From: Roseburia sp.
Lineage (GTDB): Bacteria > Bacillota > Clostridia > Lachnospirales > Lachnospiraceae
Direction: 5' to 3'
Assembly: GCA_017937095.1 (NCBI GenBank)
Contig: JAGBEG010000017.1
Coordinates: 186,001-250,000, forward strand
Length of the DNA stretch: 64,000 nucleotides
Both the position numbers and the translations under genes were made by a program. Shown piece by piece: positions 1-64,000 of this stretch (position 1 is its first letter; each line of letters starts with the position of its first letter). Under the pieces are notes generated by a model. The model worked only from the letters and a program-made list of their open reading frames with translations, was not told where the DNA came from and did no database searches.

Positions 1-1
1 T

Positions 2-856
2 TCTGCCGTGGAGGACGCCTACATGGTCGGCAGACTGGCGGTCTGCCAGATCAGAACGCTCGTGTCCGCTTACATGGAGCAGTTCGACCGCAATAATTTC
101 ATGCAGAATATACTGCTTGGCAATATGCTTGTCGTGGACATGTACAACAAGGCGCAGAAGCTTCATATCGAGCAGGCGGAGCGCGTCGTGTATGTGATTG
201 AACTCGACGGGAAGAAGGATGCGGCGGCGATCGAGCTTGTGAAGAATCTGTTTGTCACAAAGGCAAAAGACTTTGTCACGGAGCTGGACGAGCAGAGCAT
301 CATTCTGATCAAGGATACGAGGGATCTTTCGAAAGAGGAGGAGCTGGACGCGCTTGCATCCATGATTGTAGACAATATGCATACAGAGGCGATGGTGCGC
401 GTGCGCGTCGGCTATGGAAATCGTGTGAACAACCTTCAGGATATCGCGCGTTCTTATCAGGAAGCGAAGATGGCGCTTGAGGTCGGAAAGATTTTCTATG
501 CAGAGAGGGAGACAATCGCATACCGCTGCCTCGGAATCGGACGTCTCATTTATCAGCTCCCGATGTCTCTTTGCGAGATGTTCATTCATGAGGTGTTCGG
601 GGAGAAGGTGCCGGACGTCTTTAGCGAGGAGATAACGACGACGATCCAGAAGTTTTTCGAGAACAATCTGAATATCTCGGAAACTGCCAGACAGCTCTAT
701 GTGCACAGAAATACACTGGTATACCGCCTGGAGCGTCTGGAGAAGGTGATCGGACTGGATATCCGCAAGTTTGACGATGCCATGACGTTTAAAATCGCCA
801 TGATGGTCATTTCCCATATGCAGTACGTGAAGGACAGCGACAATATTCTGGAATAA
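2..856 (+). CDS. PucR/CdaR-type transcriptional regulator, 5' end outside window
   Basis: The frame is open from base 2, so the gene almost certainly begins upstream of the window; the GTG at 8 is only the first possible internal start. The visible 284 residues hold a GGDEF-like/CdaR middle region and, at the C-terminus, a PucR-type helix-turn-helix with the motif ARQLYVHRNTLVYRLERL, which is diagnostic of the HTH_30 family. Such proteins are cytosolic activators or repressors of catabolic genes (sugar diacids, purines). The ligand cannot be told because the N-terminal sensor half is missing. No terminator is obvious after the stop; the next element is a tandem repeat array. Confidence 0.8.
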   Translation, partial: SAVEDAYMVGRLAVCQIRTLVSAYMEQFDRNNFMQNILLGNMLVVDMYNKAQKLHIEQAERVVYVIELDGKKDAAAIELVKNLFVTKAKDFVTELDEQSIILIKDTRDLSKEEELDALASMIVDNMHTEAMVRVRVGYGNRVNNLQDIARSYQEAKMALEVGKIFYAERETIAYRCLGIGRLIYQLPMSLCEMFIHEVFGEKVPDVFSEEITTTIQKFFENNLNISETARQLYVHRNTLVYRLERLEKVIGLDIRKFDDAMTFKIAMMVISHMQYVKDSDNILE

Positions 857-900
857 GGTGCAGCGGCTGGTAAGAGTATTTGCAGGGTGAAACAATTCGT

Positions 901-968
901 AAGATGCAAATATTGGCAAGATGCAGGTGTTGGCAAAATACAGGTATTGGCAAGATGTAAATATTTTC
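901..968 (+). repeat. four 17-bp tandem direct repeats
   Basis: Four head-to-tail copies of a 17-bp unit (consensus AAGATGCAGGTATTGGC) start at 901, 918, 935 and 952. They differ from one another at a few positions, and the last copy ends in TTTTC instead of TTGGC. The array lies between the PucR-type gene and the promoter of the hydrogenase-like sensor gene. It is too short and too regular to be a CRISPR, and it has no spacers. It could be a cluster of regulator sites or a recent replication-slippage product; the sequence alone does not decide. Confidence 0.85.
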
Positions 969-975
969 GAATAAA

Positions 976-1004
976 TTGAAAAAATATATATAATGTGGTA
1001 AAAT
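976..1004 (+). promoter_or_regulatory. putative promoter of hydrogenase-like sensor gene
   Basis: TTGAAA at 976-981, a 17-nt spacer, then TAAAAT at 999-1004. An alternative -10 TATAAT lies at 988-993. The region is very AT-rich. It sits directly downstream of the 17-bp repeats and about 57 nt before the gene start. Confidence 0.45.
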
Positions 1005-1060
1005 TATACAAATACAATATATAGTATTAAGGTACGGTAAGAAAAGGGGAAATGGGAACT

Positions 1061-2998
1061 ATGGCAGGATTTGTTTTTACCAATGACAAGTGCATTGGAT
1101 GTAACAGATGTATTTCGGTTTGTCCTGTTCTGACGGCGAACAAGGCAGTGGTCGTGGATGGTAAGGCGCGCATAGAGGTGAACTCTGAACAGTGCATTAA
1201 CTGCGGCGCCTGCTTTGATGCATGTGAGCATGGAGCGAGAGAGTTCCGTGATGACACCGAGCGGTTTTTTGAGGATCTTAAGAAGGGGGAGAAGATTTCC
1301 CTGCTTTTGGCGCCGGCGTTTCTGGCGAATTATCCGAGAGAATACGAGAGCGTGCTCGGCGGATTAAAGGAACTGGGCGTCAACCGCATTATCAGTGTCA
1401 GCTTTGGTGCGGATATCACAACATGGGCGTACATCAATTATATTACGAAGAACAAGTTTTACGGCGGTATTTCACAGCCATGTCCTGCGGTGGTGAATTA
1501 CATAGAGACTTATATCCCGGAATTGCTTCCGAAGCTGATGCCGGTACACAGTCCGATGATGTGTGCGGCAATCTACGCGAAGAAGTATGCGAACATTACG
1601 GACAAGCTGGCATTTATCAGCCCCTGTATTGCAAAGAAGAATGAGATCGACGACCCGAACAATGGTGGATATATTTCCTATAATGTGACCTTCGATCACC
1701 TGATGAAGTATGTCAGGGAGCACGGAATCAGCGGAAGAAGCGCGAAGGATGAGATTGAGTACGGACTCGGTTCCATTTACCCGATGCCGGGGGGACTTAA
1801 GGAGAATGTCTACTGGTTCTGCGGCAATGACATGTTTATCCGTCAGATTGAGGGAGAGCGTCATACATATGAGTTCTTAGAGGATTATAAGGAGAGAGTA
1901 AAGGGCGGTAAGGAACTTCCGTTTATGGTAGATGCGTTAAACTGTGCGCAGGGATGTCTTTACGGAACAGGCGTCGAGGAGGAGAAGACAAAGAACGACG
2001 ATATCCTCTATGAGATTCAGAAGATCAGGGCGAAGAGCACAAAGACTTCGAAGGGACCGTGGGCGGCAAAGAGCACGCCAAAGCAGCGGCTCGCACAGTT
2101 GAACCGTCAGTTCTCACGGCTGGATCTCAAGGATTTTATCCGCCATTACACGGATAAATCAAATGGACACGAGATATTAAAGCCAAGCCAGGCGGAGCTT
2201 GAAGGTATCTTTGCAGGTATGAATAAGACGACGGGCGCACAGAAGAAGATCAACTGCAGTGCCTGCGGTTATCCTACCTGTGAGCACATGGCAACGGCGA
2301 TTTTTAACGATTGCAATAATGAAAATTCCTGTATTCACTATATCAAGGATCAGGTGGAGGAGCGCAGCAGACAGGCGCAGATGGCGGCGGAAGAGAGCGC
2401 TGCCGCGAATATCGAGATCAAGCGCAGGAATGAACTGATTGCAGGCATCGTGGAAGGCCTGAATGCGGATTTTGAGGATCTGGATATGTCCATCCAGCAG
2501 ATGGCGAGCGGCAATAACAATAACGCGCAGGAGAGCACGGCGATTACAGGCTCTATGGCGGATGTTATGGAGTTCTGCAATCAGATGAAGGATTCTTTTA
2601 CTGATATTACAGCGCTGCTCGATAAGCTTGAGAATAATAATAACGATATTACAAGTATTGCAAGCCAGACGAATCTGTTGTCTTTGAACGCATCCATTGA
2701 GGCGGCGCGTGCAGGACAGGCGGGAAGAGGCTTTGCGGTCGTGGCGGAGGAGATCAAGAATCTCTCCGAGAACAGCCGTGTAACCGCCGTAGACAGCAAT
2801 AACACCAAGGAAGAGATCAGCCGTGCAATTGAGAAGCTGCTTGCGGAGTCGGAGCATCTGGTAGAGATTGTCAATGATGTCAACGGACGGATGATGACGC
2901 TTGCGGCGAGCACAGAGGAGATTGCGGCGTCCACCGATACGGTGACCGATCTTTCTTCTGATCTGAAGAGCAAGGCGGCGAGCCTGACGACGATGTAA
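1061..2998 (+). CDS. soluble [FeFe]-hydrogenase-like sensor fused to chemotaxis signalling domain
   Basis: The start is placed at ATG 1061, 10 nt after AGGGGA (1045-1050). The in-frame ATG at 1052 is only 1 nt from that site. Numbered from 1061 (645 aa): two [4Fe-4S] ferredoxin motifs (Cys11/14/17/21 and 45/48/51/55); an H-cluster domain with L1 SQPCP (Cys141), L2 SPCIAKKNE (Cys189) and L3 NCAQGC (Cys295, Cys299); a further Cys-rich Fe-S motif near 400-425 (SACGYPTC); then a coiled coil and an MCP signalling hairpin ([17 protein letters not shown], about 535). No membrane segment is present. All four H-cluster Cys are kept, but the proton-relay Cys of catalytic enzymes (TSCCP) is Pro here, and Met of L2 is Ser, as expected for a sensory rather than a fast catalytic enzyme. 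Inference: a cytosolic H2 or redox sensor signalling to CheA/CheW. Confidence 0.85.
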
Positions 2999-3024
2999 GT
3001 GTGGGATAAGAGTGAATGAAATAC

Positions 3025-3065
3025 GCGGGAGAGAAGATCAGAGAGACTTTTCTCCCGCATATTTT
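3025..3065 (+). terminator. rho-independent terminator after hydrogenase-like sensor
   Basis: Stem GCGGGAGA (3025-3032) with TCTCCCGC (3051-3058), followed by ATATTTTT. It lies 27 nt after the stop of the sensor gene and separates it from the topoisomerase genes. Confidence 0.8.
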
Positions 3066-3096
3066 TGGATATTTAACAAAACATACGTTCTATCGC

Positions 3097-3125
3097 TTGC
3101 GTGGGAAGTTCTGGTATGTTATATT
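3097..3125 (+). promoter_or_regulatory. putative promoter of topoisomerase genes
   Basis: TTGCGT at 3097-3102, a 17-nt spacer, and TATATT at 3120-3125, about 33 nt before the start codon at 3158. Confidence 0.55.
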
Positions 3126-3157
3126 ATCCAGAGGAATGTGAAGAAAGGAAGAAGAAG

Positions 3158-5080
3158 ATGGCTAAGAAAGAAACTTATGACGAGAGTAGTATTTCCGTGC
3201 TGGAAGGACTCGAAGCCGTAAGGAAAAGACCCGGCATGTACATTGGAAGCGTGTCCAGAAAGGGTCTGAATCATCTGATATATGAGATTGTGGACAATGC
3301 GGTGGACGAGCATCTTGCAGGCGCCTGCGATACGATTTATGTGACGCTTGAGGCGGACGGCTCCTGTACGGTCGAGGACAACGGACGAGGCGTTCCGGTC
3401 GGCATGCACGCCAAGGGCGTGTCGGCGGCGCGTATTGTCTATACAACGCTGCACGCGGGCGGCAAGTTCGATGATTCCGCTTACAAGACGAGCGGCGGTC
3501 TGCATGGCGTAGGCTCTTCGGTCGTGAATGCGCTCTCGACCTATATGGACGTGGAGATCAGCAGAGAGGGCTATATCCACCATGACCGCTATGAGCGGGG
3601 CGTGCCTGTCGTGGAGCTTGAGAACGGATTGCTCCCGAAGATCGGTAAGACGAAGAAGACCGGAACGAAGGTGAATTTCCTGCCGGACCCGGAGATTTTT
3701 GAGAAGACGCGCTTTAAGGAGGATGAGGTGAAAAGCCGTATGCACGAGACGGCGTATCTGAATCCTGCGCTGACAATCATTTATGAGGACAGAAGGGGCG
3801 AGGAAGTCGAGCACATTGTCTACCACGAAAAGGATGGCATCAAGGGCTTTGTGAAGGATCTCAATAAGAACAGCGAGGTGCTGCATGACGTTGTCTATTT
3901 TACGGGGGAGACGGAAGGGATTACGGTAGAGGCGGCGTTTCAGTATACGAACGAGTTCCACGAGAATATCCTTGGTTTCTGCAACAATATTTTTAACGCC
4001 GAAGGCGGTACACATATCACAGGCTTTAAGACGGTCTTTACGACGGTCATCAATGCCTATGCCAGAGAGCTTGGCATCTTAAAGGAGAAGGACGCGAATT
4101 TCACCGGAGCGGATGTGAGAAACGGCATGACGGCGGTGGTTTCCATCAAGCACCCTGACCCGCGTTTCGAGGGACAGACGAAGACGAAGCTCGACAATCA
4201 GGATGCGTCGCGCGCCACGGCAAAGATTACCGGGGATGAGATACAGCTTTACTTTGATAAGAATCTCGAGGTGCTTAAGACGGTCATTTCCTGTGCGGAG
4301 AAGGCCGCCAAGATTCGCAAGACGGAGGAGAAGGCGAAGACCAATCTTCTGACAAAGCAGAAGTTCTCGTTTGACTCCAACGGAAAGCTCGCGAACTGCG
4401 AGAGCAGAGATCCTTCTATTTGTGAGATTTTTATTGTCGAGGGAGATTCTGCGGGCGGCTCGGCAAAGACGGCGCGCGACCGCAATTTCCAGGCGATTCT
4501 GCCGATTCGAGGCAAGATTTTAAATGTCGAGAAGGCGAGCATCGATAAGATCCTTGCCAATGCCGAGATCAAGACGATGATCAATGCATTCGGCTGCGGT
4601 TTTTCCGAGGGCTATGGCAACGACTTCGATATCACGAAGCTGCGCTATGACAAGATTATCATTATGGCGGATGCCGACGTCGACGGAGCGCATATTTCCA
4701 CGCTGCTTCTGACGCTGTTCTACCGCTTTATGCCGGAACTGATTTACGAGGGACATGTCTATGTGGCGATGCCGCCTCTGTATAAGGCGATTCCTTCCAA
4801 AGGCGAGGAGGAATATCTCTACGATGATGCGGCGCTCGAGCGTTACCGCCGTACTCATAAGGGGAACTTTACGCTTCAGCGGTATAAGGGTCTTGGAGAG
4901 ATGGACGCCGAGCAGCTCTGGGAGACGACGCTCGATCCCGAGCGGCGCCTGCTTAAGCGGATCGAGATTGAGGATGGGCGCATGGCGTCCGACATCACGG
5001 AGCTTCTGATGGGCAACGACGTACCGCCGCGCAAGACATTCATCTACGAGCACGCAAGGGATGCCGCCATTGACGCATAG
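3158..5080 (+). CDS. parE: type IIA DNA topoisomerase B subunit (ParE/GyrB)
   Basis: ATPase subunit of a type II topoisomerase that opens the DNA gate with the next gene product. Start ATG 3158 follows AAGAAAGGAAG. The 640-aa protein has a GHKL ATPase domain (RKRPGMYIG, EIVDNAVDEHLAG, GLHGVGSSVVNAL), a transducer domain, and a TOPRIM domain with EGDSAGGSAK and metal-binding DADVDGAH, ending in the PPRKTFI tail. TopoIV-B and gyrase-B are hard to separate by eye. The pairing with a short A subunit, and the absence of dnaA/recF nearby, favour topoisomerase IV (parE). A separate gyrB elsewhere in the genome is expected under this reading. Confidence 0.85.
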   Translation: MAKKETYDESSISVLEGLEAVRKRPGMYIGSVSRKGLNHLIYEIVDNAVDEHLAGACDTIYVTLEADGSCTVEDNGRGVPVGMHAKGVSAARIVYTTLHAGGKFDDSAYKTSGGLHGVGSSVVNALSTYMDVEISREGYIHHDRYERGVPVVELENGLLPKIGKTKKTGTKVNFLPDPEIFEKTRFKEDEVKSRMHETAYLNPALTIIYEDRRGEEVEHIVYHEKDGIKGFVKDLNKNSEVLHDVVYFTGETEGITVEAAFQYTNEFHENILGFCNNIFNAEGGTHITGFKTVFTTVINAYARELGILKEKDANFTGADVRNGMTAVVSIKHPDPRFEGQTKTKLDNQDASRATAKITGDEIQLYFDKNLEVLKTVISCAEKAAKIRKTEEKAKTNLLTKQKFSFDSNGKLANCESRDPSICEIFIVEGDSAGGSAKTARDRNFQAILPIRGKILNVEKASIDKILANAEIKTMINAFGCGFSEGYGNDFDITKLRYDKIIIMADADVDGAHISTLLLTLFYRFMPELIYEGHVYVAMPPLYKAIPSKGEEEYLYDDAALERYRRTHKGNFTLQRYKGLGEMDAEQLWETTLDPERRLLKRIEIEDGRMASDITELLMGNDVPPRKTFIYEHARDAAIDA

Positions 5081-5159
5081 CACTGCGAATTACCAGATGT
5101 CAGGGTGGAAGAAGAGAAAACAGCCATGCTTGCACGGATAGAAAGGGAAGTAACATAGT

Positions 5160-7415
5160 ATGAAAAAGGGTTCCAATGTAAACCAGGAAGAGCAGATTAT
5201 CCGCACCGAATATTCGGAACTGATGCAGAAATCTTATATAGATTATGCGATGAGCGTTATCATCGCGCGCGCCCTGCCGGATATCCGGGACGGCTTAAAG
5301 CCGGTACAGAGACGGACGCTCTATGATATGTATGAGCTTGGCATCCGCTATGACAAGCCGTACCGTAAGAGTGCGCGTATCGTCGGCGATACGATGGGTA
5401 AGTATCACCCGCACGGCGACAGCTCCATCTACGGCGCGCTTGTCGTATTGGCGCAGGATTTTAAGATGGGGCAGACTTTAGTGGACGGTCACGGCAATTT
5501 CGGGTCGATCGAGGGAGACGGCGCGGCAGCGATGCGATACACAGAGGCGCGCTTACAGAAGCTGACGCAGGAAGCGTTCCTCGCGGATCTCGACAAGGAC
5601 GTCGTGAATTTTGTGCCGAATTTCGATGAGACGGAGAAGGAGCCGGAGGTACTTCCGGTAAAGGTGCCGAATCTTCTGATCAACGGCGCGGAGGGAATTG
5701 CAGTCGGCATGACGACGAGCATCCCGACACACAATTTCGGCGAGGTCATCGACGGTGTGATCGCATATATGAAGAATCCGGATATCAATACCGAGCAGAT
5801 GATGAAGTACATCCCGGGACCGGATTTCCCGACCGGGGGAATTATCGCGAACAAGGATGAACTTCCGGCGATTTACTCGACGGGTACGGGCAAGATCAAG
5901 ATTCGCGGAAAGGTCGAGATTGAGCAGATGAAGGGCGGCAAGGAACGTCTTGTCATCACAGAGATTCCGTACACGATGATCGGTGCGAATATCGGAAAGT
6001 TTCTAAACGATATTTATAGTCTGGTCGAAACGAAGAAGACAAACGATATTGTGGACATCACGAACCAGTCTTCGAAGGAGGGCATCCGCATTGTCATCGA
6101 GCTGCGCAAAGGAGCGGACGCGAAGAATCTGGAGAATCTTCTCTACAAGAAGACGAAGCTGGAGGATACCTTCGGCGTGAATATGCTGGCAGTCGCAGAC
6201 GGCAGACCGGAGACGATGGGCATTGTGCCGATCATCCGCCATCACGTGAATTTCCAGTATGAGCTGGCGACGAGAAAGTATAAGACGCTGCTTTCAAAGG
6301 AGCTCGATAAGAAAGAGATTCAGGAAGGCTTGATTCATGCCTGCGACGTGATCGATCTGATTATCGAGATCCTGCGCGGCAGTACGAATGTAAAGGACGC
6401 GAAGGCATGTCTGACTGCCGGAGTCACAGACGGAATCAGGTTCAAGTCTGCACAGTCGAAGAAGGACGCATCACAGCTTCGTTTCACGGAGCGACAGGCG
6501 GACGCCATCCTTGAGATGCGTCTCTACAGGCTGATCGGACTTGAAATCGAGGCGCTTATGAAGGACCACGAGAAAACGCTTTCCAATATCGCGGAGTACG
6601 AGGAGATTCTAAGCAACCGCGGGGCGATGGCGAAGGTCATTATCCGGGAGCTGGAGGGCTTTAAGAAGGAGTACAGCCGTCCGAGACGGACCGTCATTGA
6701 CAATCTGGAAGAGGCGGTTGTCGCAGAGAAGAAGATTGAGGAGATGGATGTCGTATTCCTGATGGACCGCTTTGGTTATGCCAAGACGATTGACGTGCCG
6801 GCGTATGAGCGCAATAAGGAGGCAGCGGACGCGGAGAACCGCTATGTCCTGACCTGTAAGAATACGGACAAGATCTGTATTTTTACCAACAGGGGACAGA
6901 TGCATCTGTTAAAGGTGTTAGATCTTCCGTTTGGAAAGTTCCGCGATAAGGGAACGCCGATTGACAACTTAAGCAATTATAACAGCAGTGAGGAGAGCTT
7001 TGTCTATATCACAAATCTTGGGGCAATCCGCGATACAAAGCTTCTCTTCGGGACGAAGACGGCGATGTTAAAGGTCGTAGACGGCGGGGAGTTCGATGTT
7101 GCAAAGCGGACGACTGCCGCGACAAAGCTTGCGGATGGTGACGAGGTGCTGCTTGTAACGCCGCTTCTGGAAAACCAGACACTTGTAATGCAGTCGGAAA
7201 AGGACTTTTTCCTGCGGATTGATGCAGCCGTGATCCCGGAGAAGAAAAAGGGCGCCGTGGGCGTCCGGGGCATGAAGCTTGGAGCGGGAGATGCGCTTAC
7301 TGCCATTTACCCGATTCTCGAGGGAGAGAGCGCCAGCGTGGAGGTCAAAGGCAAGGAGATTGCCTTAAACCGCCTGCACGTCGGAAACCGTGACACGAAG
7401 GGAACGAAGAAATAG
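5160..7415 (+). CDS. parC: type IIA DNA topoisomerase A subunit (ParC/GyrA)
   Basis: DNA-cleaving partner of the preceding subunit. The 751-aa protein starts at ATG 5160 after GAAAGGGAAG. The winged-helix breakage-reunion region shows KYHPHGDSSIYGALV and the catalytic pair Arg126-Tyr127 (AAMRYTEARL). A long coiled coil and a C-terminal beta-propeller follow (EKKKGAVGVRGMKL near 700). The protein is shorter than a usual GyrA (about 820-850 aa) and has no clear GyrA-box QRRGGKG, which supports ParC. The stop is 2 nt before the next start, so the HAD gene is probably co-transcribed. Confidence 0.85.
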   Translation: MKKGSNVNQEEQIIRTEYSELMQKSYIDYAMSVIIARALPDIRDGLKPVQRRTLYDMYELGIRYDKPYRKSARIVGDTMGKYHPHGDSSIYGALVVLAQDFKMGQTLVDGHGNFGSIEGDGAAAMRYTEARLQKLTQEAFLADLDKDVVNFVPNFDETEKEPEVLPVKVPNLLINGAEGIAVGMTTSIPTHNFGEVIDGVIAYMKNPDINTEQMMKYIPGPDFPTGGIIANKDELPAIYSTGTGKIKIRGKVEIEQMKGGKERLVITEIPYTMIGANIGKFLNDIYSLVETKKTNDIVDITNQSSKEGIRIVIELRKGADAKNLENLLYKKTKLEDTFGVNMLAVADGRPETMGIVPIIRHHVNFQYELATRKYKTLLSKELDKKEIQEGLIHACDVIDLIIEILRGSTNVKDAKACLTAGVTDGIRFKSAQSKKDASQLRFTERQADAILEMRLYRLIGLEIEALMKDHEKTLSNIAEYEEILSNRGAMAKVIIRELEGFKKEYSRPRRTVIDNLEEAVVAEKKIEEMDVVFLMDRFGYAKTIDVPAYERNKEAADAENRYVLTCKNTDKICIFTNRGQMHLLKVLDLPFGKFRDKGTPIDNLSNYNSSEESFVYITNLGAIRDTKLLFGTKTAMLKVVDGGEFDVAKRTTAATKLADGDEVLLVTPLLENQTLVMQSEKDFFLRIDAAVIPEKKKGAVGVRGMKLGAGDALTAIYPILEGESASVEVKGKEIALNRLHVGNRDTKGTKK

Positions 7416-7417
7416 GC

Positions 7418-8083
7418 ATGATAAAAGCGGTATTATTTGATTTGGACGGAACCATCATTAATTCGGAAGAGGGGATTACAAGATGCGTACAGTATGCCCT
7501 GCGTGCTTATGGAATCGAGGAACCGGACAGGAAGAAGCTGCTCTGCTTTATCGGACCGCCGCTCGATCCGGTCTTCCGGGAGAGATACGGCATGACAGAC
7601 GAGGAGGCATGGCAGGCAGTAGAGAAGTACAGGGAGCGCTTTGATGTGAAGGGGATTTTTGAATGCTGCCTGTACGACGGTGTGCGCGAGGCAATCGTCC
7701 GGCTGAAGGAAGCGGGCTATGTGCTCGCGCTTGCCTCGTCGAAGCCGGAGACGGCGTGTGAGCGGATTTTAGAGCATTTTTCCCTGCGGCAGTACTTTGA
7801 TGAGGTGGTCGGTTCGACGTTAGACGGCAGTATCAGCACCAAGCAGGAGGTCTTAGAAGAGCTTGGGCGCAGGATGGCGGATTGTCAGATCGGCAAAGAT
7901 GAGATGTGCTTAATCGGCGATACAAAGTACGATGCCGCCGGGGCAAAGGCATTCGGTATCCGCTGCATCGGCGTGGGTTACGGCTTTGGAACGAAGGAAG
8001 AACTGCTTTCCGCCGGAGCGGAAGCGGTATTTGATCAGATAGAGGAAGTGGAGCGATACATTGAAAACGACAGGAGCGTATAA
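7418..8083 (+). CDS. HAD-superfamily phosphatase, phosphoglycolate-phosphatase-like
   Basis: 221-aa cytosolic hydrolase. Motif I is DLDGT (Asp8 nucleophile, Asp10), motif II is the Ser of LASSKPET, motif III is the Lys in STKQEVLEEL, and motif IV is LIGDTKYDAAGAKA. A helical cap lies between motifs I and II (residues about 15-85), as in the PGP/Gph class. The substrate is not predictable. The start is 2 nt after the parC stop, and its 3' end overlaps the next gene by 23 nt, which suggests translational coupling. Confidence 0.85.
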   Translation: MIKAVLFDLDGTIINSEEGITRCVQYALRAYGIEEPDRKKLLCFIGPPLDPVFRERYGMTDEEAWQAVEKYRERFDVKGIFECCLYDGVREAIVRLKEAGYVLALASSKPETACERILEHFSLRQYFDEVVGSTLDGSISTKQEVLEELGRRMADCQIGKDEMCLIGDTKYDAAGAKAFGIRCIGVGYGFGTKEELLSAGAEAVFDQIEEVERYIENDRSV

Positions 8084-8909
8084 AATCTGGAGCATTGTCT
8101 ATCCGGTGGGAATCTACTATGTAGTGTCATCGCTGGTATATTTTGTGTTGGAGATGTTTTTCGGAACTGCATATGAAAGCTATATGCTGCGGCAGATGAT
8201 CTGCGCTGTGGCAACGATCCCGTTTGTGGCGTCGTTCTACAGACAGGATATGGCGATGGAAGAGACGGTCTACGGAAAGCGCAGGATTGTCTTAAAGCGT
8301 CATACACAAGGAAAGAACCCGGCGGACATGGAGGCTGCGGACGAGACAGTCAGCTTTGCTTCCGCTGCGGCAGACGGCGTGCTTGCACTTGTGGCAGGCG
8401 CGGCGCTTGGCATCGGTGTGAACAACGTGATCGCGATGACGCCGCTCATCCGCATGTCGGCGGGCTTTTCGGAGGCGAATCAGGCGTTTTTTGCGGGAAA
8501 ACTTGCCTTTGAGCTTCTGGGTTCCGGGCTTTTGATTCCGATTGCGGAGGAACTTTTGTACCGCGGCGTCGTCTATAAGCGGCTGCGGCTTCTTGTGGGC
8601 GTGTCCCCGGCGATTATCCTCTCGGCTGTGATTTTCGGGGCGATGCATTTTAATCTGGTGCAGTTCCTTTATGCGGGAATCTTAGGGCTTCTGCTTGCGT
8701 TTCTGGTGGAGCGGACGGGCTTTTTGCACAACGCGGTGCTTGCACATGCGGCGGCAAACGTGGCGGCAATCGTGCGTCAGGAGACGGGATGGCTTTCTTT
8801 TTCTTATGAGCCGGATGCGGCGGGGATTGGCGTTACCGTACTGTTTTTGGCGGCGGCGGGGGCCGCGGTCGTCTGCCTGTACCGCCGGGGAAGGACGAAT
8901 GAGCTTTAA
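8061..8909 (+). CDS. CPBP-family intramembrane glutamic protease
   Basis: 282-aa polytopic membrane protein with a TTG start inside the 3' end of the HAD gene. The CPBP (Abi/RCE1) motifs are visible: EELLYRG near residue 163 (EExxxR) and the His of GAMHFN near 194, plus a further helix with HAAANVAA near 230. The family includes intramembrane endopeptidases and bacteriocin-immunity proteins; the substrate is unknown. An alternative is that translation begins further in, since TTG starts are uncommon, but no better ATG precedes the first membrane helix. Confidence 0.8.
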   Translation: MKTTGAYKIWSIVYPVGIYYVVSSLVYFVLEMFFGTAYESYMLRQMICAVATIPFVASFYRQDMAMEETVYGKRRIVLKRHTQGKNPADMEAADETVSFASAAADGVLALVAGAALGIGVNNVIAMTPLIRMSAGFSEANQAFFAGKLAFELLGSGLLIPIAEELLYRGVVYKRLRLLVGVSPAIILSAVIFGAMHFNLVQFLYAGILGLLLAFLVERTGFLHNAVLAHAAANVAAIVRQETGWLSFSYEPDAAGIGVTVLFLAAAGAAVVCLYRRGRTNEL

Positions 8910-8950
8910 GAGCCGGTCATTTCTTAGCGCTTTCTGTAGTGCGGGTAGCA

Positions 8951-8979
8951 TTGACTGTGAAATCAGAATATGCTATTTT
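8951..8979 (+). promoter_or_regulatory. putative promoter of CNNM leader
   Basis: TTGACT at 8951-8956, a 17-nt spacer, and TATTTT at 8974-8979. Transcription would start near 8986, giving a leader of about 305 nt before the CNNM start codon at 9292. Confidence 0.6.
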
Positions 8980-9014
8980 AGATTCAAATCGCAGGAAAGG
9001 GAGTGATAAGATCC

Positions 9015-9140
9015 ATGGAAGACGGCGCAGATAGTGACAGCGATACACAGATGCAGCAGTCATTCGTGCCACCGCTTTGGGGCGGTCGGATGACGACTTG
9101 TTACATAAGAAGATACGGGCTGCTCCATGCAGTGTTATGA
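9015..9140 (+). CDS. upstream ORF (41 aa) in leader of CNNM gene
   Basis: ATG 9015 follows AAAGGGAGTG with suitable spacing, and the frame ends at TGA 9138-9140. The 41-aa peptide starts with the acidic run MEDGADSDSD and ends with a basic/aromatic part (RMTTCYIRRYG). No known family is recognised. It spans a hairpin at 9059-9094 and stops 6 nt before a terminator-like stem, which is the layout of a leader peptide that couples translation to attenuation. Acidic N-termini are known to destabilise ribosomes at low Mg2+ (MgtL of enterobacteria). Applying that here is inference. Confidence 0.45.
   Translation: MEDGADSDSDTQMQQSFVPPLWGGRMTTCYIRRYGLLHAVL
9059..9094 (+). promoter_or_regulatory. leader hairpin upstream of CNNM gene
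   Basis: Outer stem GTCATTC (9059-9065) with GGATGAC (9088-9094), an asymmetric internal loop (5 nt against 1 nt), and inner stem ACCGC (9071-9075) with GCGGT (9082-9086) around a 6-nt loop. It does not match the M-box, yybP-ykoY or NiCo riboswitch patterns I can recall. Confidence 0.6.
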
Positions 9141-9146
9141 ATAGAG

Positions 9147-9203
9147 AAAGGTATGGTTCGTGTGCGGGATACAGAGTATGCTGCATATGGGTCATACCTT
9201 TTT
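9147..9203 (+). terminator. terminator-like stem in CNNM leader
   Basis: AAAGGTATG (9147-9155) pairs perfectly with CATACCTTT (9193-9201), followed by more T. The 37-nt apical part can fold further. It lies between the leader promoter and the gene it would switch off, so it is a candidate conditional terminator. Confidence 0.6.
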
Positions 9204-9291
9204 GTGCGTTCATAATAAAACAGTCCGGGTCTTTTGCATAGAAAATGATTGGGAAAGCAAAGACCGGAGAATTTTGCAGGAGGAGAAACAT

Positions 9292-10326
9292 ATGTTACAG
9301 CCTATTATTTTGTTAGTGATATTAATTTTTGTAAATGCAGCCTTTGCGAGTGCGGAGATTGCAGTGATTTCGATGAGTGAGCCGCGTCTTAAGCTGCTTG
9401 CGGAGGAAGGGAACAGGAGGGCAAAGAAGCTGCTTTACCTGACAGACCAGCCGGCGCGTTTTCTGGCGACCATACAGGTGGCAATCACGCTTGCGGGCCT
9501 GCTGCAGAGTGCATTTGCAGCGGAAAATTTCGCAGGACCGCTGGTCGCTTTTTTGATCGGACTGGGCGTTACCGTTCCGGAAACAGCGCTTAAGACCGTA
9601 TGTATTGTTGTGATTACGCTGATTCTGGCGTACTTTAATCTGGTGTTCGGCGAGCTTGTACCCAAGCGGATCGCGATGAAGAAAACGGAGCAGATGGCGC
9701 TTGGAATGGCGGGAATCCTGTATCTCGTAGCCCGGATTTTCGCTCCTCTTGTGTGGCTTCTTACCATATCGACCAACGGAATCCTGCGGCTTCTTGGAAT
9801 GAATCCGGAGGAGGAAGAGCAGGCGGTATCGGAGGAGGAAATTCGTATGCTTCTCGCCGAGGGCAAAGAGCAGGGAACGATTCCGTCCGAGGAGACAGAG
9901 ATGATCCAGAACGTCTTTGGATTCGATGATGTGGCGGTCGGAGATATCTGCACACACCGCAAGGAGGTGGTATCGCTTTCGACCATGGAGGCGGAGCATG
10001 ATTGGGAGAAGATCCTTGCGGAGAGCGCGCACACATACTATCCGATTTTCGAGGGAAGAAAAGAGGAGATTGTAGGAATCTTGGACGCGAAAGCGTATTT
10101 CCGCATGAAGGAGCGCACGAAGGAATGTGTCATGCGAAACGCTGTGCAGCCGCCGATGTTCGTGCCCGAGACAATGAAGGCAAACGTACTGTTTGAGCAG
10201 ATGAAGCAGAAACAGAATTATTTTGCGGTCGTAGTCGATGAGTTCGGCGGAATCGCGGGTGTGGTCACGCTCTGCGACATCATGGAATATCTGGTCGGTG
10301 ACCTCGATGAGGTTGCCACGGCATAG
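9292..10326 (+). CDS. CNNM/DUF21 plus CBS-pair membrane protein (CorC/MpfA-like), short form
   Basis: Start ATG 9292 has an AGGAGG 7 nt upstream; the long in-frame extension to 9160 lies in the leader and is rejected. The 344-aa protein has a DUF21/CNNM transmembrane domain (residues 1 to about 135) and an acidic linker (NPEEEEQAVSEEEI), followed by a CBS pair (about 205-340) ending in DEFGGIAGVVTLCDIMEYL. The family exports Mg2+ or Co2+, or modulates such transport, in the cytoplasmic membrane. Most relatives continue with a CorC/HlyC C-terminal domain of about 80-100 residues. Here the stop falls directly after the second CBS motif, so that domain is missing. Confidence 0.85.
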   Translation: MLQPIILLVILIFVNAAFASAEIAVISMSEPRLKLLAEEGNRRAKKLLYLTDQPARFLATIQVAITLAGLLQSAFAAENFAGPLVAFLIGLGVTVPETALKTVCIVVITLILAYFNLVFGELVPKRIAMKKTEQMALGMAGILYLVARIFAPLVWLLTISTNGILRLLGMNPEEEEQAVSEEEIRMLLAEGKEQGTIPSEETEMIQNVFGFDDVAVGDICTHRKEVVSLSTMEAEHDWEKILAESAHTYYPIFEGRKEEIVGILDAKAYFRMKERTKECVMRNAVQPPMFVPETMKANVLFEQMKQKQNYFAVVVDEFGGIAGVVTLCDIMEYLVGDLDEVATA

Positions 10327-10372
10327 AGGAGTATGATAATATATAAAGATGCCATAGAAAAAGGAGGAGTTT

Positions 10373-11236
10373 ATGCAGGAAAATAATGGTAATCCGTATG
10401 AGGGAAATACATACGGAACACAGCAACAGGGAGGGATGCCCCAGAATGCATACCAGCGGCAACAACAGGGAGGGATGCCCCATAACGCATACGGAGGCAA
10501 TCCTTACGGGATGCCGCAGGGAATGCAGCCGCCGAAGCCAAAACAGGGATTTGGAATCGCATCATTGATTGTCGGTATTCTTTCGATGACGCTCTGTGCG
10601 GCACTTGGTTCGATTTTTGGAATCGTTGGATTGATCTTAGGAATTGTGGCGTGCGTAAGACGTGAAAAGAACCGCGTGTTTGGAATCGTCGGAATTGTCA
10701 CGTCCTGTGTCGGTATCATTCTTGGAATTATCGTGATCGTGGCGATCGTGCAGTACGGAACCGTCGACTATCACGTCGAGGTGAATGGAGAATCCATCGT
10801 CTCTTCCGATGATGTGACGGAGGACTGCTTTGCCGGGAAGTCATTTGTAGCGGGGGATGGGTCGGTCATCTATTTCTATGAGGACGGCTCGTTCTACTGG
10901 TATCAGGATGACGCAGAGCATGAGGATAACTACTATGCCGGGACATACGGGGCTTATCAGGGAGATGATGCGGTATCTTATATCACCGGGGAACTTTCGG
11001 AGTATGCAGTTACGGAGGACGAACTGGAGGATTACTTCGATCGAAACAGCGACAGCGATTTTTATACAAGAGAGAACTGCACGGCATTGACGCTGCGCAC
11101 GGAGGAAGCAATCATTGACGGAAGCAATCAGGTGGATGAACCGTATGAAGGACATTATATGGGATTCATGGCGGACGGCTACTACGATGCTGCGAATATG
11201 GACAGTGGGGAATACGCTTCCTTTATAGAACGGTAG
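10373..11236 (+). CDS. DUF4190-like membrane protein with Gln/Gly-rich N-terminus
   Basis: 287 aa; ATG 10373 after AAAAAGGAGGAG. Residues 1-55 are low-complexity (QQGGMPQNAY and QQGGMPHNAY repeated). Two hydrophobic hairpin segments follow (about 60-90 and 100-125, rich in GIVGLILGIVA), as in DUF4190 proteins, and then an acidic extracellular-type domain (about 130-287) rich in Asp, Glu and Tyr. The function is unknown. It stands 46 nt after the CNNM gene and could share its transcript. Confidence 0.6.
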   Translation: MQENNGNPYEGNTYGTQQQGGMPQNAYQRQQQGGMPHNAYGGNPYGMPQGMQPPKPKQGFGIASLIVGILSMTLCAALGSIFGIVGLILGIVACVRREKNRVFGIVGIVTSCVGIILGIIVIVAIVQYGTVDYHVEVNGESIVSSDDVTEDCFAGKSFVAGDGSVIYFYEDGSFYWYQDDAEHEDNYYAGTYGAYQGDDAVSYITGELSEYAVTEDELEDYFDRNSDSDFYTRENCTALTLRTEEAIIDGSNQVDEPYEGHYMGFMADGYYDAANMDSGEYASFIER

Positions 11237-11375
11237 GTGACCGGTGTCGGAAGCGTGATTGCAGTATTTAACTACTTGTGCAAGGAGAAAACGGATGAAC
11301 TGGCAGGTATGCAGGTCGTCTGGTCGAACACTTTCATAACTGCAATTTAGACACAATTCAATAAAATCAAGAAAG

Positions 11376-11422
11376 AAAGCCCGGGAAAATGATTTTGGTA
11401 AAAATTTTTTCGGGCTTTTCTG
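11376..11422 (+). terminator. rho-independent terminator upstream of gltB
   Basis: AAAGCCCG (11376-11383) pairs with CGGGCTTT (11411-11418), followed by TTC. It closes the DUF4190-like transcription unit. The rest of 11237-11650 holds an AT-rich promoter region and a leader hairpin. Confidence 0.75.
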
Positions 11423-11590
11423 CTGCTTGAATTGTTTGTATAAAATTATTTTTAACAGAAAATGAATAAAATAGACTGATAATAAATGAAACAAATACAA
11501 ATATTCGAATAATCAGACAATTATAGAAAAAAACAGGTAGACAAGAGACGAAGAAAGTTGTATATTAGGAGATAACAACGAAGACGAAGA

Positions 11591-11617
11591 CAACTGTCCG
11601 CCATATAAAGACAGTTG
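11591..11617 (+). promoter_or_regulatory. leader hairpin upstream of gltB
   Basis: Perfect 8-bp stem CAACTGTC (11591-11598) with GACAGTTG (11610-11617) and an 11-nt loop, 33 nt before the gltB start. No T-run follows, so it is not a terminator. It could be an operator dyad or an mRNA structure. Confidence 0.5.
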
Positions 11618-11650
11618 CTCGAAATACAGGAAGTAGAAAGGAAGCTGATT

Positions 11651-14600
11651 ATGAAAGAGCAGAGTAATAAGAGGGATACCTTAGACCGCTTCTCGGTATC
11701 TGACGCAGGGAAGACGGCAGCGGGAATGTATGAGCCGGGCTTCGAGCATGATAACTGCGGTATCGGTGCTGTTGTCAATATCAAGGGAATCAAGACCCAT
11801 AAGACGGTCGAGAATGCCCTTAAGATTGTTGAGAACTTAAAGCACAGAGCCGGAAAGGACGCAGAGGGAAAGACGGGCGACGGCGTCGGCATCCTGCTTC
11901 AGGTGTCTCACAAGTTCTTCTCCAAGGCGGCAAAGCAGGCTGGCATAGAGCTTGGCGATGAGCGTGATTACGGTGTCGGAATGTTCTTCTTTCCGCAGGA
12001 CGAATTAAAGCGCAACCGCGCGAAGAAGATGTTCGAGGTCATCGTGAAGAAGGAGGGCATGGAGTTCCTCGGATGGAGGGAAGTACCGACCGATCCGGAT
12101 AAGCTCGGACAGAAGGCGATTGACTGCATGCCTTATATCATGCAGGGCTTCGTGAAGCGTCCGGCGGACGTTGCGAAGGGACTGGATTTTGACCGGAAGC
12201 TCTATGTGGCGAGACGTGTATTCGAGCAGTCGAACGACGATACCTATGTGGTTTCTCTCTCCAGCAGAACGATTGTATATAAGGGAATGTTCTTAGTAGA
12301 GCAGCTTCGCCTGTTCTTTGCAGATTTACAGGATAAGGATTACGAGTCAGCGATCGCGACCGTGCACTCACGTTTCTCGACAAACACGAATCCGAGCTGG
12401 GAGCGTGCGCATCCGAACCGTTTTATCGTACATAACGGTGAGATCAATACGATCAAGGGAAATGCGGATAAGATGCTTGCCCGCGAGGAGACGATGGAGT
12501 CCGAGCATTTAAAGGGAGAGCTGCAGAAGGTGCTCCCGGTCATCAACAGCGAGGGTTCTGACTCGGCAATGCTTGACAATACATTGGAGTTCCTCGTGAT
12601 GAGCGGTATGGATCTGCCGCTTGCAGTCATGATCATGATTCCGGAGCCGTGGGCGAACAATCATATCATGTCGCAGAAGAAGAAGGATTTCTATCAGTAC
12701 TATGCGACGATGATGGAGCCGTGGGACGGACCGGCGTCCATCCTGTTTTCCGACGGTGATGTGATGGGAGCCGTGCTTGACCGCAATGGTCTGCGTCCTT
12801 CCAGATACTATATTACAGATGATGATTATCTGATTCTCTCCTCCGAGGTCGGCGTGCTGGATATTGACCCGACGAAGATTGTCGTAAAAGAACGTCTCCG
12901 TCCCGGCAAGATGCTTCTTGTCGATACGGTGCAGGGAAGAGTCATTGACGACAATGAGTTAAAGGAGACATACGCGAACAAGCAGCCGTACGGCGAATGG
13001 CTTGACCGCAATCTCTTAGAGCTTTCTGACCTTAAGATTCCGAATCAGCGTGTTCCTGAGTATACGAAGGAAGAGCGCCAGCGGATGCAGAAGGCGTTCG
13101 GCTATACGTTCGAGTCCCTGCGTGAGGCGATTCTTCCGATGGCGAAGAACGGCGGCGAGGGAACCTCCGCAATGGGTATTGACACACCGCTTGCAGCGCT
13201 TGCGAGCGATCACCAGCCATTGTTCAATTACTTCAAGCAGTTGTTCGCGCAGGTAACGAACCCGCCAATCGACTCTATCCGCGAGAAGGTCGTGACCTCC
13301 ACGACCGTCTACATCGGTGAGGACGGAAACCTCTTAGAGGAGAAAGCGGAGAACTGCAAGGTATTAAAAGTCAACAACCCGATTCTTACCAATACGGATC
13401 TGATGAAGATCAAGTCCATGAAGGTAGAGGGCTTTAAGGTAGAAGTCCTTCCGATTATCTACTATAAGAATACGAGTCTGGAAAAGGCGATCGACCGTCT
13501 CTGCGTTGAGGCGGACCGTGCCTACAGAGAGGGAGCAAATATCCTGATTCTCTCTGACCGCGGTATCGACGAGAACCATGTTCCGATTCCGTCGCTGCTT
13601 GCAGTATCGGCATTGCAGCAGCATCTGGTAAAGACGAAGAAGAGAACAGCAGTTGCGATGATCTTAGAGTCCGGCGAGCCGAGGGAAGTACATCACTTTG
13701 CAACGCTCTTGGGTTACGGCGCCTGTGCAATCAACCCGTATCTGGCGCAGGATACGGTAAAGCAGCTTGTGGATGAGCACATGCTCGACAAGGACTACTA
13801 CGCGGCAGTGCAGGATTACAATGCGGCGATCTTAAACGGTATCGTAAAGATTGCATCGAAGATGGGTATTTCCACGATTCAGTCCTACGAGGGTTCTAAG
13901 ATTTTCGAGGCAATCGGAATCGACAAGAATGTAATTGACAAGTATTTCACAAATACGGTCAGCCGTATCGGTGGAATCACATTGAAGGATATCGAGAATG
14001 ACGTCAACGAGCTTCATTCGGCAGCATACGATCCGCTCGGACTTGAGACGGATCTCACCTTGGACAGCAGAGGACGCCACAAGATGAGAAGCGGCGCAGA
14101 CCCGCACCTTTACAATCCGGCGACGATCCATCTGTTGCAGGAGGCGACAAGACGCGGTGATTACGAGCTGTTCAAGCAGTACACGGAGCTTGTCAATCAG
14201 GAAGAGAGATCGATCACGCTCCGCGGTCTGATGGATTTCAACTATCCGAAAAAGGGCGTGCCGATTGAGGAAGTCGAGAGCGTAGATTCCATTGTGACCC
14301 GTTTTAAGACAGGCGCGATGTCCTACGGTTCGATTTCACAGGAAGCGCATGAGACGCTGGCAATCGCCATGAACCGTCTCCACGGAAAGTCGAACTCCGG
14401 CGAGGGCGGTGAGGACGCGGAGCGTATCGCGAGCAAGCACAGCGCGGTCAACCGCTGTTCTGCAATCAAGCAGGTGGCGAGCGGACGTTTCGGCGTCACG
14501 AGCGAGTACTTAGTCAGCGCGCAGGAGATTCAGATCAAGATGGCGCAGGGCGCGAAGCCGGGCGAGGGCGGACATCTGCCGGGCAAGAAGGTATATCCGT

Positions 14601-16240
14601 GGATCGCGAGAACAAGACTTTCCACACCGGGCGTATCTCTGATTTCCCCGCCGCCGCATCACGATATCTATTCCATCGAGGATCTGGAACAGTTGATCTT
14701 CGACCTTAAGAATGCGAACCGCGACGCGCGCATTACCGTAAAGCTTGTCTCTGAGGCGGGCGTCGGTACAGTCGCAGCCGGTGTTGCAAAAGCGGGCGCA
14801 CAGGTCGTACTGATTTCCGGTTATGACGGAGGTACAGGCGCGGCGCCGTCAAGTTCCATTCACAATGCGGGACTTCCGTGGGAGCTTGGACTTGCGGAGA
14901 CACATCAGACGCTGATTATGAACGGCCTGCGCAATAAGGTGCGCATTGAGACGGACGGCAAGCTGATGAGCGGCCGCGACGTTGCGACGGCAGCGCTGCT
15001 GGGCGCAGAGGAGTTCGGTTTTGCGACGGCTCCGCTTGTGACCTTAGGCTGTGTCATGATGCGTGTCTGTAACTTAGATACCTGTCCGGCAGGTATTGCA
15101 ACGCAGAATCCGGAGCTTCGGAAGCGTTTTGCAGGAAAACCGGAGTATGTAGAGAACTTCATGCGTTTTATCGCGCAGGAGTTAAGAGAATATATGGCAA
15201 AGCTCGGCTGCCGCACCATCGACGAGATGGTCGGAAGAAGCGACCTCCTGAAGGTGCGCGATGACTTAAGCGGACGGGATAAGGAAATCGACCTGACAAG
15301 AATACTCAACAATCCGTTTGCCGGACCAAAGGAAAAGGTAACGTTCGATCCGAAGCACGTATACGATTTCGAGCTGGAGAAGTCAAAGGATGTTACGGTA
15401 CTCCTTAAGCAGTTAAGGGGCGCACTGGAGCAGAAGCAGCGCAGAAGCATCGATGTGGAGGTAACGAACACGGATCGTTCGTTCGGAACGATTTTCGGAT
15501 CGGAGATCACGAAAAAGTACGGCGGAGAGGGATTACCGGAAGATACCTTCATCGTGAAGTGCAGCGGTGCGGGCGGACAGAGTTTCGGCGCATTTATTCC
15601 GAAGGGACTGACCTTAGAGCTTGTCGGAGATTCCAACGACTATTTTGGCAAGGGGCTTTCCGGCGGTAAGCTGGTAGTCTATGCACCGGCCGGCGTAAAG
15701 TACGAGAAGGATAAGAACATCATCATCGGAAACGTGGCGCTCTACGGAGCGACAAGCGGCAAGGCGTTCATCAACGGTGTTGCCGGAGAGCGTTTCTGTG
15801 TGCGCAACTCGGGTGCTTCCGCAGTTGTCGAGGGCGTGGGAGATCACGGCTGTGAGTACATGACAGGCGGACGCGTTGTCGTACTCGGCAAGACAGGAAA
15901 GAACTTTGCAGCGGGTATGAGCGGCGGTATCGCTTACGTGCTGGATGAGGATAACGATCTCTACACCAGAATCAACAAGGAGATGGTATTCTCCGAGGAG
16001 ATTTCCAATAAGTACGACGTTATGGAGTTAAAGGAAATGATCAAGGAGCATGTTGCCCTGACCAATTCCGAGAAGGGTAAGAAGGTACTTGACAATTTCA
16101 GCGAATATCTGCCGAAGTTCAAGAAAGTCATTCCGTACGATTACAACCGTATGCTCATGGCAATCGTTCAGATGGAGGAGAAGGGTCTTTCCTCCGAGCA
16201 GGCACAGATTGAAGCTTTTTATGCAAATACGCGCAGTTGA
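11651..16240 (+). CDS. gltB: glutamate synthase large subunit
   Basis: Makes glutamate from glutamine and 2-oxoglutarate with GltD. Start ATG 11651 follows AAAGGAAG; the upstream ATG at 11615 has no ribosome site. The 1529-aa protein has a 35-residue propeptide, then Cys36 of DNCGIGAV as the class II amidotransferase nucleophile, and a central domain. The FMN-binding synthase domain contains GEGGEDAERI and GYDGGTGAAP. The [3Fe-4S] Cys set is CVMMRVCNLDTC, near 1133-1145. The C-terminal GXGXG beta-helix domain (about 1270-1490) is present. The length is typical of bacterial GltB. gltD follows after 53 nt. Confidence 0.97.
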   Translation: MKEQSNKRDTLDRFSVSDAGKTAAGMYEPGFEHDNCGIGAVVNIKGIKTHKTVENALKIVENLKHRAGKDAEGKTGDGVGILLQVSHKFFSKAAKQAGIELGDERDYGVGMFFFPQDELKRNRAKKMFEVIVKKEGMEFLGWREVPTDPDKLGQKAIDCMPYIMQGFVKRPADVAKGLDFDRKLYVARRVFEQSNDDTYVVSLSSRTIVYKGMFLVEQLRLFFADLQDKDYESAIATVHSRFSTNTNPSWERAHPNRFIVHNGEINTIKGNADKMLAREETMESEHLKGELQKVLPVINSEGSDSAMLDNTLEFLVMSGMDLPLAVMIMIPEPWANNHIMSQKKKDFYQYYATMMEPWDGPASILFSDGDVMGAVLDRNGLRPSRYYITDDDYLILSSEVGVLDIDPTKIVVKERLRPGKMLLVDTVQGRVIDDNELKETYANKQPYGEWLDRNLLELSDLKIPNQRVPEYTKEERQRMQKAFGYTFESLREAILPMAKNGGEGTSAMGIDTPLAALASDHQPLFNYFKQLFAQVTNPPIDSIREKVVTSTTVYIGEDGNLLEEKAENCKVLKVNNPILTNTDLMKIKSMKVEGFKVEVLPIIYYKNTSLEKAIDRLCVEADRAYREGANILILSDRGIDENHVPIPSLLAVSALQQHLVKTKKRTAVAMILESGEPREVHHFATLLGYGACAINPYLAQDTVKQLVDEHMLDKDYYAAVQDYNAAILNGIVKIASKMGISTIQSYEGSKIFEAIGIDKNVIDKYFTNTVSRIGGITLKDIENDVNELHSAAYDPLGLETDLTLDSRGRHKMRSGADPHLYNPATIHLLQEATRRGDYELFKQYTELVNQEERSITLRGLMDFNYPKKGVPIEEVESVDSIVTRFKTGAMSYGSISQEAHETLAIAMNRLHGKSNSGEGGEDAERIASKHSAVNRCSAIKQVASGRFGVTSEYLVSAQEIQIKMAQGAKPGEGGHLPGKKVYPWIARTRLSTPGVSLISPPPHHDIYSIEDLEQLIFDLKNANRDARITVKLVSEAGVGTVAAGVAKAGAQVVLISGYDGGTGAAPSSSIHNAGLPWELGLAETHQTLIMNGLRNKVRIETDGKLMSGRDVATAALLGAEEFGFATAPLVTLGCVMMRVCNLDTCPAGIATQNPELRKRFAGKPEYVENFMRFIAQELREYMAKLGCRTIDEMVGRSDLLKVRDDLSGRDKEIDLTRILNNPFAGPKEKVTFDPKHVYDFELEKSKDVTVLLKQLRGALEQKQRRSIDVEVTNTDRSFGTIFGSEITKKYGGEGLPEDTFIVKCSGAGGQSFGAFIPKGLTLELVGDSNDYFGKGLSGGKLVVYAPAGVKYEKDKNIIIGNVALYGATSGKAFINGVAGERFCVRNSGASAVVEGVGDHGCEYMTGGRVVVLGKTGKNFAAGMSGGIAYVLDEDNDLYTRINKEMVFSEEISNKYDVMELKEMIKEHVALTNSEKGKKVLDNFSEYLPKFKKVIPYDYNRMLMAIVQMEEKGLSSEQAQIEAFYANTRS

Positions 16241-16293
16241 TCGACGAAAGGAAGTAACTGTGAAGTACTGAATAGTTGCGAAAGGAAAAAGAG

Positions 16294-17787
16294 ATGGGAA
16301 AACCAACAGGATTTATGGAATATGACAGGGAAGATGCGAGAGCGGTGGAACCAAAAGAGCGTATCAAGAACTTTCGTGAGTTCCACACTCCACTGTCCAA
16401 AGAGAGACAGCAGGTGCAGGGCGCGCGCTGCATGAACTGCGGTGTGCCGTTCTGTCAGGCTGGTATGAATATCATGGGGATGACCTCCGGATGCCCGCTT
16501 CACAATCTGGTTCCGGAGTGGAATGACCTTGTATACACGGGAAACTGGGAACAGGCGTACAACCGTCTGAAGAAGACGAATAATTTCCCGGAATTTACAT
16601 CGAGGGTTTGTCCGGCGCTCTGCGAGGCTGCCTGCACCTGCGGGCACTGGGACGATCCGGTGACCTGCAAGGCGAACGAGCACGGCATTATCGAAAATGC
16701 GTATGAACAGGGCTATGCGGCGGCAAAGCCGCCGAGAGTGCGCACCGGGAAGAAGGTCGCAGTCATCGGTTCGGGTCCTGCAGGACTTGCTGCGGCGGAT
16801 CAGCTCAACAAACGGGGACATCAGGTGACGGTCTATGAGCGCGACGACAGGGTCGGCGGACTTCTGATGTACGGCATCCCGAATATGAAGCTTGAGAAAT
16901 GGGTCATCGACCGCAAGGTGGATATCATGAAGCAGGAGGGCGTCGAGTTCGTGACAGGCGTCAATGTCGGAAAGGACGTAAAGGCGGCGAAGCTTCTGAA
17001 GGAATACGACCGTGTGATCTTAGCCTGCGGCGCGAAGAACCCGAGGGATATCAACGCGCCGGGCAGAGATGCGAAGGGAATCTATTTTGCGGTGGATTTC
17101 CTTGCGGCGACGACGAAGAGCCTTCTGGATTCCGAGCTTAAGGACGGAAAATATATCTCGGCAAAGGGCAAGAAGGTCGTCATCATCGGCGGCGGCGATA
17201 CCGGAAACGACTGTGTGGGTACGTCGATCCGTCACGGCTGTGCGAGTGTGACGCAGCTTGAGATGATGCCGAAAGCGCCGGAGCAGAGAGCGGAGAACAA
17301 TCCGTGGCCGGAGTGGCCGAAGGTCTTAAAGACCGATTACGGTCAGGAGGAGGCGATCGCCTTATTCGGTCATGACCCGCGTATCTATCAGACGACGGTC
17401 AAGGAGTTCCTTAAGGATAAGAACGGCAACTTATGCGGACTTATTACCGTAATGCTTGAGAGCAAGAAGGATGAGAAGACCGGGCGCATGGTGATGGCGG
17501 AGGTCGCAGGAAGCGAGCAGAAGATGGAAGCCGATCTGGTGCTGATCGCGGCAGGCTTCCTCGGCGCGGAGAAGTATGTAGCGGACGCGTTCGGCGTGGA
17601 GTTAAACGCAAGAACGAACGTTGCGACTGCGGAAGGCGCATACGCGACGAACGTGAAGAATGTTTTTGCAGCAGGCGACGTTCACAGAGGACAGTCACTT
17701 GTAGTATGGGCGATCCGCGAAGGACGCGAGGTCGCAAGAGAAGTGGATGAGAGTCTGATGGGATATTCTTATCTGGAAGTGCAGTAA
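16294..17787 (+). CDS. gltD: glutamate synthase small subunit
   Basis: Supplies electrons from NAD(P)H to GltB. Start ATG 16294 after AAAGGAAAAAG; 497 aa. The N-terminal Cys clusters for two [4Fe-4S] centres are CMNCGVPFC, GCPLHN and CPALCEAACTCG. The FAD-binding Rossmann motif is VIGSGPAGLAAADQL, the NAD(P)H-binding motif is VIIGGGDTGNDCVG, and a C-terminal FAD-contacting stretch (NVFAAGDVHRGQSLVVWAI) is present. The length and domain order are standard. Confidence 0.97.
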   Translation: MGKPTGFMEYDREDARAVEPKERIKNFREFHTPLSKERQQVQGARCMNCGVPFCQAGMNIMGMTSGCPLHNLVPEWNDLVYTGNWEQAYNRLKKTNNFPEFTSRVCPALCEAACTCGHWDDPVTCKANEHGIIENAYEQGYAAAKPPRVRTGKKVAVIGSGPAGLAAADQLNKRGHQVTVYERDDRVGGLLMYGIPNMKLEKWVIDRKVDIMKQEGVEFVTGVNVGKDVKAAKLLKEYDRVILACGAKNPRDINAPGRDAKGIYFAVDFLAATTKSLLDSELKDGKYISAKGKKVVIIGGGDTGNDCVGTSIRHGCASVTQLEMMPKAPEQRAENNPWPEWPKVLKTDYGQEEAIALFGHDPRIYQTTVKEFLKDKNGNLCGLITVMLESKKDEKTGRMVMAEVAGSEQKMEADLVLIAAGFLGAEKYVADAFGVELNARTNVATAEGAYATNVKNVFAAGDVHRGQSLVVWAIREGREVAREVDESLMGYSYLEVQ

Positions 17788-17797
17788 GGAATGATAC

Positions 17798-17835
17798 GGG
17801 CAGGTTCCTCAGTTTTGAGGAGCTTGCCCTTTTGT
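17798..17835 (+). terminator. rho-independent terminator after gltD
   Basis: Long stem: GGGCAGGTTCCTCA (17798-17811) with TGAGGAGCTTGCCC (17816-17829, one mismatch), a 4-nt loop, then TTTTG. It ends the gltBD operon. Confidence 0.85.
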
Positions 17836-17844
17836 TTTTGGCAC

Positions 17845-17896
17845 GGTGTAAAAATGGTGTAAAGAAAGGAGGCGGTGATTTTAACACGATTTTAAC
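17845..17896 (+). promoter_or_regulatory. OmpR-type direct repeats upstream of ktr operon
   Basis: Two pairs of direct repeats, each with an 11-bp period: GGTGTAAA at 17845 and 17856, and GATTTTAAC at 17877 and 17888. One-turn spacing of half-sites is the signature of OmpR/PhoB/KdpE-family binding. GATTTTAA recurs in front of kdpF. A convincing -10 could not be fixed. Confidence 0.55.
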
Positions 17897-17971
17897 GCGA
17901 AGGAGCAAATCCCAATACGAAAATAATGACGGATGATGCATAATGGCAGTAAGAATGAAACGTTAGCGGGG

Positions 17972-18091
17972 ATGAATATGGACTGGGTTATTTTGGTCGC
18001 CACGTTTGGCGTGATGCTGCTGGGATTTATACCGATGAAATGGGTAGATGAATTTCGCGAGGAGCACAAAGGAGATCATGACGATGAATAA
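17972..18091 (+). CDS. 39-aa single-span membrane microprotein upstream of ktrB
   Basis: ATG 17972 (or ATG 17978, after GCGGGGA) to TAA 18089-18091. The peptide has one hydrophobic segment (VILVATFGVMLLGFIP) and an acidic/basic tail (DEFREEHKGDHDDE). Its stop overlaps the ktrB start by 8 nt, so the two are translationally coupled. By position and shape it resembles KdpF, which stabilises KdpABC, but it shows no sequence match to KdpF. Inference: a small accessory subunit of KtrB. Confidence 0.6.
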   Translation: MNMDWVILVATFGVMLLGFIPMKWVDEFREEHKGDHDDE

Positions 18092-19415
18092 TTGGCTAAA
18101 GAAGGTCAGCTATACGAGGATTATCGCCTTAAGCTTTCTGGTCGTGATATTGATCGGCAGTGTACTTTTGACGCTTCCGGTCTCTTCACGGGATAGAAGC
18201 ATGACTCCGTTTGCGGATGCCGTTTTTACAGCCACAAGCGCTACCTGCGTTACAGGGCTTGTCGTTCGCGATACGGGAACCTATTGGTCGGTATTCGGAC
18301 AACTCGTCATACTTGGGATGATACAGATCGGCGGACTGGGGTTTATGACGATTATCAGTATGTTTTCTATCTTTATGAAGCGCAAGATCAGTCTGAGTGA
18401 AAGACGGCTTTTGATGCAGTCGGCAGGAAATATGCGTCTTAGCGGTATGGTAAAGCTGGTAAAGCAGATTGTAAAGGGAACGGCCGTTTTTGAACTTGCG
18501 GGCAGCGTACTGCTCGCAATTCGCTTCGTTCCAAAATTCGGGTTCGCGCGCGGGGTATACTATGCGGTATTTCACTCGGTATCGGCATTTTGTAATGCAG
18601 GCTTTGATCTGATGGGCGGGTTTCAGTCGTTTACAGCGTATGAGGGGGACGTTCTGGTGAATCTTACGCTGATGGTGCTGATTACGTCTGGCGGACTGGG
18701 ATTTCTTGTCTGGAATGAAATTTACACGAAGGGCAGGAAGTTTGGCGAATATTCCCTGCATGCAAAGCTTGTGCTGGTGACGACGCTGTTCCTTTTCGCA
18801 GTCGGAACAGGTGGCTTTCTGATATTTGAGAGTAACGGCAATCTGGCGGATGATCCGTTTCCAAAGAAGCTTCTCTCGGCGGCTTTTATGTCGGTGACGA
18901 CGAGAACGGCGGGCTTTAACACGATGGACCTGACAGGATTATCACAGGCGGGAACGCTGCTTGCGATGGTCCTCATGTTTATCGGAGGAAGCCCGGGTTC
19001 TACTGCGGGAGGCGTAAAGACGACGACGGTTGCAGTCGTCCTTTTTGCGATGGTCAATATGTCGCGGGGCAGAGAGGATGTTACCATATTTAAAAAGAGA
19101 CTGGAGGATTCGGTTGTAAAGCACGCGGCGGTCATTGTCTTTGTGTATCTGACAGGGGTTCTTATAGCAGGGATGATCATGGGAGCGCTCGAGACAAAAG
19201 GAATTACGGAAATCATGTTTGAAATCATTTCCGCAGCGGGAACGGTCGGATTGTCGAAGGGAATCACACAGACGTTAAGCGATGCCTCAAAGCTCATTTT
19301 GATTGTGATGATGTACGGCGGGCGCATCGGCGGGCTGTCGCTTCTTATGGTATTTCGTGAGAAGGCAAAGGAAGCTCCGGTCAGAAGACCGACGGAAAAA
19401 ATACTGATAGGATAA
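18084..19415 (+). CDS. ktrB: TrkH/KtrB-family K+ channel-like transporter
   Basis: 443 aa counted from ATG 18084, 9 nt after AAAGGAG (18068-18074). ATG 18078 is possible but too close to that site. Four pore-helix/selectivity segments, each with the filter Gly, are seen: TSATCVTGLVV, HSVSAFCNAGFDL, TTRTAGFNTMDL and SAAGTVGLSKGI. They alternate with membrane helices (M1-P-M2 repeats). It moves K+ (or Na+-coupled K+) across the cytoplasmic membrane and needs an RCK ring, encoded 15 nt downstream. Confidence 0.92.
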   Translation: MNNWLKKVSYTRIIALSFLVVILIGSVLLTLPVSSRDRSMTPFADAVFTATSATCVTGLVVRDTGTYWSVFGQLVILGMIQIGGLGFMTIISMFSIFMKRKISLSERRLLMQSAGNMRLSGMVKLVKQIVKGTAVFELAGSVLLAIRFVPKFGFARGVYYAVFHSVSAFCNAGFDLMGGFQSFTAYEGDVLVNLTLMVLITSGGLGFLVWNEIYTKGRKFGEYSLHAKLVLVTTLFLFAVGTGGFLIFESNGNLADDPFPKKLLSAAFMSVTTRTAGFNTMDLTGLSQAGTLLAMVLMFIGGSPGSTAGGVKTTTVAVVLFAMVNMSRGREDVTIFKKRLEDSVVKHAAVIVFVYLTGVLIAGMIMGALETKGITEIMFEIISAAGTVGLSKGITQTLSDASKLILIVMMYGGRIGGLSLLMVFREKAKEAPVRRPTEKILIG

Positions 19416-19430
19416 CGGAGAGTGTAAGAT

Positions 19431-20096
19431 ATGAAGTCGATATTGATTATAGGAATGGGAACCCTGGGAGAACATCTTGCCTTCAAGATGCAGGAGCTTG
19501 GAAATGACGTGATGATCGTGGACAAGAATGAGGAGCGCATACAGGAACTCTCTGTCCGTTTTAAGAACTCGTTTGTCGGAGACTGCGTCAATGAAGGGGT
19601 GCTGCGGTCGCTTGGCGTCAACAATTTTGATTATTGCTTTGTCGCCGTGGGGGAAAATTCCTATGCATCTCTCGAGATTACTTCCATGTTAAAAGAGCTT
19701 GGAGCAAAATATGTGATCTCCAAGGCAAAACGGGTGCGTCAGGCGGAATTTCTAAAGCGCATCGGTGCAGACGAGGTATTCTTCCCGGAGCGGGAGATTG
19801 CAGAAAAGCTGGCGGTGCGCTACAATGCGACGAACATTTTTGACTACATTGAACTGACGGGCGAGTATTCGATTTTTGAGATTCCGATCCTGCCGGGGTG
19901 GGCGGGAAAGAATATCCAGGAGATTGATGTAAGGCGTATGTACAACATTAATATTATCGCGGTAAAACGCTGCCAGATCTTAACGCCGGTATCGGACGGA
20001 ACATATGTGTTCGAGCAAGGGGACCATATCGTTGTCATAGGGAAATCCTCGGACGTCTTCCGGCTATCGGCAAAGACCGAAAAAGAATCATTTTGA
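19431..20096 (+). CDS. ktrA: RCK regulatory subunit of K+ uptake (KtrA/TrkA)
   Basis: 221 aa. The N-terminal RCK Rossmann fold has IIGMGTLGEHLAFKM (intact GxGxxG) and Asp30-Lys for the nucleotide ribose (VDKNEE). The C-terminal TrkA_C domain (about 140-215) is present. It forms the cytosolic ring that gates KtrB in response to ATP/ADP, NAD(H) or c-di-AMP in family members. Its 3' end overlaps by 9 nt the convergent response-regulator gene. Confidence 0.92.
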   Translation: MKSILIIGMGTLGEHLAFKMQELGNDVMIVDKNEERIQELSVRFKNSFVGDCVNEGVLRSLGVNNFDYCFVAVGENSYASLEITSMLKELGAKYVISKAKRVRQAEFLKRIGADEVFFPEREIAEKLAVRYNATNIFDYIELTGEYSIFEIPILPGWAGKNIQEIDVRRMYNINIIAVKRCQILTPVSDGTYVFEQGDHIVVIGKSSDVFRLSAKTEKESF

Positions 20097-20789
20097 CGGC
20101 TCGATAAAGCGATAGCCGACGCCGATTTCCGTGGTGATATAGTGCGGGTGGGAAGAATCGGGTTCAATCTTGCGGCGCAGGCTGGCGAGACACACCCGGA
20201 TGTTTCGGGCGGCGTCGCTGTCCTGATAGCCCCAGACCTCCTTAAGAATCTGGTTGTGCGTTACGACCTTTCCGGCGTTTCGCGCAAGCAGAAGCAAAAG
20301 CTTGTACTCCAATGGGGTCAGATGAATCTCTTTGCCGTTTTGGACGATGATACGTCTGTCGGTATCAATGCAAAGCGCGTCAAAGTGCAGGACGGATTGC
20401 GGGCGCGACGGAGCGCCCTGCGAGAGATAGCGCTCCATCACGCGGATGCGCGCGGACAGTTCGCCCATAGAAAACGGTTTGGTGACATAATCGTTTGCGC
20501 CCGCATCCAGTGCGCCGATTTTATCTTTGTCAAATTCACGTGCGGACACGACGAGAATCGGAATATCTGAGATATTCCGTATCTCTTTGATGATGTCGAT
20601 ACCGTCCATGTCCGGGAGACCGAGGTCTAAGAGGATAATGTCGGGGTTTTCGTTGCAGAAGGCAAGGATTCCTTCTTTTCCGCATTTTGCAGCGAGAACG
20701 GTATAGTCCTGCGTCTTTAGGGAAAGCTGCATAAAAGCGGTGATTTTCGGGTCGTCTTCAATGATGAGTATTTTCTTCTGATCTGACAT
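20088..20789 (-). CDS. OmpR/KdpE-family response regulator
   Basis: 233 aa. The receiver domain has acidic pocket Asp12/Asp13 and phospho-acceptor Asp55 (LLDLGLPDMDG). A winged-helix Trans_reg_C domain follows (LTPLEYKLLLLLARNAG, ending YITTEIGVGYRF). It closely resembles KdpE. It is transcribed 24 nt downstream of the DUF4118 kinase, which is its likely partner. Convergent with ktrA. Confidence 0.92.
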   Translation of the reverse strand: MSDQKKILIIEDDPKITAFMQLSLKTQDYTVLAAKCGKEGILAFCNENPDIILLDLGLPDMDGIDIIKEIRNISDIPILVVSAREFDKDKIGALDAGANDYVTKPFSMGELSARIRVMERYLSQGAPSRPQSVLHFDALCIDTDRRIIVQNGKEIHLTPLEYKLLLLLARNAGKVVTHNQILKEVWGYQDSDAARNIRVCLASLRRKIEPDSSHPHYITTEIGVGYRFIEPSK

Positions 20790-20813
20790 AAGTTTGCTTC
20801 CTCGTTTCGTATA

Positions 20814-22274
20814 TTATGCGATATCCCCGGGGACGGTAATCGTGAAGATGGCGCCTCCCTGGGGCTGGTTTGCTGCGGTGATCGTGCCGCCGTGGGCGGT
20901 AACGATTGCTTTGCAGATGGACAGACCGAGACCGACGCCCCGGCGGTTGTCAGAATTTCTGACGGGCAGCGTGACAAAGCTCTCAAAAATGTGAGGCAGT
21001 ATGGACGGTTCGATACCGAAGCCGTCGTCGGCGACGGTAAAGATGGCAGAGCCGTTTTCGTAGCTTCCCGAGAGTGTAATCCGGCTGTCTGTACCGGAAT
21101 GCTTAAAGGCGTTGTCCACCAGATTTAAGAGCACCTGCACAAACAGATTTCCGTCCGCATGGACAAGGACAATGGATGCGGGAAGCCGGATAGAAAGACG
21201 GCTGCTGTCATAGGACGCGGGAAGTCTGGTGGCTACCTGTGAGATCAGGTCGTCCATAGACTCGATTTCCTGCTGGATGGAGAGCCTTCCGTCAGAAATA
21301 CGCGTCATGTTGAGAATATTTTGGACCGTCATGGTAAGCCACTCGGCTTCCGTGTTGATGTCTGTCACGAATTTGCAGATTTCATCCCGGGAGAGCGTAT
21401 CGATCTTCTCTGCGATCAGGCTGCTTGCACCGGAGATCTCGGTGAGCGGCGTGCGGAGGTCGTGGGAAATGCTTCGCAGCAGCGTGCTTTTGAGATGTTC
21501 GCTCTCCATATCAAGGCGAATCTGTTCCCGCTCGAGATAAATGTATTCACGGTCGAGCACTAATGCCGTCTGATAGACGGTTGAGCCGACAAGGGTCTTC
21601 GTTTTTGAAGAGAATACCGTTCCTGCCGGAAAGTGTACGAGACCGAAGGTCGTGGATACGCTTTTGATGGGGAAAGATACGCCGTCCGCAAACAGAGCCG
21701 GATCTGTGTCCCTGGGAATGCAGCTTGCAGCAGGTACGGATTCAAAGCGATTGCCCTCCAGGGTAATCATGCAGGGACAGCAGGTCGTCTCATACAGGCA
21801 CTTTAAGGCATAATCTACGATGTGCTCCGCTCCGGTCAGATTTAAAAAGCTTTCCGTCGTCTCGTACATCTGCTGCGCGGTCTGTGCGTTTTCATTTGCG
21901 AGGATGGTCTGGCGCGTGAACTTGGATGCCATGACGCCGCAGATGACCGCCGCAATGGAAAAAAATAAGAGGAGCAGGACGTCCTGCTGATTGCTGATGG
22001 CAAAGGTGTGCACCGGCTCTGTGAAAAAGAAATTATAGCAGAAAATGCAAAAAACAGAGGTCAGGATTCCGTAGAGATACCCCCTTGTGATAACAGTGGA
22101 GAGCAGCACGCCGACAAGCGAGACCATTAAAAGGTTCTGACGGTCCACGCCCGCCTGCTTTAACAGCAGCGAAAGCAGCGTGGTGGCGGCGCAGATGATA
22201 AAAACGGCGCAGATACTGGTTATATGGTATTTTAACAGGGAAGCTCCTTCCCCGGTCTTTCCGGAAGAATACAT
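20814..22274 (-). CDS. DUF4118 sensor histidine kinase (KdpD C-terminal type)
   Basis: 486 aa. DUF4118 four-helix membrane block at about 18-115 (FCYNFFFTEPVHTF is typical of KdpD); a GAF-like region (about 130-240); HisKA with phospho-acceptor His271 (SISHDLRTPL); HATPase with N box LVDNAFKH and G box RRGVGLGLSI. It lacks the N-terminal KdpD (Walker) and USP domains carried by the full KdpD at 32111. Inference: a K+-linked or osmotic sensor controlling neighbouring transporters. Divergent from a second kinase of the same class. Confidence 0.9.
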   Translation of the reverse strand: MYSSGKTGEGASLLKYHITSICAVFIICAATTLLSLLLKQAGVDRQNLLMVSLVGVLLSTVITRGYLYGILTSVFCIFCYNFFFTEPVHTFAISNQQDVLLLLFFSIAAVICGVMASKFTRQTILANENAQTAQQMYETTESFLNLTGAEHIVDYALKCLYETTCCPCMITLEGNRFESVPAASCIPRDTDPALFADGVSFPIKSVSTTFGLVHFPAGTVFSSKTKTLVGSTVYQTALVLDREYIYLEREQIRLDMESEHLKSTLLRSISHDLRTPLTEISGASSLIAEKIDTLSRDEICKFVTDINTEAEWLTMTVQNILNMTRISDGRLSIQQEIESMDDLISQVATRLPASYDSSRLSIRLPASIVLVHADGNLFVQVLLNLVDNAFKHSGTDSRITLSGSYENGSAIFTVADDGFGIEPSILPHIFESFVTLPVRNSDNRRGVGLGLSICKAIVTAHGGTITAANQPQGGAIFTITVPGDIA

Positions 22275-22378
22275 AAGGTTCTCTTTTTCCTAATCTGAAA
22301 TTAATTGACAGGTACATAATGCAGTATACTACATTTTCACAGAAAATGCAGAGTGAAATAGAAAAAGGGGGAATGTTC

Positions 22379-23434
22379 ATGACTGCCTGCAAAAAAGAAT
22401 CAAAACATCTGACGGCAATGCTGCTCTTACTGCTGGCTGCGACGTTGATCGGTTACGGATTTGAGGCGCTGCATGTGCAGGAGACAAACATAGTTCTCAT
22501 ATATGTGCTGGCGGTTCTCATGATCGCGTGGTATACCAATTCCTTTCTCTGGGGAAGCGTCGCGGCCTTTCTGGGAACGGCGGCGTTCAATTTCTTTTTT
22601 ACGCAGCCGACTTTTACCTTAAGCGTTTATGACAGCGATTATTTTCTTACCTTCCTGTGCATGACCGCGGTCGCGGTATTCAGCGCGGCGCTGACGCTTC
22701 AGGCAAAAAAGTACGCCGCGCAGGTGTACATGGAACGCAGACAGACCGAGCAGGAGCAGTACCGGGCGAATCTTCTGCGCTCGATTTCGCATGACCTTAG
22801 AACGCCGCTTATGGGAATCATGGGAACATCGGAGCAGATTATGGATATGTCAGTGGAGAACGACCCGAGGCGTGCCCTTGCAAAGGATATTTATCAGGAC
22901 GCCGACTGGCTTCATTCGCTGGTGGAAAACATTCTGGGGCTGACGAGACTGCAGGATGGGAGGGTGAACATCCAGCAGAGCGCGCAGGCGTTAGAGGAGA
23001 TCATCGGAAGCGCCGTTTCACAGATCGAGAAGAACCATCCCGGTTATGAGATCGATGTACGGCTGCCGGAGACATATATTGAGATCATGGCGGATGCAAG
23101 ACTGTTGGCACAGGTCTTTGTCAATCTCCTCGACAATGCAGTAAAGCATACGCCGCAGGACGGCGAAATCGAAATTCTTGTGAACGAAAAAGATGACAAA
23201 AAGGTGGAGATACTGGTAGAGGACAGGGGAGAGGGGATTGCTCCGGCAGATTTGCCGCATGTGTTTGAACTGTTCTACACGACAGTGGAAAAGGGCGCGG
23301 ATGTCAGACCGGGAATCGGGCTTGGGCTTGCCGTCAGCAAGCTGGTCGTGGAAGCGCATAACGGAACGATTGAGGCGCAGAACCGAAAGGACGGAAGCGG
23401 AGCGGTCTTTCGCATCACACTGCCGGTTCTGTAA
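22379..23434 (+). CDS. DUF4118 sensor histidine kinase, short form
   Basis: Start ATG 22379, 7 nt after AAAGGGGG; ATG 22373 is too close to that site. 351 aa: DUF4118 membrane block (about 10-108, with FNFFFTQPTFTL), no GAF, HisKA with His138 (SISHDLRTPL), HATPase (NLLDNAVKHT, GIGLGLAV). The cytosolic catalytic half resembles that of the divergent kinase and of KdpD, so the three probably arose by duplication. A possible promoter upstream has TTGACA (22305-22310) and TATACT (22325-22330) with a short 14-nt spacer. The response regulator follows after 13 nt. Confidence 0.9.
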   Translation: MTACKKESKHLTAMLLLLLAATLIGYGFEALHVQETNIVLIYVLAVLMIAWYTNSFLWGSVAAFLGTAAFNFFFTQPTFTLSVYDSDYFLTFLCMTAVAVFSAALTLQAKKYAAQVYMERRQTEQEQYRANLLRSISHDLRTPLMGIMGTSEQIMDMSVENDPRRALAKDIYQDADWLHSLVENILGLTRLQDGRVNIQQSAQALEEIIGSAVSQIEKNHPGYEIDVRLPETYIEIMADARLLAQVFVNLLDNAVKHTPQDGEIEILVNEKDDKKVEILVEDRGEGIAPADLPHVFELFYTTVEKGADVRPGIGLGLAVSKLVVEAHNGTIEAQNRKDGSGAVFRITLPVL

Positions 23435-23447
23435 AGGGGAGAGAAAG

Positions 23448-24140
23448 ATGTATAACGAGACAATTTTAATCGTTGAGGACGATCTGCAGATACAGAATTT
23501 TATCGGGTATACCTTAGAAGAGGCGGGGTATTTCGTCATTAAGACCGCAAAGGGAGCGGAAGCGGTTCGTCTTGCGGCAGCGGAGCCGGTGGATATGATG
23601 CTTCTTGATATGGGGCTGCCGGATTTCGACGGCATAGAGGTGCTGCATCAGGTCAGGGAGTGGTCGCAGATGCCGGTCATCATCGTCTCCGCAAGAGATC
23701 AGGATCAGGAAAAGGTGGAAGCGCTCGATATGGGGGCGGACGATTACCTGACAAAGCCGTTTTCGGCGCGTGAGCTGCTTGCAAGAATCCGGCTCGCACT
23801 GCGTCATTATTACCGTATGGCGGGAAACGGCGGGGAGGATATCTTAGTCAACCGCGAACTGCGCCTTGACAGAAACCGTCATATGGTGTTCCGCGGAGAG
23901 GAAGAAATACATCTGACAAAGCTCGAGTATGATCTGCTCGCACTGTTTATGGAGAATCAGGGCAAGGTGCTGACTTACGGTTCGATCTTAAAGGCGTTGT
24001 ACGGAAAGAATTACGGGTCGGATACGCAGGCGCTCAGGGCGCTGATGGCGGGACTCAGAAGAAAACTGGAAAAGAATACGGCAAAGCCGGAGTATATCAA
24101 GACGGAGATCGGAATCGGATACCGCATGACGGAAGGCTGA
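23448..24140 (+). CDS. OmpR/KdpE-family response regulator
   Basis: 230 aa from ATG 23448 (GAGAAAG upstream). Receiver domain with Asp11/Asp12 and phospho-acceptor Asp54 (LLDMGLPDFDG); Trans_reg_C domain ending YIKTEIGIGYRM. Likely partner of the preceding kinase. Its gene ends at a strong terminator, beyond which lies the trk promoter with repeats of another sequence type (TCACA). Inference: this regulator, or the minus-strand one, binds there. Confidence 0.92.
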   Translation: MYNETILIVEDDLQIQNFIGYTLEEAGYFVIKTAKGAEAVRLAAAEPVDMMLLDMGLPDFDGIEVLHQVREWSQMPVIIVSARDQDQEKVEALDMGADDYLTKPFSARELLARIRLALRHYYRMAGNGGEDILVNRELRLDRNRHMVFRGEEEIHLTKLEYDLLALFMENQGKVLTYGSILKALYGKNYGSDTQALRALMAGLRRKLEKNTAKPEYIKTEIGIGYRMTEG

Positions 24141-24153
24141 AGCATCCGGATGG

Positions 24154-24193
24154 GCTGCCGCACGAACCAGCAGGTTTGTGCGGCAGCTTTTTT
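24154..24193 (+). terminator. rho-independent terminator
   Basis: 10-bp stem GCTGCCGCAC (24154-24163) with GTGCGGCAGC (24178-24187), then six T. It separates the kinase/regulator pair from the TPR-RCK-TrkH operon. Confidence 0.9.
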
Positions 24194-24223
24194 GCTCTAT
24201 AGGAAACACCTTGCAGACAATTC

Positions 24224-24286
24224 TCACACAATTCTCACACCAGAAGACGAAGCTTCACACACGTCTCACAGGATGGCAGCTATACT
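24224..24286 (+). promoter_or_regulatory. OmpR-type repeats and -10 of TPR-RCK-TrkH operon
   Basis: TCACA cores at 24224, 24235, 24255 and 24266: two pairs with 11-bp spacing, the pairs 20 bp apart. TATACT (24281-24286) follows 15 bp after the start of the last core. The repeats replace a -35 box, as at promoters activated by OmpR/PhoB-family regulators. Confidence 0.6.
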
Positions 24287-24344
24287 GAACGTATCAAATA
24301 CAAAGCGTATTGATGAAAAGAGAATGCAGAAACGGAGTGAGAGA

Positions 24345-24725
24345 ATGTTTTGGGATTTAAGAGAATTGAGTTTTGAAGTAAAGAAGCAGATAGAAAAAGG
24401 AGCTTATGAGGAGGCGCGCCGTCTGATTGCGGATGCAATGCGGGATTATCCGGATTCCGGGGTGCCGCATAATCTGATGGGAATCCTGGCGGAATGCCAG
24501 TGGGATCATGTCGGGGCTATGAAGCATTTTCGTGCGGCATGGGCATTAGAACCGACGTTTCTTCCGGCGCGCTGGAATATGGACAGGTATGGCAGCACGG
24601 AGAGAGCCAATGGATTTGCCTATGTGGCGGAGGACGTACCGCAGGGGGAGCAGGGCGCCGGATATAAGGTAGTCTATGACGACAACGGCGTTGGACACAT
24701 GATAAGAAGGAGGGAGAAACTATGA
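24345..24725 (+). CDS. TPR-repeat protein in K+ island
   Basis: 126 aa from ATG 24345, 6 nt after GGAGTGAG; ATG 24324 is an alternative. Two tetratricopeptide-like helices pairs are visible (EEARRLIADAMRDYPDS, GAMKHFRAAWALEPTF). It is soluble, with no signal peptide. It is the first gene of a tightly packed operon (4-nt overlap with the next RCK gene), so it may be a scaffold or regulator for the RCK/TrkH system. Its function is not known. Confidence 0.65.
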   Translation: MFWDLRELSFEVKKQIEKGAYEEARRLIADAMRDYPDSGVPHNLMGILAECQWDHVGAMKHFRAAWALEPTFLPARWNMDRYGSTERANGFAYVAEDVPQGEQGAGYKVVYDDNGVGHMIRRREKL

Positions 24726-25168
24726 ATCTGTTTGGGAAAAAGGAGAAAAATGCCTACATTATCATAGCAGGCTGCGGGCGTCTGGGCGCGGGGCTTGCAG
24801 CAAGTCTCTCGTTAAAAAAGAAGGACGTCATCGTAATAGACGAAAAGGAAGAGGCATTCCGCAAGCTTGCGGCGTCCTACGGGGGACTGACGATGTGCGC
24901 GGATGCAGCGGACCTTGGAAAGTTAACGGATGCGGGAATCCAGAGAGCAGACGTCTTTATCGCGGTGACGGATAAGGACAATACGAATATCATGGCGGCA
25001 CAGCTCGTCAGACAGCTCTACGGCGTGCGCCATGTGCTTGTCCGGGTCTATGACGAGGAAAAGATCAGGCTGCTTGCGGGAACGGGAATCGAGGCGTTCT
25101 GTCCGGCGGAGCTATCAGAAAAGGAAATCAATCGCTATATGAATTGGGAGGATGAAGATGAAGACTAA
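24722..25168 (+). CDS. RCK (TrkA-N) protein, single domain
   Basis: 148 aa. Only the N-terminal RCK Rossmann domain is present, with an intact nucleotide motif (IAGCGRLGAG) and the ribose-binding acidic residue in VIDEKEE. The TrkA_C domain is absent. It overlaps the TPR gene by 4 nt and the next RCK gene by about 11 nt. Inference: half of a split TrkA, working with the next protein to gate the TrkH at 25826. Confidence 0.85.
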   Translation: MNLFGKKEKNAYIIIAGCGRLGAGLAASLSLKKKDVIVIDEKEEAFRKLAASYGGLTMCADAADLGKLTDAGIQRADVFIAVTDKDNTNIMAAQLVRQLYGVRHVLVRVYDEEKIRLLAGTGIEAFCPAELSEKEINRYMNWEDEDED

Positions 25169-25829
25169 TATTTTACTGGCGGGCGGTTATCACAAAGCGC
25201 TTTCCGTGGGGGAATCCCTGCTGCAGAAAGGCTGTCAGGTCACGATCGTGAACGCGGATAAGCGGGATTGCGAAAGACTGGCGGAGACGGAAGGGTTCAA
25301 GATCATATGGGGCGACGCCAGCAAGGAGTTTATCTTAAAGGAAGCGCAGGCGGCTAAGATGGATATCGTCATTGCGATGGCGCCGAGGGATGAAGATAAT
25401 TTTGTCATCTGCCAGATCTGTAAGAAAATCTACCGGGTGCCGAAGGTGGTGGCGCTTTTAAATGATCCGAAGAAGACGGCTTTTTTCTATCAGATGGGGA
25501 TTGACAGAGTGGTGTGTGCGATAGGCGCGATCACCAATATCATCGAGGAACAGGCGCTGATGGAGAAGATGACGACCATGCTGCCGCTGACAAACGGGAA
25601 GATCAATGTACTGGAAATCCCCATTTTGGAGCAGGCGGGGTTTGAATACACGAAGTTAAAAGACATGAATCTGCCGAAAGATGCAATCATCGGCTGTATC
25701 GTGCGGGGAGAGCACAGTATTATCCCAGGAGGCGATACGATGCTTATGACAGGCGACATCGTCATATTGATCGTCAACGGCGAGGTTAAGGAAGAGGTCG
25801 TGGAAATCTTTACAGGAGGGAAGAAATGA
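25158..25829 (+). CDS. RCK (TrkA) protein with degenerate nucleotide motif plus TrkA_C
   Basis: Start ATG 25158, 6 nt after GGGAGG; ATG 25152 is adjacent to it. 223 aa: a Rossmann fold whose glycine motif reads AGGYHKALSVG instead of GxGxxG, so canonical NAD/ATP binding is doubtful, followed by a TrkA_C domain (about 140-220). Together with the preceding single-domain RCK it supplies one competent and one altered nucleotide site plus one TrkA_C. Its stop overlaps the trkH start (ATGA). Confidence 0.85.
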   Translation: MKTNILLAGGYHKALSVGESLLQKGCQVTIVNADKRDCERLAETEGFKIIWGDASKEFILKEAQAAKMDIVIAMAPRDEDNFVICQICKKIYRVPKVVALLNDPKKTAFFYQMGIDRVVCAIGAITNIIEEQALMEKMTTMLPLTNGKINVLEIPILEQAGFEYTKLKDMNLPKDAIIGCIVRGEHSIIPGGDTMLMTGDIVILIVNGEVKEEVVEIFTGGKK

Positions 25830-27268
25830 TTTCGGCAAAGTCAAATGTATATGGCATTCTTATGATTTTAGAGGGCGTGATGGTATTGGTGCCGCTTGCA
25901 CTGCTGCCGTTCTATCCCGGGGACGCCGTATATCTTCCGTTTTTTGCGGTACCGGGAGGCGTTTCGATTCTTCTTGGCAGATTGCTGTTTTTCAGGCGCA
26001 AGACGCTTGCGGCGGTCTTTGAGGAGAGGGAGAGCAGCCGCGTGGTGCTTTTCGCCTGGGGGTATGGCTTTTTGCTGGCGGCGCTCCCCTTTTTAGGACT
26101 ACGGGATTACCGTTTTACGCAGATTCTGTTCGAGTCTGTGAGCGGTCTTACGACGACGGGACTTTCCGTGCTGGATGTGGAGCGCATGGCGCACATTTAC
26201 CTGTTCTACCGGAGCTTTTTGCAGTTCATGGGAGGCGTCGGCTTTGTCATGATGATTCTGGTCTTTATTCAGGACAAGGATTCCATGGAAATGTACAGTG
26301 CGGAAGGGCATCCGGATAAACTGATGCCGAATATCGGTATGACGGCGAAGGTGATTCTGCTGATGTATGGCGGCTTTCTGGGTGTGGGAACGATACTTTT
26401 GCGGCTGGGAGGCATGACGCTTTTTGACAGTGTCATTCACGCGATGTGCGCGTTGTCGACCGGAGGGTTTTCGAACAGGGCGGCGAGCATCGGCGCATAT
26501 CATTCGATCCGCATAGAACTGGTGACGGTGCTTTTGATGTTAATTGGTACGACCAATTTTGCGGCGCTTTTGTTGCTGCTGCGGCGCAAGTTCAGGCAGT
26601 TTTCCAGAGTCAGCGAAATCCGTTTTCTTGCGGTGTTAGTCGCGTTGTTTGTTCCGGTCATGACATTGTTTTTGACGTATCAGAACGGGTATGGTATCTC
26701 AGAGTCGCTGCGGCTGTCGTTCTTTAATGCGTTTTCGGCGCTTTCTACGACCGGCTATGCGACCTGTGATTACAGTACATGGGGCGCGGGCGCGATCGGC
26801 GTTATGATTCTTCTGATGCTCATTGGCGGCGGTGCAGGCTCTACGGCGGGCGGTATCAAGCTCTCCCGCGTGTATCTGGTACTGCGCAGCTTTTTCTATC
26901 AGGTGAAACGGCGGTTTATGCCGGAGCGTCAGATTCAAAATCTCTATTACGTAAAGCCGATTGAGGGGCGCGTGAAGATTCAGGGACAGCCGCTTGAGGA
27001 GGCAGGGACCTATATGGGGATGTATTTGCTGCTCTACATCTGCGGAACCCTGCTGCTTACGCTGACAGCAGGCTGTTCGCTTACGGATGCGATGTTCGAG
27101 TTCGCTTCGGCATTGGGCACGGTGGGGCTGTCCATTGGCGTCACAGGTCCTGCGGCAAATGACGCCACGCTTTTTATAGAGATTGCGGGAATGCTGCTTG
27201 GGCGTCTTGAAATATTTACCGTATTTCTTGGAATTGTGGGTTTAAGAAAAAGGATAAAACGATTTTAA
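25826..27268 (+). CDS. trkH: TrkH-family K+ uptake protein
   Basis: 480 aa membrane protein; ATG 25826 overlaps the RCK stop by 4 nt. Four selectivity segments: VSGLTTTGLSVL, ALSTGGFSNR, ALSTTGYATC and SALGTVGLSIG. It is longer than the KtrB of this window and distinct from it in sequence, so the two are paralogues and not a recent duplication. Its last codons overlap the repeats of the kdp promoter. Confidence 0.92.
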   Translation: MISAKSNVYGILMILEGVMVLVPLALLPFYPGDAVYLPFFAVPGGVSILLGRLLFFRRKTLAAVFEERESSRVVLFAWGYGFLLAALPFLGLRDYRFTQILFESVSGLTTTGLSVLDVERMAHIYLFYRSFLQFMGGVGFVMMILVFIQDKDSMEMYSAEGHPDKLMPNIGMTAKVILLMYGGFLGVGTILLRLGGMTLFDSVIHAMCALSTGGFSNRAASIGAYHSIRIELVTVLLMLIGTTNFAALLLLLRRKFRQFSRVSEIRFLAVLVALFVPVMTLFLTYQNGYGISESLRLSFFNAFSALSTTGYATCDYSTWGAGAIGVMILLMLIGGGAGSTAGGIKLSRVYLVLRSFFYQVKRRFMPERQIQNLYYVKPIEGRVKIQGQPLEEAGTYMGMYLLLYICGTLLLTLTAGCSLTDAMFEFASALGTVGLSIGVTGPAANDATLFIEIAGMLLGRLEIFTVFLGIVGLRKRIKRF

Positions 27269-27328
27269 TTTCATTTTAATATCTATAAAAGCTTTCTAAC
27301 CCCATTTTAATTTGGGGCAGGGTATACT
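27262..27328 (+). promoter_or_regulatory. kdp promoter with OmpR-type direct repeats
   Basis: ATTTTAAT at 27262 and 27273 (11 bp apart), CTTTCTAA at 27292 and CATTTTAA at 27303 (11 bp apart), then TATACT at 27323-27328. The first pair begins GATTTTAA, as at the ktr promoter (17877, 17888). The pair-gap-pair layout is nearly the same as at 24224-24286. Inference: the KdpE binding region. Confidence 0.6.
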
Positions 27329-27396
27329 TTGACCTGTAAATCGGAAAAAAATAACAAATACGTTCCCTTTAGGATAAGGGAGGGAGGAGGCAAATT

Positions 27397-27486
27397 ATGA
27401 ATCTACTGCTCTGGCTGATTGCAGCTACAGGCATAGGGATGCTGATTTACTACTTTGCAATTTTGCTGAAAGGAGGAGACAGGTAA
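27397..27486 (+). CDS. kdpF: KdpF, small subunit of K+ P-type ATPase
   Basis: 29-aa single-span peptide: ATG 27397 after AGGGAGGAGG, stop TAA 27484-27486 overlapping the kdpA ATG by 1 nt. One hydrophobic helix (LLLWLIAATGIGMLIYYFA) and a short charged tail, the size and place of KdpF, which stabilises the KdpFABC complex in the membrane. Confidence 0.85.
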   Translation: MNLLLWLIAATGIGMLIYYFAILLKGGDR

Positions 27487-29324
27487 TGGAAGCGTTGATA
27501 CAGTATGCGGTTTACCTGATCATATTGGTCGGCCTGGCGATTCCGCTCGGTGCGTACATCGGGAAGGTCATGGACGGCGAAAAGGTATTTTTGACCCCGG
27601 TCTTAAAGCCATGTGAGAAACTGGTATATAAGATCATGCGGGTGAAGGAAGAAGAGGATATGACAGCGTCAAAATATATTCTGAGCGCCGTCAGCTTTAA
27701 TGTCATAGGTTTTGTGGTGTTGTTTCTGATCTTAAAATTCCAGAATCTTCTGCCGTTCAACCCGGAGCATTTCGACGGACAGTCCTGGCATCTGGCGTTT
27801 AATACGGCGACAAGCTTTATGACGAATACGAACTGGCAGGCGTACAGCGCGGAGAATCCTTCCGGCGGTCTTAGCTATTTCTCACAGTTCATGGGGCTTA
27901 CGGTACAGAACTTTGTATCGGCAGCCTGCGGTATCGCGGTATTGTTTGCAGTCATCCGCGGATTTGTCCGGGTAAAGCAGAAGGGAATCGGTAATTTCTG
28001 GGCGGACCTGACAAGGACGGTGCTCTATATCTTGATTCCGCTCTGCATCATCTCTACGGTCGTTCTGGTCGCAAGAGGTACGGTTCAGACATTCCGGGGT
28101 TACGATAAAGTACAGCTCTTAGAGCCGATTGCGCTGGATGAAGAGGGAAATATCATTGAGGGCGCGCTGGTAGACAGGGAGACGGGCGTAGTTACACTGG
28201 ACGGCGAAGAGATTACAGCGGCGCAGATCGTCCGTGAACAAGTGGTTCCGCTTGGACCGGGCGCAAGCCAGATTTCCATGAAACAGTTGGGAACGAACGG
28301 CGGAGGCTTCTTCGGATTGAACTCTACACATCCGTTTGAGAATCCGGATGCGTTTACGAATCTGTTTGAAATGATTTATCTGCTCCTGATTCCGGTAGCG
28401 CTCTGCTTTACCTTTGGACGCAATGTACATGACAAGAGACAGGGAGTGGCAATCTTCCTCGCCATGTTTATAATGCTTGTGGCATCGCTTGGCGTATGCG
28501 CGGTAAATGAGCAGAACGGTACGCCGCAGCTTGCGCAGAACGGCGCGGTGGCAGTGGACGCAACCGAGCTGAACGGGTATTCCACGGCAGGCGGAAATAT
28601 GGAAGGAAAGGAGACCAGATTCGGTATTGCAACTTCCGTTACATGGGCGACATTTACGACAGCAGCTTCGAACGGTTCTGTCAACTCCATGCATGATTCC
28701 TACACGCCGCTGGGCGGATTAGTGCCGATGCTTTTGATGCAGCTTGGCGAGGTCGTCTTCGGAGGCGTTGGATGCGGACTTTACGGTATGCTTGCCTTTG
28801 CAATTCTGGCGGTGTTCATTGCCGGACTTATGGTAGGACGTACGCCGGAATACCTTGGAAAGAAGATAGAACCCTTTGAGATGAAGATGGCGGTTCTGTG
28901 CTGCCTTGCGACGCCGCTCGTCATCCTGGTGGGAAGCGGAATCGCAACACTGCTTCCGTCTACTACAGACAGCCTGAACAATATAGGCGCACACGGACTT
29001 TCGGAAATTTTGTATGCATATTCTTCGGCAGGCGGAAATAACGGTTCTGCATTTGCAGGATTTAACGCAAATACACCGTTTATCAATGTCTCGATCGGAC
29101 TGGTTATGTGGGGCGCAAGATTCATTCCTATGATCACGATGCTTCTGATCGCAGGCAGTATGGCAAAGAAGAAGAAGGTTGCTGTCACAGCGGGAACATT
29201 ATCGACCTGCAACGGCCTGTTTGTATTCCTGTTGATCTTCGTCGTACTTTTGATTGGCGCACTGAGCTTTTTCCCGGCGCTGTCACTCGGACCAATCGCG
29301 GAATATTTCCAGATGCTCCAGTAG
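27486..29324 (+). CDS. kdpA: K+-transporting ATPase subunit A (KdpA)
   Basis: 612 aa K+-binding channel-like subunit. Four pore loops: NTNWQAYSAE, GTNGGGFFGLNSTHPFENP, AASNGSVNSMHDS and AGGNNGSAFAG. The second pore loop holds the conserved filter Gly residues. About ten membrane helices. An insert at about 195-260 (VLLEPIALDEEG region) is typical of periplasmic loops in this family. Acts with KdpB in high-affinity, ATP-driven K+ uptake. Confidence 0.95.
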   Translation: MEALIQYAVYLIILVGLAIPLGAYIGKVMDGEKVFLTPVLKPCEKLVYKIMRVKEEEDMTASKYILSAVSFNVIGFVVLFLILKFQNLLPFNPEHFDGQSWHLAFNTATSFMTNTNWQAYSAENPSGGLSYFSQFMGLTVQNFVSAACGIAVLFAVIRGFVRVKQKGIGNFWADLTRTVLYILIPLCIISTVVLVARGTVQTFRGYDKVQLLEPIALDEEGNIIEGALVDRETGVVTLDGEEITAAQIVREQVVPLGPGASQISMKQLGTNGGGFFGLNSTHPFENPDAFTNLFEMIYLLLIPVALCFTFGRNVHDKRQGVAIFLAMFIMLVASLGVCAVNEQNGTPQLAQNGAVAVDATELNGYSTAGGNMEGKETRFGIATSVTWATFTTAASNGSVNSMHDSYTPLGGLVPMLLMQLGEVVFGGVGCGLYGMLAFAILAVFIAGLMVGRTPEYLGKKIEPFEMKMAVLCCLATPLVILVGSGIATLLPSTTDSLNNIGAHGLSEILYAYSSAGGNNGSAFAGFNANTPFINVSIGLVMWGARFIPMITMLLIAGSMAKKKKVAVTAGTLSTCNGLFVFLLIFVVLLIGALSFFPALSLGPIAEYFQMLQ

Positions 29325-29372
29325 ACGCACCAAAGCGCAGTTGCGATTGAAAAGAAATGAGGTAAATAGAAA

Positions 29373-31448
29373 ATGAGTAATCAGATAAAAACAGAAAATG
29401 CGCTGCGTGACAAGACGATGGTCATGCGCGCGATAAAGGATTCCTTCGTGAAGCTTGCGCCGCAGACGCAGGTGAAGAATCCGGTCATGTTTTTGGTGTT
29501 TGTATCCGCTGTTTTGACTACGATTCTCTGGGTAGTTTCCCTGTTTGGAATCAGGGATGCGGATTCGGGATTTATCTTAGGAATTACATTGATTCTGTGG
29601 TTTACCTGTCTGTTTGCAAATTTTGCGGAGGCGATTGCAGAGGGCAGAGGAAAGGCGCAGGCGGATTCCCTTCGTGCTGCAAAGCATGATGTGGAGGCAC
29701 ATAAGATCCCATCGGCAGATAAGAAGAATCAGATTACAAAGATTCCTTCTGCCAGTCTCATAAAGGGCGATCTCGTAATCGTTATAGCCGGAGAACAGAT
29801 TCCGGGAGACGGCGAGGTCATAGAGGGCGCGGCAAGTGTGGATGAGAGCGCCATCACCGGCGAGTCGGCGCCGGTCATCCGTGAGGCGGGCGGCGACAGA
29901 AGCGCTGTGACCGGAGGAACGAAGGTCTTATCTGACTGGATCGTTGTCCGCATCACCAGCGAGCCGGGTGAGAGCTTCCTTGATAAGATGATTGCGATGG
30001 TCGAGGGTGCGGCAAGAAAGAAGACCCCCAATGAAATCGCACTGGAAATTTTTCTGGTGGCGCTTTCGATTATCTTTATTCTGGTTGTGATGGCATTGTA
30101 TGGGTACTCCCTCTTTTCTGCAAAGCAGATGGGAGTGGAGAACCCGACTTCCGTAACGGCGCTTGTGGCGCTTCTGGTGTGCCTTGCGCCGACGACAATC
30201 GGAGCGCTGCTGTCCGCCATCGGCATTGCGGGCATGAGCCGTTTGAATCAGGCGAACGTTCTTGCAATGAGCGGACGCGCGATAGAGGCGGCAGGGGATG
30301 TCGATACCCTGCTTTTGGATAAGACAGGTACGATCACGCTCGGCGACAGGCAGGCGTCGGAATTTATCCCGGTAGACGGGCATGAGGCGAGAGATCTGGC
30401 GGATGCGGCGCAGCTCGCATCGCTTCCCGACGAGACGCCGGAGGGAAGAAGCGTAGTCGTGCTTGCAAAGGAAAAGTTTGGCATCCGCGCAAGAAACCTG
30501 TCGGAATCCAATATGGAGTTCATCCCGTTCACAGCGAAGACGCGTATGAGCGGCGTCAATGTGGACGGCAGGGAAATCCGTAAAGGCGCAGCGGATGCAA
30601 TCCGAAAATATGTTGTCGCACACGGCGGCATTTACAGCGAAGAGTGTGAAGAAGTTGTAAAAAAGATTGCAAATCAGGGCGGTACGCCGCTTGTAGTAAC
30701 AGATGACCATATCATACTCGGCGTGATTTATCTGAAGGATATCATCAAGTCCGGCGTTAAGGAGAAGTTCGCCGACTTAAGAAAAATGGGAATCCGCACC
30801 GTCATGATTACAGGCGATAACCCGCTTACCGCGGCAGCGATCGCGGCGGAGGCAGGCGTGGATGATTTCCTCGCGGAGGCGACGCCGGAGGGCAAACTTG
30901 ATATGATCCGCCAGCTTCAGGCGAAGGGGCATATGGTAGCGATGACCGGTGACGGAACGAACGATGCCCCGGCGCTCGCCCAGGCGGATGTCGCGGTGGC
31001 AATGAATACCGGCACGCAGGCGGCGAAGGAAGCCGGGAATATGGTAGATCTTGACAGTTCGCCGACGAAGCTGATCGATATCGTAAGAATCGGTAAGCAG
31101 CTTCTGATGACAAGAGGAAGTCTTACGACCTTTAGTATTGCAAACGACGTCGCGAAGTATTTTGCAATCATCCCGGCGCTTTTTATGAGCTTATATCCGG
31201 GGCTTGCAAAGCTCAACATTATGGGGCTGCACAGTGCGGAAAGCGCAATTTTTTCCGCGATCATTTACAATGCACTGATTATCATCGCTTTGATTCCTTT
31301 GGCGCTTAAGGGAGTAAAATACCGCGAGGTATCGGCAGGTAAGCTGCTTTCCAGAAACCTTCTGATCTATGGAGTCGGCGGAATCATTGCACCGTTTATC
31401 TTCATCAAACTGATTGATGTGATATTGGTAGCCTGCGGATTGTTCTAA
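29373..31448 (+). CDS. kdpB: K+-transporting P-type ATPase subunit B (KdpB)
   Basis: 691 aa P-type ATPase. Actuator motif TGES (ITGESAPV), phosphorylated Asp316 in DKTGTITLG, nucleotide-binding region ([17 protein letters not shown]), hinge TGDNPLTA and [20 protein letters not shown]. No metal-binding N-terminal domain, as usual for KdpB. It hydrolyses ATP to drive K+ through KdpA. Confidence 0.96.
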
Positions 31449-31478
31449 GCGGGAGACGAAGGAAAGGAGAAGAAAACG

Positions 31479-32114
31479 ATGAGTGCAAAAAAAGTAATTG
31501 GTAAGACAGCGGTTTTATTCTTTCTTATGATGCTGCTTACCGGATTTATCTATACGATGGTGATGACAGGCATCAGCCAGTTGTTGTTCCGCCATCAGGC
31601 AAACGGAAGCATTATTGAGGTAGACGGCGTAAAGTACGGAAGCGAGCTTTTGGGACAGCGCTTTTGCGATCCGTCCCACTTGTGGGGCAGAATCGTGCTC
31701 CCGGATGTGTCTACCTACACAGACGACGAGGGCAATCCGCTCATGTATGCGTGGGCGTCCAACGCATCCCCGGCAAGCGACGAGCAGGCATACGGGGAAG
31801 AAAATTATCAGGACAGCTACGAGGCGGCGGTTGCAGAGAGAGTGGAAATGATAAAGGCGGCAAATCCGGATGCGGAGATGGATGCGATTCCGGTAGAGCT
31901 TGTCACCTGTTCGGGAAGCGGACTTGATCCGCACATTTCCCCGGCGGCAGCGGAGTATCAGGTGCCGAGACTGGCGGCAGAGAACGATATGACCGAGGAT
32001 GAGGTCAGAGAAATTATTGAGAAGTATACAGACGGAAAGTTCCTGGGAATTTTCGGTGAGGAAACCGTAAATGTATTAGAGGTAAATCTTGCACTGGAAG
32101 GGATTCTTGAATGA
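31479..32114 (+). CDS. kdpC: K+-transporting ATPase subunit C (KdpC)
   Basis: 211 aa: one N-terminal membrane helix (about 8-30) and an external domain with YGSELLGQRF, WASNASPAS and the family signature SGSGLDPHISPAAA. It stabilises the complex and raises ATP affinity. Overlaps kdpD by 4 nt. Confidence 0.95.
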   Translation: MSAKKVIGKTAVLFFLMMLLTGFIYTMVMTGISQLLFRHQANGSIIEVDGVKYGSELLGQRFCDPSHLWGRIVLPDVSTYTDDEGNPLMYAWASNASPASDEQAYGEENYQDSYEAAVAERVEMIKAANPDAEMDAIPVELVTCSGSGLDPHISPAAAEYQVPRLAAENDMTEDEVREIIEKYTDGKFLGIFGEETVNVLEVNLALEGILE

Positions 32115-34798
32115 TTGAACCGGAAAGAAATCCTGCGGCTTACCTTAAGATGGCAAAGCAGGCGGAAGAAAAAGAGAAAAAGGGAAAACTGAAAATTTTC
32201 TTCGGGTATGCAGCAGGCGTAGGGAAAACCTACGCCATGCTGTCTGCTGCGAAAAAGGAGAAAGAAGCCGGAACGGATATCGTCATCGGCTACTTGGAAC
32301 CCCATGCGAGACCGGATACACAGAAAAAAGCAGAGGGGCTTCCCTTCGTTCCGACAAGAGAGATGCAGATCAACCGCATTACAGTACAGGAGATGGACAT
32401 TGACGCTATATTAAAGCGTGCTCCGAAGGTCGTGCTGGTCGATGAGATGGCGCATACGAACGCCGACGGATGCAGGCATCCAAAACGGTATCAGGATATA
32501 CTGGAGCTTTTAAATGCCGGAATTGACGTATATACGACCTTAAATGTACAGCATATTGAGAGCGTGCATGACAAGGTGGCGGCAATCACGGGTGTGGCGG
32601 TGCGCGAGCGGATTCCGGACAGTGTCTTTGACCGGGCGGATTCCATCAAGATGGTGGATATCCAGCCGGAGGAACTGTTGGAGCGCCTTTCACAGGGGAA
32701 GATATACAAGAGAGAACGGGCAGCGCAGGCGCTCGACCATTTCTTTTCAGAAGAGAATCTGATTGCGTTAAGAGAAATTGCGCTTCGCCGGATGGCGGAC
32801 TGGCTGAACAATGAGCAGGACGAGATGATCGCGAACGGAAGAAAAGAAAATGCGTCCGAGCATATCATGATGTGCCTGTCGGCGGCGCCTTCCAATGCGA
32901 AGGTCATCCGGCAGGCGGCGAAGCTTGCCAATGCGTTCCACGGGAAGTTTACGGCGTTCTATGTGGAGACTCCCGACGACGAGACGATGGACGCCGCAGA
33001 TGCGCAGCGTCTGAACGAGAATCGCAAGCTTGCCGCAAAATTCGGCGCGAAGATCGTGACGTCTTTTGGAAATGAGATTGTAGAACAGATTGCGGAGTAT
33101 GCCAAAGTCGCCCGCGTGACCAAAATTGTGCTGGGCAGGACCAACACAATGCATCCGCCCTTTTCCGTGAAGGAGAGTATTGCAGAGCGGCTCGCCGCCT
33201 TAGTGCCGAATCTGGAAATCTTTCTGATTCCGGATTTACATGAAAAACGGTATGTGAAAAAGAAAAAGAAGGTACAGATCAATCGCAGATATGTATTGGG
33301 AGATGCAGGGATCGGTCTTTCTATCTTACTTATCACTACGCTTGTCAGCGCAGCGTTTGACCGTATGGGATTTGAGGAAGCGAATCTGATTATGCTCTAT
33401 GTATTGGGTTCGACGCTTGTCGCGCTCTGCGCAAAACACTATATCACCGGAATCTTATATGGCGTCGCAGCAATCTTAACGTTTAATCTGCTGTTCACGG
33501 AACCGCGCTATACGCTTACATATTACAATGCGGGCTATGTGGTGACGTTTTTCATCTTTTTTGTGGTGTCGCTCATCATTTCCATACTGGTAAGGAAGGT
33601 GAAGCTGACTGCCAGAGAAAATGCGAAAAAGGCGTACCGAACCGGAATCCTGCTTGAGACGAGCCAGCTATTGCAGGAGAAGCAGACGGAGGAGGAGATT
33701 GCGGCAAATACGGCGAGACAGATCGGAAGGCTTTTAAACCGCAGTACCTGCTGCTTTATCGGAAGCCCGGAGGGGGGAAGAGAGCCGCAGTATTACGAGA
33801 TTCCGGGACGGCGGATGGAACTGTCGGAGCAGGAGCGCGCGGTTGCCGTATGGTCCTATAAGAACAACAAAAGTGCGGGCGCGACGACGTCCACGCTGCC
33901 GGGCGCGAAGAATCTGTTTTTGACGATACGGAACGGGGAGAAGATTTTCGGTCTGGCAGGCATCGATATGTGCGGAAATCCTTTGAATGCGTTTGAGGAG
34001 AGCGTGATGCTTGCCATCTTAAGCGAGAGCGCGCTTGCTTTCGAGAAGGTGGAGAAGACGCGCAGGGAGCAGGAGATGGCAGTGGAACTCGAGCAGGAGA
34101 AGTTCCGCGCCAATCTGCTGCGCTCGATTTCGCATGATTTTCGGACGCCGCTTACCGTAATCTATGGGAATATGGATATGCTGCTCCGGGAGGATGAGAA
34201 TATGTCCGCCGGGCAGCGGAAGAAAATCTATCAGGATATCGGGGAAGACGCATCATGGCTTTTAAATCTGGTTGAAAATCTTCTGTCGGTGACGCGCATC
34301 GAAAACGGAACCATCCGGCTCAACCGGCAGCCGGAACTGCTCGAGGACGTGGTTTGGGAGAGCCTGCTGCATCTGAGCCGCAGAGCGAAGGAGCATGAGA
34401 TTGTATTCGACCGCCCGAAGGAGTTTTTTCTGGTGAAAATGGATGTGAAGCTGATGATACAGGTCATCATCAATCTGGTGGACAACGCGGTGAAATATAC
34501 CCCGGCAGGTTCGGTCATTGGCATTCAGATGTACCGTGTCGGAAACAGGGTGCGTCTGGAGGTCAGGGATAACGGAGAAGGCATCCCGGATGACCGTAAG
34601 GAGCGGATATTTGATATGTTCTATACAATGGGGAAAAATACGACGGACTGCAGGCGGGGCATGGGACTTGGACTGGCGCTCTGCAAGTCGATTGTAGAAG
34701 CGCATGACGGCAGAATCTGGGTGGAGGACAATCTGCCGAAGGGAGCAGTATTTATCATAGATTTAAAGCTTGAGGAGGCGAAGGAGCATGAAGCATAG
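32111..34798 (+). CDS. kdpD: KdpD sensor histidine kinase, full length
   Basis: 895 aa. N-terminal KdpD domain with Walker A GYAAGVGKT (residues 32-40) and Walker B VVLVDEMAHTN; USP-like domain (about 245-370); DUF4118 four-helix block (about 390-495, NLLFTEPRYTL); GAF (about 515-650); HisKA with His675 (SISHDFRTPL); HATPase (LVDNAVKYT, GMGLGLAL). It senses low K+ or turgor and phosphorylates KdpE; in Firmicutes the USP domain can bind c-di-AMP. Coupled at both ends (overlaps with kdpC and kdpE). Confidence 0.95.
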   Translation: MIEPERNPAAYLKMAKQAEEKEKKGKLKIFFGYAAGVGKTYAMLSAAKKEKEAGTDIVIGYLEPHARPDTQKKAEGLPFVPTREMQINRITVQEMDIDAILKRAPKVVLVDEMAHTNADGCRHPKRYQDILELLNAGIDVYTTLNVQHIESVHDKVAAITGVAVRERIPDSVFDRADSIKMVDIQPEELLERLSQGKIYKRERAAQALDHFFSEENLIALREIALRRMADWLNNEQDEMIANGRKENASEHIMMCLSAAPSNAKVIRQAAKLANAFHGKFTAFYVETPDDETMDAADAQRLNENRKLAAKFGAKIVTSFGNEIVEQIAEYAKVARVTKIVLGRTNTMHPPFSVKESIAERLAALVPNLEIFLIPDLHEKRYVKKKKKVQINRRYVLGDAGIGLSILLITTLVSAAFDRMGFEEANLIMLYVLGSTLVALCAKHYITGILYGVAAILTFNLLFTEPRYTLTYYNAGYVVTFFIFFVVSLIISILVRKVKLTARENAKKAYRTGILLETSQLLQEKQTEEEIAANTARQIGRLLNRSTCCFIGSPEGGREPQYYEIPGRRMELSEQERAVAVWSYKNNKSAGATTSTLPGAKNLFLTIRNGEKIFGLAGIDMCGNPLNAFEESVMLAILSESALAFEKVEKTRREQEMAVELEQEKFRANLLRSISHDFRTPLTVIYGNMDMLLREDENMSAGQRKKIYQDIGEDASWLLNLVENLLSVTRIENGTIRLNRQPELLEDVVWESLLHLSRRAKEHEIVFDRPKEFFLVKMDVKLMIQVIINLVDNAVKYTPAGSVIGIQMYRVGNRVRLEVRDNGEGIPDDRKERIFDMFYTMGKNTTDCRRGMGLGLALCKSIVEAHDGRIWVEDNLPKGAVFIIDLKLEEAKEHEA

Positions 34799-35495
34799 TA
34801 CGTCATTGATTCTGGTGGTGGAGGACGACCGGTCCATCCGAAATCTGATTACCAATACCCTGGAAATACACGGGTATAGGAATATAGCTGCGGATAACGG
34901 GCAGAATGCGCTTATGCAGATTACGTCGCATCACCCGGATATTATTCTTCTGGATCTGGGGCTGCCGGATATGGACGGAACAGACATTATCGGGAGAGTG
35001 CGCCAGTGGTCGCTGTGCCCGATCATTGTAATCAGCGCGAGAACAGAGGATGCGGATAAGATTGCGGCGCTGGACGCCGGGGCGGACGATTACCTGACGA
35101 AGCCCTTTTCTGTGGAGGAGCTTCTGGCGCGTATCCGTGCGACACTGCGCAGACTGAACTATCTGGAGAGCAGGGAGGCGCGGGAGGAGGAGATTTTCCG
35201 GAATGGTGATCTTGTGATTGATTACGGCGCGGCGACGGTAACGGTCGGGAAAGAGCAGATTCACCTGATGCCGATCGAGTACAGCGTACTGTGTCTGCTC
35301 GCGAAGAATATCGGGCGTGTGCTCACCTACAGCTATATCTTAGATCAGGTGTGGAAGAGCAGGCTTGAGGGAGACGTATCGTCTCTTCGGGTATATATGG
35401 CGTCTCTGCGGAAGAAGATCGAACCGAAAGAAGCCAGAGGAACCTACATCCAGACGCATACCGGAATCGGCTACCGGATGCTAAGGGTGGAATAG
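34788..35495 (+). CDS. kdpE: KdpE response regulator
   Basis: 235 aa from ATG 34788 (GAAGGAG upstream), inside the last codons of kdpD. Receiver with Asp13/Asp14 and phospho-acceptor Asp56 (LLDLGLPDMDG); winged helix (LMPIEYSVLCLLAKN, ending YIQTHTGIGYRM). Activates kdpFABC; the 11-bp-spaced boxes at 27262-27311 are its likely site. Confidence 0.94.
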   Translation: MKHSTSLILVVEDDRSIRNLITNTLEIHGYRNIAADNGQNALMQITSHHPDIILLDLGLPDMDGTDIIGRVRQWSLCPIIVISARTEDADKIAALDAGADDYLTKPFSVEELLARIRATLRRLNYLESREAREEEIFRNGDLVIDYGAATVTVGKEQIHLMPIEYSVLCLLAKNIGRVLTYSYILDQVWKSRLEGDVSSLRVYMASLRKKIEPKEARGTYIQTHTGIGYRMLRVE

Positions 35496-35628
35496 CATAG
35501 GATTTTTAGAAAAAATTAAGAAATTGCAAAGGGATTGTTAAAGCTTTGGTAAAATTTCCTTTGTATTTATCCTGTATAGTAGAATCAGCCGTCCGGTGAG
35601 GCGGCGAAGCGGGGAGGTACAAAGGAGA

Positions 35629-36816
35629 ATGGGAAGATCGGCATCCGGTGCGGCAAGAGACGAGCAGTATGTGCGCACAGACTGGGGAATCGGAGAAGCG
35701 GGAACACGCAGCGGACAGAGAGGCGGACAGGCGAAGGGACAGACCGTGCGCACAGATTGGGGAATCGGAGAAGCGGGAACACACAGTGGGCAGAGAACAG
35801 ATGAGCGCCGGATGCGGGAAGAGCGGATGAATGAACGGGAACTGCGGGAGAGAAGGCGGCGTGCGAGAGAGCGAAAGAGACGAAGACAACGTCTGTTTTT
35901 CCTGTCGCAGGCTCTGATACTTTTCCTGACGATATGTCTTGCTGTCGTAGTCGTCAGTGAGGTAAAGAGTATAAAGGCAGATGCGACGGCGCCGGCTCTG
36001 GTGCAGGAGGACGCCCAGACGAATACATCCGGGGGAAATCAGACAGCCAACGCCCCGGAGGATTATATGACGGATTACGCCAGCCAGTGCGGCGTCTGGG
36101 AGGTTGCCGCTCCGGTGAATCGGGAGACGTGGGAAGCTGTCGAAAAGCTGAAGGAATATGCCAACGAGAGCGGGACGATCAGCGCGATATTAGAGGACAC
36201 GTCGCGCTATCCCGATGAAATGTTAGAGGCGCTTGCGAACAACCCGGAGATGACGGACTTTGTAGCGGGCTACCCGGAGGCGGAGGGCAGCGTGACAGGG
36301 GGCTTGAGCGAACGCGAGAAAAGCGAGGCGCATCCGCTCTTTTTGCAGTGGGATCCAAGATGGGGCTACGCGTCCTACGGGGACGGAAGCAATATCGGTC
36401 TGGCGGGCTGCGGACCGACCAGCCTTGCAATGGCGATTTACTATCTGACGAAGGATGAGACGGTCACGCCGGATGCCATTGCGAAGTACAGCATGGAGAA
36501 CGGCTATTATATGCCGGGAACGGGAACGGCGTGGATTCTGATGGAGGATGCGCCTGCGCGCTATGGCGTTGCGGTGGACAAGCCGGGAATCAGCGGGGAT
36601 ATTATGCGCGCCGAGCTGGATGCGGGACATGTCCTCATCTGCGCCATGCGCGCCGGGGATTTCACGGCGTCGGGTCACTTCATTGTCATCTATGGATATG
36701 ACGAAACCGGATTTTTTGTAAACGATCCGAACTGCGTTGCGAGAAGCAGGGAGAGCTGGAGCTACGAGCGCATCGGCAGCCAGATCAAGCAGCTATGGTC
36801 GCTTAAAACGGCGTAG
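35629..36816 (+). CDS. membrane-anchored C39-like cysteine peptidase
   Basis: Starts at ATG 35629 (GGGGAGG 11 nt upstream) or at GTG 35596. From 35629: an Arg/Gly/Glu-rich cytosolic N-terminus of about 85 residues containing a duplicated segment, one membrane helix (SQALILFLTICLAVVVV), a linker, and a Peptidase_C39-like domain. Catalytic residues are Cys in AGCGPTSLAM, His in SGHFIVIYG and Asn/Asp in VNDPN. It has no ABC transporter partner, so it is not a bacteriocin exporter. The active domain faces outside. It stands 100-130 nt after kdpE; a -10 TATAGT is at 35575-35580. Confidence 0.8.
   Translation: MGRSASGAARDEQYVRTDWGIGEAGTRSGQRGGQAKGQTVRTDWGIGEAGTHSGQRTDERRMREERMNERELRERRRRARERKRRRQRLFFLSQALILFLTICLAVVVVSEVKSIKADATAPALVQEDAQTNTSGGNQTANAPEDYMTDYASQCGVWEVAAPVNRETWEAVEKLKEYANESGTISAILEDTSRYPDEMLEALANNPEMTDFVAGYPEAEGSVTGGLSEREKSEAHPLFLQWDPRWGYASYGDGSNIGLAGCGPTSLAMAIYYLTKDETVTPDAIAKYSMENGYYMPGTGTAWILMEDAPARYGVAVDKPGISGDIMRAELDAGHVLICAMRAGDFTASGHFIVIYGYDETGFFVNDPNCVARSRESWSYERIGSQIKQLWSLKTA
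35671..35795 (+). repeat. in-frame 75-bp-period duplication in C39 peptidase gene
   Basis: Two 50-bp copies (35671-35720 and 35746-35795) differ at only a few bases and begin GTGCGCACAGA. They encode two copies of RTDWGIGEAGT with a 25-residue period. The near identity at DNA level points to a recent duplication in a disordered cytosolic region. Confidence 0.85.
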
Positions 36817-36840
36817 GAGCGGCGTGCGGCCGGACCGATG

Positions 36841-38067
36841 CTAAGTAGTGAGCATTTTCTTGTATGCGCGGGGGCTCATGCCGATTTCCCTGCGGAATAA
36901 TTTTGAAAAATAGCCAAAGTTATAGATTCCCACAGCCGAAGCCACCTCGGTGACCGAAAGCTCTGTGGTGTTAAAGTACTGTACTGCCGCGCGTATCCTT
37001 GACTTATGGATGTATTCTGTAATGCTCATACCGGTTTCCCTGCCAAACTGCCCGGAAAGAAAGGATGCATTTTTGTGAAAATGCTCCGCCAGGATGGAGA
37101 GAGACAATGTTTCCCCGATGTGCTGGTCGATATAGGCGATCACATTGCGGATGAGATAGGAGTACTCCGGGTAGGAGTAGTTTTTTACCAGCATACAGTA
37201 TTTGCGCGCCATCTTATAAGGGAGAGGCGTAAGCTGCTCATAACTGGTGCAGCGGTCGATCTGTACGGAAAAGGATTCTGCAAGCGAAAGCGGGTAATAC
37301 GGATGCATGGGAGCGGAGAGCAGCTTTTCTTTGCAGAAGGTATTCAACTCCTGTAGTTTCTTCTTTCGGATATGCAGAGAAGATGTCTGGGCGTTTCCGT
37401 TCGCATCTAAAAATATTTTCAGCTTTTCAGAGGTTCTCTTGTAGTCCCCGGTAAGCAGCGTGCCGAGAAAATCATGCAAATAATCGGCATAATATTCCGC
37501 CGTAGCAGTCGTAAAATGGTCAAAAGCATCCTGATTCGGAGTGATTTTCTGCGTGCTCTCCGAATAAGTGATATATTGCGGCAAAACGTTATGATATTCC
37601 GGGATGAATGCGGAAAGCAGGTGCAGCACCATCTGTGTCACGTCGTTTACATCTGTAACCGGAAGGATTTCATAAAATTTCTCTATCATCGATGCCTGTT
37701 CGGGAGTGAAATTGTGATTGTGTATCAACTGCCGGATGAATCCTGCGGAAATGGTGCCGTCGCCGAAAGGACCTACCGTGATAAACGAGGGGTGATTCAC
37801 CTCCAACGAGATTGCCGCCAGAATATTGTAGTAGCCAAGGGAACTCTTCACGACAGCCATCTGGTATTCGCGGGGATGCGATATAAAATCCAGAAATAAA
37901 GCGGGAAATTCCCGTTTGCCCCACATCATTCTCCGGAATCCCCGGTCAATCGTTTCTATATTCTGATAAGGATGTGTGAATAAATGCGTGTCTGTTTTGT
38001 ATGCATCGGAAATCACCTGCCGTATGAAAGGAAAGGCGTCGTAGATGGTCTGGAAATATAATGCCAT
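36841..38067 (-). CDS. AraC-family transcriptional regulator
   Basis: 408 aa. The C-terminal AraC double helix-turn-helix (about 310-405) shows LSILAEHFHKNASFLSGQF and VASAVGIYNFGYFSKLFRR. The N-terminal 300 residues have no sensor domain that I can name (YSTxx-like region similar to MdxR/YesN-type regulators). It is divergent from the GPH transporter and GH3 enzyme, so it probably activates them through the direct repeat at 38125-38159. Confidence 0.9.
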   Translation of the reverse strand: MALYFQTIYDAFPFIRQVISDAYKTDTHLFTHPYQNIETIDRGFRRMMWGKREFPALFLDFISHPREYQMAVVKSSLGYYNILAAISLEVNHPSFITVGPFGDGTISAGFIRQLIHNHNFTPEQASMIEKFYEILPVTDVNDVTQMVLHLLSAFIPEYHNVLPQYITYSESTQKITPNQDAFDHFTTATAEYYADYLHDFLGTLLTGDYKRTSEKLKIFLDANGNAQTSSLHIRKKKLQELNTFCKEKLLSAPMHPYYPLSLAESFSVQIDRCTSYEQLTPLPYKMARKYCMLVKNYSYPEYSYLIRNVIAYIDQHIGETLSLSILAEHFHKNASFLSGQFGRETGMSITEYIHKSRIRAAVQYFNTTELSVTEVASAVGIYNFGYFSKLFRREIGMSPRAYKKMLTT

Positions 38068-38124
38068 ATTCTGTTCACATCCCTTCTGTTATCATATCAA
38101 ATCTTATTTTTGAGAATATTAACA

Positions 38125-38159
38125 CAAAAATCGTACTAATTCAACAAAAATCATGCAAG
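38125..38159 (+). promoter_or_regulatory. AraC-type operator: two 15-bp direct repeats 20 bp apart
   Basis: ACAAAAATCGTACTA (38125-38139) and ACAAAAATCATGCAA (38145-38159) agree at 12 of 15 positions, including nine in a row. Half-site spacing of about two turns in direct orientation is usual for AraC-family activators. It lies between the divergent regulator and the transporter gene, about 67 nt before the latter's start. Confidence 0.65.
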
Positions 38160-38225
38160 TCCGAAAACTTTATTTCTGATATCTTATAGACAGATAGGAG
38201 AAGTGAAGAAAAAGGAGGATTTGCT

Positions 38226-39647
38226 ATGAGCGACAGTAAAAACAAACGGAATGAGAGGCCTTTTGGAATGCGGGACAAGCTGGGGTACATGCTTGGAGAT
38301 TTCGGCAATGATTTTACCTTCATGTTTGCCAGCAGCTATGTTATGGTGTTCTATTCGAAGGTCATGGGGATCAGTACCGGAGTCATAGGGACGATGTTTC
38401 TGATTGCGAGATGTCTTGACGCATTTACGGATATCGGCATGGGGAGGCTTGTGGATGTGTCGAAGCCGGGAAAGGACGGCAAGTTCCGCTGCTGGATCAG
38501 GCGGATGTGCGGTCCGGTAGCGCTGGCGTCCTTTTTGATGTACCAGTCTTTTCTGCAGGATGCTTCCATGACGGTAAAAATAATATATATGTTTGTTACC
38601 TATATTCTCTGGGGCTCTGTATTCTATACGTCAATCAATATTCCTTACGGTTCTATGGCTTCCGTCATTTCCCAAAATCCGAAGGACAGAAGCTCGCTTT
38701 CCGTGTTCCGCTCGCTGGGAGGAATCCTTGCGATGATTGTTGTCACGGTGGTATCTCCGCTCGTCGTATACTATACGGACGCGGATGGGAATCAGGTGGT
38801 ACATGCGGGGCACTTTACCGCGCTCGCAGGCGTATTCTCCGTGTGCGCCATCCTCTGTTACCTGCTGTGCTACTTTATGACGACGGAGCGGGTAAAGCCG
38901 GAGAAAAAAGAAGCTGCCGTGACAGATGCGCCGAAAGCGTCTCTTTTTACGGTATTCAAGGAAGTGTTTACGGACCGCGCGTTCTTAGGAATGATTTTGT
39001 CCGCGCTTTTCATGCTTTTTGCGACGCTGGTCGGACAGGGACTCAACAATTATCTTTTTGCGGATTATTTTAACAATGCGAAAGCACTGTCGGTATTTTC
39101 GATACTCGCGCTGCCTGCGACATTGATATTGCTTGGAGTGTCAACGCCTCTTACCGTCCGCTTCGGCAAAAAGGAGAGCGGTACGGTATGCTTTCTCATT
39201 GCGGGAGTTACTTATGTTGTGATTGCCGTTATGAAGATTCAGAATGTCTGGGTCTTCATTGGAGTCTCTTTTATTGCCATTCTTGCGAAGCAATGCTTTA
39301 GTATGCAGGCTTATGCACTGGTAACGGACGTCATCGATGAGCGCGAGGTCAAAACCGGAAGCCGTGATGACGGTATGATCTATGGGATATATTCCTTTTC
39401 CAGAAAAATCGGTCAGTCGATCGCGGGCGGTATGAGCGGCTGGGCATTGGCTGCAATCGGATATGATTCCGCTGCTGTCGTTCAGACGGAGGCAGTCAAA
39501 AACGGCATTTATCAGATCTCGGCCATTTTTCCGGCGGTCAGCTATCTTCTCTGCGCGGCGATCCTTGCGTTCATTTATCCGCTGGGCAAAAAGAGGGTGG
39601 CGGAAAACGTCGGGGAACTTGAGAGAAGGAAGGACAGCAGTCAATAA
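38226..39647 (+). CDS. GPH-family (MelB-like) glycoside:cation symporter
   Basis: 473 aa with 12 predicted membrane helices and the MFS_2 fold: GYMLGDFGNDF near the N-terminus, LIARCLDAFTDIGMGRLVD (the family loop-2 signature), and VTDVIDEREVKTGSRDDG in the second half. Strong ribosome site AAAAAGGAGG. It imports a glycoside together with Na+ or H+; the substrate is presumably what the following GH3 enzyme cleaves. Confidence 0.88.
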   Translation: MSDSKNKRNERPFGMRDKLGYMLGDFGNDFTFMFASSYVMVFYSKVMGISTGVIGTMFLIARCLDAFTDIGMGRLVDVSKPGKDGKFRCWIRRMCGPVALASFLMYQSFLQDASMTVKIIYMFVTYILWGSVFYTSINIPYGSMASVISQNPKDRSSLSVFRSLGGILAMIVVTVVSPLVVYYTDADGNQVVHAGHFTALAGVFSVCAILCYLLCYFMTTERVKPEKKEAAVTDAPKASLFTVFKEVFTDRAFLGMILSALFMLFATLVGQGLNNYLFADYFNNAKALSVFSILALPATLILLGVSTPLTVRFGKKESGTVCFLIAGVTYVVIAVMKIQNVWVFIGVSFIAILAKQCFSMQAYALVTDVIDEREVKTGSRDDGMIYGIYSFSRKIGQSIAGGMSGWALAAIGYDSAAVVQTEAVKNGIYQISAIFPAVSYLLCAAILAFIYPLGKKRVAENVGELERRKDSSQ

Positions 39648-39667
39648 AGCGATAAGGAGAGAAACAG

Positions 39668-41407
39668 ATGGATTACACGAAAAAACCGTTTTATTTGAGT
39701 GAGAACGATTTACAGTGGGTGGAAAATACTTTTTCACAGATGACGACAGAGGATAAAATCAATCAGGTATTTGTGGATATGCTCTGGAATAATGCCCCAA
39801 AGGAAGTGGCGGCGTCGGTTCGGGAATATAACGTCGGCGGCTTTCGCTACAACAACCAGTCGGCAGAAAAAATATGGATGCAGAATAAGACGATTCAGGA
39901 AAACAGTAAAATTCCCGCGCTGATCGCGGCAAATGTAGAGGCGGGAGGAAACGGCGCAGTTTCGGGCGGCACAAAGCTGGGGGAGGGAATCGCGGTCGCC
40001 GCGACCGGAAATCCACAAAATGCATATTATATGGGCTATTATGGGTGCAGGGAGGCAGCGGCGGTAGGCTGTAACTGGACATTCGCGCCGGTTTCCGACG
40101 TCGATCTGAATTGGAGGAACTGTGTCATTCCGACCCGGTGCTTTGGAAATGATGCAGATACAGTGTTAAAGATGAGCCTGGAGTATATGCGCGGCGCGAA
40201 GGACGCGGGCGTTGCATGCTGTATGAAGCATTTTCCGGGAGATGGCTGTGACGAGCGCGACCAGCATCTTGCAACGACGGTCAATACGCTTTCCTGCGAG
40301 GAGTGGGACGCGACCTTTGGAAAAATTTATCAGGGAATGATCGATGCAGGAGTGCCGAGCATCATGGTAGGACATATTATGCAGCCTGCATACAGCAGAC
40401 ATTTCCGACCGGAGCTGTCGGACGAGGAGATTATGCCGGCGACCATTGCGCCGGAGCTTCTACAGGGATTGCTGCGCGGAAAGCTGGGTTTTGGGGGATT
40501 GATTATTACGGACGCGACGCATATGGTCGGGATTACATCAAAGAAACGGCGGCGTGACTTCCTGCCGGAAATGCTCATGAGCGGCTGCGATATGATTCTG
40601 TACTTCCGGGACAGGGAGGAGGATTACGGGTATCTGCGCGAGGCGCTTGCGGACGGCCGTCTGACGATGGAGCGGCTGGATGAGGCGGTTCATACGATCC
40701 TGGCATTTAAAGCGATGCTAAAGCTGCATGAAAAGCAGGAAAACCATACGCTCGTTGCGCCCAGAGAGGGGCTGTCGGTGATTGGCAGCAGAGAACATAA
40801 GGATAAGGCGGCGGAGATTATCCATGAGTCAATTACACTTGTAAAGAATACAAAAAATCAGCTCCCGCTTACGCCAGAGAAGCAGAAGCGCCTTATCATC
40901 TATCCGGTCGAGTCAGGCGGAATTGTCTCAAAGCTTAAGAACCGCAAGAACCCGGTGGCGAAGGTGCTTGCGGAGGAACTGGAAAAGCAGGGGTTTGAGG
41001 TCACGGTATACAGGCTGAATCCGTTGAAATACTTAAGTCCGAAGGGCGTCAACGGAAAGAAGGCGCTTGCAGAAACGACAATACAGGAATTTACGAGTAC
41101 CTATGATGCGGTAATCGTACTTGCGAACGTATCGTCATTTTCGACCACCAACGAGCGCAGCCTGCACTGGACGATCCCGATGGGACCGGAAATTCCGTGG
41201 TATGCGTCCGAACTGCCGACGATCGCTATTTCTGTGGCGCATCCGTTTCATCTGCTTGATATCCCGATGGTGCCGACCTATATCAACACTTATAATGGCT
41301 CCAGGGAAGCTTTGCGCCAGACGGTGGAAAAGCTGACGGGAAAATCGCAATTTATCGGAAAAAGTCCCGTAGACGCGTACTGCGGCATGTGGGACACAAG
41401 GCTGTAA
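39668..41407 (+). CDS. GH3 beta-N-acetylhexosaminidase-like glycosidase
   Basis: 579 aa cytosolic enzyme without signal peptide. N-terminal GH3 barrel: KHFPGDGCDERDQH with Asp198 and His200, the Asp-His dyad specific for the NagZ/N-acetylglucosaminidase branch, and nucleophile Asp282 in IITDATHM. A C-terminal alpha/beta domain (about 390-575) is retained, as in two-domain NagZ proteins. It probably hydrolyses or phosphorolyses imported GlcNAc glycosides. Co-transcribed with the transporter (20-nt gap); convergent with tetR. Confidence 0.85.
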   Translation: MDYTKKPFYLSENDLQWVENTFSQMTTEDKINQVFVDMLWNNAPKEVAASVREYNVGGFRYNNQSAEKIWMQNKTIQENSKIPALIAANVEAGGNGAVSGGTKLGEGIAVAATGNPQNAYYMGYYGCREAAAVGCNWTFAPVSDVDLNWRNCVIPTRCFGNDADTVLKMSLEYMRGAKDAGVACCMKHFPGDGCDERDQHLATTVNTLSCEEWDATFGKIYQGMIDAGVPSIMVGHIMQPAYSRHFRPELSDEEIMPATIAPELLQGLLRGKLGFGGLIITDATHMVGITSKKRRRDFLPEMLMSGCDMILYFRDREEDYGYLREALADGRLTMERLDEAVHTILAFKAMLKLHEKQENHTLVAPREGLSVIGSREHKDKAAEIIHESITLVKNTKNQLPLTPEKQKRLIIYPVESGGIVSKLKNRKNPVAKVLAEELEKQGFEVTVYRLNPLKYLSPKGVNGKKALAETTIQEFTSTYDAVIVLANVSSFSTTNERSLHWTIPMGPEIPWYASELPTIAISVAHPFHLLDIPMVPTYINTYNGSREALRQTVEKLTGKSQFIGKSPVDAYCGMWDTRL

Positions 41408-41426
41408 AGGAAGACGAAAGGACGCA

Positions 41427-42008
41427 TTACTGCATCACCTGAAACGTGGAGAGGATCGCACTGACTTCGTGTAGCAGATCCTCTTCTGACGGGGCGTTTG
41501 GGCTTGTGACCCAGAGTCGCAGGACCTGAATGATGCCGCCTGTGTAGAAGGAGGCAATGAGTTCCGGTGATGCCGGCAGCTTCGTACCGGATTGCTGCTG
41601 CTGTTTCATATGCAAAAGGACGTTCTGATATACCTCGTCAGAGAAAATCTCGAGCATCGCAGGGAACATATTGCTTTTTACCACGTTGTCGAGCAGGCGT
41701 TTGTGCTGCTGCAGAAAATGGATGCATTCCTGAAACAGATACAGATAATAGGCGTAGGGCGCGTCAGAGAGTGCCGCGTTTTCTTCATTGGCATTGAAAC
41801 TGTCCTGAATCTGGCGGATGAAAAAGCCGAAGAACTCATATTTATCCGCAAAATGCTTGTAGAAGGTCGCGCGCCGTACCATTGCCCGCTCGCACAGCTC
41901 GTTGACCGTGATATCTTCGAAATGCATTTCGTTTAACATTTCAAAGAAAGCGTCGGATAATGCTTTGTAGGTTTTTAAAATTCTAAGGTCCGTTTTTTTC
42001 TCTTCCAT
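41427..42008 (-). CDS. TetR/AcrR-family transcriptional regulator
   Basis: 193 aa from ATG 42008, with GGAG 8 nt upstream on the minus strand; the extension to 42095 lies in the leader and is rejected. N-terminal HTH: ITVNELCERAMVRRATFYKHF. The C-terminal part is of the TetR_C_7/DhaS type (helix after HKRLLDNV). Divergent from the MMPL exporter and probably its repressor. Confidence 0.9.
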   Translation of the reverse strand: MEEKKTDLRILKTYKALSDAFFEMLNEMHFEDITVNELCERAMVRRATFYKHFADKYEFFGFFIRQIQDSFNANEENAALSDAPYAYYLYLFQECIHFLQQHKRLLDNVVKSNMFPAMLEIFSDEVYQNVLLHMKQQQQSGTKLPASPELIASFYTGGIIQVLRLWVTSPNAPSEEDLLHEVSAILSTFQVMQ

Positions 42009-42037
42009 AAAAAGAACTCCATTCTGTGTAAGGATGT

Positions 42038-42057
42038 CCCGGTTTACAGAAACCGGG
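42038..42057 (-). promoter_or_regulatory. hairpin in tetR leader
   Basis: Perfect 8-bp stem CCCGGTTT (42038-42045) with AAACCGGG (42050-42057) around a 4-nt loop. It lies in the 5' leader of the TetR gene, 30 nt before its start codon. Without a T-run on the minus strand it is not a terminator for tetR. Confidence 0.5.
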
Positions 42058-42089
42058 ATTTTGTATGTTCGGAAACATTTCCTGCAATA

Positions 42090-42187
42090 TGTCAATTAAA
42101 ATACAAACAAGGCGTGATTGTGCGTTGCAAGAAGCCCCTTTTCTGTATAATATAATAAAACGTAACAAGTGTCAATTAAAATTCAAA
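42090..42187. repeat. two 18-bp direct repeats exactly 80 bp apart in tetR-MMPL intergenic region
   Basis: TGTCAATTAAAATACAAA (42090-42107) and TGTCAATTAAAATTCAAA (42170-42187) differ at one base. The second copy carries the -35 of the tetR promoter and is part of an imperfect dyad (TCAATT ... AATTGA) centred near 42188. Candidate TetR operators. Confidence 0.7.
42147..42175 (-). promoter_or_regulatory. promoter of tetR
   Basis: On the minus strand: TTGACA (complement of 42170-42175), a 17-nt spacer, TATTAT (complement of 42147-42152). This is a near-consensus sigma-A promoter. On the plus strand TATAAT (42146-42151) with TTGCAA (42125-42130, 15-nt spacer) may drive the exporter, so the divergent promoters overlap. 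Confidence 0.7.
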
Positions 42188-42232
42188 TGAAAATAATTGA
42201 ACATTTGTAATGAAAAAAGGAGGGAGTAGCTT

Positions 42233-44278
42233 GTGGAACGATTTTACGAAAAAGTGATTCGGGGAAGAAAGGGGATTCTGGTCGTATTTCTGGTGCTGTG
42301 CGTCATATGCGCGTTTTGCCGGAATCTGGTTTCGGTCAATTACGATATGAATTCCTATCTGCCGGAAGACTCGGCGTCAACAATCGCGCTTGATGTCATG
42401 GGGGAGGAATTTGACGGCGGAATCCCGAATGCGAGGGTTATGGTCTACGACGTCACGATTTCGGAAGCGCTTGATTATAAGGAAAAGCTGAAGGAAATTG
42501 ACGGCGTATCCGCTGTGACATGGCTGGATGATACCGTAGACGTCAGACAGCCGCTTGAAACACAGGACGCGGATGTGGTGGAGATGTATTATAAGGACAA
42601 TGCGGCGCTCTACAGCGTGACGATCGACGAGGATAAGATCATTTCTGCCGTTGCAGATATCCGGTCGTTGATCGGGGATGAGAACGCCATGACAGGCTCG
42701 GCGGTCAGCACAGCGATCGCGACGGAGAGCACGGTCAGTGAAGTGGGAAAGATCACAGTGATTGGCGTACTGTTTGTATTGCTTGTGCTGATCCTTACGA
42801 CGACCTCCTGGGTGGAGCCCTTTATCGTGCTGATCGGACTTGGCGCCGCAGTCCTTTTAAATGCGGGCTCAAATCTGATTTTCGGAGAGATATCCTTTGT
42901 CACGAATGCGGCGGGAAATATTTTACAGCTTGCCGTATCGCTTGATTATTCCGTGTTCCTGATACACCGTTTTGAAGAATGCAGGAAGGAAGCAGACAGT
43001 ACGGAGAAGGCAATGTGTGAGGCATTGTGCAAATCGACGTCCTCCATCTTATCAAGCGGTCTTACGACGGTCATCGGATTTCTGGCGCTGGTGCTGATGC
43101 GTTTTGGAATCGGGCCGGACATGGGACTTGCGCTCGGCAAGGGAATTGCCATCAGTCTGCTGACGGTATTTTTATTTATGCCGGGTCTGATTCTGGTGAG
43201 CTACCGTCTGATGGATAAGACGAAGCACCGTTCTTTTATGCCGGAGTTTAAAGGCTTTGGCAGAGTGGTCCGCAAAATCAGCGTACCGTTAGCGGCTGTA
43301 TTTGCACTGATGATTATTCCATCCTATCTTGCGAGTGTTCATAACGATTATTATTATGGCTCTTCCAATATTTTCGGAAGAGGAACGCAGCTTGGCGATG
43401 ATACCTATGCCATTGAGGAGGTGTTTGGCAAGGGAGACACTTACGTGCTGCTGGTTCCAAGGGGAGATACGGCGACAGAAACGGCACTTTCAGAGGCGTT
43501 AAAGGAATTGCCCGAGGTGACGTCGATTGTCTCGTGGGTCGATCTGGCGGGAGCCCAGATTCCTTATGAATACCTTGATGAAGATACGCTAAGCCAGCTT
43601 GAATCGGAGCATTACAGCCGGATGGTGCTGTCGCTGGATGTGGATTATGAAGGGGAGGAGACGTTTTCACTCGTAGAGACGATCCGCTCGATTGCGCAGC
43701 AATATTATCCGGATACCTACTATCTGGCAGGCGAGGGCGTGAGTACCTATGATCTGATGAACACGGTCACAGCGGATATGCAGAAGGTGAATTTTGTGGC
43801 GATTGGCGCCGTGTTCGTAGTACTGCTTCTGACACTGAAATCTATTTCGCTTCCGGTGATACTGGTACTTACGATTGAGACATCCATCTGGATCAATCTG
43901 TCGTTTCCGTATTATATGGACAGTCCGCTGTTTTATATTGCGTATCTGATTATCAGTTCAATTCAGCTTGGCGCGACGGTGGATTATGCGATTCTGTTTA
44001 CAGACCGCTATCGGGAGAACCGGCAGGAACTCGATAAGGGGGAGAGCGTTGTAGCGACAATCTCCAATGTCACAACTTCGGTGCTGACTTCGGGAACAGT
44101 GCTTACGGTTGTAGGATTCCTGCTTGGAATCATTTCGACGCATGGGCTGCTGTCGCAGCTCGGTTATCTGCTTGGAAGAGGCACAATCTGTTCGATGGTA
44201 GCAGTATTCTTCGTACTGCCGGGACTTTTGTACATAACAGACGGATTGTTTATCAGGAAAAAAGAAAAACATGCCTGA
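42233..44278 (+). CDS. MMPL/RND-family exporter
   Basis: 681 aa with a GTG start at 42233 after AGGAGGGAG. Two repeats of one helix, an external loop and five further helices (RND/SSD fold). Helix 4-type motifs are LAVSLDYSVFLIHRF and LGATVDYAILFTDRYREN, the acidic GxxxDY pair typical of MMPL and hydrophobe/amphiphile efflux proteins. Followed after 20 nt by the heptad-repeat secreted protein. Confidence 0.9.
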   Translation: MERFYEKVIRGRKGILVVFLVLCVICAFCRNLVSVNYDMNSYLPEDSASTIALDVMGEEFDGGIPNARVMVYDVTISEALDYKEKLKEIDGVSAVTWLDDTVDVRQPLETQDADVVEMYYKDNAALYSVTIDEDKIISAVADIRSLIGDENAMTGSAVSTAIATESTVSEVGKITVIGVLFVLLVLILTTTSWVEPFIVLIGLGAAVLLNAGSNLIFGEISFVTNAAGNILQLAVSLDYSVFLIHRFEECRKEADSTEKAMCEALCKSTSSILSSGLTTVIGFLALVLMRFGIGPDMGLALGKGIAISLLTVFLFMPGLILVSYRLMDKTKHRSFMPEFKGFGRVVRKISVPLAAVFALMIIPSYLASVHNDYYYGSSNIFGRGTQLGDDTYAIEEVFGKGDTYVLLVPRGDTATETALSEALKELPEVTSIVSWVDLAGAQIPYEYLDEDTLSQLESEHYSRMVLSLDVDYEGEETFSLVETIRSIAQQYYPDTYYLAGEGVSTYDLMNTVTADMQKVNFVAIGAVFVVLLLTLKSISLPVILVLTIETSIWINLSFPYYMDSPLFYIAYLIISSIQLGATVDYAILFTDRYRENRQELDKGESVVATISNVTTSVLTSGTVLTVVGFLLGIISTHGLLSQLGYLLGRGTICSMVAVFFVLPGLLYITDGLFIRKKEKHA

Positions 44279-44298
44279 ATGAATGGAGGATGGGAAAT

Positions 44299-46416
44299 AT
44301 GAATAAAAGAAAAGTGATAGTGAGAACAGCTTCCGTGCTTTTGGCGGGAACGATGGTATTGGATGGCGGCGCACAGACAATCCTTGCGGCGGCGCCAAGC
44401 GAGAAGGAGGAAGTGGTCTATGCGATTCTGGATGCTTCCGGCGAGGTCACGGGTGTCTACGTGGTCAACAGCTTTGCGGGCGGGGACATTGTGGACTACG
44501 GAGATTATACCAATGTCCGCAACCTGACGACGGGTGATAAGATTACGGTTGACGGAGACGAGATTACCTTCCATACCGAAGCGGATAAGGTGTATTATCA
44601 GGGGGATCTTAAGACAACAGATATTCCGTGGAATATTTCCGTGCGCTACTATATGGATGGAACGGAATATTCGGCGCAGGAGATTGCAGGAATGTCCGGC
44701 AGCCTTGAAATAAAGATTTCCATCACCGAAAATACAAACTGCGACGAGCGGTTCTGGGATGGCTACGCGCTGCAGGCGGCGCTGACATTGGATACTGAAA
44801 AATGTAAAAACATTGCAGCCGAAAACGCAACAGTCGCCAACGTGGGAGCGAATAAACAACTGTCCTATATTATTCTTCCGGGAAAAGGCGCAGAACTATC
44901 AATCACTGCCGATGTAAGTGATTTCGAGATGGATGCCATATCGATCAACGGCGTTAAGCTTAACATGGAACTCGATATGGATGAGGAGGAATTGACGGAT
45001 AAGTTCGGGGAAATTCAGGATGCGGTCGCAGAACTTGACGACGGGGCGATTGAGCTTTCGGACGGGGCGCTTACGCTTTCGGACGGCGCAGGAGAACTCT
45101 CGGATGGCGGCAAGAGTCTGCTGGATGGCACTGTGGAGCTTTCGGACGGGGCAGAAGAGCTCTCGAACGGCGTGGCATCCTTAAATGACGGAATCGCTGC
45201 GGTGCAGACAGCATTAGACACGTTAAACAGCCAGTCGGCGACGCTTACGGGAGGCTCGAAAGAGGTGCTTACAGCGCTTCGCACGATTCAGAGCTCGCTG
45301 GATGGCGTTGCTATGGATGCGGGGGAACTGTCGAATCTCGCAGCGGCATCGACGCAGATCAAGGGAGGAATCGATTCGCTCGTGTCCGGGCTTGGCACGG
45401 TAAACGGAACGATCGATTCGTATTATGCGTCTCTTGCAGCGGCAGGTATTTCTGACGTGAACGCTTATGCCGCGCAGCACGAGCAGGCGGTACAGGCGCT
45501 TGGCATCACAGCGACACAGAGAGCGTTGTACGGCGCATATGTTTCGGGCGGTGATGCCGGTGTGATGGCAAAGCTGCAAGAGCTTGCCAGCGCACAGGAT
45601 GCGGAAGCTGTGACGCTCTACCAGCAATATGCGCAAAGCAGCGATGCTGGCGTTATAACGTCTTATGTCGTAAATGCAGGAAAACTGATTCAGGTCGAGA
45701 CACTGCTTGCGGCGGATGCTTCCTATATCTATGGAAGCAACGCGGTAATTGCCGGAATTGACGCTGCGCTCGATCCGCAGAGCGGACAGCTTATGACCGG
45801 AGCGGCGGCGCTGCAGAGCAGCTATGCCCAGTACGATGCAGTCATCCAGCAGATGAGCGTATCGCTTGGATCGCTTACGGAAAATATGACGGCATTAAAG
45901 AACGGGATAGATACGCTTACGGCGAATTATGAGACGCTGGATGCCGGGATTAACAATTATACAAGTGCGGTAGCCCAGATCAGGGAAGGCTATGGAAAGA
46001 TCTATGCGGGCGCGGCCAGCCTTGCCGACGGTACGACAGCACTTGGCAGCGGAATAACAAGCCTTAAGGACGGTGCACAGGAGCTTTATGACGGCACAGT
46101 GGAGCTTTACGACGGTTCTGTGGAGCTTTACGACGGAACAGTGGAGCTTACCGACGGAACGGGCGAGTTTCGGAGTGAGACGGAGGATATTGACACAGAG
46201 ATTTCAGATACGATCTCCGATACGGTCGATGAGATGACGGGCAAGGATGTGGAAACCGTGTCCTTCGTATCAGAGAAAAATACGAATGTAGAATCTGTGC
46301 TCTTCGTCATTAAGACGGACGCAATCGAAATTCCGGAAGAAGAGGAAACGCCGGAGGCTGAAGTGGAGGAAAAGAGCATCTGGCAGAAATTCCTCGGTTT
46401 GTTCGGAATGGAATAA
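44299..46416 (+). CDS. secreted heptad-repeat (LxxG-type) coiled protein paired with MMPL exporter
   Basis: 705 aa from ATG 44299 (GGAGG 9 nt upstream). Signal peptide at about 1-30 (ends TILAAAP). A beta-rich region (35-235) is followed by two blocks of x-L-x-x-G repeats, ELSDGALTLSDGAGELSDG near 245-290 and ELYDGTVELYDGSVELYDG near 595-620, as in YhgE/Pip-like and MmpL-associated proteins. There is no membrane helix at the C-terminus (ends FLGLFGME). Inference: an extracytoplasmic rod that works with the MMPL protein. Substrate unknown. Confidence 0.75.
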   Translation: MNKRKVIVRTASVLLAGTMVLDGGAQTILAAAPSEKEEVVYAILDASGEVTGVYVVNSFAGGDIVDYGDYTNVRNLTTGDKITVDGDEITFHTEADKVYYQGDLKTTDIPWNISVRYYMDGTEYSAQEIAGMSGSLEIKISITENTNCDERFWDGYALQAALTLDTEKCKNIAAENATVANVGANKQLSYIILPGKGAELSITADVSDFEMDAISINGVKLNMELDMDEEELTDKFGEIQDAVAELDDGAIELSDGALTLSDGAGELSDGGKSLLDGTVELSDGAEELSNGVASLNDGIAAVQTALDTLNSQSATLTGGSKEVLTALRTIQSSLDGVAMDAGELSNLAAASTQIKGGIDSLVSGLGTVNGTIDSYYASLAAAGISDVNAYAAQHEQAVQALGITATQRALYGAYVSGGDAGVMAKLQELASAQDAEAVTLYQQYAQSSDAGVITSYVVNAGKLIQVETLLAADASYIYGSNAVIAGIDAALDPQSGQLMTGAAALQSSYAQYDAVIQQMSVSLGSLTENMTALKNGIDTLTANYETLDAGINNYTSAVAQIREGYGKIYAGAASLADGTTALGSGITSLKDGAQELYDGTVELYDGSVELYDGTVELTDGTGEFRSETEDIDTEISDTISDTVDEMTGKDVETVSFVSEKNTNVESVLFVIKTDAIEIPEEEETPEAEVEEKSIWQKFLGLFGME

Positions 46417-46427
46417 GGAGGCGCGGT

Positions 46428-47039
46428 ATGGGACATGTAGTGATTACGATCGGAAGAGAGTTTGGAAGCGGCGGACACAAGATCGGGCAGCTTCTGGCAG
46501 TAAAACTGGGGATTCCCTATTATGACAGGGAGCTTCTGATGCTGTCTGCGCAAAGAGGCGGGCTGGATGAAAAGAAATTGGAAAAATACGATGAGAAAAA
46601 GCACAATCCTTACCTGTATGAGGTGAATTATGAAGGCAATGCGTATGCCCAAAAGGGCGTTTCCGTGCAGGACGCACTTTTCGCATTGCAAAGTGAGATT
46701 ATACGGGAAATCGGTGAAAACATGGATGCGGTGATCGTCGGACGGTGTGCGGATGCTGTGCTTGGGGAAGCGGGCATAAAAACGGTCAGCGTTTTTGTGG
46801 CAGCACCTTTTGAGATGAGGGTAAAGCGGACGATGGAACTGGAGGAAATCGATGAAAAGACGGCGGCGGCCATGACGAGAAAAAAGGACAAGAGGCGTAA
46901 GCAGTATTATGAGAGCCGCACCGGAAAACGCTGGGGTGCGCCGGAATCTTACGATATGTATTTTGACGCGGGAAAGCAGTTACCGGATGAGATTGCCGAA
47001 CAGATTGTACAGATGTATCAAAGTGTAAAAAAGAACTGA
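46428..47039 (+). CDS. cytidylate-kinase-like family protein
   Basis: 203 aa. P-loop ITIGREFGSGGHKIGQ at 6-21, then YYDRELL and AVIVGRCADAVL; this is the Cytidylate_kin2 family. It is distinct from housekeeping Cmk, which has a longer NMP-binding domain. The nucleotide substrate is uncertain. 11 nt after the heptad-repeat gene, so part of the MMPL operon. Confidence 0.85.
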   Translation: MGHVVITIGREFGSGGHKIGQLLAVKLGIPYYDRELLMLSAQRGGLDEKKLEKYDEKKHNPYLYEVNYEGNAYAQKGVSVQDALFALQSEIIREIGENMDAVIVGRCADAVLGEAGIKTVSVFVAAPFEMRVKRTMELEEIDEKTAAAMTRKKDKRRKQYYESRTGKRWGAPESYDMYFDAGKQLPDEIAEQIVQMYQSVKKN

Positions 47040-47068
47040 GCCATACAGTCACAAAAGGGATATGGCGG

Positions 47069-47097
47069 TTGTAAAATGCTCTTCTTTTCGTTATAAT
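47069..47097 (+). promoter_or_regulatory. promoter of 4-TM coiled-coil protein gene
   Basis: TTGTAA (47069-47074), a 17-nt spacer, TATAAT (47092-47097), 34 nt before ATG 47132. Confidence 0.7.
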
Positions 47098-47131
47098 TAG
47101 GGAAGTACAAACGAGAAGGGGAGCATTTACT

Positions 47132-48289
47132 ATGCAGGCAGAAGAGAAGCAGAAGGAAACAGGCGAGACGCCGGAGGAAATAAAGGAAACGCCGGAGAAA
47201 GGCGCAGGCGGGCAGGAGAAAAGCGCAGGAGAGCCGGAAGAGAAGCAGGCGGAAGCAGGCGATAAGCGGAAAGAGGTTGAAAGCGCCGGAGCGGAAATCG
47301 TTGACGCGGGAGCGAAAGAACCGCAGGCGGCAGTCCGGATTACCGATGCAGAGCCGGATTATTCCGGTATCGAGGTGAAGAATCCGCGCATTGGCAAGGT
47401 GTTAAAGCTGCAGGAAGAAGCCAGACGCCAGAATGAAATTGAAAAGCTGCGCAGCAGGCGTATCCGTCAGGAGCAGGAATATATTGATAAGATGAGCCTT
47501 ACCGTGGAAGAGCATCTGCGGGAGACAAAGGAAGAGCAGCAATACAACGAGCAGTTCGAGGAGCGCATCCGCTATGAAGTCTACCGCATGCACGGCATCA
47601 GCGAGGATAAGCTGCAGGGGATGACCGAGTACCGCAGGGCGTGGTATCAGGGCGCGGCGTTCGCGCTGTTTTTCCTGTCTCTGGTGCTGATCGTTCTCTG
47701 CGGCGTGCTGCACGGCTTTGGCTCGGAAATCTGTATTTTTATGGCGTTCTATACGGCAATCGAGGGAGCGCTTTTGTCCAACGGAAGGAAGCAGGCTTTT
47801 ATTTTTGAGATTCTTACGAAGGTACTCTACCTTGCATTGTTCCCGACGATGATGGTGGCGTTCGTCTGCTATGAGCTTGGGTTTGAGGAGTATGCGGTTT
47901 TAGTACCGATTTTTACAGTTGCGGGCGTGGTTGTGCTTATCATCGGCGCGATTTCTTATTTCCTCTACGACCCGTACCGGGCAGACCGCAGGAACCGCAA
48001 AAAGGCAAATTCTTATATCAGGGAAATCGAGCGCGCCGCGCTAAAGGAAGTGCGCCTGAAAGAGAAGGAGTTCGCAAAGCAGGAGAAAAAGAAGGAAAAG
48101 CGTTCCGAGAAGGAAGCGGTGCGTCAGAAAAAGGAAGAGGAAGCAGCGGAAAAGAAAAGACAAAAGAACGAAGAGCGCGCCGCGCGCAGGGAAAGGCGCA
48201 AAACGTGGCGGGAGGAGAAGAAAGCTGCGCTGCCGTTTGGAAAGAAACGGGATGTGGCGGAAGAAGAGCAAGGGGATGGGCGCATGTAA
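47132..48289 (+). CDS. uncharacterised 4-TM protein with charged termini
   Basis: 385 aa, family not recognised. N-terminal 100 residues are Glu/Ala/Lys-rich and disordered, a coiled coil follows (about 90-165, RRQNEIEKLRSRRIRQEQEY), then four membrane helices (about 172-285), then a Lys/Arg/Glu coiled tail of 85 residues. Both charged ends are expected in the cytosol. It has its own promoter and no obvious operon partner. Confidence 0.6.
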   Translation: MQAEEKQKETGETPEEIKETPEKGAGGQEKSAGEPEEKQAEAGDKRKEVESAGAEIVDAGAKEPQAAVRITDAEPDYSGIEVKNPRIGKVLKLQEEARRQNEIEKLRSRRIRQEQEYIDKMSLTVEEHLRETKEEQQYNEQFEERIRYEVYRMHGISEDKLQGMTEYRRAWYQGAAFALFFLSLVLIVLCGVLHGFGSEICIFMAFYTAIEGALLSNGRKQAFIFEILTKVLYLALFPTMMVAFVCYELGFEEYAVLVPIFTVAGVVVLIIGAISYFLYDPYRADRRNRKKANSYIREIERAALKEVRLKEKEFAKQEKKKEKRSEKEAVRQKKEEEAAEKKRQKNEERAARRERRKTWREEKKAALPFGKKRDVAEEEQGDGRM

Positions 48290-48356
48290 TAAAATGCCGG
48301 ACAAGAGTAGGATGAGAACATAAAAAAAGCGTACCAGAACGCGGAAATGAGGGAAA

Positions 48357-50060
48357 ATGACAGATTTTAAATTTTCAACACTGGAATATCACAGACCGGA
48401 TTTTAAGAAGCTTGAGACGATTGCGGAGGAGATGACAGAGCGGGTACAAAAAGCCGCCTCTTATGAGGAAGTAAAGCAGATCATGAAGGAGATGGAGGAG
48501 CTTTCCGACGATCTTTCCACTGACATGGTGATCGCTTCGATTCGTCATACGTTAGATACGACCGATGAATATTATGAGAAGGAAGACGAATATATTAATA
48601 ATACGATGCCGACCGTGATGCCGAAGCTTCTGGCATACGATGATGCAGTTATGAACTGTGCGTTCCGCGAGGACATTGAGAAGGAGTATGGAAAGCAGTA
48701 TTTTGTACAGAAGGATCTGAACAAGAAGACCTTCTGTGAGGCGAATATTCCGCTGATGCAACAGGAAGCGAAGCTGACGAATGAGTACCAGAAGATTATG
48801 GCGACCGCGGCAATTAAGTTCGACGGAAAGACGCTCAATCTCTACGGCGTACAGAAATATTTTGAGCATGAGGACCGCAAGGTGCGGCGGGCGGCGGTCA
48901 AGGCTTATTCTGATTTCTATCACAGCAATGAGCAGCGCCTTGAGGAAATCTGGGATGAGCTTATCACGATCCGTAATCAGATGGGAAAGAATCTCGGATT
49001 CCCGAATTTCATTCCGGTAGGCTATATGCAGCAGGGGCGCACCGATTACGGTCAGAAAGAGGTCGAGTCGTTCCGCGAACAGGTGCTTACGGAGATCGTA
49101 CCGATCTGTGAGAAGTTATATGAGGCGCAGGCAAAGCGCCTTGGCGTTGATTCGCTGATGTTTTACGATGAGAAGCGGGTATTCCCCGACGGAAATGCCG
49201 TTCCGGCGGGCGACGACGATTTCATGGTGGAAGAAGCGCGTAAGATGTATCATGAGATCAGCCCTGAGACAGGCGAGTTCATTGATTTTATGATCGATCA
49301 TGAACTGATGGACCTGAAAAATAAGCCGGGCAAGGCGTCCACGGGTTATATGACATCGTTGAATCGCTATAAAGCGCCGTTTGTATTTTCCTGTTTCAAT
49401 CAGACGATTGCCGATATGCAGGTCTTAACGCATGAGCTCGGACACGCGTTTGCGGGCTACATGGCGATGCGCAGCCAGCCGATTTCCGATTACTATTCGG
49501 AGTCCACGGATATTGCGGAGATTCACTCGATGTCGATGGAGCAGTTCTCCTATCCGTATGCGGAGCGTTTCTTCGGCGAACAGGCGGATAAGTTCCGTTT
49601 TGCGCATTTGCAGGAGGCAATCACATTTGTGCCGTTCGGCGTGGCAGTCGATGAATTTCAGCATATCTGTTATGCGAATCCGGGAATGACGCCGAAGGAG
49701 CGCACGCTTGCATGGAAGAAGTTAGAGGAGAAATATATGCCGTGGCGCAAATATGATGCGGACGATTTCTTTGACCGCGGCGGTTTCTGGTATCATAAGC
49801 TGCACATTTACCTCTATCCGTTCTATTACATCAACTATACCTTAACGACGATGGGAGCGATGGAGTTCAAGAAAAAGAATTACGAGAATCACGAGAAGGC
49901 ATGGCAGGATTATCTGAATCTGTGCAAATGCGGCGGCAGCATGAGCTATCTTGAGACATTAAAATACGCGAACCTCAGGAGTCCGTTCGAACAGGGAAGC
50001 GTGAAAAATGCCATCAGCGTAGCGAAAGATGAGCTGTTTGAAAGCCCGTATATGAAGTAG
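48357..50060 (+). CDS. M3-family oligoendopeptidase (PepF-like)
   Basis: 567 aa cytosolic zinc metallopeptidase. Zinc motif His359-Glu360-x-x-His363 (LTHELGHAFAGY) and third ligand Glu in ESTDIAEIHSMSMEQF; the C-terminal GGFWYHKLHIYLYPFYYINY stretch is typical of M3 oligoendopeptidases. It degrades short peptides. Start ATG 48357 after GAGGGAAA. Confidence 0.93.
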   Translation: MTDFKFSTLEYHRPDFKKLETIAEEMTERVQKAASYEEVKQIMKEMEELSDDLSTDMVIASIRHTLDTTDEYYEKEDEYINNTMPTVMPKLLAYDDAVMNCAFREDIEKEYGKQYFVQKDLNKKTFCEANIPLMQQEAKLTNEYQKIMATAAIKFDGKTLNLYGVQKYFEHEDRKVRRAAVKAYSDFYHSNEQRLEEIWDELITIRNQMGKNLGFPNFIPVGYMQQGRTDYGQKEVESFREQVLTEIVPICEKLYEAQAKRLGVDSLMFYDEKRVFPDGNAVPAGDDDFMVEEARKMYHEISPETGEFIDFMIDHELMDLKNKPGKASTGYMTSLNRYKAPFVFSCFNQTIADMQVLTHELGHAFAGYMAMRSQPISDYYSESTDIAEIHSMSMEQFSYPYAERFFGEQADKFRFAHLQEAITFVPFGVAVDEFQHICYANPGMTPKERTLAWKKLEEKYMPWRKYDADDFFDRGGFWYHKLHIYLYPFYYINYTLTTMGAMEFKKKNYENHEKAWQDYLNLCKCGGSMSYLETLKYANLRSPFEQGSVKNAISVAKDELFESPYMK

Positions 50061-50134
50061 GCGGGCGGCAAAGGACGCCGGGATTTGGTGGAAGAGAAGA
50101 CACGATTGAGGAAGTAGGGAAGAGGGAGAATCAT

Positions 50135-50446
50135 ATGGAAGAATTATTGGAAGTGACAAGAAAGCAGCTTCGGTTTCAGAAGATCATCAGTGCACTGCTC
50201 GCAGTCATCATCGTTATGCTGCTTGCAGCGGGCGTGATGTTTGTGCGCCAGATGAATCAGATGACGACGGCGATGAATGAGGCGGTCGAAAAGCTGCAGG
50301 ATATCGACGTGGAGGGCATTAACGATGCGATTTCCTCCACACAGGAGATGCTTGAGAGCGTGGATGAATTTTCTGCTGCGGTGGATCAGGTAACAGAGCG
50401 CGTGCAGGATTTTGATACGTGGATGTCCGGTATCTTTGGAAATTAA
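50135..50446 (+). CDS. small single-span membrane protein with coiled coil
   Basis: 103 aa; ATG 50135 after AGGGAGAA. One membrane helix (about 18-40) and an amphipathic, partly coiled C-terminal domain (VEKLQDIDVEGINDAISS). It resembles DUF948/MCP-like helical proteins only in shape. No function can be assigned. It ends on the first arm of a bidirectional terminator. Confidence 0.6.
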   Translation: MEELLEVTRKQLRFQKIISALLAVIIVMLLAAGVMFVRQMNQMTTAMNEAVEKLQDIDVEGINDAISSTQEMLESVDEFSAAVDQVTERVQDFDTWMSGIFGN

Positions 50447-50490
50447 AAAGGAAACGCGGTTCGCCTAACGGCGGGTCGCGTTTCCTTTTT
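50445..50490. terminator. bidirectional terminator shared by convergent genes
   Basis: 14-bp perfect stem AAAAAGGAAACGCG (50445-50458) with CGCGTTTCCTTTTT (50477-50490), U-tracts on both strands. It overlaps the stop codon of the plus-strand gene and the last codons and stop of the minus-strand flavin reductase. Confidence 0.9.
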
Positions 50491-51190
50491 TACCGGCAGA
50501 TTTCGAAGTTTTGCTGCCCCGAGTTGAAGCTTTGCCCGTGGGCTTTGCAGCGCTGCTGCTTCGAGTTGAAGCTTTGCTTGCGGGCTTTGCAGCTTTTCTT
50601 GCTACACTGTAGCCGAAGCTGCCAAGCTTCTTCCCGAGCAGAAAATATTCGCCGTGGGAGTAAGTGACAAGCCCGGTATCATTTAAATGAAACTTGCCGC
50701 GCTCGTCCATGTAGGCGTCGTCGATTGTGACCGCGACGACGTCGGCGAGAATCAGATGGTGGCTTCCGAGCGGCAGAATCTGGCGCACCCTGCACTCGAT
50801 ATTGACCGGGCTCTCGGCAATGCCGGGAGCGGACACCTCGCGGGAGGGCAGGGGTGTTAAATGCATTTCTTTAAACTTATCGACGTCTCTGCCGGAGCGC
50901 ACGCCGCAGTAGTCGGTAGCGGAAACGAGCGCTTCCGTCGTCAGATTTACGACAAATTCACCGGACTGCTCGATTATGTGGTAGGAGTAGCGCTCCGGGC
51001 GCACCGAGATACCAAGCATCGGCGGATTCGTGCAGACCGTTCCCGCCCATGCGACCGTGATGATATTCGGTTTTCCCTGCAGGGCGGGGTTCTTGCATTC
51101 CGGGTCAATGTCGTCCTTGTACTGGCAGCTCACCATCACGGCGGGCAGGGGATAGAGCATATTCCCCGGTTTGAATGCGGATTTTGACAT
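50465..51190 (-). CDS. flavin reductase-like FMN-binding protein with basic tail
   Basis: 241 aa. The flavin reductase-like split barrel (about 5-195) shows PNIITVAWAGTVCTNPPML, RYSYHIIEQSGEFVVNL and DYCGVRSGRDVDKF; it binds FMN and commonly serves as a flavin reductase or related electron carrier. The last 40 or so residues are Ala/Lys/Ser/Thr/Arg-rich with a repeat (KPASKASTRSSSAAKPTGKASTRG broken in two), unusual for the family and histone-like in composition. The end of the gene is inside the terminator stem. Confidence 0.88.
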   Translation of the reverse strand: MSKSAFKPGNMLYPLPAVMVSCQYKDDIDPECKNPALQGKPNIITVAWAGTVCTNPPMLGISVRPERYSYHIIEQSGEFVVNLTTEALVSATDYCGVRSGRDVDKFKEMHLTPLPSREVSAPGIAESPVNIECRVRQILPLGSHHLILADVVAVTIDDAYMDERGKFHLNDTGLVTYSHGEYFLLGKKLGSFGYSVARKAAKPASKASTRSSSAAKPTGKASTRGSKTSKSAGKKGNATRR

Positions 51191-51297
51191 AGTAATTCCT
51201 TTCGTTTACATAATGTATAATGTATGATGTATCTGCTTCATACGCGAGCACTGCGTTTCCGAATCATGCATTCATTGATTGCAGATGCAAAATCATA

Positions 51298-51813
51298 TCA
51301 CTTCATCAGAATATCCATCAGATAAGCGTAGACATCTTCGTTCTGTTTCTTCCAGTTGTTGCAGACAGCCTCCGCCTGTTCCTTATTCCTGACGGTCAGC
51401 GTGAGGTCGATCAGATTGGCATCGTGCACGCGGAACTGGCAGCGCACCGCGTAGTCCTGATTTGGCGTTTTGTAGTAGTCTGCGATGATGGAGTTGACCG
51501 TGCGCAGTTCCAGCTTGTTCTTCTCAAAATAGGTGATCGTGTCGTGCTCAATGGCGTCCGTGATCTTGTCGCGGAAAAAGCCGAGCGTCTCTTTTCCGGC
51601 TGCCGTGATGTAGTACTGGGTGTTGCTGTGGGTGGATTCCGTGCGGATCAGGCCGGAGTCGGTGAGGTCGTTTAAGACCTGTTGTACACGGAAATAATCG
51701 GTGTATTCCTGCTCGAGAAAAAAGTCGGAAATCTGTGTATTCGTCAGTGGAAAATCCACCTTATCGAGCATGTTTAAAATGGTAAGCTTATATATGGTAA
51801 ATGGTTCAGCCAT
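51298..51813 (-). CDS. DUF4364 family winged-helix-like protein
   Basis: 171 aa. Starts MAEPFTIYKLTILNML and has a PadR-like winged-helix region (TNTQISDFFLEQEYT, DLTDSGLI) characteristic of DUF4364. Regulatory role likely but unproven. Its start overlaps the radical SAM gene end by 8 nt (same strand), so they are coupled. Confidence 0.85.
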   Translation of the reverse strand: MAEPFTIYKLTILNMLDKVDFPLTNTQISDFFLEQEYTDYFRVQQVLNDLTDSGLIRTESTHSNTQYYITAAGKETLGFFRDKITDAIEHDTITYFEKNKLELRTVNSIIADYYKTPNQDYAVRCQFRVHDANLIDLTLTVRNKEQAEAVCNNWKKQNEDVYAYLMDILMK

Positions 51814-52798
51814 GTGATTCCTCGTTTCTATAATATTTTCCCTGCCAGATATTTCGTTCGCGCATACGCTTTTGAATCGTGTTCAAAACGCGTTTTTTGT
51901 CTGTGCTCCACAGCGGTGCGATAAGAAGGCTTCGCGGTCCGTCCCCGGTAAGGCGGTGTATCACCATTTCCGGCGGGAGCAGTGCGAGACAGTCGATGAC
52001 AAAATCGCAGTATTCTTCCAGTGAAAAGAGCGGGAACGGTTCTTTTTCATAGAGTGTTCCCAGATCGGTATTTTTTAACACGTGGAGCAGTTGAAGCTTT
52101 ATGCCGAAAACCGGAAGTCCTGCGACATAGGAGACGGATGCGCGCATCATTTCTAAAGTCTCGTTCGGAAGTCCCAAAATCAAATGCGTGATTACGTCGA
52201 TTCCGCGGGAATGCAGGTCGGATACGGCTTTCTCATACTGTGCGAGCGTAAAGCCGCTTCTTATCGCGCGAAGCGTGTCGGCATGGATCGTCTGTAGACC
52301 AAGCTCCACCCAGACGGGCTTCACCTGATTTAATTCCTCTAACAGATCAAGAACCGGTTCGGGCAGACAGTCGCAGCGCGTCGCGACAGAGAGTGCGACG
52401 ATATCGGGATGAAAAAGCGCCTCTGTGAACAGGGAACGCAGCACGTCTACAGGGGCGTAAGTATTGGTGTATGCCTGAAAATAGGCGATATATTTGCGGC
52501 AGTCAGACTTTTTTTGTATGCGTTCCTTTGCCTGTGCGATCTGCTCTGTGACAGAGAGCGTGGGAGCGGACGCGAAATCGCCGCTTCCTCCGGCGCTGCA
52601 GAAAATACAGCCGCGTGTGTCAAGGCTGCCGTCGCGGTTGGGGCAGGTCATACCGCCGTTTAAGGAAAGGCGGTAGACCTTTTCACCAAAGGTATTCTTA
52701 AGGTATGCATCTAAGGAGTAATAACGCCTGTCTCCCCAGAATGCGGGATAGGGACGTTTACATGAGTCTGTGGAACGGTCCGTCATAGAAGCATTCAT
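51806..52798 (-). CDS. YhcC-type radical SAM protein (TIGR01212)
   Basis: 330 aa. The [4Fe-4S]/SAM-binding set is Cys52, Cys64 and Cys67 in CPNRDGSLDTRGCIFC, the YhcC pattern rather than CxxxCxxC. Further family stretches are YIAYFQAYTNTYAP and VWVELGLQTIHADTL. The reaction is unknown; relatives may modify tRNA. 12 nt downstream of the malic enzyme. Confidence 0.9.
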   Translation of the reverse strand: MNASMTDRSTDSCKRPYPAFWGDRRYYSLDAYLKNTFGEKVYRLSLNGGMTCPNRDGSLDTRGCIFCSAGGSGDFASAPTLSVTEQIAQAKERIQKKSDCRKYIAYFQAYTNTYAPVDVLRSLFTEALFHPDIVALSVATRCDCLPEPVLDLLEELNQVKPVWVELGLQTIHADTLRAIRSGFTLAQYEKAVSDLHSRGIDVITHLILGLPNETLEMMRASVSYVAGLPVFGIKLQLLHVLKNTDLGTLYEKEPFPLFSLEEYCDFVIDCLALLPPEMVIHRLTGDGPRSLLIAPLWSTDKKRVLNTIQKRMRERNIWQGKYYRNEESHG

Positions 52799-52810
52799 GA
52801 AAACCCCCGC

Positions 52811-53980
52811 TTAGCGAACGATGTGGGACTTTACAGCCTCGCTTACCACCTCGGCAACGCGCGGATCGAAAGCCTCCGGCATGATGAACTCATCGGATAG
52901 CTGCTCGTCGGATACAAGTCCCGCAATCGCTTCGGCGGCTGCAAGCTTCATTTCCTCTGTAATCTGGGTCGCGCGTCCTTCGAGCGCACCCTTAAAGATG
53001 CCCGGGAAAGCCACCACATTGTTGACCTGATTCGGGAAATCGCTTCGTCCGGTTCCGACGATTCTGGCGCCTGCCGCTTTTGCCGCATCCGGCATGATCT
53101 CGGGAACCGGATTTGCCATGGCAAAGAGGATGGAATCGCGGTTCATCGATGCGACCATTTCGGGGGTCACAATGTTCGGAGCGGAGACTCCGACGAAGAT
53201 ATCTGCGCCGACTAACGCGTCTGCGAGTGTTCCGTGCTGGTTGGAGAGATTCGTCACCTCAGTCATTTTCTGCTGCATCCAGTTCAAGTTCGGGTAGTCC
53301 TTTCCGATGATGCCCTCGCGGTCGCACATTGTAACGTTTTTAAAGCCGTAGGTGAGCAGAAGCTTTGTGATCGCAACGCCTGCGGAGCCTGCACCGTTTA
53401 CAACGACGCGGCAGTCTTCCTTTTTCTTTCCGGTGACACGCAGTCCGTTGATGATTCCGGCGAGTACGACGATGGCGGTGCCGTGCTGGTCGTCGTGGAA
53501 TACCGGGATATCGAGCATTTCCTTTAAGCGCTCCTCAATCTCAAAGCAGCGGGGAGCAGAGATGTCCTCTAAGTTGATGCCGCCGTAAGCCGGGGCGATA
53601 TTCTTGATCGTTGTAATGATTTCTTCGGTATCCTGCGTGTCAAGGCAGATCGGAACGGCGTTGACATTGCCGAATTCCTTGAAGAGGACGCATTTGCCCT
53701 CCATGACCGGCATGGCGGCGTAGGCGCCGATATTTCCAAGACCGAGAACGGCGCTTCCGTCGGAGATGACAGCTACCGTATTGGCTTTCATGGTGTATGT
53801 ATACGCCGCTTCTTTATTTTCAGCAATGACCTTACACGGCTCCGCAACGCCCGGCGTGTACGCAATCGCCAGATCCTCTCTCGAATTGACCTTGGACTTG
53901 GCGATGGTCTCGAGCTTGCCGTTCCATTTCTCGTGCATGAGCAGCGCCTTTTCGGCGTTATTTAATGTCTGATTTTCCAT
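52811..53980 (-). CDS. malic enzyme (NAD(P)-dependent, short bacterial form)
   Basis: 389 aa; converts malate to pyruvate and CO2. Catalytic Tyr in AIAYTPGVAEPC, metal/substrate region FHDDQHGTAIVVLAG, nucleotide fold VVNGAGSAGVAITKLL. There is no C-terminal phosphotransacetylase domain, so this is the short form. Start ATG at 53980 with AGGAG just upstream on the minus strand. First gene of the minus-strand group. Confidence 0.94.
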   Translation of the reverse strand: MENQTLNNAEKALLMHEKWNGKLETIAKSKVNSREDLAIAYTPGVAEPCKVIAENKEAAYTYTMKANTVAVISDGSAVLGLGNIGAYAAMPVMEGKCVLFKEFGNVNAVPICLDTQDTEEIITTIKNIAPAYGGINLEDISAPRCFEIEERLKEMLDIPVFHDDQHGTAIVVLAGIINGLRVTGKKKEDCRVVVNGAGSAGVAITKLLLTYGFKNVTMCDREGIIGKDYPNLNWMQQKMTEVTNLSNQHGTLADALVGADIFVGVSAPNIVTPEMVASMNRDSILFAMANPVPEIMPDAAKAAGARIVGTGRSDFPNQVNNVVAFPGIFKGALEGRATQITEEMKLAAAEAIAGLVSDEQLSDEFIMPEAFDPRVAEVVSEAVKSHIVR

Positions 53981-54098
53981 AATGTAATTCTCCTGTTTGT
54001 ATGAATGTACTTTTAATATAGAAATAACAGTTCAATCATACCATTATCAATTTCACAAATCAAGAAAATTAGGACTTCCTATTTTGAAAAAAGTATTG

Positions 54099-54104
54099 TA
54101 TAAT
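54099..54104 (+). promoter_or_regulatory. -10 box of rho promoter
   Basis: TATAAT at 54099-54104 in an AT-rich divergent region. The -35 17 nt upstream is poor (TTCCTA), so the promoter is tentative. Confidence 0.4.
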
Positions 54105-54210
54105 ACGAATATCGTAAATTCATTTTGTCGGTTCAGACACGATTCCCAGAACGTATGAGAGAATAGCAGGAATAGAGAAAACAGAGAGCGTAGAGAATAG
54201 GAGAATTTGA

Positions 54211-55962
54211 ATGAGAGAAAAATATGAGAGCTTGTCGGCGGTTGTACTAAAGGATCTGGCAAGGGCGAGAGGTCTTAAGAATATTTCCAGCATGAAGAAG
54301 AGTGATCTGGTGGAATTGATGCTGGCGGAGGACGAGCGTCAGGCGAAGGAGCGCGGAGAGCAGGCGCAGACGAAGGAATATGGAGAGCAGGCGCAGACAA
54401 AGGAACACGGAGAGCAGGCGCAGGAAAAGGAACACGGGGAGCGTGTGCAGGCAAATGAGAGCGTGCGCGAGAGCACAAGGGAGAGTACCGGCAGACGTGA
54501 GAGCGCAGGAACACGTGTGAGACGACCGATTGCGCGTGAGAATGCAGGAGGCTATGAGAGCGCAGGATCGAGAGAGCGCATGGGCGCACGGGAAAACGGC
54601 GGAACGCGTGAGAATGCGGGAGGCTATGAGAGCGCAGGGGCGAGAGAGCGCACGGGCGCACGGGAAAACGGAACGCGTGAGAATACGGGAAGTTATGAGA
54701 GTGCAGGCACGCGCGAGAACGGAAGAGAGAATAGCAGCACGAGGGAGAACGCAAGAGAAAGCGCAGGCGCGAGAGAAAACTCCGGGGAGACGGGAAGAGA
54801 TAATACCGCACCGGATGAGACGATCATGAATCTGGACAGCGGAATCACGGCGAACGGTATCTTAGAGGTCATGCCGGACGGTTATGGCTTTATCCGCTGT
54901 GCGAATTATCTGCCGGGCGAGAACGACGTCTATGTCTCTCCGTCACAGATTCGCAAGTTCAATCTGAAAACAGGAGACATTATCAGCGGAAATACCCGTG
55001 TGAAAACACAGCAGGAGAAGTTTTCCGCCCTGCTTTATGTGACAACGGTGAACGGATATCATCCGAGCGTTGCGCAGAAGCGGAAGAACTTCGAGGATCT
55101 GACGCCGATTTTCCCGAATCAGCGCATCCGTCTGGAACATCCGGGCAGCAGCGTGGCAATGCGCATCGTGGATCTGGTGTCTCCGATCGGCAAGGGGCAG
55201 CGTGGTATGATCGTATCGCAGCCGAAGGCAGGTAAGACGACGCTGTTAAAGGAAATCGCAAAGTCTGTGACTATGAGCAATCCGAAGATGCATCTGATCA
55301 TTCTGCTGATTGACGAGCGTCCGGAGGAAGTGACGGATATCAAAGAGGCAATCGTGGGCGACAATGTGGAGGTCATTTATTCGACATTCGACGAATTGCC
55401 GGAGCACCATAAGCGCGTTTCGGAAATGGTCATCGAGCGGGCGAAGCGCCTTGTGGAGCACGGAAGGGACGTCATGATCCTGCTCGACAGCATCACGAGA
55501 CTTGCCCGGGCGTATAACCTGACGGTTCCGCCAAGCGGACGTACCTTATCCGGCGGTCTTGACCCGGCGGCGCTTCATATGCCGAAGCGTTTCTTCGGAG
55601 CTGCGCGAAATATGCGGGAGGGCGGAAGCCTTACGATTCTTGCGACCGCGCTCGTGGACACCGGAAGCAAGATGGATGACGTTGTATTCGAGGAGTTCAA
55701 GGGTACGGGCAACATGGAGCTCGTGCTTGACCGCAAGCTTTCCGAGAAGCGTGTATTTCCGGCAATTGATATTGTCAAATCCGGTACGCGCCGCGACGAT
55801 CTGCTGCTTGATCCGCAGGAGCAGGAGGCGGTTGACATCATGCACAAGGCAATCAACGGAATGCGCACGGATGACGCCGTTGAGAACATATTAAATATGT
55901 TTGCGCGCACCAGAAACAACCAGGAATTTATCAGTATGGTAAAAAAGACGAGAATTATTTAA
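54211..55962 (+). CDS. rho: transcription termination factor Rho with long disordered insert
   Basis: 583 aa. N-terminal Rho helix bundle (1-43, [20 protein letters not shown]); then about 160 residues of repetitive Glu/Arg/Gly/Ala/Asn sequence; the RNA-binding cold-shock domain (about 210-285, [15 protein letters not shown]); and the RecA-like ATPase with Walker [12 protein letters not shown] near 340, Walker [17 protein letters not shown] and Q/R-loop regions. All core motifs are intact. Insert-bearing Rho proteins occur in other bacteria and can promote condensates or altered RNA binding; this has not been shown here. Confidence 0.95.
54541..54720 (+). repeat. 72-bp tandem repeats inside rho
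   Basis: Copies start at 54541 and 54613, the second shortened by one codon, and a diverged third begins near 54682. They encode [17 protein letters not shown]-like units. An 8-residue unit (GEQAQTKE-type) repeats just before, at about 54350-54440. Insert length should vary between strains. Confidence 0.8.
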
Positions 55963-55989
55963 AAAAGACGGGAATTATAAAAAAACGGC

Positions 55990-56018
55990 TTGATTTTACA
56001 GGGGTTATATGTTAAACT
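55990..56018 (+). promoter_or_regulatory. putative promoter of rpmE
   Basis: TTGATT (55990-55995), a 17-nt spacer, TAAACT (56013-56018), leaving a leader of about 115 nt before ATG 56142. In Firmicutes such leaders can bind L31 itself; no pairing pattern was clear enough to call. Confidence 0.45.
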
Positions 56019-56141
56019 AATACCGCTGTTTATTCGGGACGATCTCTTGCAGGAAGTACCATATGCGGATCGGGTATACGGGTACAAAGAGATTTGGAAC
56101 AGGGCAACTATAAAACGATAAGAATATAAAGAGGTGAAATC

Positions 56142-56345
56142 ATGAAAGCAGGAATCCATCCGGACTACTATCAGGCAACTGTTACATGTAACTGTGGTAA
56201 TACGTTTGTTACAGGTTCAACCAAGGAAGACATCCACGTTGAGATCTGTTCCAAGTGCCATCCATTTTACACAGGTCAGCAGAAGGCTGCTCAGGCTCGT
56301 GGACGTATTGACAAGTTCAATAAGAAGTATGGTATGCAGCAGTAG
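56142..56345 (+). CDS. rpmE: 50S ribosomal protein L31
   Basis: 67 aa. Zinc-type L31 with Cys pairs TCNCG and [10 protein letters not shown]. Ribosome site AGAGGTG. Position after rho is the classic Firmicutes arrangement. Confidence 0.97.
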
Positions 56346-56391
56346 TATGGCGCGCATGACGCTGTACTCGTAAGTGAAAACGGTTACAGAT

Positions 56392-56423
56392 AAGGTTGAG
56401 GTTTTTTAATCTCAACCTTTTTT
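56392..56423 (+). terminator. rho-independent terminator after rpmE
   Basis: AAGGTTGAG (56392-56400) pairs with CTCAACCTT (56411-56419), followed by TTTT. Confidence 0.88.
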
Positions 56424-56441
56424 ACCTTATGGTTTCGGAAA

Positions 56442-56481
56442 GCAAAATCCCATCTGCGAAGCGGATTTTGAAGGATTTTGC
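56442..56481 (+). repeat. inverted repeat between rpmE and DUF1385 gene
   Basis: GCAAAATCC (56442-56450) pairs with GGATTTTGC (56473-56481). A second right arm GGATTTTG (56463-56470) can compete for the left arm, so two alternative hairpins are possible. No T-run follows. It is 44 nt before ATG 56526. Confidence 0.6.
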
Positions 56482-56525
56482 AGCGTATCTGTGAAGATAC
56501 CGGTTAAATTAGAATAGGAAGACAT

Positions 56526-57491
56526 ATGAGATATTCGGGAATTGGTGGTCAGGCGGTCATGGAAGGCGTGATGATGAAGAATCAGGAGAAATACGCCGTA
56601 GCCGTGAGAAAGCCGGATCAGGAAATCGTTGTTGAAACCTCGGTGTATGAGGGAATTGTTAAGAATAAGAAGATAAGAAACATGCCGATTCTGCGCGGTG
56701 TGTTCAGTTTCATAGAATCATTGACACTCGGGATGAAGACGCTTACCTTTTCGGCGTCCTTTTTTGAGGAGGAAGAAGAGGAAGCGCCAAAGAAACACAG
56801 GGAGAAAAAGGAGCGGCGTGCGCTTACCGAGGAAGAGCGGGAGCGCAGGGAGAAGCGGCAGGAGAGCGCTATGATGGGCGGTACGGTCGCGTTGTCGGTC
56901 GTGCTTGCAGTTGCTATTTTTATGATACTTCCGTATTACATATCCGTCTTTTTCCAGCGGTTTATCGCGTCGCAGACGGTCATCGCACTCTTAGAAGGCG
57001 TGGTTCGCCTTGCAATTTTTATCGGATATGTGGCGGCAATCTCATTGATGCCGGATATCAGGCGGGTATATATGTATCATGGCGCAGAACATAAGTGTAT
57101 CAACTGTATAGAGCACGGATTGGATCTCACGGTTGAGAATGTGCGGGGCAGTTCCAGACAGCACAAGCGCTGCGGAACAAGCTTTCTTCTGATCGTCATG
57201 CTGATCAGTATCGTTTTTTTCATGTTTATCCGTGTGGACAACGGTGTGCTGCGGCTTGTGCTGCGTATTCTTCTGATTCCTGTGATTGCGGGAGTTTCCT
57301 ATGAGTTTATCCGGCTTGCAGGACGCAGTGACAACGCGTTTGTCAATATTTTGAGTAAGCCGGGGCTTTGGCTGCAGAAGCTCACCACGAGAGAGCCGGA
57401 CGATGCAATGATCGAAGTTGGAATCGCTTCGGTGGAAGCGGTGTTCGACTGGAAGGCATATGTCGATGAAATAAGACAGAATGAGAAGTAG
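56526..57491 (+). CDS. DUF1385 (YqhQ-like) membrane protein
   Basis: 321 aa. Opens YSGIGGQAVMEGVMMKN, the DUF1385 signature, with a charged cytosolic loop (about 80-115), three to four membrane helices, and YHGAEHKCINCIEHG with conserved His/Cys residues. The function is unknown, but the gene is regularly next to prmC/prfA in Firmicutes, as here. Confidence 0.9.
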   Translation: MRYSGIGGQAVMEGVMMKNQEKYAVAVRKPDQEIVVETSVYEGIVKNKKIRNMPILRGVFSFIESLTLGMKTLTFSASFFEEEEEEAPKKHREKKERRALTEEERERREKRQESAMMGGTVALSVVLAVAIFMILPYYISVFFQRFIASQTVIALLEGVVRLAIFIGYVAAISLMPDIRRVYMYHGAEHKCINCIEHGLDLTVENVRGSSRQHKRCGTSFLLIVMLISIVFFMFIRVDNGVLRLVLRILLIPVIAGVSYEFIRLAGRSDNAFVNILSKPGLWLQKLTTREPDDAMIEVGIASVEAVFDWKAYVDEIRQNEK

Positions 57492-57519
57492 ACTTCTCTT
57501 GTAGTGGAAAGGAAATGTT

Positions 57520-58347
57520 ATGACATATCGGGAGGCAATCGATCTGGGCGAGAAGATTCTCTCCATGGCGGATATTGCAGACGCGAAGACGGATGCATGG
57601 CTGCTGCTTGAGATGGTCTGCAGGATCGACCGCAGTTTTTATTATCTTCATATGGAAGAGGATCTGGCGGAAGAACAGTTAAGTGAATATCAGATTGCAT
57701 TGCGCAAACGGGCGGAGCATGTGCCGCTTCAGTATATCGTCGGTGAGACAGAGTTCATGGGTCTTCGGTTCAAGGTCAATTCGAGTGTGCTGATTCCAAG
57801 GCAGGACACGGAAACGCTTGTCGAGGAAGCGCTTAAGGTGATAAAGCCCGGTATGCGCGTTCTGGACCTTTGCACCGGTTCAGGGTGTATTATCGTGAGC
57901 ATCCTGCACAATGTCGCGGATGTAGAAGGGTACGCAGTGGACATTTCCAAGCAGGCGCTGAACGTGGCGAAGGAGAATGCCAGGCTAAATGACGTGTCCG
58001 TGATGTTTGAGCCGAGTGATCTTTTTGAACATGTGTCCGGAACGTTCGACGTGATTGTATCAAATCCGCCGTATATCCGTTCATCGGAGATCGTGAAGCT
58101 GATGCCGGAGGTGCAGAGCTTTGAACCGCTTGAGGCGCTTGACGGCAAGGAGGATGGGCTTTATTTTTACCGGAGGATCATTGCAGAGTGCAGGGAGTAT
58201 TTAAATCCCGAGGGAAGAATCCTTTTTGAAATCGGCTACGACCAGGGCGAGGAAGTGTCTGGGCTGCTGCGTGATGCAGGTTTTCGTGAAGTGACGGTGG
58301 TGAAGGATCTGGCACGCAATGACCGTGTTGTGACGGGAATGCTTTAG
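57520..58347 (+). CDS. prmC: PrmC, N5-glutamine methyltransferase of release factors
   Basis: 275 aa. SAM-binding motif I VLDLCTGSGCI and catalytic NPPY (residues 182-185, SNPPYIRSSEI); N-terminal helical domain with PLQYIVGETEFMGL. It methylates Gln of the GGQ motif of RF1 (encoded next) and RF2. Confidence 0.96.
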   Translation: MTYREAIDLGEKILSMADIADAKTDAWLLLEMVCRIDRSFYYLHMEEDLAEEQLSEYQIALRKRAEHVPLQYIVGETEFMGLRFKVNSSVLIPRQDTETLVEEALKVIKPGMRVLDLCTGSGCIIVSILHNVADVEGYAVDISKQALNVAKENARLNDVSVMFEPSDLFEHVSGTFDVIVSNPPYIRSSEIVKLMPEVQSFEPLEALDGKEDGLYFYRRIIAECREYLNPEGRILFEIGYDQGEEVSGLLRDAGFREVTVVKDLARNDRVVTGML

Positions 58348-58435
58348 CTGACCGGGACGGTGAAGCTGCGTTGTCATAGGATAGAAAGCGGGAACAAAAG
58401 TATGCGGTGTTCCTGTATGAGAAAGGGTGTTTGTT

Positions 58436-59509
58436 ATGTTTGATAAGTTAGAGGATTTACTGATTCGTTTTGAGGAATTGATGAGTGAGTTAAGCGAGCC
58501 GGACGTCGCAAATAATCCGGAGCGTTTCCGTAAGCTGATGAAGGAGCAGAGCGATCTTACACCGATCGTCAATGCGTATAAGGAGTATAAGCAGTGCAAA
58601 CAGAATATCGAGGATTCTCTTGCGATGCTCGATGAAGAGTCGGACGAGGAGATGCGCGAGCTTGCTAAGGAAGAGTTAAATGATGCCAAGGCGCGCGTCG
58701 AGGAGTTGGAGCATGAGCTTAAGATTCTGCTTCTCCCGAAAGACCCGAATGATGACAAGAACGTTATCGTCGAGATCCGTGCCGGTGCGGGCGGTGATGA
58801 GGCTGCGCTGTTCGCGGCTGAGATTTACCGTATGTATCAGCATTACGCGGAGAGCAGGAACTGGAAGACAGAGGTCATGGAGGCGGACGAGACGGGCATC
58901 GGCGGTATGAAGAGCGTGACTTTCATGATTACCGGCTCCGGCGCGTATTCCGTGATGAAATATGAGTCCGGCGTACACCGTGTACAGCGTGTGCCGGAAA
59001 CGGAGTCCGGCGGACGTATTCACACATCGACCATCAGTGTAGCGGTGATGCCGGAGGCGGAAGAAGTGGAAGTGGAGATCGACGAGAAGGATATCCGCAT
59101 CGACGTTATGCGTGCGTCCGGAAACGGTGGACAGTGTGTCAATACGACAGACTCCGCAGTGCGTCTGACGCATTACCCGACCGGTATCGTAGTCTACAGC
59201 CAGACCGAGAAGTCACAGCTTCAGAACAAGGCGAAGGCGTTCGCCCTGCTGCGTGCAAAGCTCTATGATATCGAGTGCCAGAAGGCACACGACGCTGAGG
59301 CGGAGGCGAGAAGAAGCCAGATTGGTACAGGAGACCGCTCGGAGAAGATCCGTACCTACAATTTCCCACAGGGGCGCGTGACGGATCACAGAATCAACTT
59401 GACACTGTATAAGCTGGATAAGATTATGAATGGGGATATTCAGGAGATTATTGATGCTTGTATTGCGGCAGATCAGGCGAAGAAGCTGGCGAATATGCAG
59501 GAGAACTAA
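58436..59509 (+). CDS. prfA: peptide chain release factor 1
   Basis: 357 aa from ATG 58436, 8 nt after AAAGGG; the GTG at 58427 overlaps that site. GGQ motif at 231-233 ([16 protein letters not shown]), preceded by [11 protein letters not shown] and GGRIHTST. The length and the C-terminal [15 protein letters not shown] are typical of RF1, which reads UAA and UAG. Confidence 0.96.
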
Positions 59510-59573
59510 ACAGAACCCTTGATTTTACTGGGTTTCTTGAAATTATATAGTTGTCAGAAAAACAGTTTTTTTG

Positions 59574-59618
59574 AAAAAGACGGACTTTGACGTATGTCTC
59601 AGTTCGTCTTTTTCTTTT
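59574..59618 (+). terminator. rho-independent terminator after prfA
   Basis: AAAAAGACGGACT (59574-59586) pairs with AGTTCGTCTTTTT (59600-59612, one mismatch), then CTTTTT. A weaker hairpin GAACCC/GGGTTTC lies just before (59513-59535). The rest of 59510-59813 holds the promoter below and no convincing gene. Confidence 0.88.
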
Positions 59619-59689
59619 TGGCAGTTTTTTTGATGCACTGTATACCCCTATGGGGTGGCTTTTTCTGCAGTCTGCGTGTAAAAATGTGG

Positions 59690-59717
59690 TTGCGATAGCT
59701 GCGGCAATTGGTATAAT
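59690..59717 (+). promoter_or_regulatory. putative promoter of accessory tail
   Basis: TTGCGA (59690-59695), a 16-nt spacer, TATAAT (59712-59717). It marks the start of an AT-richer block and would transcribe the 128-aa ORF and the GNAT gene behind it. Confidence 0.55.
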
Positions 59718-59813
59718 AAAGTTACAGATGGATAGGCTGAAAGAAGCGGTAGATGAGAAATATGGTAATGCTTGATGCAAATGTAGCATTGAAATGTTTG
59801 GAGTATCGGGGCT

Positions 59814-60200
59814 ATGAGGAGGTTGAATACCCGTTCCGATGTGGTTAATAAGCTTGGAAAAGAAAGACTTGAAAAGATTTATGATTTAGCAGATGTATAC
59901 CATTGTGATAATATGGAGCGGGTAAGTGATGATTTTATAGAGGAAGCCGGAATTGAGAGAGGGAATTATGATAATGTGGGACAGTGTCGCTACAGTATCC
60001 CGTCCTACCGGGATATTGGGAAGGTATATAAGCGTCTTATTAAGCAGGTATCCGAGAACGACAATATCAGCGTAATAGATGCGTTGCTTAAAGTTTATAA
60101 TTCTTTTATCAGCCCAAAGATAGATGACTATAACAGCAGCGTGTATTATGAAAATCCTTCTTATATATATGAATGTTATAGAGAAAATCAAATGCTTTAG
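59814..60200 (+). CDS. hypothetical protein, 128 aa
   Basis: Not recognised. ATG 59814 has GGAG about 10 nt upstream. Soluble, mixed charge, no membrane segment; contains KERLEKIYDLADVYHCD and ends with several Tyr (YYENPSYIYECYREN). Upstream short frames (59728-59775 and 59758-59844) end in stops just before or inside this ORF and could be remnants of a longer frameshifted gene, so the N-terminus may not be complete. Confidence 0.5.
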   Translation: MRRLNTRSDVVNKLGKERLEKIYDLADVYHCDNMERVSDDFIEEAGIERGNYDNVGQCRYSIPSYRDIGKVYKRLIKQVSENDNISVIDALLKVYNSFISPKIDDYNSSVYYENPSYIYECYRENQML

Positions 60201-60218
60201 CAATGAAAGTAGGGTAGG

Positions 60219-60755
60219 ATGTTGGGACAGAAAGAGAAGAAAATTATTCTAGAGACAAAAAGATTAATTTTAAGAAGATATTGTAAAGAAGATTTACAAG
60301 ATTTGTATGAATATTTAGCTGATGAAGAAGTGGTAAAATATGAACCATATAAACCAATGAATATTGATGAGGTGGAAGGAAATCTTGAGTGGAGAATTTC
60401 AACGGATGAAATGATTGCAGTTGAATTAAAATCTAACAGCAAAATGATTGGAAATGTGTATCTCGGAAAAAGAGATTTTGAATCCCTTGAAATTGGGTAT
60501 GTATTTAATAAGCAATATTGGGGACAAGGATATGCCACGGAAAGTTGTTCGGCTTTAATAAAGAAGGCATTTTCAGAAGGGGTACATAGAATTTTTGCTG
60601 AATGTGACCCATGTAATTCGGATTCATGGAAACTGCTTGAAAGATTGGGATTTGAAAGAGAGGCACATTATAAGCAAAACGTTTATTTTTGGAAAGATGA
60701 TAATAACAATCCGATTTGGAAAGATACGTTTGTTTATGCCATCTTAAACAAGTAA
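60219..60755 (+). CDS. GNAT acetyltransferase, RimJ/RimL type
   Basis: 178 aa. Opens ETKRLILRRYCKEDL, with acetyl-CoA-binding GYVFNKQYWGQGYATE (Q/RxxGxG/A variant) and CDPCNSDSWKLLERLGF. N-acetylates a protein or small molecule; substrate unknown. AT-rich codon use contrasts with the housekeeping block before it. Confidence 0.88.
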   Translation: MLGQKEKKIILETKRLILRRYCKEDLQDLYEYLADEEVVKYEPYKPMNIDEVEGNLEWRISTDEMIAVELKSNSKMIGNVYLGKRDFESLEIGYVFNKQYWGQGYATESCSALIKKAFSEGVHRIFAECDPCNSDSWKLLERLGFEREAHYKQNVYFWKDDNNNPIWKDTFVYAILNK

Positions 60756-60769
60756 ATGATTGGAGTATA

Positions 60770-61825
60770 ATGGAATTAGAGAAGGTAGCTAAAATAATGG
60801 AAGAAAAAGCGTACATCGTTCCTGTACCTATGGTAGATGCAAAAGAAAAGACGGCTCTCGTTTCATTAACAGAACGATATCATAAGCTGATCCAGCCCGG
60901 CAAATTAGCCAAGGCAGGAACTAAAATCGGTGAAATCATCCCGGAGCCGGTGAAGAAGCTTGGCAGCAGTGCAAGGCAGACGGTTACAGAAGCTGAGTTA
61001 TTTACACAATGCATGAAAGTTGTTGGAGATGGATTTTCCATTCTTGAAAAGCAGGCGGCAAAGATGACGATCAGTGAATCGGCGATTGTTGCCAAAGTCA
61101 ATAAAACGCTGGATGATAACGAAATATCTGAATTGGAAGAAGTGTGTCTGGCGCGCAGCTATGATATATCGAAACTTGTAGAAAAATATAAAGTGCAGGA
61201 TCTGGGCATGGCTTTTGCAGAGGGTGGCGCTACAGGGTATTTCGGATTTGCAGGATTGCCGTTGAATCTGGTGTTAAGCATGTTCCTGTATTACCGTGCG
61301 GTGCAATCGATTGCCATGTTTTACGGATATGATGTGAAACATGATTCGGCTGAATTGGTGATTGCAGGCGAGGTGTTTATGAGTGCACTTAGTCCGGGGA
61401 GTAAAGGCTCGGATGAAATGAGCAGCATCATTGGAAAAGTGATGCTTATGACAGAAATGACCGCAGTAAAACAGACGGCGAAAAAGACATGGACAGACAT
61501 GGCAGCCCGCGGCGGTATGAGCCTGTTGCTTACCCAGATGAGAGCATTGGCGAATAAAACGGCGAAAACAGCGCTCGAGAAAGCCGGTCAGAAAGGTCTT
61601 GAAAACAGTTTGTTTAAAGAGATATTTGAACAGATCGGCAAAAAGCTGACGAAGAAAGCGATTGGTAAAGCAATTCCTGTTGCGGGAGCAGTCATAGGCG
61701 CGTTGTTTGATACGGCACAGATGAATACGATTTTGGAGTATGCAGACGTATTTTACAACAAGAGATATATTTTGGAAAAAGAGACAAGAATCAATCGTCT
61801 GCTTGGTGTAAAGGAAGAGGAATGA
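60770..61825 (+). CDS. EcsC-family protein
   Basis: 351 aa from ATG 60770 (GGAG upstream). The EcsC domain covers about 110-340, with a Gly-rich membrane-associated hairpin (GGATGYFGFAGLPLNL) and a second one (VAGAVIGALFDTAQMNTI). Function of the family is unclear; members are often with ABC transporters or in accessory islands. Here the neighbours are GNAT genes. Its stop overlaps the next start. Confidence 0.82.
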   Translation: MELEKVAKIMEEKAYIVPVPMVDAKEKTALVSLTERYHKLIQPGKLAKAGTKIGEIIPEPVKKLGSSARQTVTEAELFTQCMKVVGDGFSILEKQAAKMTISESAIVAKVNKTLDDNEISELEEVCLARSYDISKLVEKYKVQDLGMAFAEGGATGYFGFAGLPLNLVLSMFLYYRAVQSIAMFYGYDVKHDSAELVIAGEVFMSALSPGSKGSDEMSSIIGKVMLMTEMTAVKQTAKKTWTDMAARGGMSLLLTQMRALANKTAKTALEKAGQKGLENSLFKEIFEQIGKKLTKKAIGKAIPVAGAVIGALFDTAQMNTILEYADVFYNKRYILEKETRINRLLGVKEEE

Positions 61826-62361
61826 TGGAGTACATAAGCGCAACCTCAAAAGATGCAGAACAAATATTTAACTTGGTTCAGAGAACCATAAAAAGCGTTT
61901 ACCCCAAGTATTATCCCAAAGAGGTAGTGGATTTTTTTTGCGAATTGCACAGCAGAGAAAATATTGCCGGGGATATTGAGCAGGGTTTTGTCGGCATACT
62001 TAGAGACGAAAATCAAATCATAGGAACAGGGAGCTATAAAGATAATCACATCACAAGAGTATATGTAGCACCGGAACATCAAAAGCAAGGTTTTGGCAGC
62101 TATATCATGCAGTGTTTGGAAAATGCTATTTCATCAAACTATGACACCGTTTTTCTGGACGCTTCACTTCCTGCGAGCCGGATGTATGAAAAACGAGGTT
62201 ATCAGACAATAAGGCATGAGCAGTGGTCTGTTGAAAACGATGTAATTTTGGTATATGGAATCATGGAAAAAGCATTACATATTTCTGACACCTCAATTTG
62301 TTATGAAGGAAAATTCTTTCTTCCGAAAATGAATACAGAAAACGGTGAAGTCGATGGATAA
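61825..62361 (+). CDS. GNAT acetyltransferase, probably truncated by an in-frame stop
   Basis: 178 aa from ATG 61825 (AAGGAAG 7 nt upstream; ATG 61822 also possible). GNAT core with RVYVAPEHQKQGFGSYIM (acetyl-CoA loop), NYDTVFLDASLPA and YEKRGYQTIRHEQW. After the core, residues from about 158 (YEGKFF onward to NTENGEVDG) look like the start of an N-acetylglutamate-synthase-like beta-roll that continues in frame past the TAA at 62359. Confidence 0.8.
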   Translation: MEYISATSKDAEQIFNLVQRTIKSVYPKYYPKEVVDFFCELHSRENIAGDIEQGFVGILRDENQIIGTGSYKDNHITRVYVAPEHQKQGFGSYIMQCLENAISSNYDTVFLDASLPASRMYEKRGYQTIRHEQWSVENDVILVYGIMEKALHISDTSICYEGKFFLPKMNTENGEVDG

Positions 62362-62499
62362 ACGATATTTTTATATCATCAAAACGGAACTATGCTTTGG
62401 GCTGAGTATTCCGGCGGGGACATTGCGAAGGGACAGTTGATCGGTACGGTGCATCAAAATGGAGATCAATCTAAAGGAACATCGGTTTTAATGGAGTAA
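62362..62499 (+). pseudogene. remnant of N-acetylglutamate-synthase-like beta-roll domain
   Basis: Same frame as the preceding GNAT gene, directly after its TAA (62359-62361). It reads 45 codons (TIFLYHQNGTMLWAEYSGGD, then IAKGQLIGTVHQNGD) to TAA 62497-62499. This matches my memory of small Firmicutes N-acetylglutamate synthase proteins, where the position of the stop is usually Glu (GAA). One G-to-T change would explain it. The C-terminal half of that family is missing too. Confidence 0.55.
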
Positions 62500-62535
62500 T
62501 AATAAGATGAGCATATTGCTTCGGGAGGTAAGCGG

Positions 62536-62917
62536 ATGTATCTATACCACTACTATAATAGAAATTCCGGACCATTTTTAAACCTGTCGGATTTAAGTCT
62601 GGAAGAAGCGAACGCACGATTGGAAGAAATCCGGCGCACAAATCCGGCTTCCTATTGCGCAAAAAGACCGCCAGGGTATATGGAAAACAGGTTATAAAAC
62701 GTTTTCATTTACTTATGGGGATTCACATCCTACATTCAGCGATAAAGTAAATGACGGAAAAGAGTATCGGAAAACGCTGTACACATTTGATGAAATATTA
62801 AAAATAATTGATAAGTATGGATTACCGCAGGAATGGAATGATGACGGAAGATTTGGACCGGAACGATATATTGAAGTACATATTTGGAGCGATGAGACAA
62901 TCAGTCGGTATCGCTAA
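62536..62917 (+). pseudogene. broken orphan gene (internal deletion and frameshift)
   Basis: Frame 1 runs from ATG 62536 (GGGAGG upstream) for 53 codons: MYLYHYYNRNSGPFLNLSDL through RPPGYMENRL to TAA 62695-62697. A second frame is open from about 62681 (WKTGYKTFSFTYGDSHPTF) to TAA 62915-62917 (PERYIEVHIWSDE). Both look like parts of one uncharacterised Lachnospiraceae protein of larger size, with about 50 middle codons lost and the frame shifted. The recognition is from memory. Confidence 0.5.
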
Positions 62918-62938
62918 AAATTCGAAGAGGAGAAGACG

Positions 62939-63586
62939 TTGGGAGAAGGAGACTATTTCAAACATGCAATTTCCGATTTTACATATGACGTTGCCTGTGG
63001 AGGAGCAATCCGTCATAAAGCAGATATGGGCGATACCGTCCGGAAAATCGCGGACGAGCTGGATTTCCCTATGCCATATGAGAAGGTACAGCAGACCGTC
63101 TGGAAGCATTTTGTGGAAACATCGGTGATTCTTCTGGAAGAACCGGGAACGGGAAAGGAAAGCGAACGGTATCAATTTGTAAAAGAGCAGAATAAATACG
63201 GAACGACCAGTTTTCGCAGAATTAAGGTCACCGTGGATGCCGGAAAGCTAATCGACTGGAAAACAAAAACATTTTCGGCGCAGGCTAAGGATGAGCTTAT
63301 AAAGCAGCTTGAAGATAAGCTTTCGGGAAACGGGAAATCCGGTGTGTATATGTCCTGCGATTTTGGGCGCATCCGCTACAAGGATGCCGGGCAGTATAAT
63401 GAAATCCTACAGACCCTCGACCCAAAGCAGAGAGAGTATATCGAGGGACTTCCGTGGGAACTTGGCAGATGCTATCATAAGCTGGATGAACGCATGACAG
63501 GGATTTTGCTTTGCCTTTGCAGGCAGGAAAGGTATCGTGGGGCGGTTTACTTTCCGGAATTGGAAGAATGTGTAGAAATTGTGTAG
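62939..63586 (+). CDS. uncharacterised protein, partner of the broken gene upstream
   Basis: 215 aa with TTG start at 62939, 7 nt after GAGGAG. Soluble; contains GDYFKHAISDFTYDVACGG, ADELDFPMPYEKVQQTVWKH and QREYIEGLPWELGRCYHKLD. No known fold recognised; the QTVWKH region looks helix-turn-helix-like but this is weak. I believe similar proteins accompany the upstream gene type in other Lachnospiraceae. Intact here although its neighbour is broken. Confidence 0.6.
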   Translation: MGEGDYFKHAISDFTYDVACGGAIRHKADMGDTVRKIADELDFPMPYEKVQQTVWKHFVETSVILLEEPGTGKESERYQFVKEQNKYGTTSFRRIKVTVDAGKLIDWKTKTFSAQAKDELIKQLEDKLSGNGKSGVYMSCDFGRIRYKDAGQYNEILQTLDPKQREYIEGLPWELGRCYHKLDERMTGILLCLCRQERYRGAVYFPELEECVEIV

Positions 63587-63650
63587 GTGAAAATATAGCA
63601 TATAAAACACAGGGGCTTTTCATAGTCAACAGAGATGGTATGGGAGAAAT

Positions 63651-64000
63651 ATGAACCACATAGAGGTAAAAGAAATACAGACGCCATATGGATATAAAGA
63701 TAATTACTGGGTAATTGATGGGAGAGCACTGCCGGAATACTTAAATATATGGGCATTAGAATCGCAAGATGAGTATTTGAAGTCAATAGGTTCTTTTCTG
63801 GGTTTATGCCCTGCATGGGATAAAGACATAACATGGGCGGGTGACATCAGATTTGTATGGAAGCTGATTGAAATGGATTCGACAGTATTGCCGTTGCTTT
63901 TATGCGAAGATGATCTGGACTTTTCCTGTATCGTGATTGTAGTTGATGTTGAAAAGACGAAAGATTTTGTTTACTGGAAAAGAATTGGATATGTTCTTCA
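63651..64000 (+). CDS. hypothetical protein, 3' end outside window
   Basis: ATG 63651 with GGGAG 5 nt upstream, open to the window edge (116 codons). Soluble and acidic, Trp-rich (WVIDGRALPEYLNIW, CPAWDKDITWAGD). Reminiscent in composition of immunity proteins of polymorphic toxin loci, but no family can be named. Confidence 0.55.
   Translation, partial: MNHIEVKEIQTPYGYKDNYWVIDGRALPEYLNIWALESQDEYLKSIGSFLGLCPAWDKDITWAGDIRFVWKLIEMDSTVLPLLLCEDDLDFSCIVIVVDVEKTKDFVYWKRIGYVL

What the first reader, a model, noticed from the sequence alone, without database searches (positions are those of the whole stretch)
17845..35495. Potassium super-island: Ktr, Trk and Kdp systems with three KdpDE-like two-component systems in one run
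Almost every gene over 17.6 kb concerns K+: microprotein-ktrB-ktrA, regulator/DUF4118 kinase (minus strand), DUF4118 kinase/regulator, TPR-RCK-RCK-trkH, kdpFABCDE. These systems are usually scattered. All three kinases share DUF4118 and the same SISHD phospho-acceptor context, but only one keeps the Walker and USP sensor domains. Inference: a graded K+ response in which low-, medium- and high-affinity uptake are controlled by related but specialised kinases, possibly with cross-talk.
Basis: partly seen in the sequence, partly recalled or inferred. Interest (0 to 1): 0.8.

Follow-up and report, generated by a model that had tools for sequence, protein, structure and literature searches.

The report
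Potassium island with two operator codes
A gut-type bacterium keeps three potassium-uptake systems and three related sensor-regulator pairs side by side, and the DNA in front of each uptake system carries matching switch sites in two different 'dialects', which suggests that one ancestral potassium switch was copied and re-keyed for several pumps.

Summary
The gene content is confirmed: microprotein-ktrBA, RR1/HK1 (minus strand), HK2/RR2, TPR-RCK-RCK-trkH and kdpFABCDE. The three DUF4118 kinases found in the genome all lie here. The full three-transporter set was seen in 1 of 37 kdpA loci, but its modules recur. Kinases and regulators form three old, concordant lineages, not recent copies.

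The new evidence is in the promoters. A motif re-fitted without this genome marks ktr (17847-, 17878+) and kdp (27262+) as the best sites in the 35 kb scanned; it also finds the known E. coli KdpE site. A second motif, TTCTCACAN3TTCTCACA, learned from 36 loci of the RR2 lineage, has one exact match in the 3.89-Mb genome, between a terminator and the trk operon (24220). In all three promoters a -10 hexamer starts 61 bp after the first box, and relatives peak at that distance.

Best reading: KdpE-type regulators activate ktr and kdp, and RR2 activates trk through a re-keyed operator. So ktr and kdp probably share regulation, while trk looks largely separate. 'Graded affinity with cross-talk' is only partly supported: affinities, signals and phosphotransfer are untested. 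I found no published description in the searches named.

The parts
17798..17829 (+). Terminator-like hairpin after gltD, upstream of the ktr operator
   Evidence: 14-pair stem followed by a T run
17847..17866 (-). KdpE-type operator, reverse orientation, ktr promoter
   Evidence: 19.9 bits; 19.6 with this genome held out
17878..17897 (+). KdpE-type operator (ATTTTAA-N4-ATTTTAA), ktr promoter
   Evidence: 18.8 bits, 17.9 held out; one of two exact ATTTTAAN4ATTTTAA in the genome
17939..17944 (+). -10 hexamer CATAAT, starting 61 bp after the first box
17978..18091 (+). Microprotein upstream of ktrB (start chosen by me)
   Evidence: weak similarity (E about 1e-3 to 1e-2) to small ORFs near kdpD in G028, L205, G019
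18048..19415 (+). ktrB (TrkH family)
   Evidence: PF02386 185.7 bits; TIGR00933 348.1 over its cut-off 331.15
19431..20096 (+). ktrA (RCK N+C)
   Evidence: PF02254, PF02080
20088..20789 (-). RR1, OmpR/KdpE-type regulator of lineage 1
   Evidence: Pfam; RR trees
20814..22274 (-). HK1, DUF4118-linker-HisKA-HATPase kinase without the KdpD N-terminal part
22376..23434 (+). HK2, DUF4118-HisKA-HATPase kinase, shortest form
23445..24140 (+). RR2, lineage-2 regulator with altered recognition helix
24152..24189 (+). Intrinsic terminator between RR2 and the trk operator
   Evidence: 17-pair stem plus T run; fold z = -4.64
24220..24239 (+). Lineage-2 operator ATTCTCACA-CA-ATTCTCACA
   Evidence: only match with 2 or fewer mismatches in the genome; 31.4 bits, window not in the training set
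24251..24269 (+). Degenerate second operator pair at +31
   Evidence: scores only 3.9 bits
24281..24286 (+). -10 hexamer TATACT of the trk operon, starting 61 bp after the first box
24324..24725 (+). TPR protein, likely start (the ORF start at 24150 is over-extended)
   Evidence: terminator, operator and -10 lie inside the longer ORF
24722..25168 (+). RCK protein, N domain only
25152..25829 (+). RCK protein, N+C domains
25826..27268 (+). trkH
   Evidence: PF02386 166.9 bits
27262..27281 (+). KdpE-type operator (ATTTTAA-N4-ATTTTAA), kdp promoter, overlapping the end of trkH
   Evidence: 20.1 bits, 19.2 held out; second exact genome match
27293..27312 (+). Second kdp operator pair at +31
   Evidence: 9.1 bits
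27323..27328 (+). -10 hexamer TATACT of kdp, starting 61 bp after the first box
27397..27486 (+). kdpF
27486..29324 (+). kdpA
   Evidence: PF03814 765 bits
29373..31448 (+). kdpB (retains TGES)
31479..32114 (+). kdpC
   Evidence: PF02669
32111..34798 (+). kdpD, full length (KdpD/Walker domain, USP region, DUF4118, HisKA, HATPase)
34788..35495 (+). kdpE

Best explanation
The island is three separately promoted potassium-uptake operons (ktr, trk, kdp) plus three KdpDE-related two-component systems of old, separate lineages. Shown by sequence: (1) each transporter operon has the same promoter plan, with paired 11-bp-phased boxes, a second pair about 31 bp on (recognisable at kdp, degenerate at ktr and trk) and a -10 hexamer starting 61 bp after the first box; (2) ktr and kdp use KdpE-type boxes, while trk uses a different box (TTCTCACA pairs) that travels with the HK2-RR2 lineage across Clostridia. 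Inferred: phosphorylated KdpE (and perhaps RR1, most of whose relatives sit beside Ktr or Trk genes) activates ktr and kdp as two dimers, the nearer one near the -35 position; RR2 activates the trk operon in the same way through its re-keyed recognition helix. The kinases are presumably driven by potassium shortage or osmotic stress. KdpD alone keeps the N-terminal part that in E. coli also phosphorylates KdpB.
For: Motif 1 arose without KdpE input from 136 upstream regions (log-likelihood 399.6 against 95-100 in 3 shuffled sets) and ranks the proven E. coli KdpE site first in 12 kb (17.6 bits, next 8.6; site from PMC3264566, passages read). Re-fitted without each genome in turn, 57 of 73 hits over 16 bits fall in the 4.6% of DNA within 350 bp upstream of the scored K+ or kinase genes. 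A motif-1 site over 14.5 bits lies within 700 bp upstream of ktrB in 15 of 16 loci and of kdpA in 25 of 36 (matrix not held out). Motif 2: 29 of 36 lineage-2 loci, log-likelihood 420 against 70-79 in 4 shuffled sets, window not in the set; one exact match in the genome. The -10 hexamer peaks at +61: 21 of 62 motif-1 sites and 13 of 32 motif-2 sites, against means of 1.34 and 0.38 per offset; all three window promoters fit. The recognition helix differs between lineages while the DNA-contact residues are kept. Terminators lie before the ktr and trk operators.
Against: No binding, expression or phosphotransfer data exist. RR1's own target is not determined: ktr might answer to KdpE, RR1 or both. 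The second boxes at ktr and trk are degenerate, and the ktr -10 is CATAAT. 7 of 36 lineage-2 loci lack motif 2 in the stretch tested, and two of the 36 (L154, L185) have a motif-1 site of 18.9 and 21.7 bits in that stretch, so the dialects are not strictly separate everywhere. 11 of 36 fetched kdpA genes lack a motif-1 site over 14.5 bits within 700 bp. Genome-wide counts of loosely matching sites are no higher, or hardly higher, than those of the reversed pattern (109 against 113; 42 against 44; 7 against 5 for motif 2), so only the strict sites are informative. The held-out matrices were re-fitted starting from the full matrix. The training sets hold some related genomes.
Confidence: 0.74

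Rival explanations
1. One reading: a graded response in which the three kinases read different potassium levels and share regulators by cross-talk across all three uptake systems.
For: All three kinases share DUF4118 and the H-box context. ktr and kdp share one operator class. L154 has both operator classes in one stretch. Cross-phosphorylation of KdpE by PhoR is documented in E. coli (PMC5458449, passages).
Against: In the window trk has a different operator that the KdpE-type matrix does not recognise (-3.8 bits), and RR2's recognition helix differs. HK and RR lineages have stayed with their partners. Affinities and thresholds are untested.
Confidence: 0.22
2. Mere clustering: the three systems were gathered by transfer or neighbourhood selection, and each pair regulates only its own neighbour, HK1-RR1 acting on ktr alone and KdpDE on kdp alone.
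For: Modules recur in many arrangements in relatives. G036 has ktrBA-HK1-RR1 with KdpE-type boxes and no KdpA match. The ktr promoter has two boxes of slightly different flavour, one reversed.
Against: The ktr(+) box is the same ATTTTAA type as the kdp box and resembles kdp boxes of the window's KdpE sub-lineage, so KdpE should bind both unless RR1 competes.
Confidence: 0.3
3. The boxes belong to a more general OmpR/PhoB-type regulator, not to the local systems.
For: Phased direct repeats are common to this regulator class (general knowledge).
Against: Strict sites in the genome concentrate in this island (3 of 7 exact motif-1 pattern matches; the only motif-2 match with 2 or fewer mismatches). 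The four other motif-1 matches lack a good -10 at +61. Motif 2 follows the RR2 lineage across families.
Confidence: 0.07

Closest known systems
KdpD/KdpE controlling kdpFABC (E. coli, S. aureus, S. fredii, M. smegmatis)
   Same: kdpFABCDE here has full-length KdpD, KdpE, and a promoter carrying E. coli-type direct repeats (TTTATA-N5-TTTACA; PMC3264566 passages; matrix check).
   Different: KdpE-type boxes are also at ktr. In S. fredii KdpE bound kdp but not trkA or kup (PMC9239096 passages), and Ktr of S. aureus is described as constitutive (PMC4686210 passages).
KtrAB and TrkAH uptake systems
   Same: Same transporter and RCK families.
   Different: TrkA is split into an N-only and an N+C RCK protein behind a TPR protein, and each operon has its own KdpDE-like system or operator nearby.
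KdpD variants split into serine-kinase and histidine-kinase chains
   Same: Separate chains are reported, the commonest HK partner being TM/GAF/DHpCA (PMC11018627, section 8 read).
   Different: In the window a full KdpD coexists with two extra short kinases. In relatives a kinase-less N+DUF4118 form lies next to kdpC (14 of 69 scored proteins, the window's three among the 69).
C. acetobutylicum KdpE box
   Same: Reported as similar to the E. coli box (stated in PMC5401905, passage; original not read).
   Different: The passages I saw say nothing about ktr or trk promoters there.

Membership tests
KdpD (full sensor kinase) | N-terminal KdpD domain with Walker motif (window KdpD) | tested here: met
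   KdpD 32111-34798: PF02702 315 bits; G-x5-GKT found.
KdpD (full sensor kinase) | USP domain (window KdpD) | tested here: inconclusive
   Full-length KdpD model aligns almost end to end (652.1 bits) and the KdpD non-kinase model over 20-372 (327.9, cut-off 550), but Pfam reported no USP family at E 0.001.
KdpD (full sensor kinase) | HK1 and HK2 carry the KdpD N-terminal part | tested here: not met
   No PF02702 in either and no N-terminal match; they are KdpD-like kinases, not KdpD.
KdpD (full sensor kinase) | NCBIfam KdpD equivalog cut-off (1123 bits) | tested here: not met
   HK1 201.6, HK2 206.8, and even the window KdpD only 652.1.
DUF4118 histidine kinases | DUF4118 + HisKA + HATPase_c | tested here: met
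   All three over the Pfam cut-offs.
KdpE regulators | DNA-contact residues R193, R200, T215 of E. coli KdpE | tested here: met
   R, R, T in window KdpE, RR1 and RR2, matched by eye to E. coli KdpE printed; contacts from PMC3264566.
KdpE regulators | KdpE-type recognition helix and operator for RR2 | tested here: not met
   Helix DTQALRALMAGLRRK against D(I/V)ASLRVFMATLRKK; trk operator -3.8 bits on motif 1.
KdpE regulators | NCBIfam KdpE equivalog cut-off (325 bits) | tested here: not met
   Window KdpE 222.2 bits, best family hit but below cut-off; RR1 and RR2 were not scanned with NCBIfam.
KdpFABC pump | kdpF, A, B, C contiguous; KdpB with TGES | tested here: met
Ktr/Trk transporters | TrkH-family membrane subunit plus RCK partner | tested here: met
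   PF02386 and PF02254/PF02080 in both operons.
Ktr/Trk transporters | Single-chain double-RCK TrkA | tested here: not met
   Two chains, 148 and 225 aa; the 148-aa chain reaches no TrkA equivalog cut-off (the 225-aa chain was not scanned there).
KdpDE-type two-component system | Phosphotransfer and K+ response | not testable with these tools
   Needs protein or expression work.

The most novel reading that the evidence does not exclude
One ancestral KdpDE switch has radiated into several lineages that keep one promoter geometry (box pairs at 0 and about +31, -10 at +61) but have diverged into largely orthogonal operator dialects. Each regulator-plus-operator unit can be plugged into different potassium transporters (Trk, Ktr or Kdp). 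The window holds three such lineages at once, making a compact modular potassium circuit. The HK2-RR2 lineage would be a previously undescribed, dedicated regulator of split-TrkA/TrkH operons across Clostridia, Erysipelotrichia and some other groups.
Probability: 0.6. Interest if true: 0.72.

Novelty: new variant of a known kind. Interest (0 to 1): 0.62.

Why it matters
Trk and Ktr are usually treated as constitutive housekeeping systems with Kdp as the induced one. These promoters predict that in many gut Clostridia all three are switched by KdpDE-type regulators, and that genomes with no detected Kdp pump still use KdpDE-type systems for Ktr. Two operator dialects with one geometry give a natural set of paralogous regulators in which specificity divergence can be tested directly.

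Tried and rejected
c-di-AMP riboswitch: no Rfam match at gathering threshold anywhere in the window, so riboswitch control of ktr or kdp is not supported. Recent local triplication: rejected by the HK and RR trees; a first HK tree with badly cut domains was discarded, and three long-branched regulators (G105b_1687, G199_18075, G238_5754) were left out. A first lineage-2 motif run picked up the coding end of RR2 and was redone on DNA after the RR2 stop. The lineage-2 motif was first seen by eye and only then sought without bias. One search left out three loci (G208, G207, G005) by a slip; the full recount is 85 of 99 motif-1 hits over 14.5 bits within -60 to 700 bp upstream of a K+ or regulator gene. 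Extension of the motif-1 regulon: four other exact pattern matches in the genome lack a good -10 at +61 and were set aside as chance; three of them lie upstream of a sulfatase, a protein kinase and an HTH protein. Generic sigma-70 scanning gave 21 promoter-like sites against a shuffled mean of 16.3 and was not used. AlphaFold and fold search were not run. Literature: the ten searches listed no paper that I could see describing KdpE-type operators at ktr or trk, or the TTCTCACA box; most listed papers were seen as titles and abstract starts only, and only openly licensed papers are held.
Full report
WHAT IS THERE. The three DUF4118 proteins are the only ones found in the 3.89-Mb, 94.6% complete genome. 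They form a size series. KdpD has the Walker-bearing N-terminal part, DUF4118, a linker and the kinase; HK1 lacks the N-terminal part; HK2 also lacks the roughly 144-residue linker that the three aligned relatives keep. The ORF called TPR from 24150 is over-extended: a terminator (24152-24189), an operator and a -10 lie inside it, and translation more likely starts at 24324.

HOW UNUSUAL THE ISLAND IS. Among 60 genomes searched (the window's own included), KdpA was found in 3 (own, G022, and G039 below cut-off) and DUF4118 in 17 (16 over cut-off). In 397 genomes of the family, 40 have a KdpA match; 36 of these (37 loci, the window included) have a long match. A TrkH-family gene lies within 12 kb of kdpA in 13 of these 37 loci; excluding the window it is 12 of 36 against 0.77 expected. 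One of the 13 is a fragment (G163), two are in one genus (G074, G399), and contig ends hide some neighbours. Three DUF4118 proteins lie within about 20 kb of kdpA in 3 of 37 loci (window, G208, G381). Two TrkH-family genes beside kdpA were seen only in the window. G208 (probably the same record as named locus L143, Hungatella hathewayi) has HK2-RR2-TPR-RCK-RCK-TrkH-kdpABC in the window's order. Thus the modules recur, while the complete set is rare.

THREE OLD LINEAGES. Trees of kinase domains (47 rows) and regulators (48 rows; 119 rows) agree. Lineage 1 holds HK1/RR1 with G036, G074, G105a and G312 (all beside Ktr or Trk genes; RR support 97/94) and, (support 92), also L192 (beside kdp only). 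Lineage 2 holds HK2/RR2 with 38 other regulator rows (four of them duplicate records), SH-aLRT 100. KdpD/KdpE group with G359, G382, G144 and G443 (100/95, 100/98). HK1, RR1 and some others are long branches. The window's three systems are therefore not local duplicates.

OPERATOR DIALECT 1. ATTTTAA-N4-ATTTTAA occurs exactly twice in the genome, in the ktr and the kdp promoter (with up to 2 mismatches, 109 against 113 for the reversed pattern, so there is no general excess). An expectation-maximisation search of 136 regions upstream of K+ and kinase genes (window included) gave ATCTTTATACAATCTTAATA, 19.5 bits, log-likelihood 399.6 against 95-100 in three Markov-shuffled sets. It contains TTTATA-N5-TTAATA; the proven E. 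coli KdpE half-sites are TTTATA-N5-TTTACA (PMC3264566, passages read). Run over 12 kb of E. coli K-12 it puts that site first (17.6 bits, next 8.6). After re-fitting without the window's genome (starting from the full matrix), the three best hits in window 10000-45000 are 17847(-) 19.6, 27262(+) 19.2 and 17878(+) 17.9, next 12.9. Leaving out each genome in turn over 1.02 Mb of loci, 57 of 73 hits above 16 bits lie within 350 bp upstream of the scored genes, 4.6% of the DNA. With the full matrix, a site over 14.5 bits lies within 700 bp upstream of ktrB in 15 of 16 loci (the exception is the window genome's other ktrB, on C13, which has no DUF4118 neighbour) and of kdpA in 25 of 36. These ktrB loci were mostly fetched because a DUF4118 or kdpA gene is near, so they are not a random sample. 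An opposite-strand box, as at window 17847, occurs at 9 of the 15 ktrB promoters and 0 of the 25 kdpA promoters (at least one, G306, shares its region with a divergent kdpD).

OPERATOR DIALECT 2. Between RR2 and the TPR gene the window has ATTCTCACACAATTCTCACA (24220). It is the only match with 2 or fewer mismatches in the genome (six others have 3 mismatches; reversed control 5 in all). I noticed it by eye first. In 36 named lineage-2 loci (33 placed by the tree; L188, L164 and L174 added by best hit; L212 left out because its contig ends; window excluded) an unbiased search then gave TTCTCACAGCATTCTCACAG, 27.5 bits, log-likelihood 420 against 70-79 in four shuffled sets, present above 12 bits in 29 of 36. 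The seven without are L185, L175, L170, L172, L157, L145 and L186; L157 and L175 have a match elsewhere in the locus. By my count, 23 of the 36 loci have a TrkH gene on the same strand. The same operator stands before KtrBA in L166, before RCK-RCK-KtrBA in L150 and before TPR-kdp in L158. The window, not in the set, scores 31.4 at 24221; the kdp box scores -13.4 and the ktr boxes 11.7 and 9.4, below the best other window hit of 13.1. The trk box scores -3.8 on dialect 1. Against a clean split: in L154 and L185 the same stretch also holds a dialect-1 site (18.9 and 21.7 bits).

SAME GEOMETRY. In both dialects a second pair tends to follow at +30 to +32, and a TATAAT-like hexamer (1 mismatch at most) peaks 61 bp after the first box: 21 of 62 dialect-1 sites (9 more at +62; mean 1.34 per offset, with lesser peaks at +7 and +13 inside the motif itself) and 13 of 32 dialect-2 sites (4 more one base later; mean 0.38). 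The dialect-2 matrix starts one base into the box, so its +60 is +61 here. The window island is in neither set. All three window promoters have a -10-like hexamer at exactly +61: CATAAT 17939, TATACT 24281, TATACT 27323. Terminators precede ktr (17798-17829) and trk (24152-24189), the two with the most stem pairs in the region. The recognition helix of lineage 2 differs from KdpE (DTQALR(A/S)LMAGLRRK against D(I/V)ASLRVFMATLRKK), while the residues matching E. coli R193, R200 and T215 are kept in all three window regulators.

MECHANISM. Most likely, KdpE-type regulators bind as two dimers and activate ktr and kdp, and RR2 does the same at trk through its own dialect. Shown: sites, geometry, lineages. 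Inferred: binding, activation (rather than repression), signal, and which of KdpE and RR1 acts at ktr. KdpE is the likelier at 17878 because kdp promoters of three of its four sub-lineage relatives (G382, G144, G443) use the same TTTTAA flavour. The reverse box 17847 could be RR1's, as lineage-1 relatives carry boxes such as ATCTTTACACAATCTTAACA (G074), but this is a guess.

AGAINST KNOWN SYSTEMS. In S. fredii KdpE bound kdpFABC but not trkA or kup (PMC9239096, passages). S. aureus Ktr is described as constitutive (PMC4686210, passages), and E. coli Trk and a second low-affinity system as constitutively produced (PMC5458449, passage). KdpD split into serine-kinase and histidine-kinase chains is known (PMC11018627, section 8 read). 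In the relatives here, DUF4118 kinases occur beside Ktr in genomes with no KdpA match (G010, G012, G017, G019, G028, G035, G036). Two of them (G017, G028) are near full length with the Walker motif, whose known substrate KdpB would then be missing; several of these genomes are incomplete, and KdpB itself was not searched for genome-wide. The ten searches listed no paper that I could see reporting these operators at ktr or trk; subscription journals are mostly not held.

VERDICT. The interpretation needs splitting: shared KdpE-type control is likely for ktr and kdp, and a separate dialect for trk. It is a new variant of a known kind.

Noticed in passing
11615-17787: gltB and gltD (glutamate synthase; named by me from the sequence, no family search run) lie directly upstream of the potassium island, separated from ktr by a terminator-like hairpin; glutamate is the usual counter-ion of potassium (general knowledge).
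   Followed up: no
L068 (G207), L070 (G381), L062 (G455) and others, upstream of kdpF: A second conserved microprotein (MMDxxM...LFxDWCExQ) precedes kdpF in many relatives' kdp operons; the search found none at the window's kdp.
   Followed up: partly
loci: KdpD-type proteins occur as 25 with N part, DUF4118 and kinase, 22 short DUF4118 kinases and 14 kinase-less (N+DUF4118) among 69 scored; by the maps the 14 kinase-less ones lie next to kdpC.
   Followed up: partly
L088 (G017), about 14500-16500: Fragments matching HK2 and a regulator, possibly a decayed lineage-2 module or an assembly fault, still have TTCTCACA operators (15066 and 15098, minus strand) next to a ktr-kdpDE set.
   Followed up: no
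window 17847 and ktrB promoters of relatives: Opposite-strand KdpE-type boxes occur at 9 of 15 ktrB promoters but 0 of 25 kdpA promoters with a site; looping or dual control is possible.
   Followed up: partly
G010, G012, G017, G019, G028, G035, G036: KdpDE-type pairs beside Ktr in genomes with no KdpA match, so the system is not tied to the Kdp pump.
   Followed up: partly
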